Below the pieces are notes generated by a model that was not told where the DNA came from, did not search any database, and saw nothing but the letters and a program-made list of their open reading frames with translations. Shown here one piece after another: positions 1 to 64,000 of a stretch of 64,000 nt of DNA. The translations under genes were made by a program, and so were the position numbers. The stretch is from assembly GCA_937132065.1 (NCBI GenBank), contig CAKZNT010000040.1, positions 1-64,000 on the forward strand, written 5' to 3'. Positions within the stretch are counted from its first letter, which is position 1, and every line of letters starts with the position of its first letter. This DNA comes from an uncultured Loktanella sp. Lineage in GTDB: Bacteria > Pseudomonadota > Alphaproteobacteria > Rhodobacterales > Rhodobacteraceae.

Positions 1-666
1 TTTTCCGAGGGAAGGATCACCGATCGGGCAGGCGATCTGGTCGATTGTGGTGACGCTATGCCCGAGTGCCCCTAGCCGTGATTTGAATCGCGCCCATTTG
101 GTTGCTGATCCGATCAGGCCGATGCTACGGAACGCGCCAGCGAGAAGCGTGTGGCAGATCGCGAGGTCTATATCGTGGGCATGGGTCAAGATCAGGTGTT
201 CGGCGTTTGCAGGCGCGTGGCGTGCAGCCAGAGCGGGGTCGCTTGCGGGGAGGGCGGTCACGTTATCGGCGACATTTGCGGGAAAGCTGTCGGGCCGTGC
301 GTCCACCCATGTGATTGCTACGTCGGGCAGGGGCGCGAGCACATTGACGAGGGCTTGCCCCACGTGGCCTGCGCCGTAAATCCAGATGTTGCGTGTGCTG
401 ATTTCGCTGGCGGGGGCGTTGCGCGTGTAGCCCAGTTGCACCGAGCCGCCGCAGCATTGCCCGAGATTTGGCCCCAGCGGGATGGTCTGGCTGTCGCTTT
501 CTTTGCCTGTGGCCAGCATGTTTCGCGCATGCGCCATTGCCGCCCATTCGAGCGCGCCGCCGCCGATGGTTCCGTCGATGTGATCCGCAAAGACCCGCAT
601 TTGCGTGCCAGCGTCACGTGGGGCGGACCCTGCGGTGCGTGTCACCTTGATGGTGATCCAGCTCAC
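1..666 (-). CDS. xdhC: XdhC, molybdenum cofactor insertion/maturation protein (3' end outside window)
   Basis: The reverse strand from a GTG at 666 stays open to base 1 (222 codons). The N-terminus reads VTRTAGSAPRDAG followed by a TIGGGALEW motif, and near the window edge it reads IACPIGDPSLGK; both are hallmarks of the XdhC/CoxI family. XdhC is known to bind molybdopterin cofactor, promote its sulfuration and hand it to apo-xanthine dehydrogenase; it is cytoplasmic and not a subunit of the final enzyme. The start overlaps the xdhB stop in a GTGA arrangement, so translation is probably coupled and this is the third gene of the xdhA-xdhB-xdhC operon. Family members are around 300 residues, so roughly a quarter of the protein lies beyond the edge. 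Start choice rests on the overlap and on homology beginning immediately after it. Confidence 0.9.
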   Translation of the reverse strand, partial: MSWITIKVTRTAGSAPRDAGTQMRVFADHIDGTIGGGALEWAAMAHARNMLATGKESDSQTIPLGPNLGQCCGGSVQLGYTRNAPASEISTRNIWIYGAGHVGQALVNVLAPLPDVAITWVDARPDSFPANVADNVTALPASDPALAARHAPANAEHLILTHAHDIDLAICHTLLAGAFRSIGLIGSATKWARFKSRLGALGHSVTTIDQIACPIGDPSLGK

Positions 667-2954
667 GCGCTGCGCACCTTTTTGACGGCGGCCAGCACCC
701 GCTCGGCAGTTGCGGGGGCGTCAAGGGACGGGTAGCTCTGCCCGCATGCCGCAACTGCATCCGAAAGCGCCAAGAGCGCGGAAATGCCGTGCATAAAGGG
801 TGGTTCGCCCACGGCCTTGGACCGGTAGACGGTATTGGCGGGGTTGGGTTCGCCCCAAAGTGCCACGTTGAATATGGCGGGCCTGTCGGAGCAGGCGGGG
901 ATTTTATAGGTGGCGGGCGCATGGGTGCGCAGCCGTCCTTTTTCATCCCAAACCAGTTCTTCGGTGGTGAGCCAGCCAGCCCCTTGCACGTAGCCCCCTT
1001 CGATTTGTCCGATGTCCAGATCGGGGTTCAGGGAGGCGCCTGCGTCATGCAGGATGTCGCAGCGCAAAATGCGGTTTTCGCCTGTGAGCGTGTCGATGAC
1101 GACTTCGGTGAGGGCGGCCCCTTGCGCAAAGTAGAAGAACGGTTGCCCTTGTCCTTTGATCCGGTCCCACGCGAGGTCGGGCGTTTTGTAAAAGCCCGCA
1201 GCCGAGAGGCTGATGCGGTTGGTATAGGCGAGCATGGCCGCTTGCGCGAAGGTCAGGGTCGTGTTGCCAGTGCTGACGTTGCCATCTGCAAAGGTCACAT
1301 CCTTGGCCGCGCCTCCGTGAATTTCGGCCACGCACTCAGCGATCCGCCCGATGATCGTGTCACAAGCGTTTTGCACCGCCATGCCGTTGAGATCGGTCCC
1401 GGAGGACGCGGCGGTGGCAGAGGTGTTGGGCACTTTGGCCGTATCGGTGGCGGTGATCTTGATCTTGTCCATCGGGACGCCGAACCGCGCCGCCGCGACT
1501 TGCGCGACTTTCTGGAACAGCCCTTGCCCCATCTCTGTGCCGCCGTGGTTGAGGTGGATAGAGCCGTCTTGATAGACGTGCACCAATGCCCCCGCCTGAT
1601 TGAGGTGGGTCAGTGTGAACGAGATGCCGAATTTGACGGGCGAGAAGCCTAACCCCTTTTTGAGGATCGGGTTTTGCGCGTTCCAAGTGTCGATTGCCGC
1701 CCGCCGCGCCGCGTAATCAGCGGATTTCAACAGCGCCTCGGTCATCTCTTGCAAGATGAAATCATTGACCTTCATGCCGTAAGGCGTGGTGTTGGTGTCG
1801 TCGGCCTTTGACATATGCGCGTAGTAGTTCGCTTGCCGCACTTTCACAGGATCAAGCCCGAGATGCGCGGCGATATGGTCCATCACCCGTTCGATCCCAA
1901 GCACCCCTTGCGGCCCGCCAAAGCCCCGATAGGCGGTGGCGCTTTGCGTGTTGGTCTTGAGACGATGCGAGGTGATCCGCGTGTGGTCGAGCAGGTAGGC
2001 GTTGTCGGCGTGCAGCATGGCGCGGTCGGCTACGGGGATCGTCAGATCGAGCGCCCAGCCCGCCCGCGTCAGTTGTGTAAAGTCCACTCCTGCGAGTTTG
2101 CCGTTATCATCAAAGCCCACGTCATAATCAATGCGGAAGTCGTGCCGCTTGCCTGTGATCATCATGTCGTCGTCGCGGTCATAGCGCATTTTGCAAGGCT
2201 TGCCCGTGGCGCGCGCCGCAATGGCGCAGCCAACGGCGAGCGCGTTGCCTTGGCTTTCTTTGCCGCCGAAACCGCCGCCCATGCGCCGCACTTCGACCCG
2301 CACCGCATGCATATGTGTGCCGATGGCCTCTGCGACCTTGTGCTGGATCTCGGTAGGGTGCTGCGTGGAGGAATGCACGACCATGTCGCCCCCCTCTTGG
2401 GGCAGCGCAAGCGCGGCTTGCCCTTCGAGGTAGAAGTGCTCTTGCCCGCCCATTTCGATGCTGCCTTGCAGCCTGTTTTTCGCGCCCGAGAGCGCGCTAT
2501 CGACATCGCCTTTTGACCAGACCCGTGGCCCGTCTTCAAAGCGGCTGTCTGCCTGCATTGCGGCGTCGATCGTCAGGATCGGTGTGCGTTCGTTGATCTC
2601 GATGTCGCCCATCCGCGCCGCCTTGCGTGCCGCAAGGTGACTGGTGGCAACGACCATAAAGAGCGGCTGCCCGAGGTAGTGCACCTCGCCAGTCGAGAGC
2701 AGCGGTTCATCGTGTGCCGAGGGCGAAACATCGTTGTCAAAGGGCAGGTCGTCAGCGGTGAAGACCATCACCACACCGTCAGCCGCGCGCACGCGGTCAA
2801 GGTTCATGGCCGTGATCGTGCCCGCCGCAACTTCGCTGGTCCCGAAGGCAAGGTGAAGTGTGCCTGTTGGCGTTGGAATGTCGTCGATGTAGCGCGCTGT
2901 CCCTTGGACTTGCAGGGGTGCGGCGTCATGGGGCAGGGATTTATGCGCGCTCAT
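663..2954 (-). CDS. xdhB: Xanthine dehydrogenase molybdopterin-binding subunit
   Basis: 763 residues from the ATG at 2954 ([12 protein letters not shown]), which overlaps the xdhA stop as ATGA. An upstream in-frame extension to 3125 lies inside xdhA and is not coding. The chain shows the aldehyde oxidase/xanthine dehydrogenase a/b hammerhead (about residues 20-130) and the Moco-binding domain with GGGFGGKE, a conserved molybdopterin contact, and a typical C-terminal DIGQIEGG stretch followed by GAGWLTTEE. It forms the catalytic large subunit that hydroxylates hypoxanthine and xanthine to urate, passing electrons to XdhA. Length is normal for split bacterial XdhB (about 760-780). No motif is missing. 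Confidence 0.95.
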
Positions 2955-4306
2955 GGCTGCACCTCCAGAACGGATACGGCTTGGCCGTTGATGTCGGCAA
3001 AATAGCGTAGGGCCATGTTTTGCGCGGCTTGCAACCTGTAGTCGGCGCTGGCGCGCATGTCGGTCATTGGCGCGTAGTCTTGCGCGAATGCGGGCAGGGC
3101 GGCGGTAATTGTCGCTTCGCTCCAAGGTTGCCCGATCAATGCGGCCTCGACGGCCTTTGCCCTTGCGGGAGTGCCAGCCATACCGCCAAAGGCGATGATG
3201 GCCGATTGCACGATGCCGTCCTTAACGATCACGTTGAATGCGCCGCACACGGCAGAGATATCTTGATCAAACCGCTTGGAGAGTTTGTAGACCCGCATGG
3301 CGGGGGCGGCCTTGGGGATTGTGACCCCAGTGACCAACTCGCCCTTGGCGCGGTCCTGTTTGCCATAGGCGATAAAGAAGTCTTGTAGCGGTATGCTGCG
3401 TGTTGCATCGCCGTGGCGCAAATGCAGCGTGGCCCCAAGCGCGATGAGCGCGGGCGGGTTGTCGCCAATGGGTGAGCCGTTGGCGATATTGCCGCCGATT
3501 GTTGCGGCGCTGCGCACCTGTTCGGAGCCGTAGCGGCGCACCATTTCCGCATAGGACGGGTGGATCGGCTTGAGCGCGTTATGCACGTCAACCATCGTCA
3601 CGCCCGCACCAAAGGTGATTTCGTCGGCTGTCTCGGTGATCTGTTGCAGGTCGATGCAGCGGTTCAGGAACACGACATCTTTGAGGTCGCGCAACTGCTT
3701 GGTCACCCAAAGCCCGACATCCGTGGCCCCTGCGATCACGGTCGCATCGGGGTTGGCGGCATACCATGCGGCGAGTTGATCAAGTGTTTCGGGCGCAAAG
3801 GGCGCGGGTGCTTGCGGTGCTTTGTCTTCGGTCATCCAGACGGGCACGGGCATGTCTTCGGCGGCTTTTGCGGCGCGAATGATCGGGGCATAACCCGTGC
3901 AGCGGCAAAGGTTGCCTGCCAGCATATCATCGTGATCGCTACGCCCGTTTGCGTGCCCTGCCGCCATCGACGAGATGAAACCCGGCGTGCAGAAACCGCA
4001 TTGCGATCCGTGGTGGCTCATCATTGTTTGTTGCACGGGGTGCAGCGCGCCATCGGGGCCAGAGACCCCCTCGACGGTGCGCACGGCCTTGCCGTGAAGC
4101 TGCGGCATAAACAGGATGCATGCGTTGAGCGCCCGTTTGCTATTCTGATCGGTGACGATGACGGAACATGCGCCGCAGTCGCCTTCGTTACATCCCTCTT
4201 TTGTGCCTGTCAGCCCGCGTTCGTTACGCAACCAGTCAAGTAGCGTCTGCGTGGGCGATGTTTCCACCTCCACGGTTTCCCCGTTGAGAAGAAACGATAC
4301 ATTCAT
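2951..4306 (-). CDS. xdhA: Xanthine dehydrogenase small subunit (2x[2Fe-2S], FAD)
   Basis: 451 residues from the ATG at 4306 ([14 protein letters not shown]). Longer in-frame extensions upstream have no family similarity. The N-terminal plant-type ferredoxin domain carries [14 protein letters not shown] and the second [2Fe-2S] domain carries CGFCTPGF and GNLCRCTGY. From about residue 170 an FAD-binding domain follows, with [13 protein letters not shown] and the [16 protein letters not shown] flavin motif. It moves electrons from the Moco subunit to FAD and then NAD+. It is first in the xdhA-xdhB-xdhC operon, overlapping xdhB by 4 bp. The promoter must lie between 4307 and the divergent gene at 4504, but no clear sigma-70 site was identified. 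Confidence 0.95.
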
Positions 4307-4503
4307 AAGATTAGACCTGCCGCGGTACATATGGGTCATGGACGATGGCACATGTCGATGCGGCGTAGACACATGCGTCCGATCAGTTTCATGAGCAAAC
4401 CCCAGCGCCCCCCGTTTTGGCAAGCATTTTTTTGCCGATTGGGTCATGTAATCTTGTCAGGACTGTGCGAAGGTCGCGAGATAAAGAGCAAAAGGATAAA
4501 GCT

Positions 4504-4938
4504 ATGCAGCGGAAAACACTGGTTATATTTGCACTGATCGGATTGGCGGCCTGTGTGCAGGCTGGCGCTAATATTTCTTTTGGCAATGACGCGGGTCCCT
4601 ATGCGAATGACGGCGAATGTGACGATCCCCGTTTTACGGGCGGGGCGATGGCGGCGAGTTTGAACGTCGATAACATCAAGAATGACGCCACGGATTGTCG
4701 CGAATTATTCGCCGCCAGCCGTATTCGCGTGCAGCGCACAGCCGCCCAGTTCACCCCGCAGCAATGTGGCGCGGTCAACTTTGGCAACAACAGCGCCAGC
4801 TATGCAAATGACGGCGAGTGTGATGATCCCCGCTTTACTGGTCCGGGTGTGGACGAGATCATGTTGTCAAGCGATCTGGGGACCGATGCCAATGATTGCC
4901 GCGCCTTGTGTCAGGCGGGTGAGGTCTGGCTGAAGTAA
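4504..4938 (+). CDS. Small lipoprotein with two tandem Asp/Cys-rich repeats
   Basis: 144 residues from the ATG at 4504. A signal peptide with hydrophobic core and a lipobox ending LIGLAAC (cysteine about residue 17) suggests a lipid-anchored periplasmic protein. The mature part holds two copies, about 55 residues apart, of a unit with core YANDGECDDPRFTG followed some 20 residues on by NDATDC or DANDC. Each unit has two cysteines, probably one disulfide per repeat, and clustered acidic residues that could bind calcium or another cation; both are inferences. No enzyme family is recognised. It is transcribed away from xdhA and converges on the SRPBCC gene 3 bp downstream. Confidence 0.75.
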   Translation: MQRKTLVIFALIGLAACVQAGANISFGNDAGPYANDGECDDPRFTGGAMAASLNVDNIKNDATDCRELFAASRIRVQRTAAQFTPQQCGAVNFGNNSASYANDGECDDPRFTGPGVDEIMLSSDLGTDANDCRALCQAGEVWLK

Positions 4939-4941
4939 CGC

Positions 4942-5412
4942 CTAAAGCGTTTTCGCCAGCGCCTCCATCTGGTCGGCGGCCGTGCCCCAGCCCGTGTAGA
5001 ACCCCATCTCTTCATGAGCGGCGGCGGCTTTGGCGTCGATGTGGCGCGCGGTCACGGTATAGGTGCACCCCGTGTCGGTCGCCGTCATGGTGATTTCGGC
5101 GGTGAATGCAAAGCCGCCCGCGCTAAAGTCATTGGGCTGGAAGGTCGCCCGCATCATGTTGGTGAAAGCAAACCGCTTGTTTGGCTCTGCGATCAGGACA
5201 GTGCCTTCGCCGACCATCGGTTCATCCATTCCGGGAATATGCATGGTGCTGTCAAACCGCCCGCCCGTGAAGGGTTCGATCACCGCGTCGGTGACCCGCA
5301 CGGGCGCAGGCGCAAACCATTGTTCCAGCAGGGCCGGCTCTGTCCAACACCGGTAGATGCTATTTGCAGAGGCCGCGATCTGGCGGGTGAAGCTAAGGGT
5401 TGTTTCAGTCAT
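4942..5412 (-). CDS. SRPBCC / AHSA1-like domain protein
   Basis: 156 residues beginning MTETTLSFTRQIAASANSIY, the usual start of the START-like SRPBCC fold, with the conserved WTEPALLEQWFAP and GTAADQMEALAKTL end segments of the activator-of-Hsp90-ATPase-1-like (AHSA1) family. Such bacterial proteins bind small hydrophobic ligands or have unknown targets. It is encoded immediately downstream of, and overlapping by 8 bp with, an ArsR-type regulator. This ArsR-AHSA1 pairing is common across bacteria, and the regulator usually controls the pair. Exact function is unknown. Confidence 0.85.
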   Translation of the reverse strand: MTETTLSFTRQIAASANSIYRCWTEPALLEQWFAPAPVRVTDAVIEPFTGGRFDSTMHIPGMDEPMVGEGTVLIAEPNKRFAFTNMMRATFQPNDFSAGGFAFTAEITMTATDTGCTYTVTARHIDAKAAAAHEEMGFYTGWGTAADQMEALAKTL

Positions 5413-5734
5413 TTAATGTCTCCAGCGAGAGGGCCAATTGGTCAAGTTGATCGAGCCTGCGTTCCCAGATGACGCGCTGCCATTCCATCCACCCTTGCAC
5501 TTCGAGCATCGGGGCGGGGTCGATGTGACAGGTCCGCACGCGCCCTTGCTTTTCCGACCGCACAAGCCCGCAGGTTTCCAAGACGCCCAAGTGCCGCATG
5601 AAGGTGGGCAGGGCGATGGCGTGCGGCGCGGCGAGCGCGCTGACGGTGGCGGGCCCATGCGAGAGCTGTTCGACAACGGCGCGCCGTGTCGGGTCAGAGA
5701 GGGCAGAAAAGACGGCGTTAAGATGTGGGCTCAT
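5405..5734 (-). CDS. ArsR-family winged-helix transcriptional regulator
   Basis: 109 residues from the ATG at 5734 (MSPHLNAVFSALSD). The in-frame extension to 5857 runs past the likely promoter and lacks similarity. The fold is visible as SALSDPTRRAVVEQLSHGP, then helix-turn-helix ALAAPHAIALPTFMRHLGVLE and the wing LVRSEKQGRVRTCHIDP. No metal-binding ELCVCDL cysteine motif is present, so it is not a classic metal sensor. The C-terminus WMEWQRVIWERRLDQLDQL matches the SdpR-like subgroup that travels with AHSA1 proteins. It is probably an autoregulator of the two-gene operon. Confidence 0.88.
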   Translation of the reverse strand: MSPHLNAVFSALSDPTRRAVVEQLSHGPATVSALAAPHAIALPTFMRHLGVLETCGLVRSEKQGRVRTCHIDPAPMLEVQGWMEWQRVIWERRLDQLDQLALSLETLND

Positions 5735-5837
5735 GGGTGTAGTTGGCAGGGATTCGGGGGGCGAAGTCAAGATACTTAGCTGCATCGCTAACAAATGAGC
5801 GCTTTCCCCCCAGCGCCGCGCCACATAAGCTGGCACC

Positions 5838-8800
5838 ATGACAAATCCCCGATTCATCCATCTGCGCGTTCACACTGAATATTCCCTGTTGCAAGGGGCG
5901 GTCCATGCCAAAAAGCTGCCTGAAATAGCGGCGAGCATGAAGATGCCTGCGGTGGCGGTGACCGATACCAACAATATGTTCTGCGCCTTGGAGTTTTCGG
6001 AAGGCGCGGCGAAGGCCGGTGTGCAGCCGATCATCGGCTGCCAGATCGACGTGGGCTATATCGCGCAGGAGACGGGCAAGCGCCCCGAAGACCCTGCATC
6101 GGTGGTTTTGCTTGCCCAGACCGAAGCGGGTTATCTGAACCTGATGAAGCTCAACTCTTGTGTCTATCTGCACCAGGACGGGCAGGTTCCCCAGTGCACG
6201 CTTGCCGATCTGGAGCAGTATAGTGAGGGTCTGATCTGCCTGACGGGCGGGCCTGACGGCCCTATCGGACGCCTGTTGCGCAATGGCCAACGCCCTGCTG
6301 CCGAGGCGCTCATGGATCGCTTTGCCGCGGCCTATCCCGACCGCTTGTATGTTGAATTACAGCGCCACCCTGATGGTGTTGGTCTGCCCGAGGCCGAGGC
6401 CTTGTCAGAGCGCGGGTTTCTGGAAATGGCCTATGCCAAGGGGCTGCCGATTGTTGCGACCAATGACGTCTATTTCCCGAAAATATCGTTATACGAGGCC
6501 CATGACGCGCTAATGTGCATCGCGGACGGCGCATATGTGGATCAACAAGAGCCGCGCCGCCGTCTGACCCCGCAGCATTTCTTTAAGACGCCCGAAGAGA
6601 TGATCACGCTTTTCGCGGACCTGCCCGAGGCGATTGATAACACCATCGAGATCGCCAAGCGTTGTGCGTTTAAAGTGTATAAGCGCGACCCGATCTTGCC
6701 GAAATTTGCCGACGACGAGATCGTTGAATTGCGCAGGCAGGCGAATGAGGGATTGCAGGCCCGTCTGGCGGTTATTCCCCATGCGGTCAGCCTTGAGGAT
6801 TATCAGGCGCGCCTCGATTTCGAACTGGGGATCATCGAGGGCATGGGCTTTCCCGGTTACTTTTTGATCGTTGCGGATTTTATCAAATACGCCAAGGAAA
6901 ATAAGATCCCTGTCGGTCCGGGCCGTGGGTCGGGTGCGGGTAGTCTGGTGGCCTATGCCCTGTTGATTACCGACCTTGACCCGCTGCGCTATTCACTGCT
7001 GTTCGAGCGGTTCTTGAACCCAGAGCGTGTGTCGATGCCCGACTTCGACATCGACTTTTGCATGGATCGCCGTGAAGAGGTGATCCGCTATGTGCAAGAC
7101 AAATACGGGCGCGACAAGGTGGGGCAGATCATCACGTTTGGTGCGCTGCTGAGTAAAGCCGCTGTCCGCGATGTGGGCCGTGTTTTGCAGATGCCTTACG
7201 GGCAGGTGGATCGCCTGTCCAAGATGATCCCTGTCGAGGGGGTTAAGCCCGTGTCGATCGAAAAGGCGCTGGCGGACGAGCCGCGACTTCGCGAGGAGGC
7301 CAAGAACGAGGAAATCGTTGATCGCCTGCTGACCTATGCCCAACAGGTTGAGGGGCTGCTGCGCAATGCCTCGACCCACGCGGCGGGTGTTGTGATCGGT
7401 GATCGTTCGCTTGATGAGCTGGTTCCGCTTTATCAAGATCCGCGCTCTGACATGCCCGCGACCCAGTTCAACATGAAATGGGTAGAGCAGGCGGGGCTGG
7501 TCAAATTCGACTTTTTGGGTCTCAAGACCCTGACGGTTATTCAGAACGCGGTTGATCTGGTGGTGAAGTCAGGCAGGCCGCTCCACGAAGATGCGCAAGG
7601 AAACGCACTTTTTGAGCCCCCTGAGGGGCTATTGAACGATATTGGCACAATTCCTTTGGATGATGAGCCGTCTTATAAGCTCTATGCGAGCGCCAAGACG
7701 GTGGCGGTGTTTCAGGTGGAATCCAGCGGCATGATGGATGCCCTCAAGCGGATGAAGCCAACCTGTATCGAGGATATTGTGGCGCTTGTGGCGCTTTATC
7801 GTCCGGGTCCGATGGAGAATATTCCGACCTATTGCGAGGTCAAGAACGGGGTCAAAGAGATCACTTCGGTGCATCCCTCGATTGATCATCTGCTGGCCGA
7901 GACGCAAGGGATTATCGTTTACCAAGAGCAGGTTATGCAGATCGCTCAGGTGATGGCGGGCTATAGCCTTGGCGGCGCGGACCTGCTGCGCCGTGCGATG
8001 GGTAAAAAGATCGCCGAGGAAATGGCGAAAGAACGGCCCAAGTTCGAGAAGGGCGCCATGGAGAATGGCGTTGATAAAAAGAAGGCCTCGGAGGTTTTTG
8101 ACCTTCTGGAGAAGTTCGCGAACTACGGCTTTAACAAATCGCACGCGGCCGCCTATGCGGTGGTCAGTTACCAGACCGCGTGGCTCAAGGCGAACCATCC
8201 TGTCGAGTTTATGGCCGGCGTGATGAACTGCGATATTCATCTGACCGACAAGCTGGCGGTGTATTTCCAAGAGGTCAAAAAGGGGCTTGGGATTGCCTAT
8301 ACGCCCCCTTGCATCAATCGCTCGATGGCGACGTTTGATGTGAAGGATCAGAAGCTGGTATATGCGCTGGGCGCGTTGAAGAACGTGGGCGTCGAGGCGA
8401 TGAAGTTGATTGTCGAGGGGCGCGGCGAAGATCAATTTGTCACACTTTTTGACTTCGCAAGGCGCGTTGATATCAAGAGAGTGGGCAAAAGACCCCTTGA
8501 GATGCTGGCGCGGGCAGGGGCGTTTGACGTGCTTGATCCCAATCGGCGTCGCGTGATGATGAGCCTTGATGCGCTGGTCGGATATTCGGCCGCAATCCAC
8601 GATCAAAAGACATCCAATCAGGTGTCATTGTTTGGTGATGCTGGCGAAGATTTGCCCGAGCCGCGCCTTGCGGGCGGTGACGACTGGTTGCCTGCTGAAC
8701 GCTTGGCCGAAGAATTTAAGGCTATCGGGTTTTATCTGTCGGGGCATCCGCTTGACGACTATATGGCGGCGTTGAAGCGCAAGGGCGTTTTGACCTTGGA

Positions 8801-9335
8801 TGAGGTGATCGCCAAGGCCGAGCGCGGATCGTGTGTTGTGAAGATGGCAGGCACGGTTTCGGGCCGCCAAGAGCGTAAATCGGCGCGAGGCAATCGCTTT
8901 GCCTTTGCGCAACTGTCTGATCCAACGGGGCAATACGAGGTGACGCTGTTCTCGGACACGCTTGAAGCTGCGCGCGACCATCTGGAGACAGGCAGTCAGG
9001 TAGTGATCTCTTGTGAGGCCACGATGGAGGCCGATGTTCTCAAGCTGTTGGGCCGTTCGGTGTCTGCGATTGATACGGCGGTCGCGGATGCTGGCAGTGC
9101 GGGCTTGCGCGTCTATCTGGAAACACCCGATGCGATCGGGTCGGTCGCGACGATCTTGGAAGGTGCGATGCGCGACAAGGTGCGTGGTGGCCGTGGTCCT
9201 GTGTATTTCTGCCTGATGGATCCCGCTTTGCCGGGCGAAGTGGAGATTGATCTTGGTCAGGAGTTCCCCGTCAATCCGCAGATCAAGGGCGCGCTGCGGT
9301 CCTTGAATGGTGTCATGGAAGTCGAAGAGGTGTGA
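5838..9335 (+). CDS. dnaE: DNA polymerase III alpha subunit
   Basis: 1165 residues, the normal length of DnaE1. The N-terminal PHP domain begins FIHLRVHTEYSLLQGA. The polymerase palm carries PDFDIDF (Asp402, Asp404, Asp406), matching the catalytic aspartates of E. coli DnaE. The finger region has GRGSGAGSLVAYAL and FVGL-type segments, and the C-terminal part holds an OB-fold around residues 985-1060. It is the replicative polymerase catalytic subunit of the cytoplasmic replisome. The gene stands alone, divergent from the ArsR operon. A long antisense reading frame (7629-8606) is a shadow. Confidence 0.97.
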   Translation: MTNPRFIHLRVHTEYSLLQGAVHAKKLPEIAASMKMPAVAVTDTNNMFCALEFSEGAAKAGVQPIIGCQIDVGYIAQETGKRPEDPASVVLLAQTEAGYLNLMKLNSCVYLHQDGQVPQCTLADLEQYSEGLICLTGGPDGPIGRLLRNGQRPAAEALMDRFAAAYPDRLYVELQRHPDGVGLPEAEALSERGFLEMAYAKGLPIVATNDVYFPKISLYEAHDALMCIADGAYVDQQEPRRRLTPQHFFKTPEEMITLFADLPEAIDNTIEIAKRCAFKVYKRDPILPKFADDEIVELRRQANEGLQARLAVIPHAVSLEDYQARLDFELGIIEGMGFPGYFLIVADFIKYAKENKIPVGPGRGSGAGSLVAYALLITDLDPLRYSLLFERFLNPERVSMPDFDIDFCMDRREEVIRYVQDKYGRDKVGQIITFGALLSKAAVRDVGRVLQMPYGQVDRLSKMIPVEGVKPVSIEKALADEPRLREEAKNEEIVDRLLTYAQQVEGLLRNASTHAAGVVIGDRSLDELVPLYQDPRSDMPATQFNMKWVEQAGLVKFDFLGLKTLTVIQNAVDLVVKSGRPLHEDAQGNALFEPPEGLLNDIGTIPLDDEPSYKLYASAKTVAVFQVESSGMMDALKRMKPTCIEDIVALVALYRPGPMENIPTYCEVKNGVKEITSVHPSIDHLLAETQGIIVYQEQVMQIAQVMAGYSLGGADLLRRAMGKKIAEEMAKERPKFEKGAMENGVDKKKASEVFDLLEKFANYGFNKSHAAAYAVVSYQTAWLKANHPVEFMAGVMNCDIHLTDKLAVYFQEVKKGLGIAYTPPCINRSMATFDVKDQKLVYALGALKNVGVEAMKLIVEGRGEDQFVTLFDFARRVDIKRVGKRPLEMLARAGAFDVLDPNRRRVMMSLDALVGYSAAIHDQKTSNQVSLFGDAGEDLPEPRLAGGDDWLPAERLAEEFKAIGFYLSGHPLDDYMAALKRKGVLTLDEVIAKAERGSCVVKMAGTVSGRQERKSARGNRFAFAQLSDPTGQYEVTLFSDTLEAARDHLETGSQVVISCEATMEADVLKLLGRSVSAIDTAVADAGSAGLRVYLETPDAIGSVATILEGAMRDKVRGGRGPVYFCLMDPALPGEVEIDLGQEFPVNPQIKGALRSLNGVMEVEEV

Positions 9336-9405
9336 TCGGCGGAAACTGGCAGTCTGTCCTTTTGGATGAGTGGACGGCGTGAATGCGAGCCGCTACACCG
9401 TTTGC

Positions 9406-10269
9406 ATGAGAACCCGATCCAATATGTTTGTCATGGCCGCAATTGCCGTGACCCTGACCGCCTGTAGCGCCAAAGCCCCTGCAACCCTAGAGCGGTTGTC
9501 GGAGGTTTCTGTTGCCGAAGGTGTGGCCCCTGTCGCGGCTGCCGCGCCTGTAAAACAAGGGTTTTTCGCCCGTATGATGGGCCGCGCTGCGCCAAGTGAC
9601 ACCGATGAGATCGCCGCGCAGATTATCGCGGAACTATCCCCTGAGGACGAAGCGGCTGACCCTGAGGTCGTGGTCACAGAGGTGGCAGCGCAAGCCCCCG
9701 CAACACCTGCGCCCGCCCGCGCGGGGCTATTCGGTCGCTTACTCGGTGGCACAAGTAAGGCCGCGGCGGCGCCTGCCCCAACTGGCCCCGATGCCCAGCA
9801 AGTGTCGATGGGCACAACGCTGCCGTTTGGGGTGATCGCGACGAATTGCGAGGTCCGTGGCCGTGATCTGGGCACAAAGGTCGATGCGAATGCGGGCTAT
9901 ACGCTTTATGATACATTCCCGAATTCGACGGCTTTGCGCACCCATTACATCACAGGGTTCAAAGACCGTTGCGCCCGCCAGTTTACTGCCGCAACGTCCC
10001 TGATGGGCGATATCGGCACGCATGAGGTCGTGCGCTATCTGCCCTCGAACGCCAAGATGGATTATTCTGTCACCGATAGCGCCTATGAGGCGATCAAGTC
10101 GTCCTATTGTCGTGTCGGACACGGGCAGCCGTGTGGTGCAAAGCTGGACCGGCTAGCGAAAACCACGTCGTTTATTACGGCTTACGAGCGGTTCGGCAGC
10201 AATCCGTCATGGTCCAATATTCTGGTTCACGATGGCGGCGTTGTGGCGATGGGCCCCGCGTCGCGCTAA
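9406..10269 (+). CDS. Putative outer-membrane/periplasmic lipoprotein, conserved hypothetical
   Basis: 287 residues from the ATG at 9406, 70 bp after dnaE. The N-terminus MRTRSNMFVMAAIAVTLTAC is a lipoprotein signal peptide with lipobox LTAC. A low-complexity Ala/Pro/Glu linker (about residues 20-130) contains two related aromatic/basic blocks, GFFARMMGRAAP and GLFGRLLGGTSK, about 60 residues apart. The compact C-terminal domain (about 140-287) has four cysteines (TNCEV, DRCAR, SSYCRV, QPCGA), presumably two disulfides. No known enzyme family is recognised. The two blocks might be short amphipathic or protein-docking motifs (inference). Confidence 0.75.
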   Translation: MRTRSNMFVMAAIAVTLTACSAKAPATLERLSEVSVAEGVAPVAAAAPVKQGFFARMMGRAAPSDTDEIAAQIIAELSPEDEAADPEVVVTEVAAQAPATPAPARAGLFGRLLGGTSKAAAAPAPTGPDAQQVSMGTTLPFGVIATNCEVRGRDLGTKVDANAGYTLYDTFPNSTALRTHYITGFKDRCARQFTAATSLMGDIGTHEVVRYLPSNAKMDYSVTDSAYEAIKSSYCRVGHGQPCGAKLDRLAKTTSFITAYERFGSNPSWSNILVHDGGVVAMGPASR

Positions 10270-10270
10270 C

Positions 10271-10474
10271 CTACCAATGTGGCGGTCGTTGATCCGCGAG
10301 CGGGATTGAGCCACCTGCATCCATCTCGCGCCCTGCTTCGCGTTCCATGAGCATGGCCACCCTGCGCGTTGCGATGTCGATCTCTTTTTGCTGGGCGGTC
10401 ACGATATCGGACAGGTCTTCGACCATCCGTGTCAAATGCGCGATTTTTTCTTCGAGATGTGTGTTGTCTGTCAT
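10271..10474 (-). CDS. slyX: SlyX family protein
   Basis: 67 residues from the ATG at 10474 (MTDNTHLEEKIAHLTR). It is a short, almost entirely coiled-coil protein (heptads through about residue 45) ending in the diagnostic PPHW, the SlyX C-terminal signature (usually PPHY). Function is unknown in the family. It converges with the upstream lipoprotein gene (1 bp apart) and is divergent from hisS. Longer in-frame starts to 10564 have no family similarity. Confidence 0.85.
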   Translation of the reverse strand: MTDNTHLEEKIAHLTRMVEDLSDIVTAQQKEIDIATRRVAMLMEREAGREMDAGGSIPLADQRPPHW

Positions 10475-10590
10475 GGCGCTGTCATAGCACGCCCGTATTG
10501 CTGCGCGAAAGCCCCGAAACATAGCGTTGCCCCAATGGGCGCGGGCGTGTAGACGCGGGCGCATACGGTAGATATTTACGCGAGGCGATC

Positions 10591-12069
10591 ATGGCCAAGG
10601 ACAAGAAACAACCCCGCCCGAAGGCACAAACGCCCAAGGGATTTCAGGACTATTTTGGAGCGCAGGTCGAGGCCCGCACCGAAATGTTGCGCAAGATTGC
10701 GGGTGTTTATCATCGTTATGGCTTTGATGCCTTGGAGACGTCGGCGGTGGAAACTGTTGAGGCCTTGGGCAAGTTTTTGCCCGATGTGGACCGCCCGAAC
10801 GAGGGTGTGTTTGCGTGGGAAGAGGACAAGGACTGGCTGGCGCTTCGCTATGATCTGACGGCGCCGCTTGCGCGTGCCTATGCCCAGCACCGCAATGATT
10901 TGCCCAACCCTTATCGCCGCTATGCGATGGGGCCGGTCTGGCGCAATGAAAAGCCGGGGCCGGGTCGTTTTCGCCAGTTCTATCAGTGTGATGCCGATAC
11001 TGTTGGCACCTCATCCGTTGCGGCGGATGCCGAGATCTGCGCGATGCTGGCGGATACGCTTGAGGTCGTGGGCATTCCGCGCGGCGACTATGTTGTGCGC
11101 GTCAACAACCGCAAGGTTTTGAACGGTGTGATGGAGGTTGCGGGCCTGTCGGGTGACGACAAAGAGGCCGAGCGCGGCATCGTTTTGCGCGCGATTGACA
11201 AGCTGGACCGCCTTGGCGAGGACGGCGTGCGCGCCTTGATCGGTGAGGGCCGCAAGGATGCGAGCGGTGATTTCACCAAGGGCGCGGGGCTTGGTGACGC
11301 CGAGGCCGATGTTGTCATGGGCTTTATGAATGCAAAGCGTGATACGGGGGCACAAACGGTGGCCCGTTTGCGTGAACTGGTTGCTGGCTCTGCGATTGGG
11401 GCTGAGGGCGTTGACGAGTTGGAGACGATTGCGAGCCTGCTGGATGCGGGTGGCTACGGCGCGGATCGTATCGAGATCGACCCGAGCGTTGTGCGTGGCC
11501 TTGGCTATTATACTGGTCCCGTTTTCGAGGCCGAACTGACGTTTGAGGTGCTTGATGACAAGGGCCGTGCCCGCAACTTTGGCTCTGTCGCGGGGGGTGG
11601 TCGTTATGACGATCTCGTCAAGCGGTTCACGGGGCAGGAAGTGCCTGCCACGGGTGTCTCGATTGGTGTTGATCGCCTGTTGGCCGCGCTTGATGCCAAG
11701 GGTCGTTTGGACAGATCGGCGTCTGGCCCCGTTGTTGTGACCGTCATGGATCGTGACCAAATGGCGTATTATCAAGGGCTTGTCGCGGAGTTGCGCAATG
11801 CGGGCATCCGCGCAGAAGTCTATCTGGGCAACCCCAAGAACTTTGGCAACCAGCTCAAGTATGCCGACAAGCGTAACAGCCCGATTGCTGTGATTGTGGG
11901 CGGCGACGAGATGGCGGCGGGCAAGGTGCAGATCAAGGATCTGATTTTGGGCGCGAAGATTGCCGAAAACGCGACCCTCGAAGAGTGGAAGGATCGCCCG
12001 TCCCAATACGAAGTGCCGCGCGCTGATCTGGTGGCGAAGGTGCGTGAGATACTGGACGGACAAGCCTAA
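10591..12069 (+). CDS. hisS: Histidine-tRNA ligase
   Basis: 492 residues with a GAGG ribosome site 5 nt before the ATG. Class II synthetase motif 1 lies near the N-terminus ([11 protein letters not shown]), motif 2 is [18 protein letters not shown], the histidine-specific [11 protein letters not shown] is present, and motif 3 is [13 protein letters not shown] with [13 protein letters not shown]. The C-terminal anticodon-binding domain follows from about residue 385. It charges tRNA-His in the cytoplasm. It overlaps hisZ by 1 bp (TAATG), so histidine charging and the first step of histidine synthesis are in one operon. The chain is longer than E. coli HisS (about 424), as is usual in this alphaproteobacterial subgroup. 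Confidence 0.96.
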
Positions 12070-13148
12070 TGAACGCCGCGATCAAGGATGAAGCGCAGCG
12101 CCTGACGCAGGCCTTTGTTGCGGCTGGCGCATTGCCCGTCGAGACCGACATTTTGCTGCCCGCAGATACCCTGCTGGACCTCTACGGCGAGGATATTCGC
12201 AGTCGCGCATATGTCACGGCGGACCCGTTGCATGGCGAGATGATGCTGCGCCCCGACTTTACGTTGCCAGTGGTGCAAATGCATATGGTGAGCCGCGCGG
12301 ACCCTGCGCGCTATACCTATGCTGGTCCCGTTTTTCGCAAACAGGACTACGACGAGACCCGTGCCAACGAGTTTATGCAGGTCGGTTTCGAGGTCTTTGA
12401 CGGCAGGAACCCCGCCGCCGCTGATGCGGATGTTTTCGCGGCGATTGCGGGCGCGCTTGGCGGGCTTGATGTGCGCGCGGCCACGGGTGATCTGGGGATT
12501 TTGATGGCGGCGGTGCGCGGGCTGCGCACGTCTGATGCGCGCAAGGCCGCGCTGGTCCGTCATATCTGGCGCCCGCGCCGTTTTCGTGCGTTGCTTGATC
12601 GCTATGGCGCCCGCAGCCAACCGCCGCAAAGCCGCGTGGCCTTGCTGGCGAAGGATGATCCATTTGCAGGCGCGGGCACGGATATCGGGTTGCGCAGCCG
12701 CGCGGAGGTGCAGGCCCGCATTGATGTGCTGCGCGAAGATGCGGCCACGCCGCCGATCTCGTCGGAGGAACTTGGCCTGATTGATGCGCTTCTGGATGTT
12801 CGCGAGACATCGCCACATGCGTTGAGTGCGCTGCGCGACATTGCGGTGGATATGCCTGTGATCGGGACCGCCGTTGCGACGTTTTCCGCGCGCCTTGATG
12901 CCTTGGAAGCCCGTGGCGTTGATGTCGAAACCCTTGATTTTGAAGCGAGTTTCGGGCGCACGACCCTTGAATACTATGACGGCTTCGTCTTTGGCTTTTA
13001 CGCCGCACAGCGCCCCGAATTGCCACCACTGGCAACGGGTGGACGTTATGACGCGCTGACGGCGGTGTTGGGGCAGGGGCGCGCAGTGCCCGCAATCGGC
13101 GGTGTTGTTCGCCCTGATCTGTGCCTCGCCGCGCAAGGAGAATTGTGA
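12069..13148 (+). CDS. hisZ: ATP phosphoribosyltransferase regulatory subunit
   Basis: 359 residues. It is a HisS paralogue that keeps the class II synthetase core (LRPDFTLPVVQMH, then GPVFRKQDYDETRANEFMQVGFE) and a short GGRYDALTAVLG motif, but lacks the anticodon-binding domain, which defines HisZ. HisZ forms a hetero-octamer with short HisG and confers histidine feedback inhibition. It is placed between hisS and hisG with 1-bp overlaps on both sides, so the three are translationally coupled. Confidence 0.94.
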   Translation: MNAAIKDEAQRLTQAFVAAGALPVETDILLPADTLLDLYGEDIRSRAYVTADPLHGEMMLRPDFTLPVVQMHMVSRADPARYTYAGPVFRKQDYDETRANEFMQVGFEVFDGRNPAAADADVFAAIAGALGGLDVRAATGDLGILMAAVRGLRTSDARKAALVRHIWRPRRFRALLDRYGARSQPPQSRVALLAKDDPFAGAGTDIGLRSRAEVQARIDVLREDAATPPISSEELGLIDALLDVRETSPHALSALRDIAVDMPVIGTAVATFSARLDALEARGVDVETLDFEASFGRTTLEYYDGFVFGFYAAQRPELPPLATGGRYDALTAVLGQGRAVPAIGGVVRPDLCLAAQGEL

Positions 13149-13837
13149 TGCTCAAGCTGGGTGTGCCGTCCAAGGGGCGGTTGATGGAAAAGACGTTCTC
13201 ATGGTTCGGTGACCGTGGTGTGACATTGCGCAAGGCTGGCTCGGAGCGCGAGTATGCGGGCGCGGTCGAGGGGATCGACGGGCTTGAGCTTGTCTTGCTG
13301 TCGGCGGGTGAAATCCCGCGCGAACTGGCCGCTGGCCGCATTCATCTGGGTGTCACGGGGTCCGATCTGGTGCGCGAGAAGCTGGCAAATTGGAACGCAC
13401 GTGTGCACGAGATTGCCTTGATGGGCTTTGGCGGCGCGGATTTGATCATCGCGGTTCCGCATGCGTGGGTCGATGTAGATACGCTTGATGATCTGGATGC
13501 AGCGGCCGCGGCGTTTCGCGCCAAACACGGGTTCCGCCTGCGGATTGCGACGAAATATCACCGACTTGTGCGGGAATTTCTGCGCGAGGAGGGTGTGGCC
13601 GATTATCAGCTGGTTGATAGCCAGGGCGCGACCGAGGGTGTGGTCAAGAACGAGACCGCCGAGGCGATTGCCGATATCACATCAACGGGTGAAACCCTAC
13701 GCGCGAACGGGCTGAAAATCTTGGAAGACGGGTTGATTCATGCCTCGCAAGCGACCCTGTTTCGGGGGCAGCGCGACCGTTGGAGCGATAAGCAGCGCGC
13801 GACATTGAAGGTGCTGGAAGCCAAGTTGGGCGTTTAA
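13148..13837 (+). CDS. hisG: ATP phosphoribosyltransferase, short form
   Basis: 229 residues from the ATG at 13148, sharing one base with the hisZ stop. It begins LKLGVPSKGRLMEKT and carries the AGRIHLGVTGSDLVRE and DSQGATEGVVKNETAEAIAD signatures. Missing the roughly 80-residue C-terminal regulatory domain, it is a HisG-S form that depends on HisZ. It catalyses ATP + PRPP to phosphoribosyl-ATP, the first step of histidine synthesis. It converges on the DUF1489 gene, the two stop codons overlapping. Confidence 0.95.
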   Translation: MLKLGVPSKGRLMEKTFSWFGDRGVTLRKAGSEREYAGAVEGIDGLELVLLSAGEIPRELAAGRIHLGVTGSDLVREKLANWNARVHEIALMGFGGADLIIAVPHAWVDVDTLDDLDAAAAAFRAKHGFRLRIATKYHRLVREFLREEGVADYQLVDSQGATEGVVKNETAEAIADITSTGETLRANGLKILEDGLIHASQATLFRGQRDRWSDKQRATLKVLEAKLGV

Positions 13838-14262
13838 CGCACCCCGATTGCAGCCAGTGCCTTTGACAGTTCTGGCGGCAGCGGATCCTCGGTTTGGGCT
13901 GAGCCCGACAGGTCTTCGGGCGCGTCTGCAACGGCCAAATAGCGCCACCCTTGGAACGCCCGTTTGGGTGTTGCGGCCACGCGGATCAGATCGGGATCAC
14001 TAACGATTGCGCAGCGCCTGATCCCGTCTTGTCCGGTCCGCTCGTCAAGGCGGATGATCCTTTGCCGACATTGGATAACCCCCTTGATGACCCAGAAGAT
14101 CGAGCCGCCATTGAGCACCTCGTCGCTCCGTTTGGGCCACATCCGTGTGACGTGTTGCGGATAGCCATCAGGCGTTTGCACCTGTTTCATGGCCTGCCAA
14201 GCGGCAAGCCCTGCAACGTCTTCTGTTCCGACAGAAAGTTTGAGAAGGTGAACTGTGGCCAT
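13834..14262 (-). CDS. DUF1489 family protein
   Basis: 142 residues from the ATG at 14262, with GAGGA upstream. It begins ATVHLLKLSVGTEDVAGLAAWQ and has the HVTRMWPKRSDEVLNGGSIFWVIKG core of DUF1489, a small alphaproteobacterial family of unknown function at its usual length of about 140. A longer in-frame extension crosses the NrdR box and is not coding. No catalytic residues can be assigned. Confidence 0.85.
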   Translation of the reverse strand: MATVHLLKLSVGTEDVAGLAAWQAMKQVQTPDGYPQHVTRMWPKRSDEVLNGGSIFWVIKGVIQCRQRIIRLDERTGQDGIRRCAIVSDPDLIRVAATPKRAFQGWRYLAVADAPEDLSGSAQTEDPLPPELSKALAAIGVR

Positions 14263-14356
14263 GGAATCCTCGTCTGATCTATGCAAGGTAGATCGTTGTG
14301 GCTGGATATCAACGGCCAGATAATTTTTCAATATATATGTTAAAAATTCATTTACG

Positions 14357-14372
14357 CCACTACATCTAGTGG
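14357..14372. promoter_or_regulatory. NrdR box upstream of nrdJ
   Basis: CCACTACATCTAGTGG is a perfect 6-bp inverted repeat with a 4-bp spacer and fits the known NrdR-box consensus acaCwAtATaTwGtgt at all its strongly conserved positions. NrdR is the zinc/ATP-cone repressor of ribonucleotide reductase genes. The site lies 116 bp before the nrdJ start, in an AT-rich promoter stretch. Only one good box was seen; NrdR sites often come in pairs. Confidence 0.75.
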
Positions 14373-14487
14373 GTAGGTGAGGGGCAACAAAAGAGTCGCG
14401 GTTCACGCTACTTCCTGCGTTTCCGAATCTCTGTGGCCTCGCTATGATGCCACGTCTGCACATTTTATCTATAAAGAAGGCCTGCCA

Positions 14488-16770
14488 ATGACCCGTTTTG
14501 CTGCCCCTATCGCCGAACAAATTTGGGATATGAAGTATCGTTTCAAGGCGGCCGATGGCACGCCGATTGACGGAACTGTGGAGCAGACATGGGAGCGGAT
14601 TGCGGGTGCTTTGGCCGAGGCTGAGAATGATCCGAAGGCATGGGCGCCCAAGTTTTACGATGCCTTGGAGGACTTCAAGTATCTGCCCGCAGGCCGCATT
14701 ACCGCAGGCGCGGGCACGGCCCGTCAGGTCACATTGTTCAACTGCTTTGTCATGGGCACAGTCCCCGACAGCATGGGCGGCATTTTTGACATGCTCAAGG
14801 AAGCCGCGCTAACGATGCAGCAGGGTGGCGGCATTGGCTATGATTTCTCGACCATTCGCCCCAAAGGCGCGTCTGTGTTAGGCGTGGCGGCGGATGCGTC
14901 TGGTCCGTTGTCGTTCATGGATGTCTGGGACGCGATGTGCCGCACGATCATGTCTGCGGGCTCGCGCCGTGGTGCGATGATGGCGACGATGCGCTGCGAC
15001 CACCCCGATGTCGAAGATTTCATCACCGCAAAATCCGACCCGGCCCGCCTGCGCATGTTCAACATGTCCGTTCTGATCACTGATCCGTTTATGGAAGCGG
15101 TGAAGGCGGATAAGCCTTGGGATCTCGTCTTTAAGGGCGAAGTTTACCGCACGGTGCAGGCCCGCGATTTGTGGGATGCGATCATGACGGGCACGTATAA
15201 TTACGCTGAACCCGGTGTGATTTTCATCGACCGTATCAACAAAGATAATAACCTCAATTACTGTGAAACGATTGCCGCAACGAACCCTTGCGGCGAGCAA
15301 CCGTTGCCGCCTTATGGCGCTTGTTTGCTGGGGTCGATCAACATGGCGCGGCTTGTGGCCAACCCGTTTGACGCTGATGCCGGTCTGGATGTTCCTGCGA
15401 TGCAGGACCTCGTCGCGACAGCGGTGCGCATGATGGATAACGTGGTTGATACGTCCTTGTTCCCGCTGCCTGCCCAACGCGCAGAGGCGCAAGCCAAGCG
15501 CCGGATCGGCCTTGGTGTCACGGGCTTGGCGGATGCGTTGTTGATGGTCGGGTTGCGCTATGGCTCTGAGGAGGCGGCGCGTCAGACCGATCAATGGATG
15601 CACGCGATCGCGCGCGCCGCATATCTGGCGTCGGTGGAACTTGCCAAGGAAAAGGGCGCGTTTCCGCTGTTTGATGCTGAGAAATATCTGGCGTCTGGCG
15701 CGATGCAGAACATGGACGCAGACGTTTGTGACGCGATCCGCAAGCACGGTATCCGCAACGCGCTGCTGACCTCCATCGCCCCGACGGGCACGATTTCGCT
15801 TTATGCTGGTAACGTGTCTTCGGGCATCGAGCCTGTGTTTGCCTATGCCTACACCCGCAAGGTTTTGCAAAAGGACGGGTCGCGCACCGAAGAAGAAGTC
15901 GTCGATTATGCGGTGCAGATGTGGCGTGATCTTAAGGGCGATGCGCCGCTTCCTGACTACTTTGTGAATGCACAAACGCTCGCGCCGCTAGAGCATGTGC
16001 GCATGCAGGCCGCCGCCCAGAAGTGGATCGACTCGAGTATTTCCAAGACGATCAACTGCCCCGAAGACATTAGCTTTGATGATTTCAAAGAGGTCTATAT
16101 GGCCGCTTGGGATCAAGGCTGTAAGGGCTGCACGACCTATCGCCCCAACGATGTGACGGGGTCGGTTTTGTCAGTGTCCGAGGATAAGACCCCCGCCGAA
16201 GAGCCAGCGCAATTGATCGTGGACGAGGAAGGCGCGGAAGTGGTTTACATGACCGAGCCGCTTGACCGTCCGACCGAACTTGATGGCGCGACTTACAAAT
16301 TGAAGTGGCCAGACTCCGAGCATGCGATTTACATCACGGTGAATGATGTGGTGATCGCAGGGCATCGTCGCCCGTTCGAGGTGTTTATCAACTCCAAGAA
16401 CATGGAGCACTTTGCGTGGACGGTTGCCTTGACACGGATGATTTCTGCGGTGTTCCGCCGTGGCGGCGATGTGTCGTTTGTCGTCGAGGAACTCAAGGCC
16501 GTGTTTGACCCGCGCGGTGGCGCATGGATGCAGGGTAAATATGTGCCGTCAATTTTGGCCGCTATTGGTGGCGTTATCGAAAAGCACATGGTTGCCACGG
16601 GTTTCTTGGCAGGTGAGGGCATGGGCCTCAAATCCGACCCGCAAGCCGATGTTGTCGCGATTGGCGGCAAGCCAAAGGGCAAGGCCTGTTCCTCTTGCGG
16701 CGAATACGGATTGCGCATGGTCGAGGGCTGCATGACTTGCGGGTCGTGCGGTTACTCCAAATGCGGCTAA
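14488..16770 (+). CDS. nrdJ: Adenosylcobalamin-dependent (class II) ribonucleotide reductase
   Basis: 760 residues from the ATG at 14488. It contains TLFNCFVM, MQQGGGIGYDFSTIRPKG, the ETIAATNPCGEQPLPPYGAC active-site segment, and APTGTISLYAGNVSSGIEP. The C-terminus has a cysteine cluster CSSCGEYGLRMVEGCMTCGSCGYSKCG-type ending, whose redox cysteines re-reduce the active site. It makes deoxyribonucleotides with a B12 radical, with or without oxygen. It is under an NrdR box. No cobalamin riboswitch was recognised upstream. The transposon lies 19 bp after its TAA, so nrdJ is intact but its original downstream region has been displaced. Confidence 0.95.
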   Translation: MTRFAAPIAEQIWDMKYRFKAADGTPIDGTVEQTWERIAGALAEAENDPKAWAPKFYDALEDFKYLPAGRITAGAGTARQVTLFNCFVMGTVPDSMGGIFDMLKEAALTMQQGGGIGYDFSTIRPKGASVLGVAADASGPLSFMDVWDAMCRTIMSAGSRRGAMMATMRCDHPDVEDFITAKSDPARLRMFNMSVLITDPFMEAVKADKPWDLVFKGEVYRTVQARDLWDAIMTGTYNYAEPGVIFIDRINKDNNLNYCETIAATNPCGEQPLPPYGACLLGSINMARLVANPFDADAGLDVPAMQDLVATAVRMMDNVVDTSLFPLPAQRAEAQAKRRIGLGVTGLADALLMVGLRYGSEEAARQTDQWMHAIARAAYLASVELAKEKGAFPLFDAEKYLASGAMQNMDADVCDAIRKHGIRNALLTSIAPTGTISLYAGNVSSGIEPVFAYAYTRKVLQKDGSRTEEEVVDYAVQMWRDLKGDAPLPDYFVNAQTLAPLEHVRMQAAAQKWIDSSISKTINCPEDISFDDFKEVYMAAWDQGCKGCTTYRPNDVTGSVLSVSEDKTPAEEPAQLIVDEEGAEVVYMTEPLDRPTELDGATYKLKWPDSEHAIYITVNDVVIAGHRRPFEVFINSKNMEHFAWTVALTRMISAVFRRGGDVSFVVEELKAVFDPRGGAWMQGKYVPSILAAIGGVIEKHMVATGFLAGEGMGLKSDPQADVVAIGGKPKGKACSSCGEYGLRMVEGCMTCGSCGYSKCG

Positions 16771-16784
16771 GGGCGTGAGTTTTG

Positions 16785-16789
16785 GTGTG
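16785..16789. repeat. 5-bp target-site duplication, left copy
   Basis: GTGTG immediately precedes the left terminal TGTCAGTA of the transposon, and the same five bases follow its right end at 40318-40322. A 5-bp duplication is the known product of Tn7- and Tn5053-type transposition. Confidence 0.93.
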
Positions 16790-16838
16790 TGTCAGTAACC
16801 CATAAGAATGCAAATTTGAGACCATAAGCGTGCAAATT
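16790..16838. repeat. Left transposon end: terminal repeat and two TnsB-type sites
   Basis: After the terminal 8 bp, two direct copies of a 17-18 bp site lie 23 bp apart: CCATAAGAATGCAAATT at 16800-16816 and CCATAAGCGTGCAAATT at 16822-16838. They match the sites at the right end, and repeated 17-22 bp sites at both ends are the known arrangement for TnsB/TniA binding. A weaker TGCATTTTTGCAC at about 16851-16863 may be a third. Confidence 0.85.
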
Positions 16839-16885
16839 GAAGTCAAGACCTGCATTTTTGCACAGTAGTAAAAACTTCTGAATTT

Positions 16886-16915
16886 ATGGCGAGAGCAAGG
16901 CTCTCGCCATTTTTA
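16886..16915 (+). terminator. Intrinsic terminator inside the left end
   Basis: A perfect 11-bp stem, ATGGCGAGAGC (16886-16896) and GCTCTCGCCAT (16900-16910), with a 3-base loop and TTTT after it on the + strand. It would stop transcripts entering the element from nrdJ. The stem may also end tniQ transcripts arriving from the right, though that side lacks a clean U-run. Confidence 0.75.
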
Positions 16916-16923
16916 TGTTTAAC

Positions 16924-18765
16924 TTACAGCGCCTTAGGGAATGCGGTTTCGATGTCTGACCTCGAGAATATTCTTCCATAGTCTACTCCTTTAGGAGAAA
17001 ACGGAGCGATTTCGTGCATCGCTAAGATGCCAGACAGTTTTTGCCAACTGTGGCCCGTCTCTTTTGCCAGCGTCCTCAATGTGTAAAAATTCTGGTGGAA
17101 ACGCCGAGCATCTGCAGTTGTGACGTATGACTGCATCGCGTTGGTCTTGGGGTTTTTCATCTGAGTAGCAGTGGTATGCCCATTGATAATTAGTCGATTC
17201 AAATAGGTCGGCTGCCTAATCCCCACCGTTTTCGCAAAAACTTCGAGCGTCATCGCGTTCGGTGCATCTTTATCTAACGCGGCGACAACTTCGTCATGGT
17301 AGACAAAGACTCCACCATATCCACCAAAGTCGCGGTGCTTACCGACACGGTGAATACGGCCATCACGGATTGCTTGGATGATTGTGCTTGGACGTTGCTT
17401 GAGTCTAAGAGCCGACTTGGCAATATGTTCCCAACCGTGTTGTGCCTGTCGGAGTTCTTCTGCTCCAATCAGAATACTTTCCAGAAACTCATGTCCGGTG
17501 CGAGGATCCCAAACGTTTTTAGTGTCGGCATTCACTAGTGCGGGTTCAAGGATGTGATCCTCAACGAGCAGGTTAAACTGTGACCGGGACATGTTGAGGT
17601 TTTCAGCAAAATTCTTTGCCGGTAATAACGTGACCAAGGATGCTAAAAGCGGTTCCGCTGCCTTTGCGTCGAACACTGTCCACTTGTCTGGTCGCGTGCC
17701 CGTGACAATGCCGGCACCCTCGAGCATTTTCCGTAAACGGCGTTGATCAATGCCATATTCTTTAGAGGCCGTGACAACGGAATGAAGTTGTCTCTCTGAA
17801 ACGGGCTCGCCCAAAAGATCGTCTCCAATCCCGAGTGGCCATGACTTCAACATGTGTCGACGTAAAATATCTCGGAAAGGATCAAAGTCGGCAGCATCTT
17901 TATAGTCGCGAGAAAGCCGTTCGTAGAGAACAGGAAATATGGATTTTGGCCCCTGCTTTGCGTCAACCTCGAGGTCTATAAGGCGATCCAATTCGATTTG
18001 AATCGACTCTTCGCCGTCGTAGGCAACTTCAAATCCATACCTATACAAAACCCAATATCGGTCTTTTGCGACCGCGGAGGCTTGAATGCCTTTTCCATGA
18101 CGCAAAAGTGAGCATCCTAGCATAAAGCAAAAGTTGGCTGTCGCGTGTAGTTTGTAACTGTCCAGCCAACTTGTTCCAGGCCCGTTCTGCAGCCGGTGAT
18201 CTAACCATTTGTCAAAATCAGTTGGGTCGCGGAGCTCTTGATCAAAATTTCCTGAGAGGATTGATGGCGCAATTTTCTCCATCTGACTTGAGATGTCATA
18301 TCGGTTATGGGGGTTGGAATCCCTCCAAAGCGTTACCAGTGGGTGATTGTGTTTCGAGCAAATAGCGACGTGCGGAACCATCCAATGCCCTCGAAGCGCC
18401 ATTGACCAGTGTGGGCGTAGATCTAAGTCTACAGCATCTTCTTTTAAGCAAATTGGGCAACCGCGGACTATAGGATCACGGATGATTTTTGACGGAAAGA
18501 GTTCCCCACAAAACCTATGCTGTCTATTTGACAGCTTTTGTGGTGTTGATTTCAAAAGTGTTTCGACTGACGCGCCACCTAGCCATGCAAGAGCCTCAAT
18601 TACCTTTGGATCGCCATCCAAAACTTTCTGAAAGCTAATATCTTGATCGAGGCCGAACTCAGAGATGGACACACCATTTCGCGAACTCAGCCGCGACATG
18701 TAGGAAAAAGCCGTTTCATGGTCCTTAGAAATAAGACCGAGTCTTAATGGGGTAGACTGAACCAA
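16924..18765 (-). CDS. tniQ: TniQ/TnsD-family target-selection protein
   Basis: 613 residues from a TTG at 18765 that has GAGGAG six bases upstream; no in-frame ATG gives the N-terminal TniQ domain. The zinc-binding motif is visible as C103-x2-C106 and C136-x2-H139 (GCPICLKE, AICSKHNHPL), followed by about 450 residues rich in helix-turn-helix-like segments, for example around the SRSQFNLLVEDHIL and RQPTYLNRLIINGHT stretches. In Tn7-like elements such proteins bind the target and recruit TnsC. Its length is between Tn5053 TniQ (about 400) and Tn7 TnsD (about 508) or longer, so it probably has its own sequence-specific DNA-binding part. It sits alone at the left end, separated from tnsABC by 17 kb of cargo, and nearest to nrdJ. 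Confidence 0.88.
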   Translation of the reverse strand: MVQSTPLRLGLISKDHETAFSYMSRLSSRNGVSISEFGLDQDISFQKVLDGDPKVIEALAWLGGASVETLLKSTPQKLSNRQHRFCGELFPSKIIRDPIVRGCPICLKEDAVDLDLRPHWSMALRGHWMVPHVAICSKHNHPLVTLWRDSNPHNRYDISSQMEKIAPSILSGNFDQELRDPTDFDKWLDHRLQNGPGTSWLDSYKLHATANFCFMLGCSLLRHGKGIQASAVAKDRYWVLYRYGFEVAYDGEESIQIELDRLIDLEVDAKQGPKSIFPVLYERLSRDYKDAADFDPFRDILRRHMLKSWPLGIGDDLLGEPVSERQLHSVVTASKEYGIDQRRLRKMLEGAGIVTGTRPDKWTVFDAKAAEPLLASLVTLLPAKNFAENLNMSRSQFNLLVEDHILEPALVNADTKNVWDPRTGHEFLESILIGAEELRQAQHGWEHIAKSALRLKQRPSTIIQAIRDGRIHRVGKHRDFGGYGGVFVYHDEVVAALDKDAPNAMTLEVFAKTVGIRQPTYLNRLIINGHTTATQMKNPKTNAMQSYVTTADARRFHQNFYTLRTLAKETGHSWQKLSGILAMHEIAPFSPKGVDYGRIFSRSDIETAFPKAL

Positions 18766-18891
18766 CAGGGTCTCCTCGTTAGCTTTACGAATGGGATTGT
18801 AAATGGGTCAGAGTGTCGGAGGCCGCAGGTCATCGCCAGATATTGGTTGTTGATAAAAGCCGTATTCTGACGGTATTTGGTCAGCTATTCC

Positions 18892-20139
18892 CTAAGGCCA
18901 TTCCCAGTTGTAATATTTCTCAAAGACCGTGTTGAGGTCGGAAGTAGCTGCTGGATTGACGACGTATTGTGAAAACCAATGTGAAGTTTTGGCAGGTTCA
19001 TTTTCAATTGTATTCGCCACATAGGGATCGGAAACTAGCACCATTGGATTCAACTCATTGTAATCCGTGCTGATGGTTTTTAGCCAAGAAAGGCAAATCA
19101 CATCTGCTCCCGACGCTAGGATATATGCCCTTGCCGCTTCAAAGGAGTTTCCTTGGGTGCAAAAGTCATCAACAAGCAAAACAGTTTTTCCTTTCTTCAG
19201 CGGCGGGTTTTTATAGCGATCACCTTTCTTAGTTTTCAGAGGAGTAGGATTGAGGTGAATGGTATCGATCTGGTTTTTTATGCCAACAGTTTGACCCGCA
19301 ATTCGAGCGGTCTGAGATTTTTGCGCTGTTGTGTGCCGTATAAGAAGGTCTGGTATGAACTTTGCTTGCATACAGTCAGCAAAAACAGTGAGCGCTTCAT
19401 TGACGCTTGGATCAACTGAATCTGTAGAATGGCCTGGATAAGAAGTTACGAAGGAAATTTCTTCGGCAAGGCCTGAGGCATAAACCGATGAGGCTAATAA
19501 TCGCCCCCAAAAGGTGGCGTCTCCGCCTCCCGACTTGGCCGTATTCCTGGCATGGTAGGAGTAGCCATGCGCGTCCGTGTATCGAGCCGACATAGTCGAA
19601 AAGGGAGCCAGCGAAAACACTCGTAAGTTCTCACTTTCTAGCGCCCAGAACCATCCGTGAATTCCAATATAGAAACAATCAATGAATCTCGCGATGTCTT
19701 TCGGGCTATCGAATTTGAAGCCGTAATCATTTGCCTCGCCATGCCACAACGCATTTAGGAAGAGCAAGCCACTGTTCCGAGCCGTTCGCATGTCTGTCTC
19801 GGTGTTCCCAACATAAACAGCTTCATTCTTTTCCCAGCCAAGTTGGTCAAGCACATACTCCATTGCCGCTTTTTTGGGTTTGTAGGGCATCGGAGAAGAG
19901 TCCGCCATGAACCAGTCAAAATCACCAATATTTGTGGCAACAAATTCTTGAAATGGAATTTTGCCTCCGTCTTTCAAAGTCATCGTCCAGCTGTGGTTCC
20001 CAACAAAGACGGGTTTAAGGTCGTTTGCTATCATCCATTTAATGAGCTTCTCAAACTCTTTAAAAATTGTTGCGTCCATGGTGCCGCTTTTGACGACCAC
20101 GTCACGCAGTGAAAAGATCACACCTTTTAACTGTGACAA
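18892..20139 (-). CDS. Pseudo-HAD domain fused to ComFC-like phosphoribosyltransferase
   Basis: 415 residues. The start is a TTG at 20139 with AGGA 7 nt upstream. The N-terminal half has a HAD layout: motif I region KGVIFSLRDVVVKSG (residues 5-19), motif III YKPKKAAMEYVLDQLG, motif IV VYVGNTETDMRTARNSG. But the motif I aspartates are Ser10 and Arg12, and the first acidic residue of motif IV is Asn112, so phosphatase activity is unlikely. The C-terminal half is a type I phosphoribosyltransferase: a ComFC-like middle (ISFVTSYPGH, then TTAQKSQTARI) and a PRPP loop VLLVDDFCTQGNSFEAA (320-336). Nine bases separate it from the DprA-like gene upstream, so they form an operon. The pairing of DprA-like and PRTase domains recalls the PsyrTA/RqlHI toxin-antitoxin-like modules; function here is inferred only. 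Confidence 0.75.
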   Translation of the reverse strand: MSQLKGVIFSLRDVVVKSGTMDATIFKEFEKLIKWMIANDLKPVFVGNHSWTMTLKDGGKIPFQEFVATNIGDFDWFMADSSPMPYKPKKAAMEYVLDQLGWEKNEAVYVGNTETDMRTARNSGLLFLNALWHGEANDYGFKFDSPKDIARFIDCFYIGIHGWFWALESENLRVFSLAPFSTMSARYTDAHGYSYHARNTAKSGGGDATFWGRLLASSVYASGLAEEISFVTSYPGHSTDSVDPSVNEALTVFADCMQAKFIPDLLIRHTTAQKSQTARIAGQTVGIKNQIDTIHLNPTPLKTKKGDRYKNPPLKKGKTVLLVDDFCTQGNSFEAARAYILASGADVICLSWLKTISTDYNELNPMVLVSDPYVANTIENEPAKTSHWFSQYVVNPAATSDLNTVFEKYYNWEWP

Positions 20140-20148
20140 TTGAAAATC

Positions 20149-21174
20149 CTAAATGAGGTCAAGTTGGGTTTCGGGCAAAGGTAAAGGTGCAGACAATGCA
20201 TTTAGCACAAATTCAAAAAATGAATTTTGATCACGAGGCACTGTGAATACTCCAGAATTAAAATGTGATTTGCTTGGTAGTAAAACGCGAGTTTCGGGCC
20301 AATCAACAGCCTTTAGGGCGGCGATTGGTCGACGGAGTTTTGAAGCAAAGTTGACGGTGTGAGCTGTGCCGCTTTTAGGTGACCACTCAATGGGAATTAG
20401 AACTTTCCCCAGTGCCGCTTGGAGCCTATTTCTGCGGACGAAGTTCTCGCCGCTATAGCTATCATTTGGCAGATACTCCGTCACGATTGCACCACCTTCG
20501 CTAACAATCCTGTCGGCTAGTCGACTTGATCCTTTGGGATATTCGGTCTGTATTCCTGTCCCCAGAACCGCAATTGTAGGAACCTTCATCCGAATCGAAA
20601 ACTCGTGGACGGCTTGATCCATTCCTGTCGCCAAGCCACTGACTGTCGATGCTTTCCAATCGGCAAGATTCATCCCGACATACTGGCTCAACCATTCGCC
20701 GTCCGCCGAAGGTTTACGCGTTCCAACTGCGGTGATGGAGGGCCTACTTAATGCCGTGGCGTCCCCTCTAATAAAGAGCCAAGCGGGAGGTTCTTCTAGG
20801 CCCAAGAGGGCTTTAGGATAAATTGCAGAACCTAAGAAAGCAATCTGGGTCCCTTTACTCAAAAGATCGTCGTATAGACGATGGGATCTTTCCGATGCTT
20901 TGGAAGATGCGTCCTTCCAATCAATGTTCGATTCCCCAATTCTTGCACCGTGTTTTCGCAGCAGATTTGTGACTTCAGCGCCGTCATCCAAATCTAGAAT
21001 GCTACTGAATGTTATATTTTGGCGTTTCAGACCAAAAAGCGTCCAATACCCGACCCCTTTCAGGCTCGCCAAGGCAAGCAATGCTAGGGCCTCTTTGTTG
21101 CTGTGGTCGGATGCAATTAAACTATTTTCCAACTCTTTAAGCTTCCCATCTAAACAAATTTCGTAGGTCTCCAT
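20149..21174 (-). CDS. DprA/Smf-like Rossmann-fold protein
   Basis: 341 residues, ATG at 21174 with GGAGG upstream. Residues 30-60 resemble a helix-hairpin-helix-like segment (LALASLKGVGYWTLFGLKRQ). The DprA core follows: AVGTRKPS (149-156), VSGLATGMDQAVH (178-190), AVLGTGIQTEYPKG (202-215) and FVRRNRLQAALGKVLIP (245-261), all conserved DprA positions for nucleotide or DNA binding. Chromosomal DprA loads RecA on incoming single-stranded DNA. This copy lies in a transposon operon with a PRTase and has a divergent N-terminus, so it is more likely a defence or antitoxin-type homologue than the competence protein (inference). The C-terminal winged-helix domain of DprA is not evident. Confidence 0.85.
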   Translation of the reverse strand: METYEICLDGKLKELENSLIASDHSNKEALALLALASLKGVGYWTLFGLKRQNITFSSILDLDDGAEVTNLLRKHGARIGESNIDWKDASSKASERSHRLYDDLLSKGTQIAFLGSAIYPKALLGLEEPPAWLFIRGDATALSRPSITAVGTRKPSADGEWLSQYVGMNLADWKASTVSGLATGMDQAVHEFSIRMKVPTIAVLGTGIQTEYPKGSSRLADRIVSEGGAIVTEYLPNDSYSGENFVRRNRLQAALGKVLIPIEWSPKSGTAHTVNFASKLRRPIAALKAVDWPETRVLLPSKSHFNSGVFTVPRDQNSFFEFVLNALSAPLPLPETQLDLI

Positions 21175-21291
21175 GGCCCTCCAAGAAATTACGAGTATCA
21201 GGAAAAAGGCAATAAACGACGTTCAAAACAGTATCATGTAGTGCCATCTTAGTTTGAAGAATATGTAACAGCAATGAGATGAACTGCTTTG

Positions 21292-22233
21292 TCAAAATCT
21301 CGACATTCCAGGTAATGACCAGCATAACTGCTCCGCTTCATCGCGGGTGCCCAAAAAAAATTCACCACCAAGGCTTTCGAGCTTTGCTGCGGCGCGGGCT
21401 TTGAAAAGGTTTTCTACGTCTTCGGCGGCTTGTTTGCTTGGGAACGCTTGAGAGGTTAGGCGGATCTCCCATTTCCCTGGGACCGCCGGGGGGAAGCTTT
21501 GGTTCAGCTCGTCTCGTCGGCGCACCGGATCATTGGACACACCGATCTTCAACATAACCGACTTGTCGCCGAAGGCCTTTTTGCGACCCAGTAGAGAATG
21601 CCCATTGCCAGTATATTCTGCGAGATAAAGATAGGTATCGCCGTCTTCATAGATTGAGGTGCGTTCTCCTGCAGATCCTGGAAATGCGCGGGATGGTTTG
21701 AATACCTCAGCGAACGGTTGGACCTTAGTATCGGCTTCAGCGATGGGTGGCTCCCCGAAGACGCTGACCTCGCGCACCTTGATTTTAAGGGCCTGCACGA
21801 TTTCATCCGTGTCAAGGTCGGTGCCATGGGTGGCGAGCGACTGACCCGCCTCGGGACGGTAGGAGTTGAAAGCGATACGGCTGATCATCACCTTTTCTTC
21901 AGCCCGCCATGCGCGGCGTATTGGGATGGCCTCGGACCATTGCCCCTCGTGTCCGGCATCGCGTTTGCGTGTCATACCTAATTCGGATGATTTCTCATGG
22001 TCGTGGATAGGGTTTGTATCGACCTGCACAAAACCCAGAACATAAGAGCGTTCGGCCTTAGCCGTTTCAGCGCTGACCGCGCCGTAAATCAGTATCAGAT
22101 CACCATCGTTCAGCCGCGCAGCATAACGGTCGCGGGCGGAGCTTTTAGTCCAGCCAACATAGCCGTCTTCCTCGGGGCTGAATCCATAGAATGACCGTGT
22201 CCAGATTTGCGTGCCTTCCGGAAGGGCGCTCAT
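21292..22233 (-). CDS. EVE-like plus GIY-YIG (T5orf172/MUG113-type) protein, restriction-operon accessory
   Basis: 313 residues, overlapping hsdS by 4 bp. The N-terminal part (about 1-150) has WTRSFYGFSPEEDGYVGWTK and NDGDLILIYG, consistent with an EVE/PUA-like modified-base-reader fold (moderate confidence). The C-terminal part (about 205-313) starts TYLYLAEYTG and continues MLKIGVSNDPVRRRDELNQ, the pattern of GIY-YIG nucleases of the T5orf172/MUG113 type, in which Tyr, Ile-Gly and Arg are catalytic. The last gene of the type I restriction operon, it may act on modified or cut DNA. That role is inferred from the domain pair and location. Confidence 0.7.
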   Translation of the reverse strand: MSALPEGTQIWTRSFYGFSPEEDGYVGWTKSSARDRYAARLNDGDLILIYGAVSAETAKAERSYVLGFVQVDTNPIHDHEKSSELGMTRKRDAGHEGQWSEAIPIRRAWRAEEKVMISRIAFNSYRPEAGQSLATHGTDLDTDEIVQALKIKVREVSVFGEPPIAEADTKVQPFAEVFKPSRAFPGSAGERTSIYEDGDTYLYLAEYTGNGHSLLGRKKAFGDKSVMLKIGVSNDPVRRRDELNQSFPPAVPGKWEIRLTSQAFPSKQAAEDVENLFKARAAAKLESLGGEFFLGTRDEAEQLCWSLPGMSRF

Positions 22234-23948
22234 GCGGCCACTTCTTCGCGAGTTGCTGGCTCCAACGCCTCGTGCAGAAGGGCTTCGAGGAGGCGGGTGC
22301 GGGTTGTGTTGGCGGTGGTCAAAGTGGCCTCCAGGCGGTCGCAGAGGGCCATGAGGGCGTCGACTTTGGCTACGATGCGGTGTTGTTCTGCAAGAGGCGG
22401 GAGCGGCACTGGCAAGCCATTCATTGCTTTGAGAGAAAGGTTCTTGATCGTAGCTCCCGTTGCTTGTTTGATGGCGTATTCAACATAGTAAGGTGTCTGG
22501 ATTAGAATTCGAATGAACTGCATATCTACCAAGGGCGAAATTTCAAAATAGCAGGCACTCTTTCCAAGTAGAACGCGTTCACCGTTGTAGAAGGCATAGT
22601 TTGTCAGTGTGCCATTGATCGAAACGAGCAAAGTTCTTTCATTTAGAGGTTTCGCATGCTTCTCATACTCTTCCTGAGACACCAATTTGGTATTTGGAAG
22701 GATTGAAATTTGCCCATCGCGAAGATTAGTCCCATTGATGAAGTGAATATTTCCAGTGCTAATGTAATTTGGGGTGCCGTGAAGTCCGTCGCCGAGATTG
22801 TAGGATAGCTCGCGTAAAGCAGCGACTGACCAGCTAGCAGGTAACGAGAAAGGCAAGTCTTCCTTGTTGCAGGAAAACTTGGTCGAACGCTTCATTTCTT
22901 GCGGTTCAACGTCTTCTTTTTTCCGCTTTCGAACCTGAACCAACAACTGTTCACCCGAACCATCCGCCTCATCCTGCTCCACAAGCTTCCCCTGCACGGC
23001 GAGGTTTAGGATGGTTTGGCGGAGGGTTTTGATTTGGTCGGGGCGGAATGTGAGGGTGGGGAGGGTCTCGAGGGCGAAGCGGGCGTGGGCGGGGAAGTCC
23101 TCGGGTGTTGTGTCGGCGGCGGTCAGTCGGCCGAGGCTGGCGGCGGTGAGCTTGTTGCGCGTCTCTTCGCGGGTCTTGCGGGCCTCTTCCAGCCGATCAC
23201 AGAGCGCCATGAGTTCATCGACCTTCGCCACTATCCGATGCTGCTCTGCGAGGGGTGGGAGAGGAAAAGCGGTTTCATTGATTTGTTTTGAACTTAAATT
23301 CGGGATCGCGCTACCCAATGAAATGCTCAGGTTTCGCGCTATCACAGTCTCGAAAAATATTCTTACAAACTTGATACTTGTTGAGAACGCCTCAATGCGC
23401 CCAACACGTTGGTTTAGAAGAAGTTGGTGGCCAGTGCGGTTGAAGGCTGTTTTTCCAGTAGTTGCTCCGGACATTGCGAGCAAAAGAGCATTCTCAGGTA
23501 TCCAGACTTCCTGCGAAACAGAATTTGCGGTCTCATCCGTAACACATTTTGCTGACGAAAGTGAAACCTCGCCGTCAACTAAATTGCCAATGCGGATGAC
23601 CGGAACGCCAGATGCCTTGAAGTCGGCGCTCTTGAAAGCAAAGCCATTCCAAAGTTTGATAATGTTGCCAAGCGGTTGCCAAATCCATCCGGACGGCAGC
23701 AAAAACTCCTGATCTAGAGCTGAAACATTTTCTAGGGAAATTGCTGTCGAAACACGTATACCTTGTAGACGCTCAGCTTTCTCAGCTTCAATTTTTTTCA
23801 AAAGCACCGATGCTGGTTCTTCGTCCGAGATCTGTGCTACCAGTTTCCCGCGCACTGCAAGATCTAGAACAAACCTTCGTAGCCGCACGATGGCATCTGG
23901 CGCATCGCTGATCTTCTCATAATGTTCCAAAAGACGGTCGGCGTTCAT
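22230..23948 (-). CDS. hsdS: Type I restriction-modification specificity subunit
   Basis: 572 residues in two target-recognition halves. Each half ends in the same conserved region: PLPPLAEQHRIVAKVDELMA near residue 240 and PLPPLAEQHRIVAKVDALMA near residue 525, each followed by a long helix that spaces the two recognition domains and contacts HsdM. The N-terminal conserved helix (DAIVRLRRFVLDLAVRGKLV) is repeated at the middle as QIKTLRQTILNLAVQGKLVE. The stretches between the repeats are the variable target-recognition domains, so the site should be a bipartite sequence that cannot be predicted here. The gene overlaps hsdM by 4 bp. Confidence 0.94.
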   Translation of the reverse strand: MNADRLLEHYEKISDAPDAIVRLRRFVLDLAVRGKLVAQISDEEPASVLLKKIEAEKAERLQGIRVSTAISLENVSALDQEFLLPSGWIWQPLGNIIKLWNGFAFKSADFKASGVPVIRIGNLVDGEVSLSSAKCVTDETANSVSQEVWIPENALLLAMSGATTGKTAFNRTGHQLLLNQRVGRIEAFSTSIKFVRIFFETVIARNLSISLGSAIPNLSSKQINETAFPLPPLAEQHRIVAKVDELMALCDRLEEARKTREETRNKLTAASLGRLTAADTTPEDFPAHARFALETLPTLTFRPDQIKTLRQTILNLAVQGKLVEQDEADGSGEQLLVQVRKRKKEDVEPQEMKRSTKFSCNKEDLPFSLPASWSVAALRELSYNLGDGLHGTPNYISTGNIHFINGTNLRDGQISILPNTKLVSQEEYEKHAKPLNERTLLVSINGTLTNYAFYNGERVLLGKSACYFEISPLVDMQFIRILIQTPYYVEYAIKQATGATIKNLSLKAMNGLPVPLPPLAEQHRIVAKVDALMALCDRLEATLTTANTTRTRLLEALLHEALEPATREEVAA

Positions 23949-25399
23949 CGGGCCAGCGCCTCGGTCAGGATGGATTTCAACTCGGCGCGTAGGCTTTCGA
24001 CGGAAGTCTCTGCCTTGGTTAGATCGTTCAGCAGGTCTTCTGGGTCGCCATGGTCATCTTCGACCACGTGGGGGTTTTTGATGTCGAGGTTAAAGCCACG
24101 CTCGCGGATCGTGTCGATTGACACCTTCCATGCTTGCTCGTTTTCCTCGCGGCCCTCGCGGCCCTCGCGGTCCACACCGCCCCACCATTCGGCGCAGTCA
24201 TCCAGATGCTCCAGCTTGATTGGTCGCGTCATTGAGTAGGCCTTTTGCCCCTCTGGCACGCGGTGCTCCCAATACCAGACGTCTTGCGTTGGCGTGCCCT
24301 TTTCAAAGAACAGCAGGTTGGTGCCGATGGAGGCGTAGGGTTTGAATACCGAGTTGGGCATGCGCACGATGGTGTGCAGGTTACATTCCTTGAGGAGGTG
24401 TTCCTTAAGCCGCGTTTTGATGCCTTCGCCAAAGAGCGAGCCATCGGGGAGAACCACGGCTGCTCGGCCGTTATTCTTGAGCAGGCGAATGATGAGGGCG
24501 AGGAAGAGGTCAGCTGTTTCACGTGTCTTGAAAGCAGGGAAGTTGTTCTCGATCCCGTCCTCTTCCTTGCCACCAAACGGCGGGTTGGTGAGAATGATGT
24601 CGACGCGTTCATCCTTCGTCCAGCTGATTAGCGGACGGGCAAGGGTGTTGTCGTGCTTGACCCATGACGGCTCTTCGATGTTGTGGAGCAGCATGTTGGT
24701 TGTGCAGAGCATGTGGGGCAGCGGTTTCTTTTCCACCGCGCGGAGGGAGGCCTGCATGAGGGCCTCGTCCTCTGGCCGTTTGACGTAATTCTCGCGCATG
24801 TGGCGCATAGCGCAGGTCAGGAAGCCACCTGTGCCACAAGCGGGGTCCATCAGGATCTCGCCGGGGTGCGGGTCCATCTGCTTGACGATGAAGGCAGTGA
24901 CGGCGCGGGGCGTGTAGTATTCGCCGGAGTTGCCTGCGTTCTGAAGGTCGTTGAGTAACTGCTCGTAAAGGTCGCCGAAGTGCTGACGTTCGGTCAGAGA
25001 GTTGAAGTCCACTTCGTTGATCTTGTTGATGACCTGACGCATAAGCGTGCCGGATTTCATGTAGTTGTAGGCGTCTTGGAAGACAGAGCGGACCACTTTG
25101 GCCCGAGGTGTCTTGCCTGGCAATTCCTTGAGCGTCGCGAAGAGGTCGTCGTTTACGAAGGTCAGTAAATCATCACCAGTGATGCCCTCAGGATCAGTGG
25201 CCCAATTCCGCCACTGAAGGTTCTCTGGGATTGGCGACGTATAGTCTTCGCTGTTGAATTCCATCGCTTCGTCTTGGTCGTCGATAATTTTGAGGAAGAA
25301 CATCCAAACGAGTTGTGACAATCGCTGTGCGTCACCGTCGACGCCAACGTCTTTGCGCATGACGTCTTGGATGGATTTGACGAGGTTTCTCATAGACAT
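23945..25399 (-). CDS. hsdM: Type I N6-adenine DNA methyltransferase subunit
   Basis: 484 residues from the ATG at 25399 (MSMRNLVKSIQDVM); a TTG 18 bases upstream is in frame but would overlap the previous gene. SAM motif I is DPACGTGG (185-192) and catalytic motif IV is NPPF (272-275), both intact. It methylates adenine within the hsdS-specified site, and with HsdR forms the restriction complex. It follows the papain-like gene by 1 bp and overlaps hsdS. Confidence 0.95.
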   Translation of the reverse strand: MSMRNLVKSIQDVMRKDVGVDGDAQRLSQLVWMFFLKIIDDQDEAMEFNSEDYTSPIPENLQWRNWATDPEGITGDDLLTFVNDDLFATLKELPGKTPRAKVVRSVFQDAYNYMKSGTLMRQVINKINEVDFNSLTERQHFGDLYEQLLNDLQNAGNSGEYYTPRAVTAFIVKQMDPHPGEILMDPACGTGGFLTCAMRHMRENYVKRPEDEALMQASLRAVEKKPLPHMLCTTNMLLHNIEEPSWVKHDNTLARPLISWTKDERVDIILTNPPFGGKEEDGIENNFPAFKTRETADLFLALIIRLLKNNGRAAVVLPDGSLFGEGIKTRLKEHLLKECNLHTIVRMPNSVFKPYASIGTNLLFFEKGTPTQDVWYWEHRVPEGQKAYSMTRPIKLEHLDDCAEWWGGVDREGREGREENEQAWKVSIDTIRERGFNLDIKNPHVVEDDHGDPEDLLNDLTKAETSVESLRAELKSILTEALAR

Positions 25400-25400
25400 G

Positions 25401-25946
25401 TTATTCAGTCTTTTCAATTAACAGGAGTTCACTCGGCTTTATACAAGTTTTGCCTTCGGAGGCGGTTTTGACTTCTCCGATGTATATTTCCTCTATCAAG
25501 AAGGGTTTCACCGGATTTTTCTTCGCGATGCTGTCGATCTTCTTCCAGCCATATTTGGTGTCATATGTAACTACAATCCAGTGATCGCTTGGCGAAGTGA
25601 TCCGTAAGATTGCGCATTTCGACTTTGAATTTGGTAGGAAAAAATTTTCGAGCTCTTGGACGAAGGTTTTTAGCGTTCGGCGGTTCTTGTTTGCACGCCT
25701 TACCTGCAGGTGCGCCGATCCCGATTGTTTAATGCACTCCTCTACCAGGCGATGCATTTCGCCAAATGCTATGCCATTTCTGTTAAGCTCATCGAGAGGG
25801 ATAATTGTTTCATCGCAACAAACATCGAAAAAGTATTCTGCACCAAGCAGTTTCGCCTTTTTACGGCACTCGAGGTAGCGGAAAGCATTTGCAATTGCAT
25901 AAAAGCCGCAGAAAAAATCAAACGTCCCTTGTTGGCCAAACCTCAT
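25401..25946 (-). CDS. Papain-like/C39-like cysteine-protease-fold protein in the hsd operon
   Basis: 181 residues. The order Gln5/Gln6, Cys13 (FFCGFYAIANAFRYL), His122 (SPSDHWIVVTYD) and Asp138 (GWKKIDSI) matches the oxyanion Gln and Cys-His-Asp triad of papain-like folds such as C39-type peptidases, with the active cysteine at the start of a helix as in that fold. No exact family is recognised. It is fitted tightly between hsdR (5 bp) and hsdM (1 bp), so it is co-transcribed with the restriction enzyme. It could cleave a protein during defence, regulate HsdR, or be a toxin. All are inferences, and even the fold is by motif only. Confidence 0.65.
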   Translation of the reverse strand: MRFGQQGTFDFFCGFYAIANAFRYLECRKKAKLLGAEYFFDVCCDETIIPLDELNRNGIAFGEMHRLVEECIKQSGSAHLQVRRANKNRRTLKTFVQELENFFLPNSKSKCAILRITSPSDHWIVVTYDTKYGWKKIDSIAKKNPVKPFLIEEIYIGEVKTASEGKTCIKPSELLLIEKTE

Positions 25947-25951
25947 TGTGG

Positions 25952-28426
25952 TTATGCGCTTTCTTCATACAGAGCGTTCTGCAGATCATGAACGGCCCGC
26001 AAATAATCAGGCTTTTTCCCGAATGCGCGCATGAGTTCAATCGGTGTTCCCATATGGGAGAATGGATTGATTTGCAGGATGTTGGTGTCGTCGAGATCGA
26101 ATACACCGTCGTCGGCATATTTTTCAAGGAGTGCTTCCAGAACTGCTCTGGCCTGAGCGCCATAGCGGTTGAATACGTCCCGCTTTTTGACGTTTTCGGC
26201 GCGTTCTTTCCGTGTCAGCGGCTTGGCATCGAACGCAACGTGGCAGACGAGGTCGAAAGGATCGAGGTCCTGTCCGAGTTCGGCGCCGATCATGTTTAAG
26301 TCCAGGCCTTCTTCGGCAAGTTCATCAAAAATGGCTTGCTTGCGTTCTTCAGCATTCCAGCGTTTCAGAAAGTCATCCAACGATGCGTAGCGTCGTGTGA
26401 GATGCTTGCGAGTGAAGTCTTTGAGGCTTTCAGTAACAAGCTTTCCGTCGGCATCTAGATATTCCACCCGTTCTTTGATGATCGTCGCGCCAATACCATC
26501 GACATAGATTTTACGAATTGGACCGGTGCCGTTTGTCCCGAGCACACACCCCGCATCGTCCTCATCGTTAGGGTTGATTAGGATTTCGATGTCTTCTGGT
26601 TCATTTGAACTGTCAGGTCCTTCTCCACCAGTGGTGGGAGCATCGTCGGCTTCATCCGGCGGAACCATAGGGCCATCACCCTTCGGTTCGTAAATCTGGA
26701 CAGGGTCGCCATCAAAGTCGGGATCAGCGAAATGGCTTGTCGCGCCCCGGAAATCCATGAGTGTGAAATAGTATTTGCCAGTGTCGCCATGCACACGGGT
26801 GCCTCTGCCGACAATTTGTTTGAACTCTGTCATGGACCCGATCTGACGATCAAGAACGATTAGACGGCAAGTCTGAGCATCCACGCCAGTGCTGAGCAAG
26901 CGTGAGGTCGTAACAAGCACAGGATAGGCGGCTTCAGGGTCGATGAAATTCGCGAGTTCATTCACCCCATCTTTGTCGCCGCCTGTGATCCGCATGACAT
27001 ATCGAGTGTCCTTTGCGACCAAATCTTGATTTTCATTGATCAGAGCCTGTCGCATGCGCGCGGCATGTTCTTGATCGACGCAGAAGATTATCGACTTCTG
27101 CATCCGGTCGCCGCTCTCTTTCAGGAATTGGGTCACACGGCGTGCTACAAGCTTGGTGCGGTCATCAATAACGATGACGCGATCGAAATCCTTGGTGTTG
27201 TAGATGCGGTCGTCAACCTCCACTCCATCTCGATCGACCTGACCAGCCTCTGGCCTGTATCCTTCTACATCTCTATCAATATGACACTTTATCACCTTGT
27301 ATGGAGCCAAAAATCCGTCGTCGATCCCTTCCCGTAAGGTGTAGGAGTAGACGGGTTCCCCAAAGTAATCGATGTTGGAGACGTATTCCGTTTCCTTCGG
27401 GGTCGCGGTGAGGCCGATGTGCGTCGCGCTTGAAAAATGATCGAGGATTTCTCGCCACGCGGAGTCCTCAGCTGCGCTACCGCGGTGGCACTCGTCGATG
27501 ATGATCAAGTCAAAGAAGTCAGGCGACAACTCCTTGAATATCTTTTGGGATTCCTGTGGGCCGGTCAGGGCCTGATAAAGGCCCAGATAGATTTGGTATG
27601 CCGTATTGATGCGCCGTTTTTTGTCAACGGCCAAAGTAACTTTTTCCAGGCTGCCATCGGGGCGCTCAATGGTTTTGGCGTGCGACGATAACTTGGCCAT
27701 ATCTCCAATGAAGGGGCGGAAATCGTTGATCATTGTCTGGTCGATCAGGATGTTTCGATCTGCAAGAAAGAGAACGCGCTTCTTCGCGCCGGATTTCCAA
27801 AGGCGCCAGATGATTTGGAATGCGGTCATCGTCTTGCCGGTGCCTGTTGCCATAACAAGAAGCAAACGGTTTTGGCCTTTTGAAATTGCCTCCAAAGAAG
27901 CGTTGATCGCGTTCATCTGGTAATAGCGCGGCGTCTTTCCCTCTTCATAATACGGATAGAGGGCCTTCTCTGCTTGGGTATCTGATAAACCCTTCCATGC
28001 CTTGTATTTAGCAAGAAGGATCTCCGGTGAAGGAAAGTCATCAAGCCCAATCAGCGTTTCCATTTCGGCAGACTGACCTGTTCGGTCATGGAAAACGAAC
28101 CCATCCCCGTTGGATGAAAACGCAAATGGAACACGAAGCATGTTAGCATAGGTCAACGCTTGCTGCATTCCGTCACCGACGCTGAGCTTGTTAACTTTTG
28201 CTTCAATGACGGCAATCGGGACGTTGGGTTTCAAATACAGAACGTAATCGGCACGCTTCTTCGGGCCGCGAGCAACCATTTTACCGCGGACAATAATGCG
28301 ACCATCAGTCAGCGTCGTCTCTTCTGAAATCTGGGTCTTTAGATCCCAGCCTGCCGCGATCAATGCCGGCATAATGTATTTACTGCAAATGTCTCTTTCA
28401 GAGAGGAGGTGTCTTTTCATTCCCAT
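25952..28426 (-). CDS. hsdR: Type I restriction endonuclease/translocase subunit
   Basis: 824 residues, close to the EcoEI-type HsdR length. The N-terminal nuclease domain shows RADYVLYLKPNVPIAVIEAK, the D...ExK of a PD-(D/E)xK site. The SF2 translocase follows with Walker A LLVMATGTGKTMTAF, DEAD-type DECHRG, motif III GLTATP, and motif VI region QIVGRGTRVHGDTGK. The C-terminal helical part (about 650-824) contacts the MTase. It is first in the operon hsdR - papain-like - hsdM - hsdS - GIY-YIG, an unusual gene order with an inserted gene. Confidence 0.94.
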   Translation of the reverse strand: MGMKRHLLSERDICSKYIMPALIAAGWDLKTQISEETTLTDGRIIVRGKMVARGPKKRADYVLYLKPNVPIAVIEAKVNKLSVGDGMQQALTYANMLRVPFAFSSNGDGFVFHDRTGQSAEMETLIGLDDFPSPEILLAKYKAWKGLSDTQAEKALYPYYEEGKTPRYYQMNAINASLEAISKGQNRLLLVMATGTGKTMTAFQIIWRLWKSGAKKRVLFLADRNILIDQTMINDFRPFIGDMAKLSSHAKTIERPDGSLEKVTLAVDKKRRINTAYQIYLGLYQALTGPQESQKIFKELSPDFFDLIIIDECHRGSAAEDSAWREILDHFSSATHIGLTATPKETEYVSNIDYFGEPVYSYTLREGIDDGFLAPYKVIKCHIDRDVEGYRPEAGQVDRDGVEVDDRIYNTKDFDRVIVIDDRTKLVARRVTQFLKESGDRMQKSIIFCVDQEHAARMRQALINENQDLVAKDTRYVMRITGGDKDGVNELANFIDPEAAYPVLVTTSRLLSTGVDAQTCRLIVLDRQIGSMTEFKQIVGRGTRVHGDTGKYYFTLMDFRGATSHFADPDFDGDPVQIYEPKGDGPMVPPDEADDAPTTGGEGPDSSNEPEDIEILINPNDEDDAGCVLGTNGTGPIRKIYVDGIGATIIKERVEYLDADGKLVTESLKDFTRKHLTRRYASLDDFLKRWNAEERKQAIFDELAEEGLDLNMIGAELGQDLDPFDLVCHVAFDAKPLTRKERAENVKKRDVFNRYGAQARAVLEALLEKYADDGVFDLDDTNILQINPFSHMGTPIELMRAFGKKPDYLRAVHDLQNALYEESA

Positions 28427-28999
28427 CTTCCCATAAGTATTTGATCAGACTATCGGATTGGTGTCGGCTTACAAGCTTTGCGATGTTGAATTACATTCGA
28501 AATCGAATTTGGCCAAATAACCCAGTGTTGGCGGACGATAGCGATGCTGCATGATTTGGCACCAAATGAAGTGCATTTTTTGCAGCCTCGACACGAGAAA
28601 TGGCCCATTGTGACAGGTAAAATGGGTTTGAGGCTGCACACTTTCCTTAACATCTATGTATATAAAACAATGCAGTTGCGCTCTCCCATTCGCTGGTTTG
28701 ATATGTATTGCCATTCGCTGCACCACGCACGAATTCACACAATGCGGACAAAGCTGCTATTGATTTTGAAGTGTTCAATGACTGCTTTTGTTTTGCTGCA
28801 TATTTGGCGAACGGCACCGATCGGAAAGTGGACTTAGGACCGATCCGTCGCTCATTCCGTTTTCAAAGCTGCTGGGGTCAGTTTCCTGACAGTCGGTTGA
28901 AGTCTTTCCAAGGCTATGTTCCCCGCCATAAACCCCTTCAAAATTCAAACTTTCTTGATCATTTCTAATTCCCAAGGTTCCAGAGGCCTTAATTTTCAT
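28427..28999. other. Gene-free stretch between hsdR and the ROK regulator
   Basis: About 570 bp with no supported gene on either strand; open frames here are short, lack family similarity and lack good ribosome sites. The hsdR promoter must lie near its left side. The text around 28680-28730 repeats CATTCGCTG twice, and similar phrases recur near 33465 and 33505, which suggests remnants of a decayed gene or repeat on both sides of the sugar-transport cargo. Confidence 0.5.
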
Positions 29000-30199
29000 T
29001 TACAAAACGCCTTGTCCGACATTTGCATTTAGAAAAAACTGCGCACGAATTGGTTCGCAAGCAGCCCCCTGCGCACGGGCGTTGCCGCCGATGCTACCTG
29101 TTTCAATCTTTGGCGGGATCAGGCCGCGGGTGTCTTGTGTCGCGACATAGCGGCGAACGCGGTTCACGAGGTCTTCGCGCAGGCTGGCGGGGAATGAGCC
29201 GTCAATCAGGATCGCCTCAAAATCAATGACCGAGCAGATTGAAAGGCTGGCTTTGGCCAGTTCCTGAGCGGTCTGCAATAACCATGGCTCTACATATCGA
29301 CCTAATTTCGTCCAGCTTTCAGGGTCATCCCAAAGCTGGCGCGTGTCGATATCGACCTCGCGCAGTCGCGCCTCCAGCTGATGGATCGAGGCCATATCGA
29401 CAAGTTGCATACTCTCACCGATGGGGCTGATGCTACGCAGGGAACCGAGTGCACCTGCGTTCCCCTGCCGTCCAATGTAGACGGAATTGTTCAGCACGAT
29501 GCCGCCGCCGATGAAGGCCCCAATGTAGAAGTAGGCGTAGTCCTGAAATTCTTTGCCGCGCCCGTAAGTGTGTTCGGCCTGACAGGCGGCGGTTGCATCG
29601 TTCATTTGCACGACGGGCAGGTCGCTGAATTTGGCGATCTCGGCGGCCATATCCACGTCTCTCCATGACACAAAGGAATGAGGCGGGATATCCTTGGGCT
29701 CTTCCCAATTCCAAAGTTCAAACGGGGCCGCAACTCCGATACCACAAATGCGCGTTTTTTCGTCGCTTGATAGAGTGGCGCTCAGTTCTGCAAGACCGTC
29801 CGCTAGGAAATCGAGCACGGTTTGTGTGACGGGGTAGTCATAAGTGATCTGGAGCTGGCCCTTCGTGCCTCCCCGAAAATCCATCAGCATCAGATCGGCC
29901 GACCTGCGCCCAATCTTGATCCCAAAAGCAAAAGCACCGTTTGCCGCGAGCCGCATAGGAACCGAGGGTTTACCCACCTTGCCGCGCACAGGGTCACCAC
30001 GCTCAATAAGCCCATCAGCTTCAAGCTGGCGCAAGATGCCGGAAACGGTTGGCGGGGAGAGGCCTGCAATCTTGGCAAGGTCACTTCCGGGGAGCGAATC
30101 GTGGCGCTGGATAAGCGAAAGTAGCAGGCGTTCGTTGTGATCCCTCACGCCCCTTTGGCTTAAACCAATGCTCAGTGCTCTAACTAATCCGTCATCCAT
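29000..30199 (-). CDS. frcR: ROK-family transcriptional repressor, probable fructose regulator
   Basis: 399 residues from the ATG at 30199 with AAGG upstream; a GTG 9 bases earlier is also in frame. The N-terminal winged helix contains DLAKIAGLSPPTVSGILRQLEADGLIERG. The ROK sugar-kinase-like part has FGIKIGRRSADLMLMDFRG, GIGVAAPFELW and FIGGGIVLNNSVYIG with NAGALGS. The usual ROK zinc cysteine motif (CxCGxxGC) is not visible in the region after the glycine-rich segment, so kinase activity is not expected. It is divergent from frcBCA, the standard position of the FrcR regulator of the fructose transporter. Gene symbol rests on that context. Confidence 0.85.
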   Translation of the reverse strand: MDDGLVRALSIGLSQRGVRDHNERLLLSLIQRHDSLPGSDLAKIAGLSPPTVSGILRQLEADGLIERGDPVRGKVGKPSVPMRLAANGAFAFGIKIGRRSADLMLMDFRGGTKGQLQITYDYPVTQTVLDFLADGLAELSATLSSDEKTRICGIGVAAPFELWNWEEPKDIPPHSFVSWRDVDMAAEIAKFSDLPVVQMNDATAACQAEHTYGRGKEFQDYAYFYIGAFIGGGIVLNNSVYIGRQGNAGALGSLRSISPIGESMQLVDMASIHQLEARLREVDIDTRQLWDDPESWTKLGRYVEPWLLQTAQELAKASLSICSVIDFEAILIDGSFPASLREDLVNRVRRYVATQDTRGLIPPKIETGSIGGNARAQGAACEPIRAQFFLNANVGQGVL

Positions 30200-30381
30200 T
30201 TTGCACACCTTATCTGTGCTTTCCTTAAGAAAACATACCAGAAGTGAATTAATAAAGAAAGTTAACTAATTAATTGACGCAGGGACAGAATCGCGCAATG
30301 TTACGCCCAGCAACTGCAACATGCAGAACGCTGGGAGATTGGGGCAGGCGCCCCACACAAATTGATTTCTGGGAGGAAACG
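30200..30381. promoter_or_regulatory. Divergent frcR / frcB control region
   Basis: The intergenic region contains an AT-rich stretch near 30245-30290 with TTAACTAATTAATTGAC, a TTAA-flanked symmetrical element that could be the ROK repressor operator and frcB promoter. The frcB ribosome site GGGAGG lies 7 bp before its ATG. Operator assignment is a guess from symmetry and location. Confidence 0.35.
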
Positions 30382-31389
30382 ATGAAGAAATTACTGGCTG
30401 GGTCCGCATTGGCCCTTATCGCATCCGTTGGTATGGCATCTGCCGCTGACCTGACTTGCTTGATCACCAAGAACAACACCAACCCGTTTTTCGTGAAAAT
30501 GAAAGAAGGCGCCGAGGCTGCCGCAACCGCAGCTGGCATGGATTTCCAAGCTTACGCAGGTATCACTGACGGCGACGCTGCCCCACAGATCAACGCGATT
30601 GAAAACTGTGTGGCCTCTGGCGCCAAGGGTATCTTGATCACTCCGTCTAACGATTCTGTTGGTCCAGCTTTGATAGACGCCCGCGCTGCAGGCGTGTTGG
30701 TTATCGCGCTTGATACACCACTTGCCGATCCAGAAGCTCAAGACATGACATTCGCGACTGATAACTTTGAAGCAGGTTTGCTGATCGGTCAGTGGGCTGC
30801 GGCAACACTCGGCGACGAGGCTGCAAACGCGAAAATCGGCATGCTCGACATCAACAAAGACAACATCTCTGTGGACGTGGCACGCGACACGGGTTTCCTT
30901 GTTGGCTTCGGCATCGAAGTGCCTAACTTGGCCGTGATGGGGTCTGAAACTGATCCACGAGTCATCGGTCATGAGACCTCACAGGCATCCGTTGAGGGTG
31001 GCGTCACTGCGATGGAAAACCTGCTCGCAAAAGACCCTGACATCAACGTGGTCTACACAATCAACGAGCCTGCCGCTGAGGGTGCTTACCAAGCACTGCA
31101 AAACGCGGGTAAAGCTGAAGGCGTTCTTGTTGTTTCCGTCGACGGCGGCTGCCCTGGCATTGCAAGCGTCAAAGATGGCGTGATCGGCGCTACATCTCAG
31201 CAGTATCCACTCCTGATGGCGTCCAAAGGCATCGAGGCAATCGCGGCTTACGCGGCCGACGGCACAAAGCCATCGGCGTCTGACGGTCTGACGTTCTTCA
31301 ACACAGGTGTGAACCTTGTGACCGACGCACCAGCAGATGGCGTGCCATCTATTGACAGCGACAAGGGCACTGAGCTCTGCTGGGGCTAA
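30382..31389 (+). CDS. frcB: Fructose-type ABC transporter periplasmic binding protein
   Basis: 335 residues, ATG at 30382 after GGGAGG. Signal peptide MKKLLAGSALALIASVGMASAA. The mature protein closely follows the FrcB pattern: TCLITKNNTNPFFVKMKEGA, GILITPSNDS, VIALDTPLADPEAQD, FATDNFEAGLLIGQWA, TINEPAAEGAYQAL, VSVDGGCPGI, GATSQQYPLL and a C-terminal ELCWG. FrcB binds fructose, and in rhizobia also ribose and mannose. It is a periplasmic type I sugar-binding protein. Carried as transposon cargo with its transporter and regulator. Confidence 0.92.
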   Translation: MKKLLAGSALALIASVGMASAADLTCLITKNNTNPFFVKMKEGAEAAATAAGMDFQAYAGITDGDAAPQINAIENCVASGAKGILITPSNDSVGPALIDARAAGVLVIALDTPLADPEAQDMTFATDNFEAGLLIGQWAAATLGDEAANAKIGMLDINKDNISVDVARDTGFLVGFGIEVPNLAVMGSETDPRVIGHETSQASVEGGVTAMENLLAKDPDINVVYTINEPAAEGAYQALQNAGKAEGVLVVSVDGGCPGIASVKDGVIGATSQQYPLLMASKGIEAIAAYAADGTKPSASDGLTFFNTGVNLVTDAPADGVPSIDSDKGTELCWG

Positions 31390-31412
31390 GCCTTTAGCAC
31401 GCTAGAGTAGTG

Positions 31413-31445
31413 AAAGGGCGGCATTGCGATGTCGCCCTTTTTCTC
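31413..31445 (+). terminator. Hairpin between frcB and frcC
   Basis: AAAGGGCG (31413-31420) pairs perfectly with CGCCCTTT (31433-31440), followed by a T-run. It is a partial terminator in the usual place after a binding-protein gene, so that frcB is expressed more than frcC and frcA from one promoter. Confidence 0.7.
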
Positions 31446-31482
31446 ACAATCGGACCGGACAAGTTTGGGGAAAACACAGATT

Positions 31483-32562
31483 ATGACTGACCAGAAACCA
31501 GAAGCGCCCGCAGGCTCTGATTTTGAGGCAGGGCTTTCCGCCGCCGATAAATCCGTGGCCTCGTTTGCGCGCGATGATAAAACCATCGGCTATATTTTAC
31601 GCGGCATTTTGCGCCGCAATCCAACAATCATTCCTGCGATGGTGCTGCTTGTCAGCGTCATCTGCTTTGGCATTATCGCCCCGAACTTTATGTCGCCGGG
31701 CGTGCTCTCGCTAGTGCTCAAGCAAGTCACAGTGACAGGTGTCGTCGCCATTGCGCAGACCCTGATCATCCTCACTGCAGGCATCGATCTGTCTGTGGGC
31801 GCGATTATGGTGCTATCTTCTATGATTATGGGGCGCTTAGCAGTCGATTTCGGGGTGCCGCCATTCTTTGCTGTGACTGTGTCGATGTTCTTTGGCGCGT
31901 TAATGGGCTGGCTGAACGGTTTCCTCGTGACTTACGTAAAGCTCCCACCGTTCATTGTTACCCTCGGGACCCTATCGGTCTTCACAGCGCTTCTTCTTTG
32001 GTATTCTGGCTCGCAATCAATTCGCGGTGCAGACATTCGCGAACTTGCGCCAAGTATTCTGTTCTTTGGCAATTCCCTGCGGTTCGGTGGCTTCGTGCTG
32101 ACCTATGGAGGGATAGCTTTGATAGTTCTCGCAATCGTTGTTTGGTATCTACTAAATCAAACTGCATGGGGGCGGCATGTGCACGCCATCGGTGATGATC
32201 CGGACGCAGCTATGCTTTCTGGCATCAAAATCAACCGCACTTTGATCTCAGTCTACGCACTCGCGGGCCTCATCTGCGGCTTTGCGGGATGGGTCGCAGC
32301 GGGGCGCGTTGGCTCAATTTCACCAATCGGATTTACCGACATCAACCTCGCCAGCATCACCGCTGTTGTGATCGGCGGCACCTCGCTCTTTGGTGGCCGT
32401 GGGTCAATCCTAGGCTCTGTTTTAGGAGCTATGATCGTCGGTGTATTCAACACAGGTCTCTCGCTCGCAGGCGTTGACGACTACTGGCAAATGTTTGCAG
32501 CGGGCAACCTTGTTCTGATCGCTGTTGCCCTTGACCAATGGCTGCGGAGGGCCACGAAATGA
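31483..32562 (+). CDS. frcC: Fructose-type ABC transporter permease
   Basis: 359 residues from the ATG at 31483 (MTDQKPEAPAG). After a hydrophilic N-terminus of about 60 residues come eight to ten hydrophobic segments. The BPD_transp_2 pattern is visible as LTAGIDLSVGAIMVLSSMI, LPPFIVTLGTLSVF and VVIGGTSLFGGRGSILGSV with the EAA-like loop. It sits in the inner membrane and forms the homodimeric channel with FrcA. It overlaps frcA by 4 bp. Confidence 0.92.
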   Translation: MTDQKPEAPAGSDFEAGLSAADKSVASFARDDKTIGYILRGILRRNPTIIPAMVLLVSVICFGIIAPNFMSPGVLSLVLKQVTVTGVVAIAQTLIILTAGIDLSVGAIMVLSSMIMGRLAVDFGVPPFFAVTVSMFFGALMGWLNGFLVTYVKLPPFIVTLGTLSVFTALLLWYSGSQSIRGADIRELAPSILFFGNSLRFGGFVLTYGGIALIVLAIVVWYLLNQTAWGRHVHAIGDDPDAAMLSGIKINRTLISVYALAGLICGFAGWVAAGRVGSISPIGFTDINLASITAVVIGGTSLFGGRGSILGSVLGAMIVGVFNTGLSLAGVDDYWQMFAAGNLVLIAVALDQWLRRATK

Positions 32563-33329
32563 GTGATATTCAACCAGTCATCCGTGCACGCGGTCTGATG
32601 AAACGCTATGGCACTGTAATCGCCATGGATGGGGCCGATTTTGACCTCTACCCTGGTGAGATTTGTGCAGTTATCGGCGATAACGGCGCGGGCAAGTCAA
32701 CGCTGATCAAGGCGCTGTCTGGCGCGGTCACACCCGACCACGGCGAGGTTCTCGTCGACGGCAAACCTGTTCACTTCAAGTCGCCAGATGACGCGCGCCG
32801 CGAAGGGATCGAGACGGTTTACCAAAACCTCGCTTTGTCGCCAGCGTTGTCCATTGCTGACAACATGTTCTTGGGTCGGGAAATCCGCAAAGAGGGGATC
32901 ATGGGCTCGGTCTTTCGCCAGATGGACCAACGCAAGATGCAAGACTTTGCACGCGATAAGCTGTCGGAACTTGGCCTGATGACGATCCAGAACATCAACC
33001 AAGCAGTTGAGACGCTCTCGGGCGGTCAGCGGCAAGGCGTGGCTGTGGCCCGCGCAGCAGCATTCGGGTCTAAGGTCATCATCCTAGACGAGCCAACCGC
33101 GGCGCTCGGCGTCAAAGAATCCCGCCGCGTGCTGGAGTTGATCCTCGACGTGCGCTCACGCGGTATTCCGATCATCCTGATCAGCCACAACATGCCGCAT
33201 GTGTTCGAGGTCGCGGATCGCATCCATGTGCACCGTTTGGGCAAACGGCTCTGCGTCATCGATCCCAAGGACTATACGATGTCCGACGCGGTGGCCTTTA
33301 TGACAGGGGCAAAAGAAGCGCCCGTTTAG
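32559..33329 (+). CDS. frcA: Fructose-type ABC transporter ATP-binding protein
   Basis: 256 residues, ATG overlapping the frcC stop. Single nucleotide-binding domain: Walker A GDNGAGKSTLI (40-50), signature LSGGQRQGVAVARA, Walker B VIILDEPTAALG, switch His in ILISHNMPH. FrcA-type proteins have one ABC domain, unlike RbsA/XylG which have two. No sugar kinase (frcK) follows, whereas FrcK accompanies the rhizobial operon. Confidence 0.93.
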   Translation: MSDIQPVIRARGLMKRYGTVIAMDGADFDLYPGEICAVIGDNGAGKSTLIKALSGAVTPDHGEVLVDGKPVHFKSPDDARREGIETVYQNLALSPALSIADNMFLGREIRKEGIMGSVFRQMDQRKMQDFARDKLSELGLMTIQNINQAVETLSGGQRQGVAVARAAAFGSKVIILDEPTAALGVKESRRVLELILDVRSRGIPIILISHNMPHVFEVADRIHVHRLGKRLCVIDPKDYTMSDAVAFMTGAKEAPV

Positions 33330-33347
33330 ATCTCGACTTCCCCTTTC

Positions 33348-33393
33348 CACGAGGCAAGCATGAAGCCTATCCATACCTTCAGTTTGCCTCGTG
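33348..33393 (+). terminator. Inverted repeat after frcA
   Basis: CACGAGGCAA (33348-33357) and TTGCCTCGTG (33384-33393) are perfect 10-bp complements, and the inner parts GCATGAAG and CTTCAGT extend the stem. It lies 18 bp past frcA and is probably its transcription end, although a U-run is missing. Confidence 0.5.
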
Positions 33394-33558
33394 TCCAGAC
33401 ATTCCACTGTTTTACTCAAAGAACGCTACCACGTTCATTTTCTATGAAGGCGGGATAGCCGTCATTCGCTGCGAGACAGAAAACTGGCACTTTGGGCTCT
33501 CAACCGCCGTTCGCTGCATCTTGTTCCAATGTCTGGATTGCGGTCATCTAAGCATATT

Positions 33559-35355
33559 TCAAAAATTCAATATTCCCGCGGAGACCTTGTTAAGGTCACG
33601 TTCCAATTGTGACTGAAGCCGATTTATTCTGACAAGAGTATCTTGGCGCGTTTGAAATGCCTTTAAAAAGAGTTTTTGCCGTGCGGCAAATTTCTTGTTG
33701 TGTGCAACATTTTCTTTGGACTTGTTCTTAAAAACGAGAAGCGGCTCGGCAATTTCAAGCCGTTCGATGCTGCCAATGGAAAGGGACGGGCTTCGTATGT
33801 CGGTTGCCGTTTCTCTCCAGTATTTTTGAATTACCGGAGATTGCAGATACATGAACAGCATACGTGGATCGCAGGCTGGTCTTCCAATTTGGTCTGCTGA
33901 TTTGGTGCGAGCCCGCAAAATCATTACGGATTGGCCCGCCCATACTTTTAGATCGCTTCCGTCATCGCCAAGTTTTGGAACGTAGTAGGCGACGCGACCA
34001 ACAGGGCCGCGATGAGCAAGTAGAATATCTCCAGGGCTGAGTTCCTGCTCTTCAAGCTTGTCGGCTTTTGTAGTCATCACCAAAAGCTGTCGAGAGGTCT
34101 CTGCAATCTCTCCCAATTCGGTAATGTCGCCGGCACGCACTTCGGTTATTGGGAAATCCCCGTTGGAATCATGGCGGGTCGTTTTTGGGCGAATAACATC
34201 GAACAGGTCTGCCAACCGTGTTCTGACTGGCCTATGCAGGTTTTCAAATATCTTCTGAAGCTCATTGCCGGCTGTAGGACCGTTTCCGAGGTATTTGGAT
34301 GGTAGTAGGACACCTTGAAGGTTTTCTATTTCGGCAGGACTAATTGTCTGGTTCGCCCCCCGAAGTTCCCTTGCTTCAAATTCAAACTGCTGCGGGAGAC
34401 GGTTCGCACTTTTCATTATAACATTATCATAATGCTGGTCTGCGGCACCAAGCTCGACTGCAAAGCGGGTTATTTTTTTTAGATCATGAATCGCGGCGAC
34501 ACTCCGCATTCTGCCAGATTTCCGAAGAATTTTTCGCGTGTGTGCCCTGGACCGTTTTGGTGTTGTCAGGAAGTCATGAGAAACAAAAGCCAACGATGAC
34601 GATGGCCGCGTTGCAAGGTAGGCCAGCATGACGCTTTCTAGATCAAATTTCTTATTGTCGACCGCGCGTGGAATTTTGGTTTTACGAATGCTGGGTTCGA
34701 TTTCGTCGTCTTTTTTTTGATAACCAGACCAATCGTCAGAGGTAAAGACAGCAGGGGGGCAGGTAACCTCAAGGCCAGGTGCCGTGATAGTAGGTTCGTC
34801 GTCAACATCATCGTCAGTGTCTATGACTTCTGTTTCCCACGGCGTCCCAGTTTCAACGTGAATAGGTAATTCCAGAAAAAGTGCTGTAACCGCTACGAGA
34901 GATAAATCCGCCTCAATCCCCGCGTATACTACAGGAGCTGGCGCTCTGTCGCGCCGAGTAGGGCGGGAGACCGTGTTGGCATAGGTTAAACATGCCACAA
35001 TTGCTGCAGGGAATGAGAAACGGATGACTTTGTATGGGCCGCAATATTTAAGAGTGTCCTCAATCAACTGAGTGTTAATCAATGCATTCTCGATATTCGC
35101 ATTCGAAATTAGGCTGATCACGGCCTTCACGCGATCAGCCTGCTCAAAGCTCTCGATGAGGCTTGCGACATAAGTAAGGTCTAGCTCGCGGGAAATGGTT
35201 GGCGTCTGCGTTTTTATATTGAAGCGTGTTTCAACATCATTGAGCGCCTTTAAGTTTGTCTTCCCTGCGCGTTTTCGGATTGCATGCTGCAATAGTTGAG
35301 TAATGTCCTCAATCGTCGAAAAGTCGAAGGCAACGATTTTTTCGGCAAAACTCAT
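33559..35355 (-). CDS. N6-methylase-like protein lacking catalytic motifs, fused to HsdS-like specificity domain
   Basis: 598 residues from the ATG at 35355 (GGGGAG 7 nt upstream); a longer frame to 35415 lacks a ribosome site. The middle resembles the Rossmann part of N6-adenine methylases: YAGIEADLSLVAVTALFLEL, TCPPAVF where active enzymes have NPPY/F, and SSSLAFVSHDFLTTPKRSR matching the post-motif-IV region. No DPACGTG motif I is present, so it is probably inactive. The C-terminal 200 residues form an HsdS-type target recognition domain: VRAGDITELGEI, LSPGDILLAHRGPVGRVAYYV, VWAGQSVMILRA, SPVIQKYWRETA and SIERLEIAEPLL. Alone between the sugar operon and tnsABC, with no partner subunit beside it, it could be a DNA-binding accessory of the transposon or a defence component. 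Neither is shown. Confidence 0.6.
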   Translation of the reverse strand: MSFAEKIVAFDFSTIEDITQLLQHAIRKRAGKTNLKALNDVETRFNIKTQTPTISRELDLTYVASLIESFEQADRVKAVISLISNANIENALINTQLIEDTLKYCGPYKVIRFSFPAAIVACLTYANTVSRPTRRDRAPAPVVYAGIEADLSLVAVTALFLELPIHVETGTPWETEVIDTDDDVDDEPTITAPGLEVTCPPAVFTSDDWSGYQKKDDEIEPSIRKTKIPRAVDNKKFDLESVMLAYLATRPSSSLAFVSHDFLTTPKRSRAHTRKILRKSGRMRSVAAIHDLKKITRFAVELGAADQHYDNVIMKSANRLPQQFEFEARELRGANQTISPAEIENLQGVLLPSKYLGNGPTAGNELQKIFENLHRPVRTRLADLFDVIRPKTTRHDSNGDFPITEVRAGDITELGEIAETSRQLLVMTTKADKLEEQELSPGDILLAHRGPVGRVAYYVPKLGDDGSDLKVWAGQSVMILRARTKSADQIGRPACDPRMLFMYLQSPVIQKYWRETATDIRSPSLSIGSIERLEIAEPLLVFKNKSKENVAHNKKFAARQKLFLKAFQTRQDTLVRINRLQSQLERDLNKVSAGILNF

Positions 35356-36140
35356 ACAGCGCTCCCCAGCGTTTAGCTTGATTAAGCAAAGACGCGAGTC
35401 TGCCTTAAATGTCAAAGTAGAACTGAAGGTCTAGAATAGCGTCCAACAGGAAGCTGTAAATTTCTTCGATTCTATCAGTGTCTGATAGAAGTTTTTTCAG
35501 CACAGCTACATCGCTAGAACCGCGGACACCTTCCTGCTATTGATTGGTTGTCACGTGAAAAGACGAAGCGAAAAGGTTGTATTTGTCAGATACACAACTT
35601 GCGAAAAACGAGAGGCTCAGAATCCTCGCAACATATTGATTTAGAAGGATGATTTGACTCGAATCGATATGTGTGAAAACGCTGAAAGCCTACCCAAAAC
35701 ACGTGGTTCTACTACTCATGTAGGGCCGCTCAACTAAAATGCCGAAAGGAGCGAGCAATGAAATAACAGGGCAAAGAAAAGGGCTTAACTGCGCTAACAG
35801 TCAAACCCTTTTGTGACTGGAAATCCAGCTACCACACATGAACTGATAGTTCATAGCAGCCTTCGAGGCAACGGATTTCCCTCAATATGAGCACGTCACG
35901 CATGAGTGACCGATCGCTGGTAACGCCAACGACCGGTCGCCTCTGCCTAGATGAAATGCAGTGCCGGTCGGCGAAATGACCGGAACCCCAATCATATTCT
36001 TGGCTCAAAATTCCCGCTCAAATTTTTCTGCGTGAATTAAGCCAAGCCCCCTCGTGAATTTCGATCAAGCGCCTGGAAGGCCACGATCCAAATTACATCG
36101 AATTCAGCTGGAAATTCCGATTTCCAGAATTGGAGAAGCT
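35356..36140. other. 785-bp non-coding region with predicted RNA structure upstream of tnsA
   Basis: No supported gene. Structured parts lie at 35777-35880: AAAAGGG (35777-35783) pairs with CCCTTTT (35806-35812). GGAAATCC (35819-35826) pairs perfectly with GGATTTCC (35873-35880), enclosing the hairpin TGAACT-GAT-AGTTCA (35839-35853) and a small CC-TTCGA-GG hairpin, a three-way-junction layout. Just before, a consensus AAAGGAG precedes ATG-AAA-TAA, a two-codon frame at about 35758. From 35908 to 35985, GACCGATCG, GACCGGTCG, GCCGGTCGG and GACCGG recur. The region holds the two divergent promoters and may encode a leader or small RNA. Confidence 0.45.
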
Positions 36141-36899
36141 ATGTCACTTGATGATATTGACGACGTCGAAACCCTCTATGGGATTAAGAAACTACCTCGC
36201 CAGTCTAAGATTGAGCTACGCGAAATTCATGGAGTTTTGCCAAGCCGCCACGACCGAAACCCAATTAGAACTAGCGCCACGTCACAAACCTCGACATTCG
36301 TATACAAAGTTGCGGCGACGGGCTTCAAAGAGGAAATCGGGCTTGTAGAGAGTCAGGCCGAGGTCGCTGTGGGCGAAGAGCTTTTGCTCTCACCAGAGAC
36401 CTATGATGTTGAGTTCCAGCCACTTACATTCGACTACGAATATCCGAAAGGGCGCACAAAACCGCACACAATTGATATTCGGCTGACCACGATCTCTGGC
36501 CGGCGGGTGTTAGTTTTTGTTCGCTATGAGGAGAGCCTACTAAAGCCAAAAGTGTGGGATGAGATCGAAGCAATTCGGGCTGCTTACCCCCGAACAGAGG
36601 CAGATGATTTCATTGTCATCAATGCGAATGATTACACGCGTCCAAGGCGTGAAAACCTTCGCAGGATGCATCGATTGGTGATGTTTCAGCCGGACGATTT
36701 GGCCGACGAAATGGTTTTTGAAGCAGTTCAAGAACTGAAGACGCTGTGGCTAATGAAGGATCTTTGCAAGGCAATGAACCTTTCGAAAGCCCGCGTTTTC
36801 CAGTCCTGCCTTCGGTTGATCGCTAGAGGCCGACTTGGCGCCAACATGGACGCAGTCATTTGTCATCATTCACGGATCTGGAGGACCGAAACATGCTGA
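36141..36899 (+). CDS. tnsA: TnsA-like endonuclease-fold protein with altered active site
   Basis: 252 residues from the ATG at 36141 (GGAGA 6 nt before); a GTG 87 bases upstream has no ribosome site. The order AEVAVGEELLLSPETYDVEF-QP (E74, Q93-P94), HTIDIRL (H109, D112) and VLVFVRYEESL (124-133) fits the TnsA N-terminal fold, whose catalytic set in Tn7 is Glu63, Asp114, Gln130 and Lys132. Here the Q-x-K position reads F126-V-R128, so the acidic/amide residue is lost and Lys is Arg. The C-terminal part (about 185-252) resembles a winged helix, as in TnsA. TnsA normally cuts the 5' ends so that the element leaves cleanly. With TnsB overlapping by 7 bp, it is in the transposition operon. Function of the altered protein is uncertain. 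Confidence 0.78.
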   Translation: MSLDDIDDVETLYGIKKLPRQSKIELREIHGVLPSRHDRNPIRTSATSQTSTFVYKVAATGFKEEIGLVESQAEVAVGEELLLSPETYDVEFQPLTFDYEYPKGRTKPHTIDIRLTTISGRRVLVFVRYEESLLKPKVWDEIEAIRAAYPRTEADDFIVINANDYTRPRRENLRRMHRLVMFQPDDLADEMVFEAVQELKTLWLMKDLCKAMNLSKARVFQSCLRLIARGRLGANMDAVICHHSRIWRTETC

Positions 36900-39073
36900 A
36901 ACCAAAATACAACATCGCGCGTGGGATGGAGTTTTCTCATCCCAGTGCGGGGAAGCAGGTCGTTACTCAAAGCAAGAATGGTGCCTACCATGCGGTGAGC
37001 GTCGAGACTGGGCAAACCTCTGTTTTGACCTATCGAGAGATGATTTCGACGTTGAGCCGTCCTGGCACGTCTGCCGCTAACGGTCATAAGAGTTTTGCCG
37101 CTGGAAGTGCGCGTATTCGCGATGGTGGTTTGCACCATGAAGCGCAGCTTACGCCTAAAGTGCGTCAACAAAAGAGGTTTCTTGGCGCTGTAATGCGCGG
37201 GATCAAAGAGTTAGAAGATGGAGGACTTCGCATTTACGCGACGGGTCTCAACGACTTAGAAACGCGGAAAGAGATCGCTGCGATTGCGCGTCAGGAATAT
37301 ACCGAGCACCCTATTGCGGTAGTTATGCGAGGTGGTTCGATTTCGTTTTTGGCGGTGATGCCTGCTGGTCGAACACTCATGCAGAAATACGAACAATGGG
37401 TGGAATCTGGGTATGACGACATGGTTCTTCCCGACCACTCTCATTTTCGTGGCAATCGGACAAACCACGGAGTTTGCCAGCGTCTTTACGAGCTGATTTC
37501 GGAGGCCATTGAAAGTGTTTACCTCGATACGAGGAAACCAACGCCTGCAGCAGTTCTAAGAAAACATACCGACTTGGTCGTTGTTGAAAATGAATCTCGT
37601 CGACGCAACGATCTTAAAGAACTGAAAGCGGTCGCCCACAAAACCATTACGCGCCAAATCAAGAACCTAAATAAGACGGCCGTTGATATTGCGCGAGAGG
37701 GTGAGCGATGGGCTTTGAATAACCGAACAAGTGGGTCGACTGATTATCGATCGCTTATGATCGGTGAGGAGGTCGAAATTGACGAGTGCAAACTGTCATT
37801 GATTGTGGAGGCGCGGAGGAAAGGGATTTGGGACCGCTTAAGCCCCGAGCAGCAAGAGGCCCTCGAAGAAATTGATGAGATTATCAAAACCCGAATTTGG
37901 CTTGTCTTGATGCTTGATGTTGCAACTCGCAACCCACTTGGTTGGGCATTGACGGATACACCCTCTCATGAGGTAACTTTGGAAGTTATCAGAATGGCAA
38001 CGCGTGATAAAACACGTGAAGCGCGTAAATACGGGTGTGAGTGCGAGCCGATGCCTGCTGTTGGTATCGGCTGTATGAAGGGCGATAACGGGACTGGTCT
38101 CCGAAATTCAGAAGTGAAATCGACTGCCAGCGGAATTCGAACGCAGACTGTTGATGCGCGCACCTATCGTGGCGTCGATAAGCCCTATGTCGAGCGGATT
38201 TTTGGCACGATCGAAAGTGTGCTGATCAGTATGCTTACCGGTTACACAGGGCGTCGTGCAGGGCAGGTGCCTGGATATGACCCAATCGCAAGTGGCGTCC
38301 TTGATGTCGAAGAGCTCTACGGGATCATCACGCGCTACTTGATCGACGTGTATCCCCAGGAGCGTCACTACGGTGTGACAATGATGGGCGCACGGCCAGC
38401 TAACATGGCAAGAGCAGTAAATGATGAATACGGGTGCATTCTTCCACCTGCCGATCATGACAGACGGATTCAGCTTGGGTGGTCGGATGAGGCCAAAGTC
38501 ACAGATGATGGGGTCAAGTTTTTGAACCTGCCTTACAATTCGAAAGACCTTCAAGACGTCCGTGATGCGGTAAAAGGTAAAGTCACTGTCTTTGTCGATC
38601 CCGACAACATTGCCAGTGCCACGATTTTGGTGGTTGGGCGCCCGGAGCCGATCCTGGTTGAGTTGACTTGGACCGCGATGCGAGACTTGACGTTACACGA
38701 ATTTTTGGACGTCGCACTTCAGGCCCGCAAGGAAGCACCCGAAGAAACGCGGCTGATCGAAAGTCATCTCGCTAAGGTCCGCGGTGATCTCGAAGCTGAC
38801 ATGACGCAAAAGATGCGTGAGCGAAAAGTGCCGCGAAGCTTTCACACGTGGCCTGAAGCGCTCAAAAAGGCTCAAGTTATTCGTAGGGGCATGCAGGATC
38901 TGCGCCAGTCGGAGCCAATGGCTGGGACAGTTCAGGCTGGACGTATCATGGACGCTGTGCGTGATGATTTGCCCGACCACGGCACCGCGCAGATCGAAGA
39001 TCAGGCCAATGAGATCATCACGCCAGAAACGGCTAAGTTTGCGCCCCCCAAAAACACAGGAAAACTGTCATGA
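36893..39073 (+). CDS. tnsB: TnsB/TniA DDE transposase
   Basis: 726 residues from the ATG at 36893 with GGAGG 8 nt upstream; a TTG start at 36860 is less likely. The retroviral-integrase core carries Asp297 (EEVEIDECKLS), Asp398 (MKGDNGTG) and Glu434 (PYVERIFGTIE), a DD(35)E spacing. The N-terminal domains (about 1-230) are the end-binding part, the C-terminal Mu-type beta barrel and a linker with charged tail (about 600-726) meet TnsC. It cuts 3' ends and joins them to the target. It overlaps tnsC by 4 bp. Confidence 0.94.
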   Translation: MLKPKYNIARGMEFSHPSAGKQVVTQSKNGAYHAVSVETGQTSVLTYREMISTLSRPGTSAANGHKSFAAGSARIRDGGLHHEAQLTPKVRQQKRFLGAVMRGIKELEDGGLRIYATGLNDLETRKEIAAIARQEYTEHPIAVVMRGGSISFLAVMPAGRTLMQKYEQWVESGYDDMVLPDHSHFRGNRTNHGVCQRLYELISEAIESVYLDTRKPTPAAVLRKHTDLVVVENESRRRNDLKELKAVAHKTITRQIKNLNKTAVDIAREGERWALNNRTSGSTDYRSLMIGEEVEIDECKLSLIVEARRKGIWDRLSPEQQEALEEIDEIIKTRIWLVLMLDVATRNPLGWALTDTPSHEVTLEVIRMATRDKTREARKYGCECEPMPAVGIGCMKGDNGTGLRNSEVKSTASGIRTQTVDARTYRGVDKPYVERIFGTIESVLISMLTGYTGRRAGQVPGYDPIASGVLDVEELYGIITRYLIDVYPQERHYGVTMMGARPANMARAVNDEYGCILPPADHDRRIQLGWSDEAKVTDDGVKFLNLPYNSKDLQDVRDAVKGKVTVFVDPDNIASATILVVGRPEPILVELTWTAMRDLTLHEFLDVALQARKEAPEETRLIESHLAKVRGDLEADMTQKMRERKVPRSFHTWPEALKKAQVIRRGMQDLRQSEPMAGTVQAGRIMDAVRDDLPDHGTAQIEDQANEIITPETAKFAPPKNTGKLS

Positions 39074-40089
39074 GTTTCATTCAAGAAAAAACGTTTGCCG
39101 TCACGAAAACCCTTCAGGGCGCCCACTATGCGTTTGAGAGGGCCAAAGAACTTCGCGCTGGCATGGAGTGGATGATTACGGATTACGCTGCCAAGGCGGC
39201 CAACGAGAGGCCGTTTGAGGCGCGCGGTCTAATTGTTACGGGACCATCACGCACCGGGAAGTCGGATGAAATCGCAAACATGCTGAGCGCTGTAAATGAC
39301 GGTTCCACAATTATGCCAGACGGTCGCCCCGCAATGATCGAGAAGGTTACATTGAGTGGTTCCTTAAGCTTCAAGGAACTCGGCAAAAGGACCCTGAAAG
39401 ATGCGCTTGGTTATGGCGTCAACGGTTCGGATAAATTGGCCAGCCGTTCAAACCAAGACGACGTATGGGACAAGGTCTTTTTTCAAGCGAAAGAGCAGGG
39501 GGTCATTGGTATCCATTTCGATGAATGCCAACACATCTTTTCGGGTAAAAGCGCTGCAGTCCGGCGGGTTGTTCTGGATAGTTTCAAGTCTTTGCTCAAG
39601 CGGACAGATTGGCCGTTGATGTTGATCTTGTCTGGGGTCGATGATTTGACCGCTTATGTATCTGAGGAAGAGCAACTTTCTTACCTTCTGCGACCGATCG
39701 AATTCGGTGAAATCCGATCATACAATCAGGCCGACCTGAGTGAGATCAATGACCTTTGCCACCTCTATGCCGGCAAAGTTGATATGATTTTTCCTAAGGA
39801 TTTATGGACGGAAGACTTCTTCAAGCGATTGGCATTTAGTTCAGGAAATCGCTGGGGTCTATTGATTGAGCTTGTGATCAGCGCACTGAAAATCGCTCAT
39901 GCAGCTGATGCCGATCATGTTGGCAGGTCAAGTTTTTGCAGGGCATTCACCGATCGAACCGCGTTCCCAATCGGACATTCTCCTTTTGTGACGGATGACT
40001 ATGAAGCTGCGTTCGACACCCAAAAGATCTTGGATATGGTTCGGCGGAAAGAGGTCGCAGCGAAGGCCAAGGCGCAAAAGGCGAAATAA
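39070..40089 (+). CDS. tnsC: TnsC/TniB AAA+ transposition regulator
   Basis: 339 residues. Walker A is GPSRTGKSDE (58-67), Walker B is GIHFDECQHIFSGK (147-160) and the later arginine-rich helix region is DDLTAYVSEEEQLSYLLRPIEF. The length matches TniB and the shorter TnsC type. The ATPase forms the filament that links TniQ-bound target DNA to TnsAB. It is the last gene of the right-end operon and is followed by a strong terminator before the right end. Confidence 0.93.
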   Translation: MSFIQEKTFAVTKTLQGAHYAFERAKELRAGMEWMITDYAAKAANERPFEARGLIVTGPSRTGKSDEIANMLSAVNDGSTIMPDGRPAMIEKVTLSGSLSFKELGKRTLKDALGYGVNGSDKLASRSNQDDVWDKVFFQAKEQGVIGIHFDECQHIFSGKSAAVRRVVLDSFKSLLKRTDWPLMLILSGVDDLTAYVSEEEQLSYLLRPIEFGEIRSYNQADLSEINDLCHLYAGKVDMIFPKDLWTEDFFKRLAFSSGNRWGLLIELVISALKIAHAADADHVGRSSFCRAFTDRTAFPIGHSPFVTDDYEAAFDTQKILDMVRRKEVAAKAKAQKAK

Positions 40090-40124
40090 GTTTCGACACA
40101 CCTCAATCTGTTTCGTTATTGAAG

Positions 40125-40148
40125 CCCGCGCATTGCGCGGGTTTTTTT
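40125..40148 (+). terminator. Intrinsic terminator after tnsC
   Basis: CCCGCGC (40125-40131) and GCGCGGG (40135-40141) form a 7-bp GC-rich stem with an ATT loop and seven T residues behind it. It ends the tnsABC transcript inside the element. Confidence 0.9.
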
Positions 40149-40176
40149 ATGTGGATAGACTGAATTTAACACTGAG

Positions 40177-40317
40177 GATTTGCATGCTTATGCGTTAAAT
40201 TTGCATGGTTATGGAGGACTCGCCATTGGCGCGCGCTTTATTCCTTATTAATCAAGGGCTTACCAATGCTCCCTATTGATTCTATTGGGAAATTTGCACT
40301 CTTATGGGCTACTGACA
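40177..40317. repeat. Right transposon end: three TnsB-type sites and terminal repeat
   Basis: Read inward from 40317 the end is TGTCAGTAGCCCATAAGAGT followed by GCAAATTT (40290-40317). Two more copies in the same orientation are CCATAACCATGCAAATTT (complement of 40197-40214) and CGCATAAGCATGCAAATC (complement of 40177-40194), giving the shared core CATAA(G/C)xxTGCAAAT. The right end holds closely spaced inner copies, the left end fewer, as in Tn7. Confidence 0.85.
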
Positions 40318-40322
40318 GTGTG
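40318..40322. repeat. 5-bp target-site duplication, right copy
   Basis: GTGTG, identical to 16785-16789 at the other end of the element. The host sequence before insertion can be rebuilt by joining 16789 to 40323. Confidence 0.93.
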
Positions 40323-40336
40323 TGCGGGTGTCGGCG

Positions 40337-40735
40337 TTAACCGACAGCCCGCGCCATCATAACCCCTGCCCATGCTGCAAATCCGGTGAGCACCCCGCCC
40401 CAGATTGTGTCGACGGCGACCTGTTCAAACGACCAGTCCCGCAGGGTCGCGTAGTTGGTAAATTCGTAGGTTCCGTAGGCCATCAGGCCCAAGAGCACCC
40501 CACCGACGAGCGCCGCCATTGGATCGCCTGCGCGCAGGGCTGGCGCGGAAACGAAGTAGAGCACCCCGCCCACATAGCCGAGATAGAAGATCAGGGCAGG
40601 GACCACCCGAAACGGGTCGGCAAACAGGTGTGCGATGTGGCGGTCAAAGACCGGCTTGACCAGAAGTCGAAGCCCGATCGCATCCACCAGAAAGAAAATG
40701 ACGGCTGTTGCGGCATAGAGGGTCAGGATCTTCAT
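40337..40735 (-). CDS. DUF2177 family membrane protein
   Basis: 132 residues from the ATG at 40735 (MKILTLYAATAVIFFLVDAI), four hydrophobic segments and the DUF2177 pattern FVVPAL-like VVPALIFYLGYVGGVLYFV, GLMAYGTYEFTNYATLRDWS and DTIWGGVLTG. Function unknown. It overlaps the TspO-like gene by 4 bp and is the last gene of the sigma-E-type operon. A GC-rich inverted repeat, GCGGGTGTCGG/CCGACAGCCCGC, surrounds its stop codon and was probably the shared terminator with nrdJ before the transposon arrived. Confidence 0.85.
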   Translation of the reverse strand: MKILTLYAATAVIFFLVDAIGLRLLVKPVFDRHIAHLFADPFRVVPALIFYLGYVGGVLYFVSAPALRAGDPMAALVGGVLLGLMAYGTYEFTNYATLRDWSFEQVAVDTIWGGVLTGFAAWAGVMMARAVG

Positions 40736-41451
40736 GCGCTTGCTCCTTTTGAAAGGGATTTGAAGGTGCGGACCCCTAGCAGGGCGATTCCGCCGAGTGC
40801 CAGTCCGGTGACGGGTAGGTTGAGTGGCGCGGCATTTGCGACGACGACCCCGACTAGCGCCCAGATCACAGCGGCGGGATAACCCCATTCGCGGGGCCGT
40901 GCCGCTTGGGTTACAAGGGCGACAATCAGCACCCCGATGAGGCACAAGATTGCGGCGGCCTGCGCCGACAGGATGCCGTAGCCCCCCAAGAGCACCCCGA
41001 TGCCGACCCCTGTGGCCGCCGTGAGCCAGCCTGCGTAAAGCGCGACAGGGCGCGCCTGATAGGCGGGCGCACTTTTGCCGGCTTGCAAGAGCGCCCTGAT
41101 CGCAGTGGCGGCCATGACGATGATCATCGCGGTCGCAAGGATTGGCGCCGCATTTGCCGCCGCCAGCCAGAAACATCCGATGACGAGGCTGACGAGAAGA
41201 GGTGTCCGCATCGCCCGCCAGTCAGGGTCGGTTGCCGCATTCAAAACCCCGTAACCCGCCCCGACGATCAACCAGACATAGATCAGCCCCCAGATAGAGA
41301 AGGCATAGCCTGCTGGCTGCACAGGTGGATTTTCGATTACGACTGGAAACTGCCCTTCGGTGAACCCGTTGAACCCAAGCGTAACGAAAGGCGACAAAGC
41401 GAATGCGATGGCGGCAACGAGGGTGGCGATAGCAAGTGATCTTGATGACAT
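40732..41451 (-). CDS. TspO/MBR-like (tryptophan-rich sensory protein type) membrane protein
   Basis: 239 residues with seven or so hydrophobic segments. The N-terminal part PAGYAFSIWGLIYVWLIVGAGYGVL resembles the TspO/MBR signature (PPxWxFxxVWxxLY-type). It is longer than TspO (about 160) and belongs to the extended bacterial relatives found in stress operons. It lies in the inner membrane. Ligand unknown. It is downstream of the SDR by 13 bp. Confidence 0.7.
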   Translation of the reverse strand: MSSRSLAIATLVAAIAFALSPFVTLGFNGFTEGQFPVVIENPPVQPAGYAFSIWGLIYVWLIVGAGYGVLNAATDPDWRAMRTPLLVSLVIGCFWLAAANAAPILATAMIIVMAATAIRALLQAGKSAPAYQARPVALYAGWLTAATGVGIGVLLGGYGILSAQAAAILCLIGVLIVALVTQAARPREWGYPAAVIWALVGVVVANAAPLNLPVTGLALGGIALLGVRTFKSLSKGASA

Positions 41452-41464
41452 GATGCGTCCTTTG

Positions 41465-42202
41465 TTAACGGGTGAGACGCCGCGTGAGCGGCAGGGCTGC
41501 CCAATAGGGCAAGACGCTAAGCACCTTGAGCGCGTAAGTGAGGCGGCGCGGGAAATGCACCTCGAATGCCCCTGATGTCAGCCCTTTGATGATCGCATTG
41601 GCCGCCGTTTCTGGCGTGACCATCGCGGGCATGGTGAAATCGTTGCGCTGGGTCAGGCGGGTATCAACAAAGCCCGGCGAAATCAGCCGCACGTCGATGA
41701 CGCCATTCAGTTCGGCGCGCAAGGATTCCGCCAAGCTGATGACGCCCGCCTTGGTGGCCGAGTAGATTTGCCCCTGTGGCAATCCGATGTAGCCCGCGAC
41801 CGATCCGCAAAGGGCCAGTTGCCCGCCGCTGCGCAACACCGAAGGCGCGATTTGCGCGATGTGGAAACTGCCTGCGAGGTTCACGGTGATAATCTTGGTG
41901 GCGGTGTCTGGATCAAGGTCCATCACCTTGCCCGGATCGTAGAGCGCCGCCAGATGCACGATCCGGTCGACGGGGCCGATCTCGCCCAGTGTTTTTGCCG
42001 CTGCGGTGACGCTTGCGGGGTCGCTGACGTCAACGGGCAAGGCGACATGTTCGTGCCCGAGGTCGGCCACCATCGCATCTAGTTTGTCGGCTGATCGCGC
42101 AGACAAAACCAGCCGCGCGCCCCTATCCGCCCATGCCGCAGCAAGTGCCGCGCCGATCCCTTCGGTCGCCCCGATGATCCAGATTGTTTCACGGTTATGC
42201 AT
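41465..42202 (-). CDS. Short-chain dehydrogenase/reductase
   Basis: 245 residues from the ATG at 42202 (MHNRETIWIIGATEGIGAAL). Rossmann motif GATEGIG, then VNLAG near the NNAG position, catalytic Ser in CGSVAGY, and Tyr-x3-Lys as YSATK; the SDR triad is intact. Substrate unknown, probably lipid-related by its neighbours. It overlaps the methyltransferase gene upstream by 8 bp. Confidence 0.88.
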   Translation of the reverse strand: MHNRETIWIIGATEGIGAALAAAWADRGARLVLSARSADKLDAMVADLGHEHVALPVDVSDPASVTAAAKTLGEIGPVDRIVHLAALYDPGKVMDLDPDTATKIITVNLAGSFHIAQIAPSVLRSGGQLALCGSVAGYIGLPQGQIYSATKAGVISLAESLRAELNGVIDVRLISPGFVDTRLTQRNDFTMPAMVTPETAANAIIKGLTSGAFEVHFPRRLTYALKVLSVLPYWAALPLTRRLTR

Positions 42203-43352
42203 GGGCCAGTTCCACTTGCACAACGTCAGTTTGCCTAACGGCAAAAGAGGCCGCGCAAACGCTTAGGTAGTAGCGCCAGTTGCGCAAAAAGCCTTCGTCA
42301 AAGCCGAGCTTTTTGATCCGCTCCGCCTTTTCGTCAAGGCGGTCGTGCCACATCGCGCAGGTGCGTGAATAGTCCTGACCGAATGCGAAAGTGTCTGTCA
42401 CAGCCAGCCCTGCGCGTTCCGCCTGTGCGCGGATCACGCCGTCCGACAGCAACATGCCACCCGGGAACGTATAGTGGCGGATATAGTCGGAGGTGCGGCG
42501 GTAAGTGTCGAAGTAGTCGTCCTCGACGGTGATCGCTTGCACCATTGCGCGTCCGCCCTCTGCGAGGCTTGATTTCAGGGTCGCGAAATAGGTCGGCCAA
42601 TAGTCCTCGCCGACCGCTTCGATCATTTCGATCGACACGACGCTGTCGTATTTTCCTTCGCTCTTGCGGTAGTCTTGCAGGCGAATGTCGGCGCGCCCGT
42701 CAAGGCGTGCATCGGCGTAGCCTTTTTGGCTTGGCGAGATGGTGAGTCCCGTGACGCGGCGCCCTGTGTCGGCGGCCCGTTCTGCAAATCCGCCCCATCC
42801 GCAGCCGATTTCCAGCACGTTCTCTGCGCCCTCCAGCCGCTCAAGAATGCGGTCATATTTGCGGTGCTGCGCCGATTGCAGGTCTGTTTCGCCTTGCGCA
42901 AATAGCGCGGATGAATAGGTCATGCTCTCGTCGAGCCAGAGCTGGTAGAACTCGTTGCCTACATCATAATGCGCCCGAATATTGCGAGACGCACCGCGCT
43001 GCGAATTGGCGCGCATCAAGCGGTTCACGAACTTGAATTTCAGCCCGTTCCAGAACCCCGCATAGGCGTAGCCCTCGAATTGATCGAGGTTTTTCAGCGC
43101 GACTTCGGTCAGGTCTTGCAAAGATGGCGTATCCCAAAGCCCTGCAACATAGGTTTCCCCAAGCCCGATATCGCCGCGCGCCGCGATGGCGGTGATCACG
43201 GACCAGTCGTGGATTTGCATCTCGACGGCGGGGCTCCCTTGCCCGAAATCATGCACTTCTCCTTCCGGAGTGCGCAACCGCAGGCTCCCTGTTTTGAGCT
43301 GGGCGCAGGTCTCGAGAAAGTCGTGTTTCACGCGGTTCGTCAGAAAGAGCAT
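42195..43352 (-). CDS. Cyclopropane-fatty-acid-synthase-like SAM methyltransferase
   Basis: 385 residues. SAM motif VLEIGCGWGGFAERA (179-193), family hallmark RAHYDVGNEFYQLWLDESMTYSSA (126-149) and a C-terminal GFLRNWRYYLSVCAASF. Members modify unsaturated acyl chains of phospholipids at the membrane surface, making cyclopropane or methylated chains. Within an RpoE-ChrR locus, the related Rhodobacter gene is part of the singlet-oxygen response, where furan-fatty-acid formation has been described. This gene's product is not known. It shares one base with the DUF1365 stop. Confidence 0.88.
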   Translation of the reverse strand: MLFLTNRVKHDFLETCAQLKTGSLRLRTPEGEVHDFGQGSPAVEMQIHDWSVITAIAARGDIGLGETYVAGLWDTPSLQDLTEVALKNLDQFEGYAYAGFWNGLKFKFVNRLMRANSQRGASRNIRAHYDVGNEFYQLWLDESMTYSSALFAQGETDLQSAQHRKYDRILERLEGAENVLEIGCGWGGFAERAADTGRRVTGLTISPSQKGYADARLDGRADIRLQDYRKSEGKYDSVVSIEMIEAVGEDYWPTYFATLKSSLAEGGRAMVQAITVEDDYFDTYRRTSDYIRHYTFPGGMLLSDGVIRAQAERAGLAVTDTFAFGQDYSRTCAMWHDRLDEKAERIKKLGFDEGFLRNWRYYLSVCAASFAVRQTDVVQVELAHA

Positions 43353-44104
43353 TAAGTTACCTCTGTTTTAGGCGGTGTAGGGCGATTGCGGTATTTTGCG
43401 CCTTTGAGGCGCAGCCGAAGCGCCTGCCAGTAGATCAGGAAAAGCGTGCGTAACCCGCCAAGCGGGCGGCGCAGGCTGGCGCGCAAAAGGCTTGTGTTGG
43501 TCATGGGCGCGCGTGGTCCTGCAAGGTTCGCGATGACCCCCTGCGCGCCGTTTTGATGTGCGATCAGGATCGAGATTCGGTCAGGTGAAATGTCGAAAAC
43601 AAACTCATAGCTGCCTTTCACGTCTTGGAACGGCGACACATGCAGCGACTTGGGCGTGGTGATCCGCGTCTCGCGGGTGATCGGCCCGTGGACGGGGGGC
43701 TGGCACAGATAGGAATGCCGATCCCCGAACGGCGTCGAGACTTCGGCAATCACGGCCAGCAGGTCGTCTTGGTCCATCGCAAGCCAGAAACTAACGGGTT
43801 TAAAAACCCGCCCGAGGAACCGCGGCTGGGTGAGCAGCTTGATTTGCAGTTTCGCGCAATCCAAACCACCGGAGGTGAAGACCTCACGCGCCCATTGCAC
43901 GCCGCGCCCTTCGTTGAGAGGCCCACCATGATCACGGTCGTAAACCGCCGCGAGATTAAAGCGGTTGCGTGAGAACAGGCGCGGTGTGTTGGTCGCGTCA
44001 GGATCGATCAGCACATAGTCAACGCCGTAGCGAAACCGGTGCTTGATTTCGCCGCGCCGCGTGTGGGTTGTGAGGCCCACGATATGTTCCGCGTGACCGG
44101 TCAT
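43352..44104 (-). CDS. DUF1365 family protein
   Basis: 250 residues from the ATG at 44104; extension to 44197 lies inside the FAD gene. It shows HRFRYGVDYVLIDPD, the LLTQPRFLGRVFKPVSFW core and VSPFQDVKGSYEFVFD of DUF1365, which is nearly always next to a CFA-type methyltransferase and the FAD oxidoreductase as here. Reaction unknown; probably a lipid-modifying partner. Confidence 0.9.
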   Translation of the reverse strand: MTGHAEHIVGLTTHTRRGEIKHRFRYGVDYVLIDPDATNTPRLFSRNRFNLAAVYDRDHGGPLNEGRGVQWAREVFTSGGLDCAKLQIKLLTQPRFLGRVFKPVSFWLAMDQDDLLAVIAEVSTPFGDRHSYLCQPPVHGPITRETRITTPKSLHVSPFQDVKGSYEFVFDISPDRISILIAHQNGAQGVIANLAGPRAPMTNTSLLRASLRRPLGGLRTLFLIYWQALRLRLKGAKYRNRPTPPKTEVT

Positions 44105-45381
44105 GCGATCTGGCGCTCCATCAGGCGGGCGATGCGCGCGGCACTGGCAAACCCGTCTTCGTGAAAACCGTGCCGTGTATAGGCGCCCGCAAACCAAGTA
44201 TTGTTCAGCCCTTGCATGTCCGTCAACTGTTGCTGCGCTTTGATCGCGGGGGCGTCAAAGACAGGGTGGCGAAAGGTTTTCTGGTCATAGATCAGGTGAT
44301 CTGGCACGGGCTGCGCAGGATTGAGGGACACAAACAGCGGATCATCATGCGAGATGTTTTGCAGCTTGTTCATCCAGTAGGTCACGCCGATTGCGGGCTC
44401 GGGCCGCGTGGTGTCGGCCTTGTAAACCCAGCTTGACCACACCGATTTGCGCTGGGGCATCTGGTTGACATCACTATGCAGGATCATCTGGTTGTCCTGA
44501 AACCGAATGGCCGACAACGCCGCCTTTTCCTGCGGTGTCGGCTGGGTGAGCAGGGCCAGTGCCTGATCCGAGTGACAAGCAAAGATCACCTGATCAAAGG
44601 TCGCATCCTCGCGCCCAGCCACGTGCACTGTGCTTTGCGTGCCAGAGCGGGAAACGCCAAGCACAGGCGTGTTCTTGTGCAGCGCAACGCCGCGCCCGCG
44701 CAGGTGATGCTCGAGCCGTTTCACATATTCAACACTGCCGCCGTCGACCGTCCACCATTGATGCTGACCCGAGGCGCCGAGCAGGGCGTGATTGCGAAAG
44801 AACTGCACCAAGGATTTCGCAGGGAACCCGCGGATTTGATCGGGGGGCGTAGACCAGATCGCGCCGCACAGAGGCATCAGATAGTAACGCTGGAACCAAT
44901 CGCCCAAACGCAGGTCGGCCATAAGGTCGCCAATGGTCGCGGTGTCGTTGTCAGCCAGCGACTCTGCTTTGTTGTTGAAGCGCACGATGTCGCGGATCAT
45001 CCGCAAAAATCCGGGCCGCAGCAGGTTTCGCTTTTGCGCAGTCAACGAATTCAGGTTGCGCAGGGCATATTCGATTTCGCCATTGTTGATAGACGCCCCG
45101 AAGCTCATGTCGCTTTTGGCGACAGGCACATCAAGTGTCTCGAACATGCGCGTCATGTGGGGATAGTTGGCATAGTTGAACACGATAAAGCCCGTATCAA
45201 CAGGCTGGTCGCCGTTCTTGCCTGCAACAATCGTGCGCGCGTGCCCGCCAAGCGAGGGCGCGGCCTCGTAAAGGGTGACCCTGTGTTGCCCCTCAAGAAG
45301 ATAGGCCGCAGCGAGCCCCGAAATACCGCCGCCAATAATGGCGATGCGCTGTGGGCTTTGGGGAAGGGTATCAAGAGACAT
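44101..45381 (-). CDS. FAD-dependent amine-oxidase-like oxidoreductase (COG2907 type)
   Basis: 426 residues from the ATG at 45381; GTG 6 bases upstream is in frame. Dinucleotide-binding motif RIAIIGGGISGLAAAYLLEG near residue 15, FAD-contacting GGHARTI and DTGFIVFNYANYPHMTRMF, and a C-terminal flavin segment NTWFAGAYTRHGFHEDGFASA. This protein group goes with DUF1365 and CFA-like methyltransferases and probably oxidises or desaturates an acyl chain. First gene of the minus-strand operon, directly behind the sigma-E-type promoter, so it would have a leader of about 20 bases. Confidence 0.9.
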   Translation of the reverse strand: MSLDTLPQSPQRIAIIGGGISGLAAAYLLEGQHRVTLYEAAPSLGGHARTIVAGKNGDQPVDTGFIVFNYANYPHMTRMFETLDVPVAKSDMSFGASINNGEIEYALRNLNSLTAQKRNLLRPGFLRMIRDIVRFNNKAESLADNDTATIGDLMADLRLGDWFQRYYLMPLCGAIWSTPPDQIRGFPAKSLVQFFRNHALLGASGQHQWWTVDGGSVEYVKRLEHHLRGRGVALHKNTPVLGVSRSGTQSTVHVAGREDATFDQVIFACHSDQALALLTQPTPQEKAALSAIRFQDNQMILHSDVNQMPQRKSVWSSWVYKADTTRPEPAIGVTYWMNKLQNISHDDPLFVSLNPAQPVPDHLIYDQKTFRHPVFDAPAIKAQQQLTDMQGLNNTWFAGAYTRHGFHEDGFASAARIARLMERQIA

Positions 45382-45406
45382 AGGCACTCCGCGTGTTGTT
45401 TGGGGT

Positions 45407-45468
45407 GATTACGGGGCGGAAAGAAATTTGGATCATAAATGATCTAGGTTTATTCCCGCGCCGTATTG
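45407..45468. promoter_or_regulatory. Back-to-back sigma-E (RpoE) type promoters
   Basis: Two promoters share the palindrome GGATCATAAATGATCT. To the left: TGATCC (45435-45430), 18-bp spacer, TAATC (45411-45407), driving the FAD/DUF1365/CFA operon. To the right: TGATCT (45440-45445), 18-bp spacer, TATTG (45464-45468), driving rpoE-chrR. The Rhodobacter sphaeroides RpoE consensus is TGATCC-N18-TAAGA. The left site fits better than the right. Confidence 0.72.
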
Positions 45469-45548
45469 GGGGTATGATGATTGCATTAACTCCCAGCCGC
45501 TTTGCCGGCCCAATCCCGCCCTTGCGGGTGCAAAAGGACATCTTGTCG

Positions 45549-46106
45549 GTGACCCAATCATCCAACTCGTTTTCGCCACAAACGGTGTGGATGCTTGATG
45601 TGCGGGACAACCGTGATCGGGATGCTTTTGCTGCCATTTTCGACCATTTCGCGCCCCGCCTGAAAGGGTTTGTGATGCGCTCGGGGACAAGTGCGGCGCA
45701 GGCCGAAGAGATCGTGCAAGACGTCATGCTGACCGTTTGGCGCAAGTCCGACCAGTTTGATCCGGCCCGCGCGCAGGTCTCGGCGTGGATTTACCAGATT
45801 ACTCGCAACCGCCAGATTGATGTGTTGCGCAAAGAAAATCGCCCGATCCCTGACGAGTTAACGATTGATCCAGAGGCGGCGCCTGATGCAAGTCAGGTGA
45901 TTGCCGTCGAACAAGAGGCGGGCAAGCTCAAGCAGGCGATTGCGCGGCTCAAGCCCGATCAACGCCGCATCATCGAGCAGGCCTATTTGGGCGAGCTGAC
46001 CCACCAAGAGATCAGCACCCGAACCGGTCTGCCCCTTGGCACGATCAAATCAAGAATTCGCCTCGGCCTCGAGAAACTCCGACACGACCTGAAGGACATG
46101 CACTAG
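45549..46106 (+). CDS. rpoE: Group IV sigma factor, ChrR-regulated RpoE
   Basis: 185 residues from a GTG at 45549 with AAGGA upstream. In-frame ATGs at 45474 and 45477 would begin at the promoter's own start site, and the family homology begins near DRDAFAAIFDHFAPRLKGFVMR. Region 2 shows VQDVMLTVWRKSDQFDPARAQ and WIYQITRNRQIDVLRKE; region 4 shows AYLGELTHQEISTRTGLPLGTIKSRIR. It is the singlet-oxygen and organic-hydroperoxide sigma factor by homology and by its neighbour ChrR. The gene stop abuts the chrR start. Confidence 0.9.
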   Translation: MTQSSNSFSPQTVWMLDVRDNRDRDAFAAIFDHFAPRLKGFVMRSGTSAAQAEEIVQDVMLTVWRKSDQFDPARAQVSAWIYQITRNRQIDVLRKENRPIPDELTIDPEAAPDASQVIAVEQEAGKLKQAIARLKPDQRRIIEQAYLGELTHQEISTRTGLPLGTIKSRIRLGLEKLRHDLKDMH

Positions 46107-46742
46107 ATGACCGCGATTACCCATCATACACCCGACGCGCTGCTTGCGGCCTATGCGGCTGGCAATCTGGCCCGCCCCTATGCGTTGCTAGTCGCCGCGC
46201 ATATTTCGATGTGTCTTGAGTGCCGCGCGGCTCTGGATGCGCATCATGTGGCGGGCGGCGTTGTGCTGGATGCAACTGACGCAGCCGAGATCAGCACCGA
46301 CCTCAAGGCCGCAACGCTCGCCATGCTTGATACCCCATACGAGGCCAAGCCTGTGCAAGCCCGCTCTGGTATTTATCCCGGTGCGATCATGGCAGCCCTG
46401 AAGGGAAAGCCGCCCCGTTGGAAGCCGTTGGGGATGGGCGTGCGCCAGTGTATTCTGTCTGACAGTGCCGAAGGATCGGCGCGTTTGCTCTACATCCCAG
46501 CGGGTCGCGCCGTGCCTGATCATAGCCACAACGGGCTGGAGTTGACGCTTGTTCTACAGGGTAGTTTTAGCGACAGCACGGGCCGTTTCGGTGTGGGTGA
46601 CCTTGAGGTTGCAGATCAGTCGCTTGAGCATACGCCGACCGCTGATCCGGGTGTGCCGTGTATCTGCATTGCGGCGACGGACGCGCCACTGCGCTTTAAC
46701 GCCCGCATTCCACGCATTTTGCAGCCGTTCTTTCGCATCTAG
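46107..46742 (+). CDS. chrR: ChrR-type zinc anti-sigma factor
   Basis: 211 residues. The anti-sigma zinc site is seen as His6/His7 and HISMCLEC (H32, C36, C39), matching ChrR His6, His31, Cys35, Cys38. The C-terminal cupin has PAGRAVPDHSHNGLELTLVLQGSF and the later LEHTP with a cysteine-containing CICIAATDAPLRF. It holds RpoE inactive until singlet oxygen causes release. Its start directly follows the rpoE stop. Confidence 0.93.
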   Translation: MTAITHHTPDALLAAYAAGNLARPYALLVAAHISMCLECRAALDAHHVAGGVVLDATDAAEISTDLKAATLAMLDTPYEAKPVQARSGIYPGAIMAALKGKPPRWKPLGMGVRQCILSDSAEGSARLLYIPAGRAVPDHSHNGLELTLVLQGSFSDSTGRFGVGDLEVADQSLEHTPTADPGVPCICIAATDAPLRFNARIPRILQPFFRI

Positions 46743-46993
46743 GCCCAGTTTCGCAGCATTCGCGCGATGGCGATTAGCAAACATGCGCCCGTGGCCGCGA
46801 TGATCGCTTGGACAACCCAACCGCCAAGTGTGGCGCCGATTGCGGCGAACACCAGCATGTTCAGGACGAGTGCGCCTGCGACACCAAGGATCACGTAGTG
46901 GAGCACGCCCGTGCCTGCGCGATCAAGCCGCGCGAGCGCCCAGCCTGTCGCGGCCCCCACAATCACCGAACCAATCCATCCCAATGTTATCAT
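46739..46993 (-). CDS. GlsB/YeaQ/YmgE family small membrane protein
   Basis: 84 residues, three hydrophobic segments: GWIGSVIVGAATGWAL, a central VILGVAGALVLNMLVF and IIAATGACLLIAIARML. The GxxxG-rich transglycosylase-associated family is often stress-induced. Its stop overlaps the chrR stop convergently. No EcfG box was found upstream. Confidence 0.82.
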   Translation of the reverse strand: MITLGWIGSVIVGAATGWALARLDRAGTGVLHYVILGVAGALVLNMLVFAAIGATLGGWVVQAIIAATGACLLIAIARMLRNWA

Positions 46994-47224
46994 TTCTCAG
47001 CGCCTTATCGTTTGGCCACGCAGAAACCTGTGACACTTTTGTGGTGCACGCAGGCGTGGTGACCCGCTGCTTGTGCGATTGATATAATGGGGGCAGCTCT
47101 GCCAGCTGCGTGATATGACGTAGCAGCCGCATGTTTTCTGGAACGGCCTGTTTACGTCATTTCACATAGGCGCGCCGCGCGCGTTGGGGTAATGTGCACA
47201 CCAGACCAGCAAAGGATTTGTCCC

Positions 47225-47953
47225 GTGGCCACTGATTGCAAACACTGTCCTCTGCGGCGCAAAGATCTGTTCGCCCCGATGACGGCTGAAGACGTCGCAA
47301 GTATGCAGCGCTTCAAGGTCGGTGAACTGGTCGTTGATGCGGGCACGCCGATCCTGATGGAAGGGTCAAACAGCCCGCAACTTTTCACCGCATTGCACGG
47401 GATGGGCCTGCGGTATCGCCACCTTGAGAACGGCGAGCGCCAAGTGATCAGCTTTGTCTTTCCGGGCGATTTTTTGGGCCTTCAGGCGGGCGTCATGGGC
47501 GAGATGGGCCATTCTGTCGAGGCGACGACAAAGATGACGCTCTGCGTTTTTGATCGCCGTGAACTGTGGACCTATATCAAGGCCGACCCCGAACGCGGGT
47601 TCGAGCTTGCTTGGCTTGCGGCTGTCGAAGAGCACTTTTTGGGTGAAACCCTGACCACTGTTGGCCAGCGCACGGCCATGCAAGCGGTCGCTTGGGCCTT
47701 GATCCGCATTTATCTGCGATTGGAGGCAAGCGGCTCTGACGGCGGCGGGCAATTCAGGTTCCCCTTCAAGCAACGTGACCTCGCGGATGCGCTTGGCCTG
47801 TCGCTTGTGCATACCAACAAGACCATCGCGCAACTCAAGTCCCGCCAGCTCATTGGCTGGGAGGGCGACCTTGTGCAGATCCCTGATCTGGAGGCCTTGG
47901 CCGAGGTGGGGCTTACGACGCTCAACCGCCCGAAAACCCGCCCGATCATGTGA
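47225..47953 (+). CDS. Crp/Fnr-family transcriptional regulator
   Basis: 242 residues from the GTG at 47225 with AAAGGA 8 nt upstream; an in-frame ATG at 47192 would add 11 residues but its GGGG lies too close. The N-terminus ATDCKHCPLRRKDLFAPMT has two cysteines, then a cyclic-nucleotide-type beta roll with FVFPGDFLGLQAG. The C-terminal helix-turn-helix FKQRDLADALGLSLVHTNKTIAQLK is clear. Only part of the four-cysteine set of FNR is visible, so a [4Fe-4S] oxygen sensor is unlikely. Effector unknown. Confidence 0.85.
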   Translation: MATDCKHCPLRRKDLFAPMTAEDVASMQRFKVGELVVDAGTPILMEGSNSPQLFTALHGMGLRYRHLENGERQVISFVFPGDFLGLQAGVMGEMGHSVEATTKMTLCVFDRRELWTYIKADPERGFELAWLAAVEEHFLGETLTTVGQRTAMQAVAWALIRIYLRLEASGSDGGGQFRFPFKQRDLADALGLSLVHTNKTIAQLKSRQLIGWEGDLVQIPDLEALAEVGLTTLNRPKTRPIM

Positions 47954-47968
47954 ACAGGTGCGCGGGCG

Positions 47969-49045
47969 CTAGCCGGATTTGCGCGGCGCGCGTGCGCCAA
48001 GGAAGTTGCCGAACACCGCAAGTGGCGCAACATTGTCGCTGATCACCTTGGTCACGACAAGGAATGGCACGGCCATCAATGCCCCTGGAACATTCCAGAG
48101 CCAGCTCCAGATGATGACTGTCAGGAACACCGAAACCGTGTTGAGCTCCAGCCTGCGCCCCAAGATAGCGGGTGTCAGAAACTGCCCTTCCAAGGTCGTG
48201 AAGAAAAAGTAGATCGCAGGGACCGTCAACCCAAGCGCAAGCGTGTCGAAGGCCAGCATCGCATAGGCCGCAATCGCGATTACGCCGATCATCGCCCCCA
48301 CAAACGGCAGGAAGTTGAGCGCGAACGCAAGCACCCCCCAAAGCAGGGCATTCGGCAGTCCCAGCCAATAAAGCGACAGGCCAATGCAGATGCCCAGACC
48401 CGCATTGATGACGCTGATGGTCAGCAGATAGTGAGACAGTTGGCGTTCGACATCGCGCACCATTTTCACCGCCCGCTTTTTGTCAGCGAAATTCGGGATC
48501 GCATTCACCAGCTTGACGTAAAACAGGTCGCCAGACGCAAGGATGAACATCGCCAAGATCAGCCCGACCAGCCCGAGCGACAGGAAGCTCGCCACGCTGC
48601 CTGCGGCAAAGACCAGAAGGCTGGGCTGTTTGACTGAAACTGCGGGTGCGGCATTGCCACCCGAAGTGAGGTCTTCAACCTGATCGGATGCGTCTTGCAC
48701 AGCTTCCAGTGAATCAAGGACAGTGCTCATCTTGTCGCGCAGGGCCGCGCTTACTTTGGGCGCAAGGTCGACGATTTCGGTGGCGGGGCCAGACAATGCG
48801 TAAACGCCCATCACGCTGGTCAATGTGATCCCGAGAATAATGACTGGGGCTGTGAATGGCGCGGGGAGTCCCGCCCGCGCAAGTGCGCGCACGATCGGGC
48901 TGAGCGTCAAGGCGACAAGCAACCCGATAACAATGGGCAACAACATGTCACGCGCGAAATAGACGGCGCCAAAGGCGAGAATGAGAAAGATCCCCAAGAG
49001 CAGGTTCTTGATCTTTTGGGTATCGTCCATCGGTGTCACCTGCAT
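47969..49045 (-). CDS. AI-2E family (PerM-like) transporter
   Basis: 358 residues, ATG at 49045 with GAGG 8 nt upstream; a second ATG lies 15 bases in. Eight hydrophobic stretches with a large loop of about 70 residues after TM3 (LAPKVSAALRDKMSTVLDSL). The family hallmark GLSLYWLGLPNALLWGVLAFALNFLPFVGA and the PxxLGRRLELNTVSVF end are seen. Members export varied small molecules or ions; the substrate cannot be named. A good EcfG promoter precedes it, so it belongs to the general stress set. Confidence 0.88.
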   Translation of the reverse strand: MQVTPMDDTQKIKNLLLGIFLILAFGAVYFARDMLLPIVIGLLVALTLSPIVRALARAGLPAPFTAPVIILGITLTSVMGVYALSGPATEIVDLAPKVSAALRDKMSTVLDSLEAVQDASDQVEDLTSGGNAAPAVSVKQPSLLVFAAGSVASFLSLGLVGLILAMFILASGDLFYVKLVNAIPNFADKKRAVKMVRDVERQLSHYLLTISVINAGLGICIGLSLYWLGLPNALLWGVLAFALNFLPFVGAMIGVIAIAAYAMLAFDTLALGLTVPAIYFFFTTLEGQFLTPAILGRRLELNTVSVFLTVIIWSWLWNVPGALMAVPFLVVTKVISDNVAPLAVFGNFLGARAPRKSG

Positions 49046-49083
49046 GTCATCAGCCTCGCAGGAATTGCGAACGCATGCGGGAC

Positions 49084-49108
49084 AACGCGCGACTTGCGAC
49101 TTGGTTCC
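49084..49108 (-). promoter_or_regulatory. EcfG-type promoter for the AI-2E transporter gene
   Basis: On the minus strand GGAAC (49108-49104), 16-bp spacer, CGTT (49087-49084), an exact match to the alphaproteobacterial EcfG consensus GGAAC-N16-CGTT. It lies about 39 bp upstream of the ATG at 49045. Confidence 0.75.
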
Positions 49109-49218
49109 GAATTGGAAATCGGTTTGCCTTTTTGGTTCCGCAGACCATATCTGAGGGGCGAGCCTGTTTAGAGACGCAAGACGATTTCTACCTGATTACC
49201 AAAAGGACGAACGCAGAC

Positions 49219-50940
49219 ATGGTCAATATTTTGATGGCTTCGCGCCGTGCAGTCGACAGGTTGGGCGTGCGTTTCGCAATTGTTCTTGCGGTTGCGTTGT
49301 TGCCACTGACGATCGTTTCTATTGTGCGATCTCAAAGCGTTATGAGCGAGGCGCGCGCGCAATCGGAGGCCTCGCTTGACGGAGAAACCCTTCGGGCGGT
49401 GGCCAGCGAACTTGCGCTGATCGAAGAGGCGAAAGGGGCGGCGGCGGCGTTATCTCAGGTGATGCCGCAACTGCTTTTGACACCTGCCGCATGTCAGGAC
49501 GCAATGGAGCAGCTCGTTTTGCGACAGGCGTTTTCATTTGCAGGATTCTACGATCAGGACGGCAATGTGCCCTGTTCGAATGCCCCTGAGCCCTTCAACT
49601 TTGGCGTCAACGATAACCTGCGCGGGCAGATTCTTGACCCGCGCGCGACCGTGCTTGTGAACCGTGATGCGCCTGTTTCCAACGGGTCCGTCATCTATGC
49701 GTCAGCACCGGTTTACGCGCCGCAATCTGCGACCTTGTTAGGTTTTGTCGGGGTGTCTGTGCCCCATAGTGCGCTTGTGCCCAAGCGGCAGCGCCACACC
49801 AATGATGTGGCGTTTCTGACGCTGAACCGTGATGGTGAGGTGCTGACCTCGACGGGGCAATTTAACAACGCGCTGGACGTGCTGCCAGAGAATGTCGAGA
49901 TCGCTGATTTTCTGGACCGCAAAGAGCCGTTTACCCGCATGGATCGCATGGGGATCATGCGCACATATGCGGTCATTCCGGTGTTGAACGACAGGATTTT
50001 TGCGCTGGGCACATGGCCAGAATCCCACATCCGCAATAGTGGGTTTTACCTCGATAATCCCGCCTTCTTTCCAGTGCTGATGTGGTTGGCCAGCCTCGCC
50101 GTGGCTTGGTTTGCCTCGCTTGTGTTGGTGACAGGGCATGTTGTGCGCCTGCGTGATTCCATGCGCCTGTTTGCCCAAAAGCGGCGGCGCGTTGAAATCG
50201 AAACCTTTGCCGCCGCGCCGCAAGAATTGCGCGAAGTTGCGCAGGCCCATATCGAAATGACCGACCAGTTGATGCGCGACGAGGCCACGCTCGAGGACAA
50301 TGTGCGCCAAAAGGAAGTGTTGCTGCGCGAGGTTCACCATCGGGTGAAAAACAACCTGCAACTGATCGCTTCGATTATGAACATGCAAATGCGCCAATCC
50401 CGCTCGCCGGAGGTGAAACAGTTGATGCGTGGCCTGCACGACCGTGTGCTTAGCCTCGCGACCATTCACCGTGGCCTGTATCAAACGACCGGGGTTGCGG
50501 ATGTGCGCATGGATGAACTGCTTGCCGATATTGTGCGACAGGTGGTGCGCATCGGGGCAACGGATGAAAAATCCGTCGACCTGAAGATGACGTTCGACGA
50601 ATTGCACCTCAATCCCGACCAAGCGGTCCCGCTTTCGCTTATGGTGACAGAGGCGCTGACGAATGCGTTGAAGTATATCGGATCAAAGGACGATCACCCG
50701 CCCAAGTTGCGGGTGCGGCTCTGGGCGCATGAGGATGGCAGCGCGCAGGTGCGGATCATGAACTCGCTCCCCGCAGAAACCTTATCGCCCCGCGACGAAA
50801 ATGCCTCCGGGCTGGGTAGCCAGCTTTTGGAGGCATTCAGCCAACAGCTATATGGTGAAATCGAGCGTAGCAATGACGGCGACTGGTTTATCATTAGTGT
50901 GAAGTTCGAGGTCGAAGACCTCTTGGCCAAGCCAGACTAG
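49219..50940 (+). CDS. Membrane sensor histidine kinase, HisKA_2 type
   Basis: 573 residues from the ATG at 49219 (AAAAGGA upstream); in-frame starts back to 49033 cross the divergent gene's promoter. Two membrane segments near residues 15-35 and 275-300 enclose an extracytoplasmic sensor of about 240 residues. The dimerisation domain has VLLREVHHRVKNNLQLIASI with phosphorylatable His373/374, and the ATPase part has VTEALTNALKYI (N-box) and SGLGSQLLEAF. HisKA_2 kinases act on PhyR in general stress signalling. With phyR, nepR and ecfG 2-3 kb away it is the likely PhyR kinase. No receiver is attached. Confidence 0.88.
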   Translation: MVNILMASRRAVDRLGVRFAIVLAVALLPLTIVSIVRSQSVMSEARAQSEASLDGETLRAVASELALIEEAKGAAAALSQVMPQLLLTPAACQDAMEQLVLRQAFSFAGFYDQDGNVPCSNAPEPFNFGVNDNLRGQILDPRATVLVNRDAPVSNGSVIYASAPVYAPQSATLLGFVGVSVPHSALVPKRQRHTNDVAFLTLNRDGEVLTSTGQFNNALDVLPENVEIADFLDRKEPFTRMDRMGIMRTYAVIPVLNDRIFALGTWPESHIRNSGFYLDNPAFFPVLMWLASLAVAWFASLVLVTGHVVRLRDSMRLFAQKRRRVEIETFAAAPQELREVAQAHIEMTDQLMRDEATLEDNVRQKEVLLREVHHRVKNNLQLIASIMNMQMRQSRSPEVKQLMRGLHDRVLSLATIHRGLYQTTGVADVRMDELLADIVRQVVRIGATDEKSVDLKMTFDELHLNPDQAVPLSLMVTEALTNALKYIGSKDDHPPKLRVRLWAHEDGSAQVRIMNSLPAETLSPRDENASGLGSQLLEAFSQQLYGEIERSNDGDWFIISVKFEVEDLLAKPD

Positions 50941-50950
50941 GCGGGCATGA

Positions 50951-50986
50951 AAAAGGGGCCAGTGGCGGTTGCCAGTGACCCCTTTT
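50951..50986. terminator. Bidirectional terminator
   Basis: AAAAGGGGCCAGTGGC pairs with GCCAGTGACCCCTTTT at 14 of 16 positions with a GGTT loop. A-run and T-run on the two sides let it end both the kinase gene and the convergent DUF1328 gene. Confidence 0.82.
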
Positions 50987-51002
50987 GCGGCTGTCGCGTC
51001 CC

Positions 51003-51176
51003 TTATACGGGGGGGCGGCCCCGCACGGCGCGCGCGATCATGGCGACCACGAACAACACAATAAACACCAAGAACAGGATTTTTGCGATCCCTGCTGATG
51101 CACCTGCGATGCCGCCAAAACCAAGTGCCGCCGCAATCAATGCGACCACTAGAAAAGTAAGAGCCCAACCTAGCAT
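51003..51176 (-). CDS. DUF1328 small membrane protein
   Basis: 57 residues from the ATG at 51176, GGAG 7 nt upstream. It starts [20 protein letters not shown] and ends [10 protein letters not shown], with two hydrophobic helices and the [14 protein letters not shown] loop, matching DUF1328 (YtjA-like) length and pattern. Function unknown. Under a perfect EcfG-type promoter. Confidence 0.88.
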
Positions 51177-51222
51177 TTTAAATCTCCTTCATCGTCTTTT
51201 TTCAGTGTCGTTATGGTAAAAG

Positions 51223-51247
51223 AACGCTTTGAATTCGAATTGGTTCC
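51223..51247 (-). promoter_or_regulatory. EcfG-type promoter for the DUF1328 gene
   Basis: Minus strand: GGAAC (51247-51243), 16-bp spacer, CGTT (51226-51223), an exact consensus match about 47 bp upstream of the ATG at 51176. Confidence 0.8.
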
Positions 51248-51254
51248 ATAGGAT

Positions 51255-52823
51255 CTAGATGAGTTCTTCTGGCGCACCTGGCACGGCCAATGCCGCCGCT
51301 TTCGCAGGGGTCAGGTCATAGGGCATCACGAACCCTTGCCTGTTGGCGGGGCGTTGACTGGCGTTGAGTTTGGCCAGCTGCACCCAGCTGTCAAAGGCGG
51401 TATCAATCGCAAAATAGGACGGGTCCACGTGACTTGGCAGCCAGTGCTGGAATGCGGCATCGCGCAGGGTTTTGACCTGCGCGCAATCATTAATGACAAC
51501 GCCGGTTTCCGTGTCCCATTTCAAACTCCGCCCGTTCAGGTTCGCAGAGCCGACAATTGCGCAAGTGTCGTCAAAAATCGATACCTTGGCGTGCACATAG
51601 ACGATGGGCGCATCCGCAAGTGCGGCGCGTTCAATCTTGCTGTCGCCTTTGCCAATCGCGCGCGGCTGCACAGGGCTGACGATATAAAACCTGTCACCAA
51701 ACACCTTGCGGACTTGCTTGATTGCGCGCGCTTGGAGGTATTCACCGTATCGGGCATCGAGGCTTAACTCGGTTTCAAACGCGATGACCTCGGGGGCGGC
51801 AGGCAAAAGCATCAAGACTGACAGTTTCGGGTTTTTACGCCCTGCCTCTGCGAGGGCCGCAGCAATGCGCCGATCCCGAAAATACTGTGTTTCAATGTAA
51901 ATGAACGTGCGCGCGGCGCGTATCGCGGCAAGGTGGGCCTGCAACAATCCATCACTGACGGTCTCGGGGGCAAGCCCGAACAGCCTGTTGTGGCGCATGC
52001 GCGAAAGAGTGGTGCACAGGCGTGATCTAATCGCTGGCGGAGGTTGCTGGCCTGTCACCGTTGCGGGCAGGGTGCGCAGGAAGGCGGCACTGTCTTGGGC
52101 AAGGGCCGTGTCGCGCAAGATCAGCTGCACATCATGCCAAGTCTCTTGTGCCGGGCGGTTGTGGTCATGGTCATCATATCGGCGCGCGTTCAGGTCCAGC
52201 CCGCCGATATAGGTCGTTTCACCGTCAAAAATCGCCATTTTCTGATGCAAGGTGACAGGGTATATCTTGGGCAATGTCCAAGGCTTGAGCGTCACGGTCT
52301 CGTCGCGTTTCTCAAGCATTTCGCGCAGCGCAGGCAAGAACCGCAGTGTTGCATCCTGTTTGCTGTTATCGTTCAGATCACGTGCAATCGCGCGCAGTTT
52401 TTTGCGTGTTTGCGGCGCAAATAGCAGGCGGGCAAACAGGCCTCCTTGGGCAGGATGGCGCATGCAGGTCAGCGAAAATCTGGCTGCCCCTTCGTTTGTC
52501 ATCTCGTTGAGCGCGAGCAATATGCGTGCCGCCTTCCAAGTATCCCTATGCAAGCCATAGCCCGCGATGGGATCAAAGTCCGACAATGTCATTGTGATGG
52601 TCACACCGCGATTGAGCGTGGCCACAATAAGATCGACCCAAGTGTCGCCAACCGCGCGCGCGGCTGTCGAGTGTAGCGGCGTCAGCGGGTCAAATATCCG
52701 AAAGCCAAGCGTGATATCGGCGCGGGCCTCTAAAAACAGGCCCTCGAACGCGGGATAGGCCTGTTTTGCGGTCACCAGAACCGTCATGTCCCCACACGTG
52801 GCGGGCGGCAATCGCGGTGACAT
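51255..52823 (-). CDS. Phospholipase D-family protein
   Basis: 522 residues from the ATG at 52823, 1 bp after the ecfG stop; MTVLVTAKQ 36 bases in is the alternative start. Two HKD motifs are intact: H193-x-K195-x4-D200 (HQKMAIFDG) and H411-x-K413-x4-D418 (HAKVSIFDD), followed by GSANLNGRS. PLD-type enzymes hydrolyse or transfer phosphatidyl groups, or make cardiolipin. No signal peptide is apparent. It follows ecfG in the same transcription unit, so it may be induced by the general stress sigma factor. Confidence 0.9.
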   Translation of the reverse strand: MSPRLPPATCGDMTVLVTAKQAYPAFEGLFLEARADITLGFRIFDPLTPLHSTAARAVGDTWVDLIVATLNRGVTITMTLSDFDPIAGYGLHRDTWKAARILLALNEMTNEGAARFSLTCMRHPAQGGLFARLLFAPQTRKKLRAIARDLNDNSKQDATLRFLPALREMLEKRDETVTLKPWTLPKIYPVTLHQKMAIFDGETTYIGGLDLNARRYDDHDHNRPAQETWHDVQLILRDTALAQDSAAFLRTLPATVTGQQPPPAIRSRLCTTLSRMRHNRLFGLAPETVSDGLLQAHLAAIRAARTFIYIETQYFRDRRIAAALAEAGRKNPKLSVLMLLPAAPEVIAFETELSLDARYGEYLQARAIKQVRKVFGDRFYIVSPVQPRAIGKGDSKIERAALADAPIVYVHAKVSIFDDTCAIVGSANLNGRSLKWDTETGVVINDCAQVKTLRDAAFQHWLPSHVDPSYFAIDTAFDSWVQLAKLNASQRPANRQGFVMPYDLTPAKAAALAVPGAPEELI

Positions 52824-52824
52824 G

Positions 52825-53412
52825 TCAGCTGCGGTTGACAGGCAAGTGGGCCGTCAACACGGCCATCGTGCCTTTGTCGGTCAGCTCCAGCGAGTCGTCC
52901 TCGTCTAAAGCGAGCAATTCAACAAGCCGCAGGCGCGCGCGGTTGACCCTGCTTTTCATCGTGCCTGTCGCAACACCGCACATTTCGGCGGCCTCGTGAT
53001 AGGCAAACCCCGACGCGCCAACCAAGGTAAGCGCCTCGCGTTGCTCGTCCGGCAGCTGGTCAAAGGCCTCCAGAAAATCGTTCATCGCCATTTTGCCGTC
53101 ATGCTCTGGCTTGACAGAAAGGGTCGCTGCGAAATGGCCGTCAGTGTCGGCAACCTCGCGCGATGACTTGCGGTGCACCGTATAATAGGTGTTACGCAAA
53201 ATGGTGAATAACCATGCCCGCATGTTCGTGCCCTGCTCGAACGAGCCGATCGACTTCCATGCTTTCATAACGGTTTCTTGCACAAGATCATCTGCGGTGC
53301 TTGCATTGCGGCACAGGCTCAAGGCAAAGGCGCGCAACACACCGAGGTGCGTCACAAGTTCATCACGCGGATCAAGCGCGGGTTCAAATTCACTTTGGCT
53401 CATTCTGCTCAT
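52825..53412 (-). CDS. ecfG: General stress response sigma factor EcfG
   Basis: 195 residues from the ATG at 53412, GAGGGGG upstream. Region 2: CRNASTADDLVQETVMKAWKS and NMRAWLFTILRNTYYTVHRK; region 4: EQREALTLVGASGFAYHEAAEMCGVATGTMKSRVNRAR. This is the EcfG/SigT pattern. The start lies 22 bp inside nepR, so the two are coupled. EcfG reads GGAAC-N16-CGTT promoters, and several exist around it. It is held by NepR until PhyR is phosphorylated. Confidence 0.94.
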   Translation of the reverse strand: MSRMSQSEFEPALDPRDELVTHLGVLRAFALSLCRNASTADDLVQETVMKAWKSIGSFEQGTNMRAWLFTILRNTYYTVHRKSSREVADTDGHFAATLSVKPEHDGKMAMNDFLEAFDQLPDEQREALTLVGASGFAYHEAAEMCGVATGTMKSRVNRARLRLVELLALDEDDSLELTDKGTMAVLTAHLPVNRS

Positions 53413-53548
53413 CTTGCCCCCTCAACTGTGCAAGTAGTGCCATTAGGTCGTCGGGCAATTGCTCGGTCGCTTTGTCGTCATAGGCGCGGCGTAAGTTTTC
53501 CTTGATCAGGTTTTCTTTGCGCGCTTCTGATGTGTCTCTGTTCATCAT
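53390..53548 (-). CDS. nepR: NepR anti-sigma factor
   Basis: 52 residues, ATG at 53548 (a second ATG follows directly). The signature ENLRRAYDDKATEQLPDDLMALLAQL is the NepR helix-loop-helix core that binds EcfG and PhyR. It is shorter than the usual length cut for gene calling. Located between the divergent EcfG promoter and ecfG, as expected. The three-gene set nepR, ecfG, phyR is complete here. Confidence 0.95.
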   Translation of the reverse strand: MMNRDTSEARKENLIKENLRRAYDDKATEQLPDDLMALLAQLRGQDEQNEPK

Positions 53549-53616
53549 CGTACCTCTTGCCCATTTTAACTGTCAGACAGCCCCAGCAAATATTTTTTAA
53601 ATTTTCACCTATTCAT

Positions 53617-53648
53617 GGAACCAAACGCGCGACACAGGGTTTGGTTCC
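53617..53648. promoter_or_regulatory. Overlapping divergent EcfG promoters for nepR-ecfG and phyR
   Basis: Reading right: GGAAC (53617-53621), N16, GGTT (53638-53641). Reading left: GGAAC (53648-53644), N16, CGTT (53627-53624). The -35 of each lies next to the -10 of the other, so both fit into 32 bp. The left promoter matches the consensus exactly and the right has G for C at the first -10 base. Confidence 0.8.
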
Positions 53649-53675
53649 AAAGAAATGTGAAAAAGGACGAAAAAA

Positions 53676-54491
53676 ATGTCATCAGACGCAACTCAAAAGC
53701 ACCTGTCCCTTGTGGTGGCCGATCTTTTGCCATTTTTGCGCCGCTACGCCCGCGCGCTGACCGGATCGCAAAAAACGGGTGACCGTTATGCTGCGATGAC
53801 CTTGGAGTCCTTGCTGGTGGATCGCACTATTTTTGACGAGGCCTCCAGCCCCAAGGTTGCATTGTTCGCAACCTTCCACCGGATTTGGGCCAGCCTTGGC
53901 GAGCCTGTTCAAAACGACGAAACGGGGCTCACTGAAAAGGCGATGTCCCATCTTGAGAACCTGACTGCAAACACCCGCGAGGCCTTGCTCTTGCACACCA
54001 TCGAGGAATTTACGGTGAGTGAAGTTGCGCAGATCATGGATGTTGACGCCTCCGAGGTCGAGCATCTGCTTGCCATCGCGTTGGGCGAGATGGAAAAGTC
54101 GGTGACTGGCGATATTCTCGTCATCGAGGACGAGGCGATCATTGCCCTTCACATCAAGCAGGTCGTGACCGAGCTTGGCCATAACGTGACAGGTGTTGCG
54201 CGCAAACACACCGACGCCGTCAAGCTTGCGGCCAAAAAGCGGCCCGATCTCATTTTGTCTGACATCCAGCTTGCTGATGGCTCGTCTGGCGTTGATGCCG
54301 TCAATGATATCCTTGCAGAGCATGGCAATATTCCGGTGATCTTTATCACAGCCTTCCCCGAGCGCCTGCTCACCGGCGAGCGCCCCGAACCTGCGTTCCT
54401 GATCAGCAAGCCCTACACAGAAGAGCAGGTGCGCTCGGCTGTCAGTCAGGCAATGTTCTTTGCATCAAGCGCGGAGATTTCGGTCGCCTAG
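53676..54491 (+). CDS. phyR: PhyR, phosphorylatable anti-anti-sigma factor
   Basis: 271 residues. The N-terminal sigma-like domain (about 1-140) has LLPFLRRYARALTGSQKTGD and HTIEEFTVSEVAQIMDVDASEVEHLL, mimicking EcfG regions 2 and 4. The C-terminal receiver domain (145-265) starts ILVIEDEAIIALHI and has Asp196 in LSDIQLADG as phosphoacceptor, ITAFPERLLTG and Lys in ISKPYTEE. Phosphorylated PhyR removes NepR from EcfG. Under the divergent EcfG promoter, so autoregulated. Confidence 0.95.
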   Translation: MSSDATQKHLSLVVADLLPFLRRYARALTGSQKTGDRYAAMTLESLLVDRTIFDEASSPKVALFATFHRIWASLGEPVQNDETGLTEKAMSHLENLTANTREALLLHTIEEFTVSEVAQIMDVDASEVEHLLAIALGEMEKSVTGDILVIEDEAIIALHIKQVVTELGHNVTGVARKHTDAVKLAAKKRPDLILSDIQLADGSSGVDAVNDILAEHGNIPVIFITAFPERLLTGERPEPAFLISKPYTEEQVRSAVSQAMFFASSAEISVA

Positions 54492-54516
54492 GGAACCATT
54501 ACTTTACAACTGCGTT
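54492..54516 (+). promoter_or_regulatory. EcfG-type promoter for the DUF883 operon
   Basis: GGAAC (54492-54496), 16-bp spacer, CGTT (54513-54516), an exact match to the consensus. It begins at the base after the phyR stop codon and lies 37 bp before the DUF883 ATG. Confidence 0.85.
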
Positions 54517-54552
54517 AACCCTGTGAATGAAGCAAATGAATGGAGACGCCCA

Positions 54553-54876
54553 ATGGCACAATCTGCAAAAAACAATGTTTCCGACCTTGGTGGTGACGTG
54601 AATCAGCAAATGGCGGTCCTGCGCGACGATATCGCTAACCTGACGGCTGCTGTCGCTGAATATGGCAAGGCGCAAGGTTTGCACCTGAAGTCGGTCGCGA
54701 CCGATAAGGCAAACGAAGCGGCGCAAGCTGGCACTGCAACAGCTGCGGCCGTCAAGGAAAAGGCTGAAGTGGCTTATTCCGACGCCGAAAATGCGGTGCG
54801 CACAAACCCGGCTGCGGCCGTGGGGATCGCTGCGGGCATCGGTTTCCTTGTGGGTATGATCGCGACACGCCGCTAA
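54553..54876 (+). CDS. DUF883 (ElaB/YqjD/YgaM-like) protein
   Basis: 107 residues from the ATG at 54553. Long charged helical part (about 20-70) and a single C-terminal membrane segment AAAVGIAAGIGFLVGMIATRR, the DUF883 layout. In E. coli such proteins anchor stalled ribosomes at the membrane in stationary phase; not shown here. It overlaps the next gene by 1 bp and is behind an EcfG promoter. Confidence 0.88.
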   Translation: MAQSAKNNVSDLGGDVNQQMAVLRDDIANLTAAVAEYGKAQGLHLKSVATDKANEAAQAGTATAAAVKEKAEVAYSDAENAVRTNPAAAVGIAAGIGFLVGMIATRR

Positions 54877-55214
54877 TGTTTGGCGTTGAGAAAAAAGTAG
54901 CAGTCGCCGCCCGCAAGGCGGCGCTGTTTTCCGTTAGCGGATTGCTTGGGCTGGTTGGCGCGGCCTTCCTGACGGGCGCGGCTTGGCTGCTGTTGGTCGA
55001 ACTGAAATCAGCGCTTTTCGCGGCGACCGTGATCGGCGGCGTTTACATGGGGTTGGCCCTTATCTTTGCGGCAATCGGGTCATCGTCCGCGCGCAAACCT
55101 GTGCAACAACACCCCGACGACCCGAACCCGAACGGGCTTTCGCCGCTACAGCTGGTGGTGGTGTCATTTCTGCAAGGTGTCGAGCAGGGCGCGCAGGCAA
55201 AGCGAAAGTCATAA
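54876..55214 (+). CDS. YqjE-like/phage holin III family membrane protein
   Basis: 112 residues, two hydrophobic helices: SVSGLLGLVGAAFLTGAAWLLLV and FAATVIGGVYMGLALIFAAIG. The pairing behind a DUF883 gene is the yqjD-yqjE arrangement. The C-terminal 45 residues are hydrophilic. Function unknown; part of the EcfG stress operon. Confidence 0.8.
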   Translation: MFGVEKKVAVAARKAALFSVSGLLGLVGAAFLTGAAWLLLVELKSALFAATVIGGVYMGLALIFAAIGSSSARKPVQQHPDDPNPNGLSPLQLVVVSFLQGVEQGAQAKRKS

Positions 55215-55330
55215 ACGCGCGCCGTTGACCGGTAGATAAACGGCATCAAAGACGCTTGGACAGTCAGACAATCTGTGGGACAAACCAGCGAGCCACTTGG
55301 CCACTGATATTCTTACAAAGGACCTGAACC

Positions 55331-55672
55331 ATGATTGAACGCATCGAAACCGGAGCACGCTCCTCCAAAATCGTCAAACATAACGGCGTGGCGTATATTA
55401 CGGGCCAAGTGGGCGAAGGTGCAACGATTCAGGAGCAGACAATTGAATGCCTCGCGCGCCTTGATGCGCTGCTGACCAAGGCGGGTTCGTCACGCGAAAA
55501 GATGTTGCGCGCGACAATCTGGCTGGCCGACATGAGCGACTTTAACGGCTTGAACGAAATCTGGAACGCATGGGTTCCCGAGGGTCACGCACCTGCACGG
55601 GCCTGCGGCGAGGCGAAACTTGCGCGCGCTGAACTCAAGGTCGAGATCATTGTCGACGCGGCTTACGACTAA
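55331..55672 (+). CDS. RidA/YjgF/YER057c/UK114 family protein
   Basis: 113 residues. Family marks: NGVAYITGQVGEGATIQEQT, the LATIWLAD-like MLRATIWLADMSDFNGLNEIWNAWVPEG, and ACGEAKLARAELKVEIIVDAA. The usual RidA catalytic Arg region is near ARACGEAKLA rather than the Arg105-containing RTxV motif, so it belongs to a divergent Rid subfamily and may not be the main 2-aminoacrylate deaminase. Cytoplasmic. Confidence 0.85.
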   Translation: MIERIETGARSSKIVKHNGVAYITGQVGEGATIQEQTIECLARLDALLTKAGSSREKMLRATIWLADMSDFNGLNEIWNAWVPEGHAPARACGEAKLARAELKVEIIVDAAYD

Positions 55673-55715
55673 GCCAAAGTAACGCAGGCCCGCACCGCTG
55701 GGCCTGCGATCTTGA

Positions 55716-57071
55716 TCAGGACGCTTTGGAATAGACCGCGCCTGTATCGGCGTAGGCGTCATAGAACTGCGCAATCATCCGCAGCAATGGCCGCCCCTGA
55801 GGCGTGACCGTTAGCGCGTCTTTCGAGAGGGTGACGTAGCCTGCAAACTTGGCGGCAACGGCCTCGTGCAGCGGAATAAGTGTCGCTTCATCCGCCCCGA
55901 AGGTTTCGCGTAACTCCACAAGATCAATGGCGAATGTGCACATCAACATTTCAATGGCGCGTGAGCGCAACTGGTCGATCTCGGTCATCGCATGGCCACG
56001 AAACCCCGCCAGTTTGCCCGCCTCGATGCGCTGGATATAGGCGGCGGTCGCAGAGGCATTTTGCACGTAGCCCTGCGCAAACCGCGATATTGACGACGCG
56101 CCAATCCCGATCAGGGTCGGGCAGGTATCGGCGGTATAGCCTTGGAAGTTGCGGCGCAGCGATCCATCACCCGCCGCAATCGCCATGCTGTCATCTGGCT
56201 TGGCAAAGTGGTCGATGCCGATGGTCTGGAAGCCAGCTGCATTAAACTGGGCGGCGGCGCTTTCGGCCAAGGCGTATCGCGCGTGATCATCAGGCAGAAC
56301 GGCCTCGTCGATCAGCTTTTGCCGCTTGGCCATATGGGGCACATGGGCGTAACCAAACAGGGCGATCCGATCAGGATCGAGCGTCAGCACCTTGCTGACC
56401 GTGTCGGTGATCTTGGCAAGGGTTTGATGCGGCAGCCCGTAAACCAAATCGGCGTTCAGCGAATTGATCCCGGCCTTGCGCAGCATCGCAACACAGGCGG
56501 CGGTGTCTTCAAACGGCTGGGCGCGGCCAATCGCGGCTTGCACGTCAGGCGAGAAATCCTGAATGCCGATGCTGGCGCGGTTCATCCCCTCGGCGGCCAG
56601 CGCGTCGATCTTGGCGGCGTCCACCATCGTCGGGTCGATCTCGACAGAGAACTCGAACACCTCAGCAGGGGGAATGACCGCCTTGATCGCTTGGGCAAGC
56701 TGGTGGATCATCTGCGGTGGTAAAATGGTTGGCGTGCCGCCCCCCCAATGCAAACGGCCCATGCGAATACCCTTTGGCAATGTCGCAGCGAGCTTGCGCA
56801 ATTCTGTTTCAACGGTGTTCAGATAGCTTAGCACAGGGTGCAATGTGGACGTGCCTTGGGTGCGACAGGCGCAAAACCAGCAGAGCCGCTCGCAAAACGG
56901 GATATGCACATAAACCGACACAGGAACCGCAGGGTCCAACGCACCAATCCAGACGGATTGCGCCGTGTCATCAACCTCTTTCGAGAAAACGGGAGCGGTT
57001 GGATAACTCGTGTAACGAGGGACCCGCGCATCAAATAGCCCAAGGGGCGCAAGCTTTTCTATATGTTCCAT
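55716..57071 (-). CDS. hemN: Oxygen-independent coproporphyrinogen III oxidase
   Basis: 451 residues. The radical-SAM cluster motif is HIPFCERLCWFCAC with C60, C64, C67 (CxxxCxxC), and C69 that binds in HemN. It also has LHWGGGTPTILPPQMI and IGIQDFSPDVQAAIGR. It converts coproporphyrinogen III to protoporphyrinogen IX without oxygen. Upstream FNR-type box fits control by FnrL under low oxygen. Length matches HemN (about 450) and not the truncated HemW relatives. Confidence 0.94.
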   Translation of the reverse strand: MEHIEKLAPLGLFDARVPRYTSYPTAPVFSKEVDDTAQSVWIGALDPAVPVSVYVHIPFCERLCWFCACRTQGTSTLHPVLSYLNTVETELRKLAATLPKGIRMGRLHWGGGTPTILPPQMIHQLAQAIKAVIPPAEVFEFSVEIDPTMVDAAKIDALAAEGMNRASIGIQDFSPDVQAAIGRAQPFEDTAACVAMLRKAGINSLNADLVYGLPHQTLAKITDTVSKVLTLDPDRIALFGYAHVPHMAKRQKLIDEAVLPDDHARYALAESAAAQFNAAGFQTIGIDHFAKPDDSMAIAAGDGSLRRNFQGYTADTCPTLIGIGASSISRFAQGYVQNASATAAYIQRIEAGKLAGFRGHAMTEIDQLRSRAIEMLMCTFAIDLVELRETFGADEATLIPLHEAVAAKFAGYVTLSKDALTVTPQGRPLLRMIAQFYDAYADTGAVYSKAS

Positions 57072-57106
57072 ACTGCGAGAAATAGGCGGGCAGGGCGCAG
57101 ATCACT

Positions 57107-57120
57107 TTGCGCTAGATCAA
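57107..57120 (-). promoter_or_regulatory. FNR/FnrL-type box upstream of hemN
   Basis: Read on the minus strand TTGATCTAGCGCAA, matching the FNR consensus TTGAT-N4-ATCAA at 8 of 10 positions. It lies 36 bp before the hemN ATG. Confidence 0.65.
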
Positions 57121-57215
57121 TCCTGCGCAAGAATTTGCATGTTGCCGATTAGTCGTTTCCCCTATGCGCAATAGCGCGGTAAACACTGCACAAGTGAACA
57201 ACGGCGGAGCGCGAG

Positions 57216-58826
57216 ATGAAATTGTTGAAAAGCCTGTTTCAGCCCAGCGAAAAACCGATGAACCTGTTTGTGTTCATTGCCCTGATCTGCCTTGGCAATC
57301 TGATCGTTTACCAAAAGCCTCTGTTGTCCTTTGCAATCTCGGTGTCGGATTTTCCAAGCACCCTCGGGCTTGTGCAGTTGCTATCGTTGCAGGTCCTAAA
57401 CTTCTGTTTGCTGGCCACGCTGTTGTTGCTGATCGCGACGATCTCGCTTGTGGCGCTCAAGGTCATTAGCACCGTTCTGGCGCTCACAAATGCGGCTGCG
57501 CTCTACTTTATGCTGTCCTACCAGATGGTGATCGACAACACGATGGTGGCCAATATTCTGGCGACCGACGCGGGCGAGGCCTCGGGGCTATGGGACCCTG
57601 CAATTCTGCCTTATCTCATTCTGTTGGGCGTGGTCCCCAGCCTGCTGATCTGGAAAACCAAGCTGACCCGCCCGCGCTGGTTCTGGCGACTTGGGGCGGG
57701 CGTTGTCTCGCTTGCGGCGCTGATCGCGTTCCTGTTTGCGACCTCGTTCACGTGGCTTTGGTATGATCAACACGCAACCCGTTTGGGCAGTAAGATCCTG
57801 CCGTGGTCCTATATCGTGAACACCGCCCGCCACTTTAACCAAAAGGCGTTGCGCGATCGCGAGCAGGTTTTACTACCTGATGCGACCTTCATCGACGGAT
57901 CACCAAAAGCCAAAGAGGTTGTTGTGCTTGTCATCGGAGAGTCCGCGCGCGCGCAGAACTTCTCGCTTTATGGTCACACGCAAGACACCAATGAATTCAC
58001 CAAGGCAACCTCGCTTGTGGCGCTGCCGGTCGGGCAATCCTGCGCGACGAATACCATTTCCTCGACGGCCTGCATTCTGACCCATGAGGGGCGCGAGGCC
58101 TCGTCGCACACAAGCTTCGAGCCGCTCCCGAGTTATTTGACGCGCAATGGTATCGAGACCTTCTATCGCACCAATAATTCCGGCCCACCGCCCGTGATCA
58201 CCACACATTTCGAGCGGGCAAAAGATATTGCTGCGGCCTGCACAGACACCAATTGTCCGGACGGCAACCTTGACGAGACTCTCAACTGGAACCTTGGCGC
58301 GATGCTGGCGCAATCGACGTCTGATCGCATGTTTGTCACGCTGCACCAAAAAGGGAGCCACGGCCCCGCTTATGCTGACCGCTATCCTGCCGACTTCACG
58401 CATTTCACGCCCGTTTGCGACAGCGTGCAGGTCTCAGAATGCACCCAACAGGCGCTCGACAATACCTACGACAATTCAATCCGCTACACTGATTTTCTGT
58501 TGGCCGACCTGATCGCGCAACTTGACGCGCTGCCAGATACAAATGCGGTGATGATCTATGTCTCTGATCATGGGCAATCACTTGGCGAGGGCGGCTATTA
58601 CCTGCATGGCGCACCAACAAGCATCGCGCCCGCCGAGCAGCTGGATATCCCGTTTCTGGTCTGGATGTCGGACGGGTTTATGCAAGATCGCGGGCTGTCA
58701 TACGCTGATATCATGCCTGCGCAAACCTACCCCCACGACCTGCCATTCCATAGCGTCATGGGGGCATTCGGGATGCGCAGCGAGATTTACAAACCCGCGT
58801 TCGATATCTTTCATCTAGCCGAGTAG
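57216..58826 (+). CDS. eptA: Phosphoethanolamine transferase (EptA-like)
   Basis: 536 residues. Five N-terminal membrane helices (about 15-185), then a periplasmic alkaline-phosphatase-like domain: VIGESARAQNFSLYGHTQDT, VGQSCATNTISSTACIL where the nucleophilic Thr is expected, MIYVSDHGQSLGEGGYYLHG and a late DLPFHSVMGAFG zinc His region. It transfers phosphoethanolamine from PE to lipid A, lowering its negative charge, and releases diacylglycerol. The downstream genes pssA (convergent) and dgkA make and recycle PE precursors. Confidence 0.88.
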   Translation: MKLLKSLFQPSEKPMNLFVFIALICLGNLIVYQKPLLSFAISVSDFPSTLGLVQLLSLQVLNFCLLATLLLLIATISLVALKVISTVLALTNAAALYFMLSYQMVIDNTMVANILATDAGEASGLWDPAILPYLILLGVVPSLLIWKTKLTRPRWFWRLGAGVVSLAALIAFLFATSFTWLWYDQHATRLGSKILPWSYIVNTARHFNQKALRDREQVLLPDATFIDGSPKAKEVVVLVIGESARAQNFSLYGHTQDTNEFTKATSLVALPVGQSCATNTISSTACILTHEGREASSHTSFEPLPSYLTRNGIETFYRTNNSGPPPVITTHFERAKDIAAACTDTNCPDGNLDETLNWNLGAMLAQSTSDRMFVTLHQKGSHGPAYADRYPADFTHFTPVCDSVQVSECTQQALDNTYDNSIRYTDFLLADLIAQLDALPDTNAVMIYVSDHGQSLGEGGYYLHGAPTSIAPAEQLDIPFLVWMSDGFMQDRGLSYADIMPAQTYPHDLPFHSVMGAFGMRSEIYKPAFDIFHLAE

Positions 58827-59561
58827 TTCGGCCGTTTTGCGCTGATAGGCGCGGTGCGACAGGGGCAGCGTGCACAGATACAACAGGTCGATTGCGATCA
58901 ACGCCTGCCATGTAAACGTCATCAGGCAAACAATCGCCACGACGGCCACAACGATGGCCACCGCGATATTCTTGCGCTTGATCGAACTATGCTTGATCGA
59001 GAATGTCGGGACCGTGCTCACGGCGAGCAGGCCGACACCGATAATATAGATTGCCCGCACAATCGGGAAATCTACCTTGTCCCAACCCGAAAGCTGCAAA
59101 AAGATCGGCAAGAGCGCGAGGCAGGCCAGCGCAGGCGCGGGCACACCCACGAAAAAGCCGGCGGGCTTCGCCTTTTCGGCCTCATCGTCCAGCGACAGGT
59201 TGAACCGCGCGAGGCGCAGCGCACAGCAGACGGCAAGGACCAGCGCGGCAAGCCAGCCAAGGTTGGCGTATTCAGTGCCAAGATACAGCGTATTATAAAG
59301 CAGCACCCCTGGAACGATGCCAAAGTTGAAAAAGTCGGCAAGCGTATCAAGTTCGGCGCCAAAGGGGCTGGCCGTATCAAGATAGCGGGCGAGCTTCCCG
59401 TCAGCGGCATCAAGGAAAACGGCAATCAGGATGAACAGCAACGCGGCCTCGACGCGCCCCTCAAGGCTCATGCGCAAAGACGTCATTCCCGCGCAAATCG
59501 CAAATACGGTCACCACGCTTGGTGCGATCTGGCTCAATCGAATGCGGCCGTTGTCAGTCAT
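58815..59561 (-). CDS. pssA: CDP-diacylglycerol-serine O-phosphatidyltransferase
   Basis: 248 residues from the ATG at 59561. The CDP-alcohol phosphotransferase motif is present: DAADGKLAR followed after eight residues by G and then ELDTLAD (D-x2-DG-x2-AR...G-x3-D-x3-D). Seven to eight hydrophobic helices. Inner-membrane enzyme making phosphatidylserine for PE. It converges with eptA, overlapping by 12 bp, and follows dgkA by 49 bp. Confidence 0.92.
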   Translation of the reverse strand: MTDNGRIRLSQIAPSVVTVFAICAGMTSLRMSLEGRVEAALLFILIAVFLDAADGKLARYLDTASPFGAELDTLADFFNFGIVPGVLLYNTLYLGTEYANLGWLAALVLAVCCALRLARFNLSLDDEAEKAKPAGFFVGVPAPALACLALLPIFLQLSGWDKVDFPIVRAIYIIGVGLLAVSTVPTFSIKHSSIKRKNIAVAIVVAVVAIVCLMTFTWQALIAIDLLYLCTLPLSHRAYQRKTAELLG

Positions 59562-59610
59562 AGATGTTGTTCCTCGATAGGGGCAAGCCGCTGTGTAGCG
59601 GGGCTTGGGC

Positions 59611-60006
59611 TCAAATGATACCTGCAAAGCCCGCAAGCAGTGTTAACAGATAAATGCCATTGGCAAACAGCAAACACATTGTCGCAAGCGACCCGAGGTC
59701 TTTTGCATCACGGGCGAATTCCTCCCAATTGGGGGCAAGGTGATCAACGATACATTCAATCGCCGTATTGAGGGCTTCTACCGCGACAAGCAGAAAGAAC
59801 AGGATCAGGAAAATACCGATTTGCGCGACACTGGCCCCGATCACACCCAGCAGGACTGCGCATATGACAAACACAAGCACGATATGGCGAAACGCGGTTT
59901 CCTGCCAAAGCCGCTTGAGCCCGCCAATCGAATAGGACGCTGCGGCGAAAAAATGGCGCAGGCCGGTGATGCGGTCGGGCTTGGGGCGGGGGGCGTTCTC
60001 GGTCAT
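59611..60006 (-). CDS. dgkA: Diacylglycerol kinase
   Basis: 131 residues from the ATG at 60006 (MTENAPRPKPDRITG). Three membrane helices; active-site stretch VEALNTAIECIVDHLAPNW and DLGSLATMCLLFANG. The E residues and NTAIE motif of DgkA are intact. Phosphorylates diacylglycerol to phosphatidate, recycling the diacylglycerol released by EptA. Confidence 0.92.
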   Translation of the reverse strand: MTENAPRPKPDRITGLRHFFAAASYSIGGLKRLWQETAFRHIVLVFVICAVLLGVIGASVAQIGIFLILFFLLVAVEALNTAIECIVDHLAPNWEEFARDAKDLGSLATMCLLFANGIYLLTLLAGFAGII

Positions 60007-60086
60007 GTGGTGCGGCCTTTTGGGGTTTGGACGTTTGTGGTTCCTCCAAAACCGCCTTTTGGGATTGAAAGTCAAGCAATCTGCTC

Positions 60087-60117
60087 TTGACCTTCCAGCA
60101 ACAGGAACCCCTAAGTG
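60087..60117 (+). promoter_or_regulatory. CueR-type promoter of copA
   Basis: TTGACC (60087-60092) and TAAGTG (60112-60117) are separated by 19 bp, the long spacing typical of MerR-activated promoters, with ACCTTCC-N7-GGAACCC dyad symmetry between. The downstream MerR gene is CueR. Confidence 0.8.
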
Positions 60118-60148
60118 AAAGAGACCAAGCCACAAACGGACGCAGAAG

Positions 60149-62608
60149 ATGACCCAAGACAGCACATATTCCTTTGGCGTGACCAAGCTCAATTGCGCGT
60201 CCTGCGTCGGGCGGGCCGAAAAGGCGCTCGGCGGCGTGGCAGGCGTGACGGCGGTTCACATCAACCTTGCATCCGAAACGGCGCAAGTCACAGGGGCATC
60301 CCTCAAAGCCGCTGATCTGGCGGAGGCACTTTCCACTGCGGGCTACCCTGCCGCCACGACGACCCATGTGCTTGATGTAGCAAACATGAGCTGCGCCTCT
60401 TGCGTTGGGCGGGTCGAGCGGGCCTTGCTGGCAACCGATGGCGTGATTGCTGCAAACATCAACCTTGCGACAGAAACCGCAACGATTGAGGTGCTCGGCA
60501 CATCGCTAACCGCCCAGGCTCTCGCGCAGATCAGCTTCGATGCGGGCTACCCCGCAACCCCGCAGGCGGCAACGACCCAAGGCCCGAGCAAAGACGAGGC
60601 CAAACAGGCGCAGACAGCGTCCTTGCAGCAAATGACCTTGATTGCGGCCCTTCTTACGCTGCCTGTGTTTATCCTTGAAATGGGCGGTCACCTGATCCCC
60701 GCATTCCATCATTGGGTGCAGCAAACAATCGGTCTCACACTTAGTTGGGGCATCCAGTTTGTGCTGACAACTCTGGTGCTGGTCTGGCCGGGGCGTGCGT
60801 TTTTCGTGCAAGGCATTCCTGCGCTGATCAAGCGCGCGCCTGACATGAATTCACTTGTGGCTCTTGGGGCTGGCGCGGCGTGGATATTTTCGACAATCGC
60901 CCTTTTCCTGCCCGCCCTCCTGCCCGATGGCACACGCGCGGTCTATTTCGAGGCGGCTGCGCTGATCGTGACCCTGATCCTGTTGGGGCGCTTCCTAGAG
61001 GCGCGCGCAAAAGGGCAAACAGGCGCGGCGATCCGCAAGCTTGTCGGGTTGCGCCCAAGCACCGCAACCGTCGAGCGGGACGGCGATCTGCGCCAAATCG
61101 CGGCAAGCGAGATTATCCGCGGCGACATAATCCACCTGAAGCCCGGTGAAAAGATCGCCGTTGACGGGGTCGTCACCTCTGGCGTGTCATTTGTTGATGA
61201 AAGCATGATCACGGGCGAACCTGTGCCCGTCGAAAAAACAGTCGACGGCGCGGTTGTCGGCGGCACGATCAACGGAAACGGCACGCTGACAATGCGGGCC
61301 ACGAAGGTCGGCGAAGACATGATGTTGTCGCAGATCATTCGGATGGTCGAAACCGCGCAAGGCGCAAAATTGCCCGTGCAAGACCTCGTGAACAAGATCA
61401 CCTTGTGGTTCGTCCCTGCGGTGATGGCCGTGGCGCTTGTCACGGTTGCCGTGTGGCTCGCCATCGGCCCTGACCCTGCGCTTTCGTTTGCACTTGTTGC
61501 GGGGGTTTCGGTTTTGATCATCGCGTGCCCCTGCGCCATGGGGCTGGCCACGCCGACCTCGATCATGGTTGGCACGGGGCGGGCCGCCGAGCTGGGCGTG
61601 CTCTTTCGCCAAGGGGACGCGCTGCAATCGCTCCATGACGTCAAAACCATCGCCTTCGACAAAACGGGGACATTGACCGAAGGGCGCCCCGTGCTGACAG
61701 ACCTGATAATCTCGCAGGGGTTTGATGCACGCGAAGTGCTGCGCGCCATAGCGACCGTCGAGGCAAAATCAGAGCACCCGATTGCGCAAGCCATCGTGCA
61801 GCGGGCAAGCGACGACGGAGTGGCCCTTGGCGAGATGCAAACCTTTCAGGCTGTCACAGGCTACGGCGTGCAGGCGCACGTTGACGGGCAAACCGTCCTG
61901 ATCGGGGCCGACCGGTTCATGACCCGCGAAGGGGTCGATCTAGGCGCGGCCAAGTCCGTTGGTGGCGCCTTGGGCGAGAAGGGGAAGACCCCGCTATTCG
62001 CCGCAATCGACGGTGAACTTGCCGCTGTGATTGCCGTGTCCGACCCGATCAAACACGGGGCAAGGGACGCGATCCAAGCGCTGCACGACCTTGGCCTGAC
62101 TGTCGCGATGATCACGGGCGATAATGCGGGAACGGCGCGCGCTATCGCGGCTGAGCTGGGGATCGACACCGTTGTGGCCGAAGTCCTGCCCGGCGGGAAG
62201 GTCGACGCCCTGACGCGCCTGCAACAAAACGGGCCGCTCGCCTTTGTCGGGGACGGGATCAACGATGCGCCTGCGCTCGCACATGCCGATGTCGGCATTG
62301 CCATAGGCACAGGCACAGATGTGGCAATCGAGGCAGCCTCTGTGGTGCTGATCTCGGGCGATATCGGCGGGGTCGTGAACGCGATCACCGTGAGCCAAAA
62401 GACAATGCAAAACATCAAGCAAAACCTGTTCTGGGCCTTTGGCTACAATGCCTTGCTGATCCCCGTTGCGGCAGGGGTGCTTTACCCGGTCTTCGGGATC
62501 ATGCTGTCGCCGGCCCTCGGGGCGGGGGCAATGGCGCTGTCGAGCGTCTTTGTGCTGTCCAACGCGCTGCGGCTGCGCTGGATCGCGCCAAGCGGAGGCA
62601 CACAATGA
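60149..62608 (+). CDS. copA: Cu(I)-translocating P1B-type ATPase
   Basis: 819 residues with two N-terminal HMA domains: LNCASC (C16, C19) and MSCASC (C82, C85). Eight membrane helices; the translocation motif is C460-P-C462 in [12 protein letters not shown], the TGEP loop is ITGEPVPVE and the phosphorylated aspartate is D504 in DKTGTLTEG, with [11 protein letters not shown]. It exports Cu(I) from the cytoplasm. It is first of the copA-cueR operon, overlapping cueR by 4 bp. Confidence 0.95.
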
Positions 62609-62994
62609 ACATCGGTGAGGTCAGCAAGAAGGCGGGACTGCCTGCCAAAACCATCCGCTATTACGAAGATATCGGGCTGATCAAGCCAGCGCGCGACACC
62701 AACGGGTATCGGGCGTTTTCGGGGGCAGACGTGCATAAACTGGCGTTCTTGGGGCGGGCAAGGGCGCTCGGGTTTACGATCGAAGACTGCCGCAACCTCC
62801 TTGCGCTCTGGGAAGATCAGGGACGGGCAAGCGGAGACGTGCGCGCAATTGCAAAAGAGCATCTCGCCGAGATCGAAACCAAAATCGCGAACCTGCAAGG
62901 GATGCGCGATACACTGGCCAATCTGGTGAGCGCCTGCGCGGGGGATGACCGGCCCGATTGCCCGATCCTCAACGACCTGCAAAGCCCGCGCTGA
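62605..62994 (+). CDS. cueR: CueR, copper-responsive MerR-family regulator
   Basis: 129 residues. MerR helix-turn-helix and wing ([36 protein letters not shown]), long dimer helix, and the metal-binding loop C-x7-C in [17 protein letters not shown], the copper-sensing pattern that tells CueR from Zn or Hg sensors. It overlaps copA, and it reads its promoter upstream of copA. Confidence 0.94.
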
Positions 62995-63113
62995 CGCCGC
63001 GCACTGTGGCGCATGGGCCATAGGCGCAAGGTGATGTATTTGTTTCCCTATGACGACTCGGGCAACTTCGTTAATTCGGAATGGCTCGGGGGGGCACTAA
63101 ATTGGGAAATACT

Positions 63114-64000
63114 ATGCGCCGATTCTTGGTCCTTGCCGTGACATCACTGACACTTGCCAGCCCTGCCTTTGCAGACGGGCGCGAGGCCATTGGGTCGGGG
63201 CGTCTGTTTAACAACGACCTTCTGGGCGATGGGAAAGACCGCTGGCACACGGGCTCGTATGTCTATTCGCATGTGCGCGGGCGCGAGGCCTACACGGGCA
63301 GCGAAGCCTTTGGCGACTTGATCGAATATCGCTTTCGTGCCGAGATTATTGCCCCCAAACGCAGCACGCCAGCACCCGGTGACCGGCCCTATGTGGGGGC
63401 GTTGTCGCTGGGCGCGCATACGCATTTTGACATGCAGGGCACACAACTAAGCCTTGGCGCTGATCTGATGGCGATCGGGCCGCAAACGGGGCTGTCGGAT
63501 TTTCAACTCGCTTACCATGACGCCTTTGACATTCCGACACCGCCGCACGTCGATGATCAGCTAGGAAACGAGATTTTCCTGAACGGCGCGGCCGCAGCAT
63601 CACGGACCTACCGCCTGTCCGACCGTCTTAGCTTGCGCCCATTCATCGAGGCGCAAGTGGGCGCAGAAGATCTGGTGCGGGTCGGGGGTGATGTGATCAT
63701 CGGGACCGTGGCGCAAGACGACCTGCTGTTGCGGGATGTTGTAACTGGGCAACTCTATCGGGGGACCGAAACCGACGGGTTATCGGGGCTGTCCTATGTC
63801 TTTGGCGCCGATATTTCCTCCGTCTTCGGCAGCCGCTATTTGCCCGAAGATGCAGGGTATAGTGTGTCTGAAACGCGCACACGCGCTAGGGCTGGTGTGT
63901 TTTGGCAGATGGGGGACGATGTCTCGTTCTTCTATGGCGCGACCTACCTGTCCGAAGAGTTTGACGGTCAAACCGAAGGGCAGGTCGTCGGATCACTGAA
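63114..64000 (+). CDS. LpxR-like outer membrane lipid A deacylase (3' end outside window)
   Basis: 295 codons open to the right edge. Signal peptide MRRFLVLAVTSLTLASPAFA, then LFNNDLLGDGKDRWHTGSYVYS (N33, N34, D35, and T46/S48), which matches the N, D and T/S catalytic region of LpxR. Later SDFQLAYHDAFDIP gives the active-site His, and DDQLGNEIFLNGA is a conserved DUF2219 segment. LpxR removes the 3'-acyloxyacyl chain of lipid A in the outer membrane. The 3' end is truncated by the window edge, so the barrel end is not seen. Stands apart from cueR by 119 bp. Confidence 0.8.
   Translation, partial: MRRFLVLAVTSLTLASPAFADGREAIGSGRLFNNDLLGDGKDRWHTGSYVYSHVRGREAYTGSEAFGDLIEYRFRAEIIAPKRSTPAPGDRPYVGALSLGAHTHFDMQGTQLSLGADLMAIGPQTGLSDFQLAYHDAFDIPTPPHVDDQLGNEIFLNGAAAASRTYRLSDRLSLRPFIEAQVGAEDLVRVGGDVIIGTVAQDDLLLRDVVTGQLYRGTETDGLSGLSYVFGADISSVFGSRYLPEDAGYSVSETRTRARAGVFWQMGDDVSFFYGATYLSEEFDGQTEGQVVGSL

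Follow-up and report, generated by a model that had tools for sequence, protein, structure and literature searches.

What places a Tn7-like transposon directly behind nrdJ, and which of its proteins chooses that position? The locus that raises this question lies in a 64,000-nucleotide stretch of DNA from an uncultured Loktanella sp. (the window), part of a draft genome of 92 contigs and 2.94 Mb.

Boundaries and ends of the element

The element occupies positions 16790–40317 (23,528 bp, ~23.5 kb). Its left end begins at 16790 with TGTCAGTAACCCATAAGAATGCAAATTTG, the last base of its right end is 40317, and the outer 28 positions of the two ends differ only at positions 9 and 19. The following features define the ends and their flanks:

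14377–16770, + strand: nrdJ, stop codon at 16768–16770, its 3' end being the proposed attachment site (Pfam Ribonuc_red_lgC, E 1.6e-127)
16785–16789: target-site duplication GTGTG, left copy, exact match to the right copy
16790–16817, + strand: left terminal inverted repeat, 26/28 with the right end
16800–16816, + strand: TnsB-type repeat L1 (CCATAAGAATGCAAATT; motif scans of window and genome)
16822–16838, + strand: TnsB-type repeat L2 (motif scans of window and genome)
40177–40193, - strand: TnsB-type repeat R3, the fifth and weaker repeat, at the right end (motif scan of window)
40198–40214, - strand: TnsB-type repeat R2 (motif scans of window and genome)
40290–40317, - strand: right terminal inverted repeat, 26/28 with the left end, containing TnsB-type repeat R1 (40291–40307)
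40318–40322: target-site duplication GTGTG, right copy, exact match to the left copy
40337–41176, - strand: flanking DUF2177 host gene, outside the element (Pfam DUF2177, E 5.8e-36)

Arrays of putative TnsB sites in both ends, TG...CA termini and a 5-bp duplication are found together, as in Tn7-like elements. The repeats at the two ends exceed chance. TTTGCANNNTTATGG has four exact matches in the 64 kb, each within ~120 bp of one of the two ends (when three mismatches are permitted, the 58 matches obtained are at chance level). CCATAAGNNTGCAAATT, at no more than one mismatch, has four matches in the draft genome, and its reversed form has none at the same threshold. Since all four matches fall at these ends, one copy of the element was found in the genome. 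TnsB would presumably bind these repeats.

An earlier note on this DNA had described a complete Tn7-like transposon with matched ends and a 5-bp target duplication, and both descriptions hold. The search for further copies that it proposed returned only this one. Its suggestion of recent activity found no backing: besides the single copy, the closest TnsB found shares 50% identity, and the end sequence is unmatched (up to three mismatches) in 53 of 55 genus mates. The other two (G342 and G310) have matching ends near tRNA-Lys, which belong to a different element.

Core transposition genes

Four core genes, all intact, lie at the two extremities of the element:

16924–18765, - strand: tniQ, 613 aa, proposed nrdJ target selector (Pfam TniQ, PF06527, E 2.8e-18; tree)
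36054–36899, + strand: tnsA (PF08722, E 0.0011, under cut-off; alignable with TnsA relatives)
36860–39073, + strand: tnsB (Mu_C, E 1.7e-4; PseTnsAB, E 2.3e-17; Tn6677 TnsB, 5.5e-5)
39070–40089, + strand: tnsC (TniB, E 4.9e-4; 53% identical to tnsC of loci L031 and L074)

The matches identify TnsB as a DDE/Mu-type transposase and TniQ as a selector of the TniQ/TnsD family. The gene immediately downstream of tnsB encodes the AAA+ regulator TnsC, which the family model recognizes weakly (TniB 20.0 bits, cut-off 22.4) and which includes GPSRTGKS, a motif that we take to be Walker A-like. TnsA retains the conserved E and D and has an arginine at the site where, going by E. coli TnsA, the catalytic lysine would be expected. 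The same replacement was observed in L033, L032, L074, L031, L041, L035 and L043, while L036 retains the lysine in the same alignment.

Comparison of TnsA and TnsC with solved structures gave no TnsA or TnsC match, and the TniQ profile gave weak TniQ/TnsD matches (E 0.08–0.25) that ranked below unrelated aminopeptidases. A predicted TnsA structure was too poor to be used (pLDDT 43) and was discarded. A single scan of genome contigs identified one relative only. Searches of plasmids gave identities below 35% throughout among the matches listed, both for TniQ (15 of 39 records) and for TnsB (20 of 54 records).

nrdJ as an insertion site

The insertion lies 19 bp downstream of the nrdJ stop codon and leaves the gene, which presumably encodes a B12-type ribonucleotide reductase, intact. 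Among 57 nrdJ flanks that were read, four elements, including that of the window, are bounded by exact 5-bp duplications, each at a similar short distance from the gene:

window element: +19 bp after nrdJ, GTGTG, ends 18/20
G342 element: +23 bp after nrdJ, TCTGG, ends 19/20
G263 element: +24 bp after nrdJ, TCGGG, ends 14/20
G337 element: +27 bp after nrdJ, CGTAC, ends 18/20

With random anchors as a control, 7 of 2040 reached 14/20 and the best reached 16. The ends of the G342, G263 and G337 elements are unlike those of the window element. Of the 47 genus flanks read, 9 have Tn7-like core genes behind nrdJ, and the same arrangement was found in 11 other genera. Eight of 35 genus TniQ match rows, treated as 7 of 34 elements, are found 3' of nrdJ at a distance of no more than 40 kb, an excess with a binomial p of 9e-8 to 1e-6, depending on whether the genome is assumed to measure 3.6 or 2.5 Mb. 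The element appears to insert just behind nrdJ, at a landing site that it shares with relatives that have different transposases. The earlier note overlooked nrdJ as a homing site, and our search of the literature found no paper connecting nrdJ with Tn7. The proposed homing site and the combination of modules appear to be new; the kind of transposon is known.

As a test of its reading, the earlier note had named an uninterrupted nrdJ–DUF2177 junction in a related genome. This junction was not found in 55 other genomes of the genus, which are many-contig drafts. The right flank is well matched in 11 genus mates, on a contig other than that of nrdJ or 2 Mb away from it, and it does not lie behind nrdJ in any of the genus loci first compared. 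We do not take the missing empty junction as refuting the insertion, because the duplication is exact, the ends are intact, and three more elements with exact duplications lie at a similar distance behind nrdJ.

The site follows TniQ

The nrdJ site follows TniQ rather than the transposase, as nrdJ rows group together in the TniQ tree and not in the TnsB tree. In the TniQ tree the 12 nrdJ rows of 59 require 5 changes, while shuffled labels require 11.1–11.2 on average and none of 500 shuffles was as low. In the TnsB tree the 9 nrdJ rows of 35 require 7 changes versus 8.1 for shuffled labels, with 105–113 of 500 shuffles as low. All five rows of the smallest starred set that includes the window TniQ adjoin nrdJ. 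Two near relatives of this TniQ were not seen next to nrdJ: G088, which is 42% identical and follows directly in the tree, and a fragment in G218 (45%). A single clade of all nrdJ TniQs was rejected (p-AU 4e-50), so nrdJ homing was gained or lost more than once. Also rejected (p-AU 1e-37) was a clade uniting the window TniQ with those of L074, L031 and L032, the loci nearest in TnsB, a group chosen after the sequences had been compared.

Very probably, then, the complete Tn7-like transposon homes to the conserved 3' coding end of nrdJ under the direction of TniQ. The 613-aa, TnsD-like TniQ would recognize this coding end and, once bound, recruit TnsC and TnsAB; TnsAB would then join the element to DNA at a short set distance (here 19 bp) beyond the stop codon, creating the 5-bp duplication and sparing nrdJ. 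The roles of TniQ as the reader of DNA and of TnsC as the bridge to TnsAB are suggested by analogy with TnsD of Tn7 and by the tree correlation.

Alternative explanations

It could be argued that the gap behind nrdJ is merely permissive and that TniQ does not read the gene. Several lineages of elements land there, and the sequence past the stop codon is not conserved (0.38–0.39 identity to the consensus of 3' ends from 58 genomes), so that any neutral gap might do. We regard this as improbable, given that all four exact duplications fall at 19–27 bp, that TniQ genes are in excess on the 3' side of nrdJ, and that the nrdJ label goes with the TniQ tree and not with that of TnsB. Still harder to credit is a chance origin of the repeat and ends, or a misassembled right flank. 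The nrdJ–DUF2177 adjacency is indeed unseen in the other genomes searched and the assembly is fragmented, but the matched ends, the exact duplication, the core genes at both extremities and the lack of any further genomic match to the end repeats at up to one mismatch all speak against it.

A different question, compatible with homing to nrdJ, is whether the element moves replicatively through cointegrates, like Tn5053, with a catalytically dead TnsA. The arginine at the presumed lysine site in the window element and seven relatives favours such a route, but the tnsA frame has stayed open in these relatives and E103 and D141 are invariant in all 8 aligned sequences. Furthermore, no resolvase family was found among the 18 element ORFs scanned with Pfam, while elements lacking TnsA usually have a resolvase according to PMC8649781. 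We consider this route unlikely. Homing to nrdJ directed by TniQ remains our preferred reading.

Probable exchange between homing and transposase modules

The sister TniQs of the window protein adjoin the 3' ends of tRNA genes (tRNA-Arg, Met and Gln) at 13 of 17 loci, compared with none of 18 other loci picked by the analyst (Fisher 1.6e-6). At one of these sister loci (G183, tRNA-Met), pieces of TnsA and TnsB are 52% and 45% identical to those of the window element. Two types of ends were assigned, and each occurs at both kinds of site: type A at 8 tRNA loci and 1 nrdJ locus, type B at 2 of each, a count that leaves out 3 of 6 nrdJ loci and 3 of 13 tRNA loci without an assignable type and in which the window element alone makes up the class of type A at nrdJ. 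The motifs were drawn up with the sequences already in view, and they occur in random 140-base stretches at rates of 1.6% and 0.6%. Paired ends were sought at L031, L074, L032 and L035 and none were found, and the strict window motif was not found as an array at the ends of the relatives scanned.

In the window element, type A ends (in relatives found mostly at tRNA genes) go together with a TniQ from an nrdJ-homing clade. In G342, another species, the same TniQ clade is paired with a distant TnsABC: TniQ is 49% identical to that of the window element, and TnsA, TnsB and TnsC are 22%, 25% and 25% identical. This pairing, together with the occurrence of both end types at both sites, suggests that homing modules are reassorted with transposase modules. 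An initial, narrower idea, in which a lineage with an operonic TniQ had acquired that of the window by a swap, was widened once the sister TniQs turned out to lie beside tRNA genes, often with type A ends. We think it rather likely that, in what the relatives suggest are Rhodobacteraceae-like hosts, the TniQ cassette opposite tnsABC is swapped as a unit among distant TnsABC sets and end types, with TniQ alone deciding between a tRNA and an nrdJ site. nrdJ would then be an attachment site, which we have not found described, common to many Tn7-like lineages and allowing exchange between co-resident elements.

Cargo

Between tniQ and tnsA lie 17.3 kb of cargo, and not 19 kb as estimated in the earlier note, which called it mostly defence-type: about two thirds (~11.4 kb) appears defence-like, and 4.3 kb encodes a sugar-type ABC transporter and a ROK regulator.

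18892–20139, - strand: ShosT-like, HAD and phosphoribosyltransferase (PADLOC ShosT, E 7.9e-87)
20149–21174, - strand: ShosA-like, DprA family (PADLOC ShosA, E 5.2e-79)
21292–22233, - strand: protein weakly resembling EVE and T5orf172 (Pfam, E 0.018 and 0.0012, both under cut-off)
22230–23948, - strand: hsdS (Pfam Methylase_S, E 1.1e-29)
23945–25417, - strand: hsdM (Pfam N6_Mtase, E 2.1e-71)
25401–25946, - strand: 181-aa protein between hsdM and hsdR, no family over cut-off
25952–28426, - strand: hsdR (Pfam ResIII, E 2.6e-46; EcoEI_R_C, E 4.9e-33)
29000–30208, - strand: ROK-family regulator (Pfam ROK, E 4.2e-19)
30274–33329, + strand: sugar-type ABC transporter, binding protein, permease and ATPase (Pfam Peripla_BP_4, BPD_transp_2, ABC_tran)
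33559–35415, - strand: orphan 618-aa protein with an HsdS-like C-terminal part (PADLOC Specificity_I, E 7.6e-10)

The last of these was considered as a second target selector, in the role of an HsdS-like DNA reader adjoining tnsA. It was set aside as the main candidate because the matches to its five relatives are weak and all four that were examined adjoin HsdM-like genes. As a separate observation, the relative in G259 adjoins both an HsdM-like gene and a tnsA.

Comparison with known elements

Tn7 homes to glmS through TnsD. The window element differs in its target, being flanked by nrdJ and not glmS, and in having tniQ and tnsABC at opposite ends, all pointing outward. It shares with Tn7 the proteins TnsA, TnsB and TnsC and a TniQ-family selector, as well as repeated TnsB sites, a 5-bp duplication and insertion beside a conserved gene, as described in PMC11406308 and PMC8649781. 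TnsE, the second and weakly conserved selector of Tn7, was not found among the 18 element ORFs scanned with Pfam, a set without the small ORFs. Members of the Tn5053/Tn402 family produce a 5-bp duplication and have similar ends. They also have a single TniQ, but the window element differs from them in having tnsA and no resolvase among the ORFs scanned.

Homing past the end of a conserved gene is likewise a feature of tRNA-homing Tn7-like elements (for example CAST I-B2 and I-D, via TnsD; PMC11406308 and PMC10293859), next to which the tRNA-side sister TniQs may be set, whereas the window TniQ lies at nrdJ. No Cas family was found among the 18 element ORFs scanned with Pfam or the 10 scanned with PADLOC and NCBIfam, where the only PADLOC label bearing on this was that of TniQ. 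Tn6022, which homes to comM with TniQ and TnsF, is likewise a Tn7-like element that has tnsA and uses a chromosomal gene for homing (PMC10293859). Unlike Tn6022, the window element has a long TniQ, no TnsF recognized in scans whose models included none for TnsF, and an uninterrupted target gene.

Implications

Few homing sites are known for Tn7-like elements, and nrdJ, a conserved gene, would join them; nrdJ 3' ends also become a spot in which to seek defence islands. The related TniQs form a natural series with differing targets (nrdJ and tRNA-Arg) and several transposase partners, which makes the DNA-reading code of TniQ and its fit with foreign TnsABC directly testable. Both bear on guide-free programmable insertion.

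A complete Tn7-like element downstream of nrdJ

The window carries a real and complete Tn7-like element of 23,528 bp (16790-40317), as the earlier note had proposed: both ends, a target duplication, tniQ and the tnsA, tnsB and tnsC genes were all found. The matched ends and GTGTG duplication of that proposal were likewise borne out, with 26 of the 28 outermost bases in agreement and GTGTG outside each end. The note had further suggested that the element was active recently. Both ends contain repeats of the motif CCATAAGNNTGCAAATT, two copies on the left and three on the right, the innermost right copy being weaker. With at most one mismatch this motif occurs four times in the 2.94-Mb draft genome, always at the ends of the element, and a reversed control pattern was absent from the whole 2.94-Mb draft genome.

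The tniQ gene lies at the left end and tnsA, tnsB and tnsC at the right, every one pointing outward. Family-model support is strong for TniQ and, taken together with solved relatives, for TnsB; for TnsC and TnsA the matches are consistent but weak. In TnsA (36054-36899), R157 of an FVR motif occupies the expected position of the catalytic lysine. Seven of eight other close-clade members compared also have arginine there, and the eighth (locus L036) has lysine.

Defence-like genes make up about 11.4 of the 17.3 kb of cargo.

Cargo of the window element
ShosTA-like genes
Type I restriction system plus two further small genes
Orphan specificity-like protein
Sugar-type ABC transporter with ROK regulator

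The orphan 618-aa protein (33559-35415) is HsdS-like in its C-terminal part. All four relatives examined adjoin HsdM-like genes, and the copy in genome G259 is also next to a tnsA. In or beside the type I restriction operon are a small gene for a weakly matched EVE and T5orf172 protein (21292-22233) and one for a 181-aa protein with no family match above cut-off (25401-25946).

The nrdJ 3' flank as a recurrent site

The element starts 19 bp past the stop codon of nrdJ, its left flank. We compared nrdJ downstream regions from 57 genomes: 47 belong to the genus, counting the window, and the remaining 10 come from further genera picked for core genes near nrdJ. Clear Tn7-like core genes or fragments were found in at least 9 of the 47 genus flanks (window, G298, G300, G301, G306, G323, G327, G337 and G342), a lower bound because the region covered varied from about 0.15 to 60 kb; G319 and G333 gave weak matches only. 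Match tables compared by eye place such genes near nrdJ in at least 11 further genera (G013, G039, G042, G051, G097, G123, G183, G225, G232, G263 and G270).

Paired ends with an exact 5-bp duplication were identified in four of the 57 flanks, at 19 (window), 23 (G342), 24 (G263) and 27 bp (G337) from the stop codon, and the end sequences differ among the four elements. Repeated from 2,040 random anchors, this search gave 14 of 20 matched positions seven times and 16 at most, so taken by themselves the G263 ends (14/20) are weak; the right one is about 200 bp past the G263 tniQ. Over the last 75 bases of nrdJ, conservation is 0.92 and 0.94 at codon positions 1 and 2 and 0.64 at position 3, and it is just 0.38-0.39 downstream of the stop (58 sequences).

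Several flanks lacking detected core genes (G341, G294, G322, G331, G343, G344, G302, G299 and others) show, by eye, TG-initiated stretches shortly past the stop that look like the transposon ends seen in other flanks; these are possibly relics, or elements with undetected cores. In contigs G297:C1 and G300:C1 the nrdJ match is split in two inside long open reading frames of 1166 and 889 aa, a pattern that an intein could produce.

Relatives beside tRNA genes

The sister clade of the nrdJ TniQs (17 rows) has a tRNA gene beside 13 of its 17 loci, compared with none of 18 loci hand-picked from the rest. These tRNAs are Arg-TCT (8), Arg-CCT (3), Met (1) and Gln (1); their genes converge with tniQ, and 146-358 bp separate them from the tniQ end. 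A fourteenth case, G067, has ends paired at 16/20, the left one 18 bp downstream of tRNA-Arg-CCT, and a CTTAT duplication. ARAGORN also places a tmRNA gene inside this element (L041, 12411-12589). At the tRNA-Met of G183, pieces of TnsA and TnsB are 52% and 45% identical to those of the window.

Window-like ends (at most three mismatches) were found in two of 55 genus mates, G342 and G310, near tRNA-Lys. In G342 they bound a decayed 3.9-kb element (L270 731-4645, contig G342:C4) with a CACAA duplication, 14 bp from tRNA-Lys, whose tnsC remnant is 45% identical to the window TnsC. G310 has a single such end about 116 bp from tRNA-Lys, and a second place in G342 has one following a degenerate stretch that resembles tRNA-Lys but yields no ARAGORN gene call.

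Module combinations

Between the window and G342, TniQ is 49% identical and TnsA, TnsB and TnsC just 22-25%; for the cargo proteins, identity is 71% in HsdR and 79% in HsdM. The nearest relatives of the window TnsB are in L074 (Paracoccus methylarcula), L031 and L032, where tniQ adjoins tnsA, and their TniQs could not be grouped with that of the window (p-AU 1e-37). Two terminal motifs, A and B, were used to classify 13 tRNA loci and, from the TniQ group of the window, 6 nrdJ loci. The motifs were defined after the sequences had been seen and match 1.6% and 0.6% of random 140-base stretches; three loci of each kind were left unassigned. The counts were eight A and two B at tRNA genes, and one A and two B at nrdJ. 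Both A and B ends are therefore represented at tRNA genes as well as at nrdJ, with the window as the one case of type A at nrdJ.

TniQ as the probable determinant of the insertion site

On quick-type trees, into which some nrdJ rows entered on account of their nearness to nrdJ and whose rows labelled 'other' include some from short contigs with the target out of view (L142), we counted the label changes needed to explain target site. The 12 nrdJ rows of the TniQ tree (59 rows) need 5 changes, versus 11.1-11.2 in shuffled labels (0 of 500 that low); the 9 of the TnsB tree (35 rows) need 7, versus 8.1 (105-113 of 500 that low). The smallest starred set containing the window TniQ has five rows, all beside nrdJ. 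Two results count against a simple story: a single clade of all nrdJ TniQs is rejected (p-AU 4e-50), and G088, the row next to the window TniQ clade, is not beside nrdJ. Overall, there is good indirect evidence that TniQ sets the insertion site.

Behind nrdJ in G051 (L039 15999-18101), one open reading frame joins a TniQ-like stretch (53% identity to residues 297-389 of the window TniQ) to a TnsB body, followed by a short tnsC; it is either a relic or a real fusion.

By analogy with Tn7, as generally understood and as described in a 2024 review (PMC11406308), the most likely mechanism is that TniQ would bind the 3' end of nrdJ and be joined by TnsC, and that TnsAB, if TnsA can still cut, would excise the element and place it 19 bp beyond the nrdJ stop codon.

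Relation to described Tn7-like sites

Our literature search, which excluded subscription literature and supplements, found no paper tying Tn7-like elements to nrdJ or ribonucleotide reductase and none containing both tnsD and nrdJ; ribonucleotide reductase and TniQ coincided only in a Bordetella genome paper. The consulted portions of reviews and surveys (including PMC10293859 and PMC11406308) name glmS, parE, comM, yhiN and tRNA genes as sites, and nrdJ was not noticed among them. We thus found no description of nrdJ as a homing site in the literature searched. In those same portions, Faure et al. (PMC10293859) report few dual loci suggestive of tniQ exchange between transposons, and the 2024 review calls TniQ exchange promiscuous in the I-B2/I-D branch. 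Module exchange is therefore already known in kind, and what appears to be new is nrdJ as a site, along with these particular module combinations.
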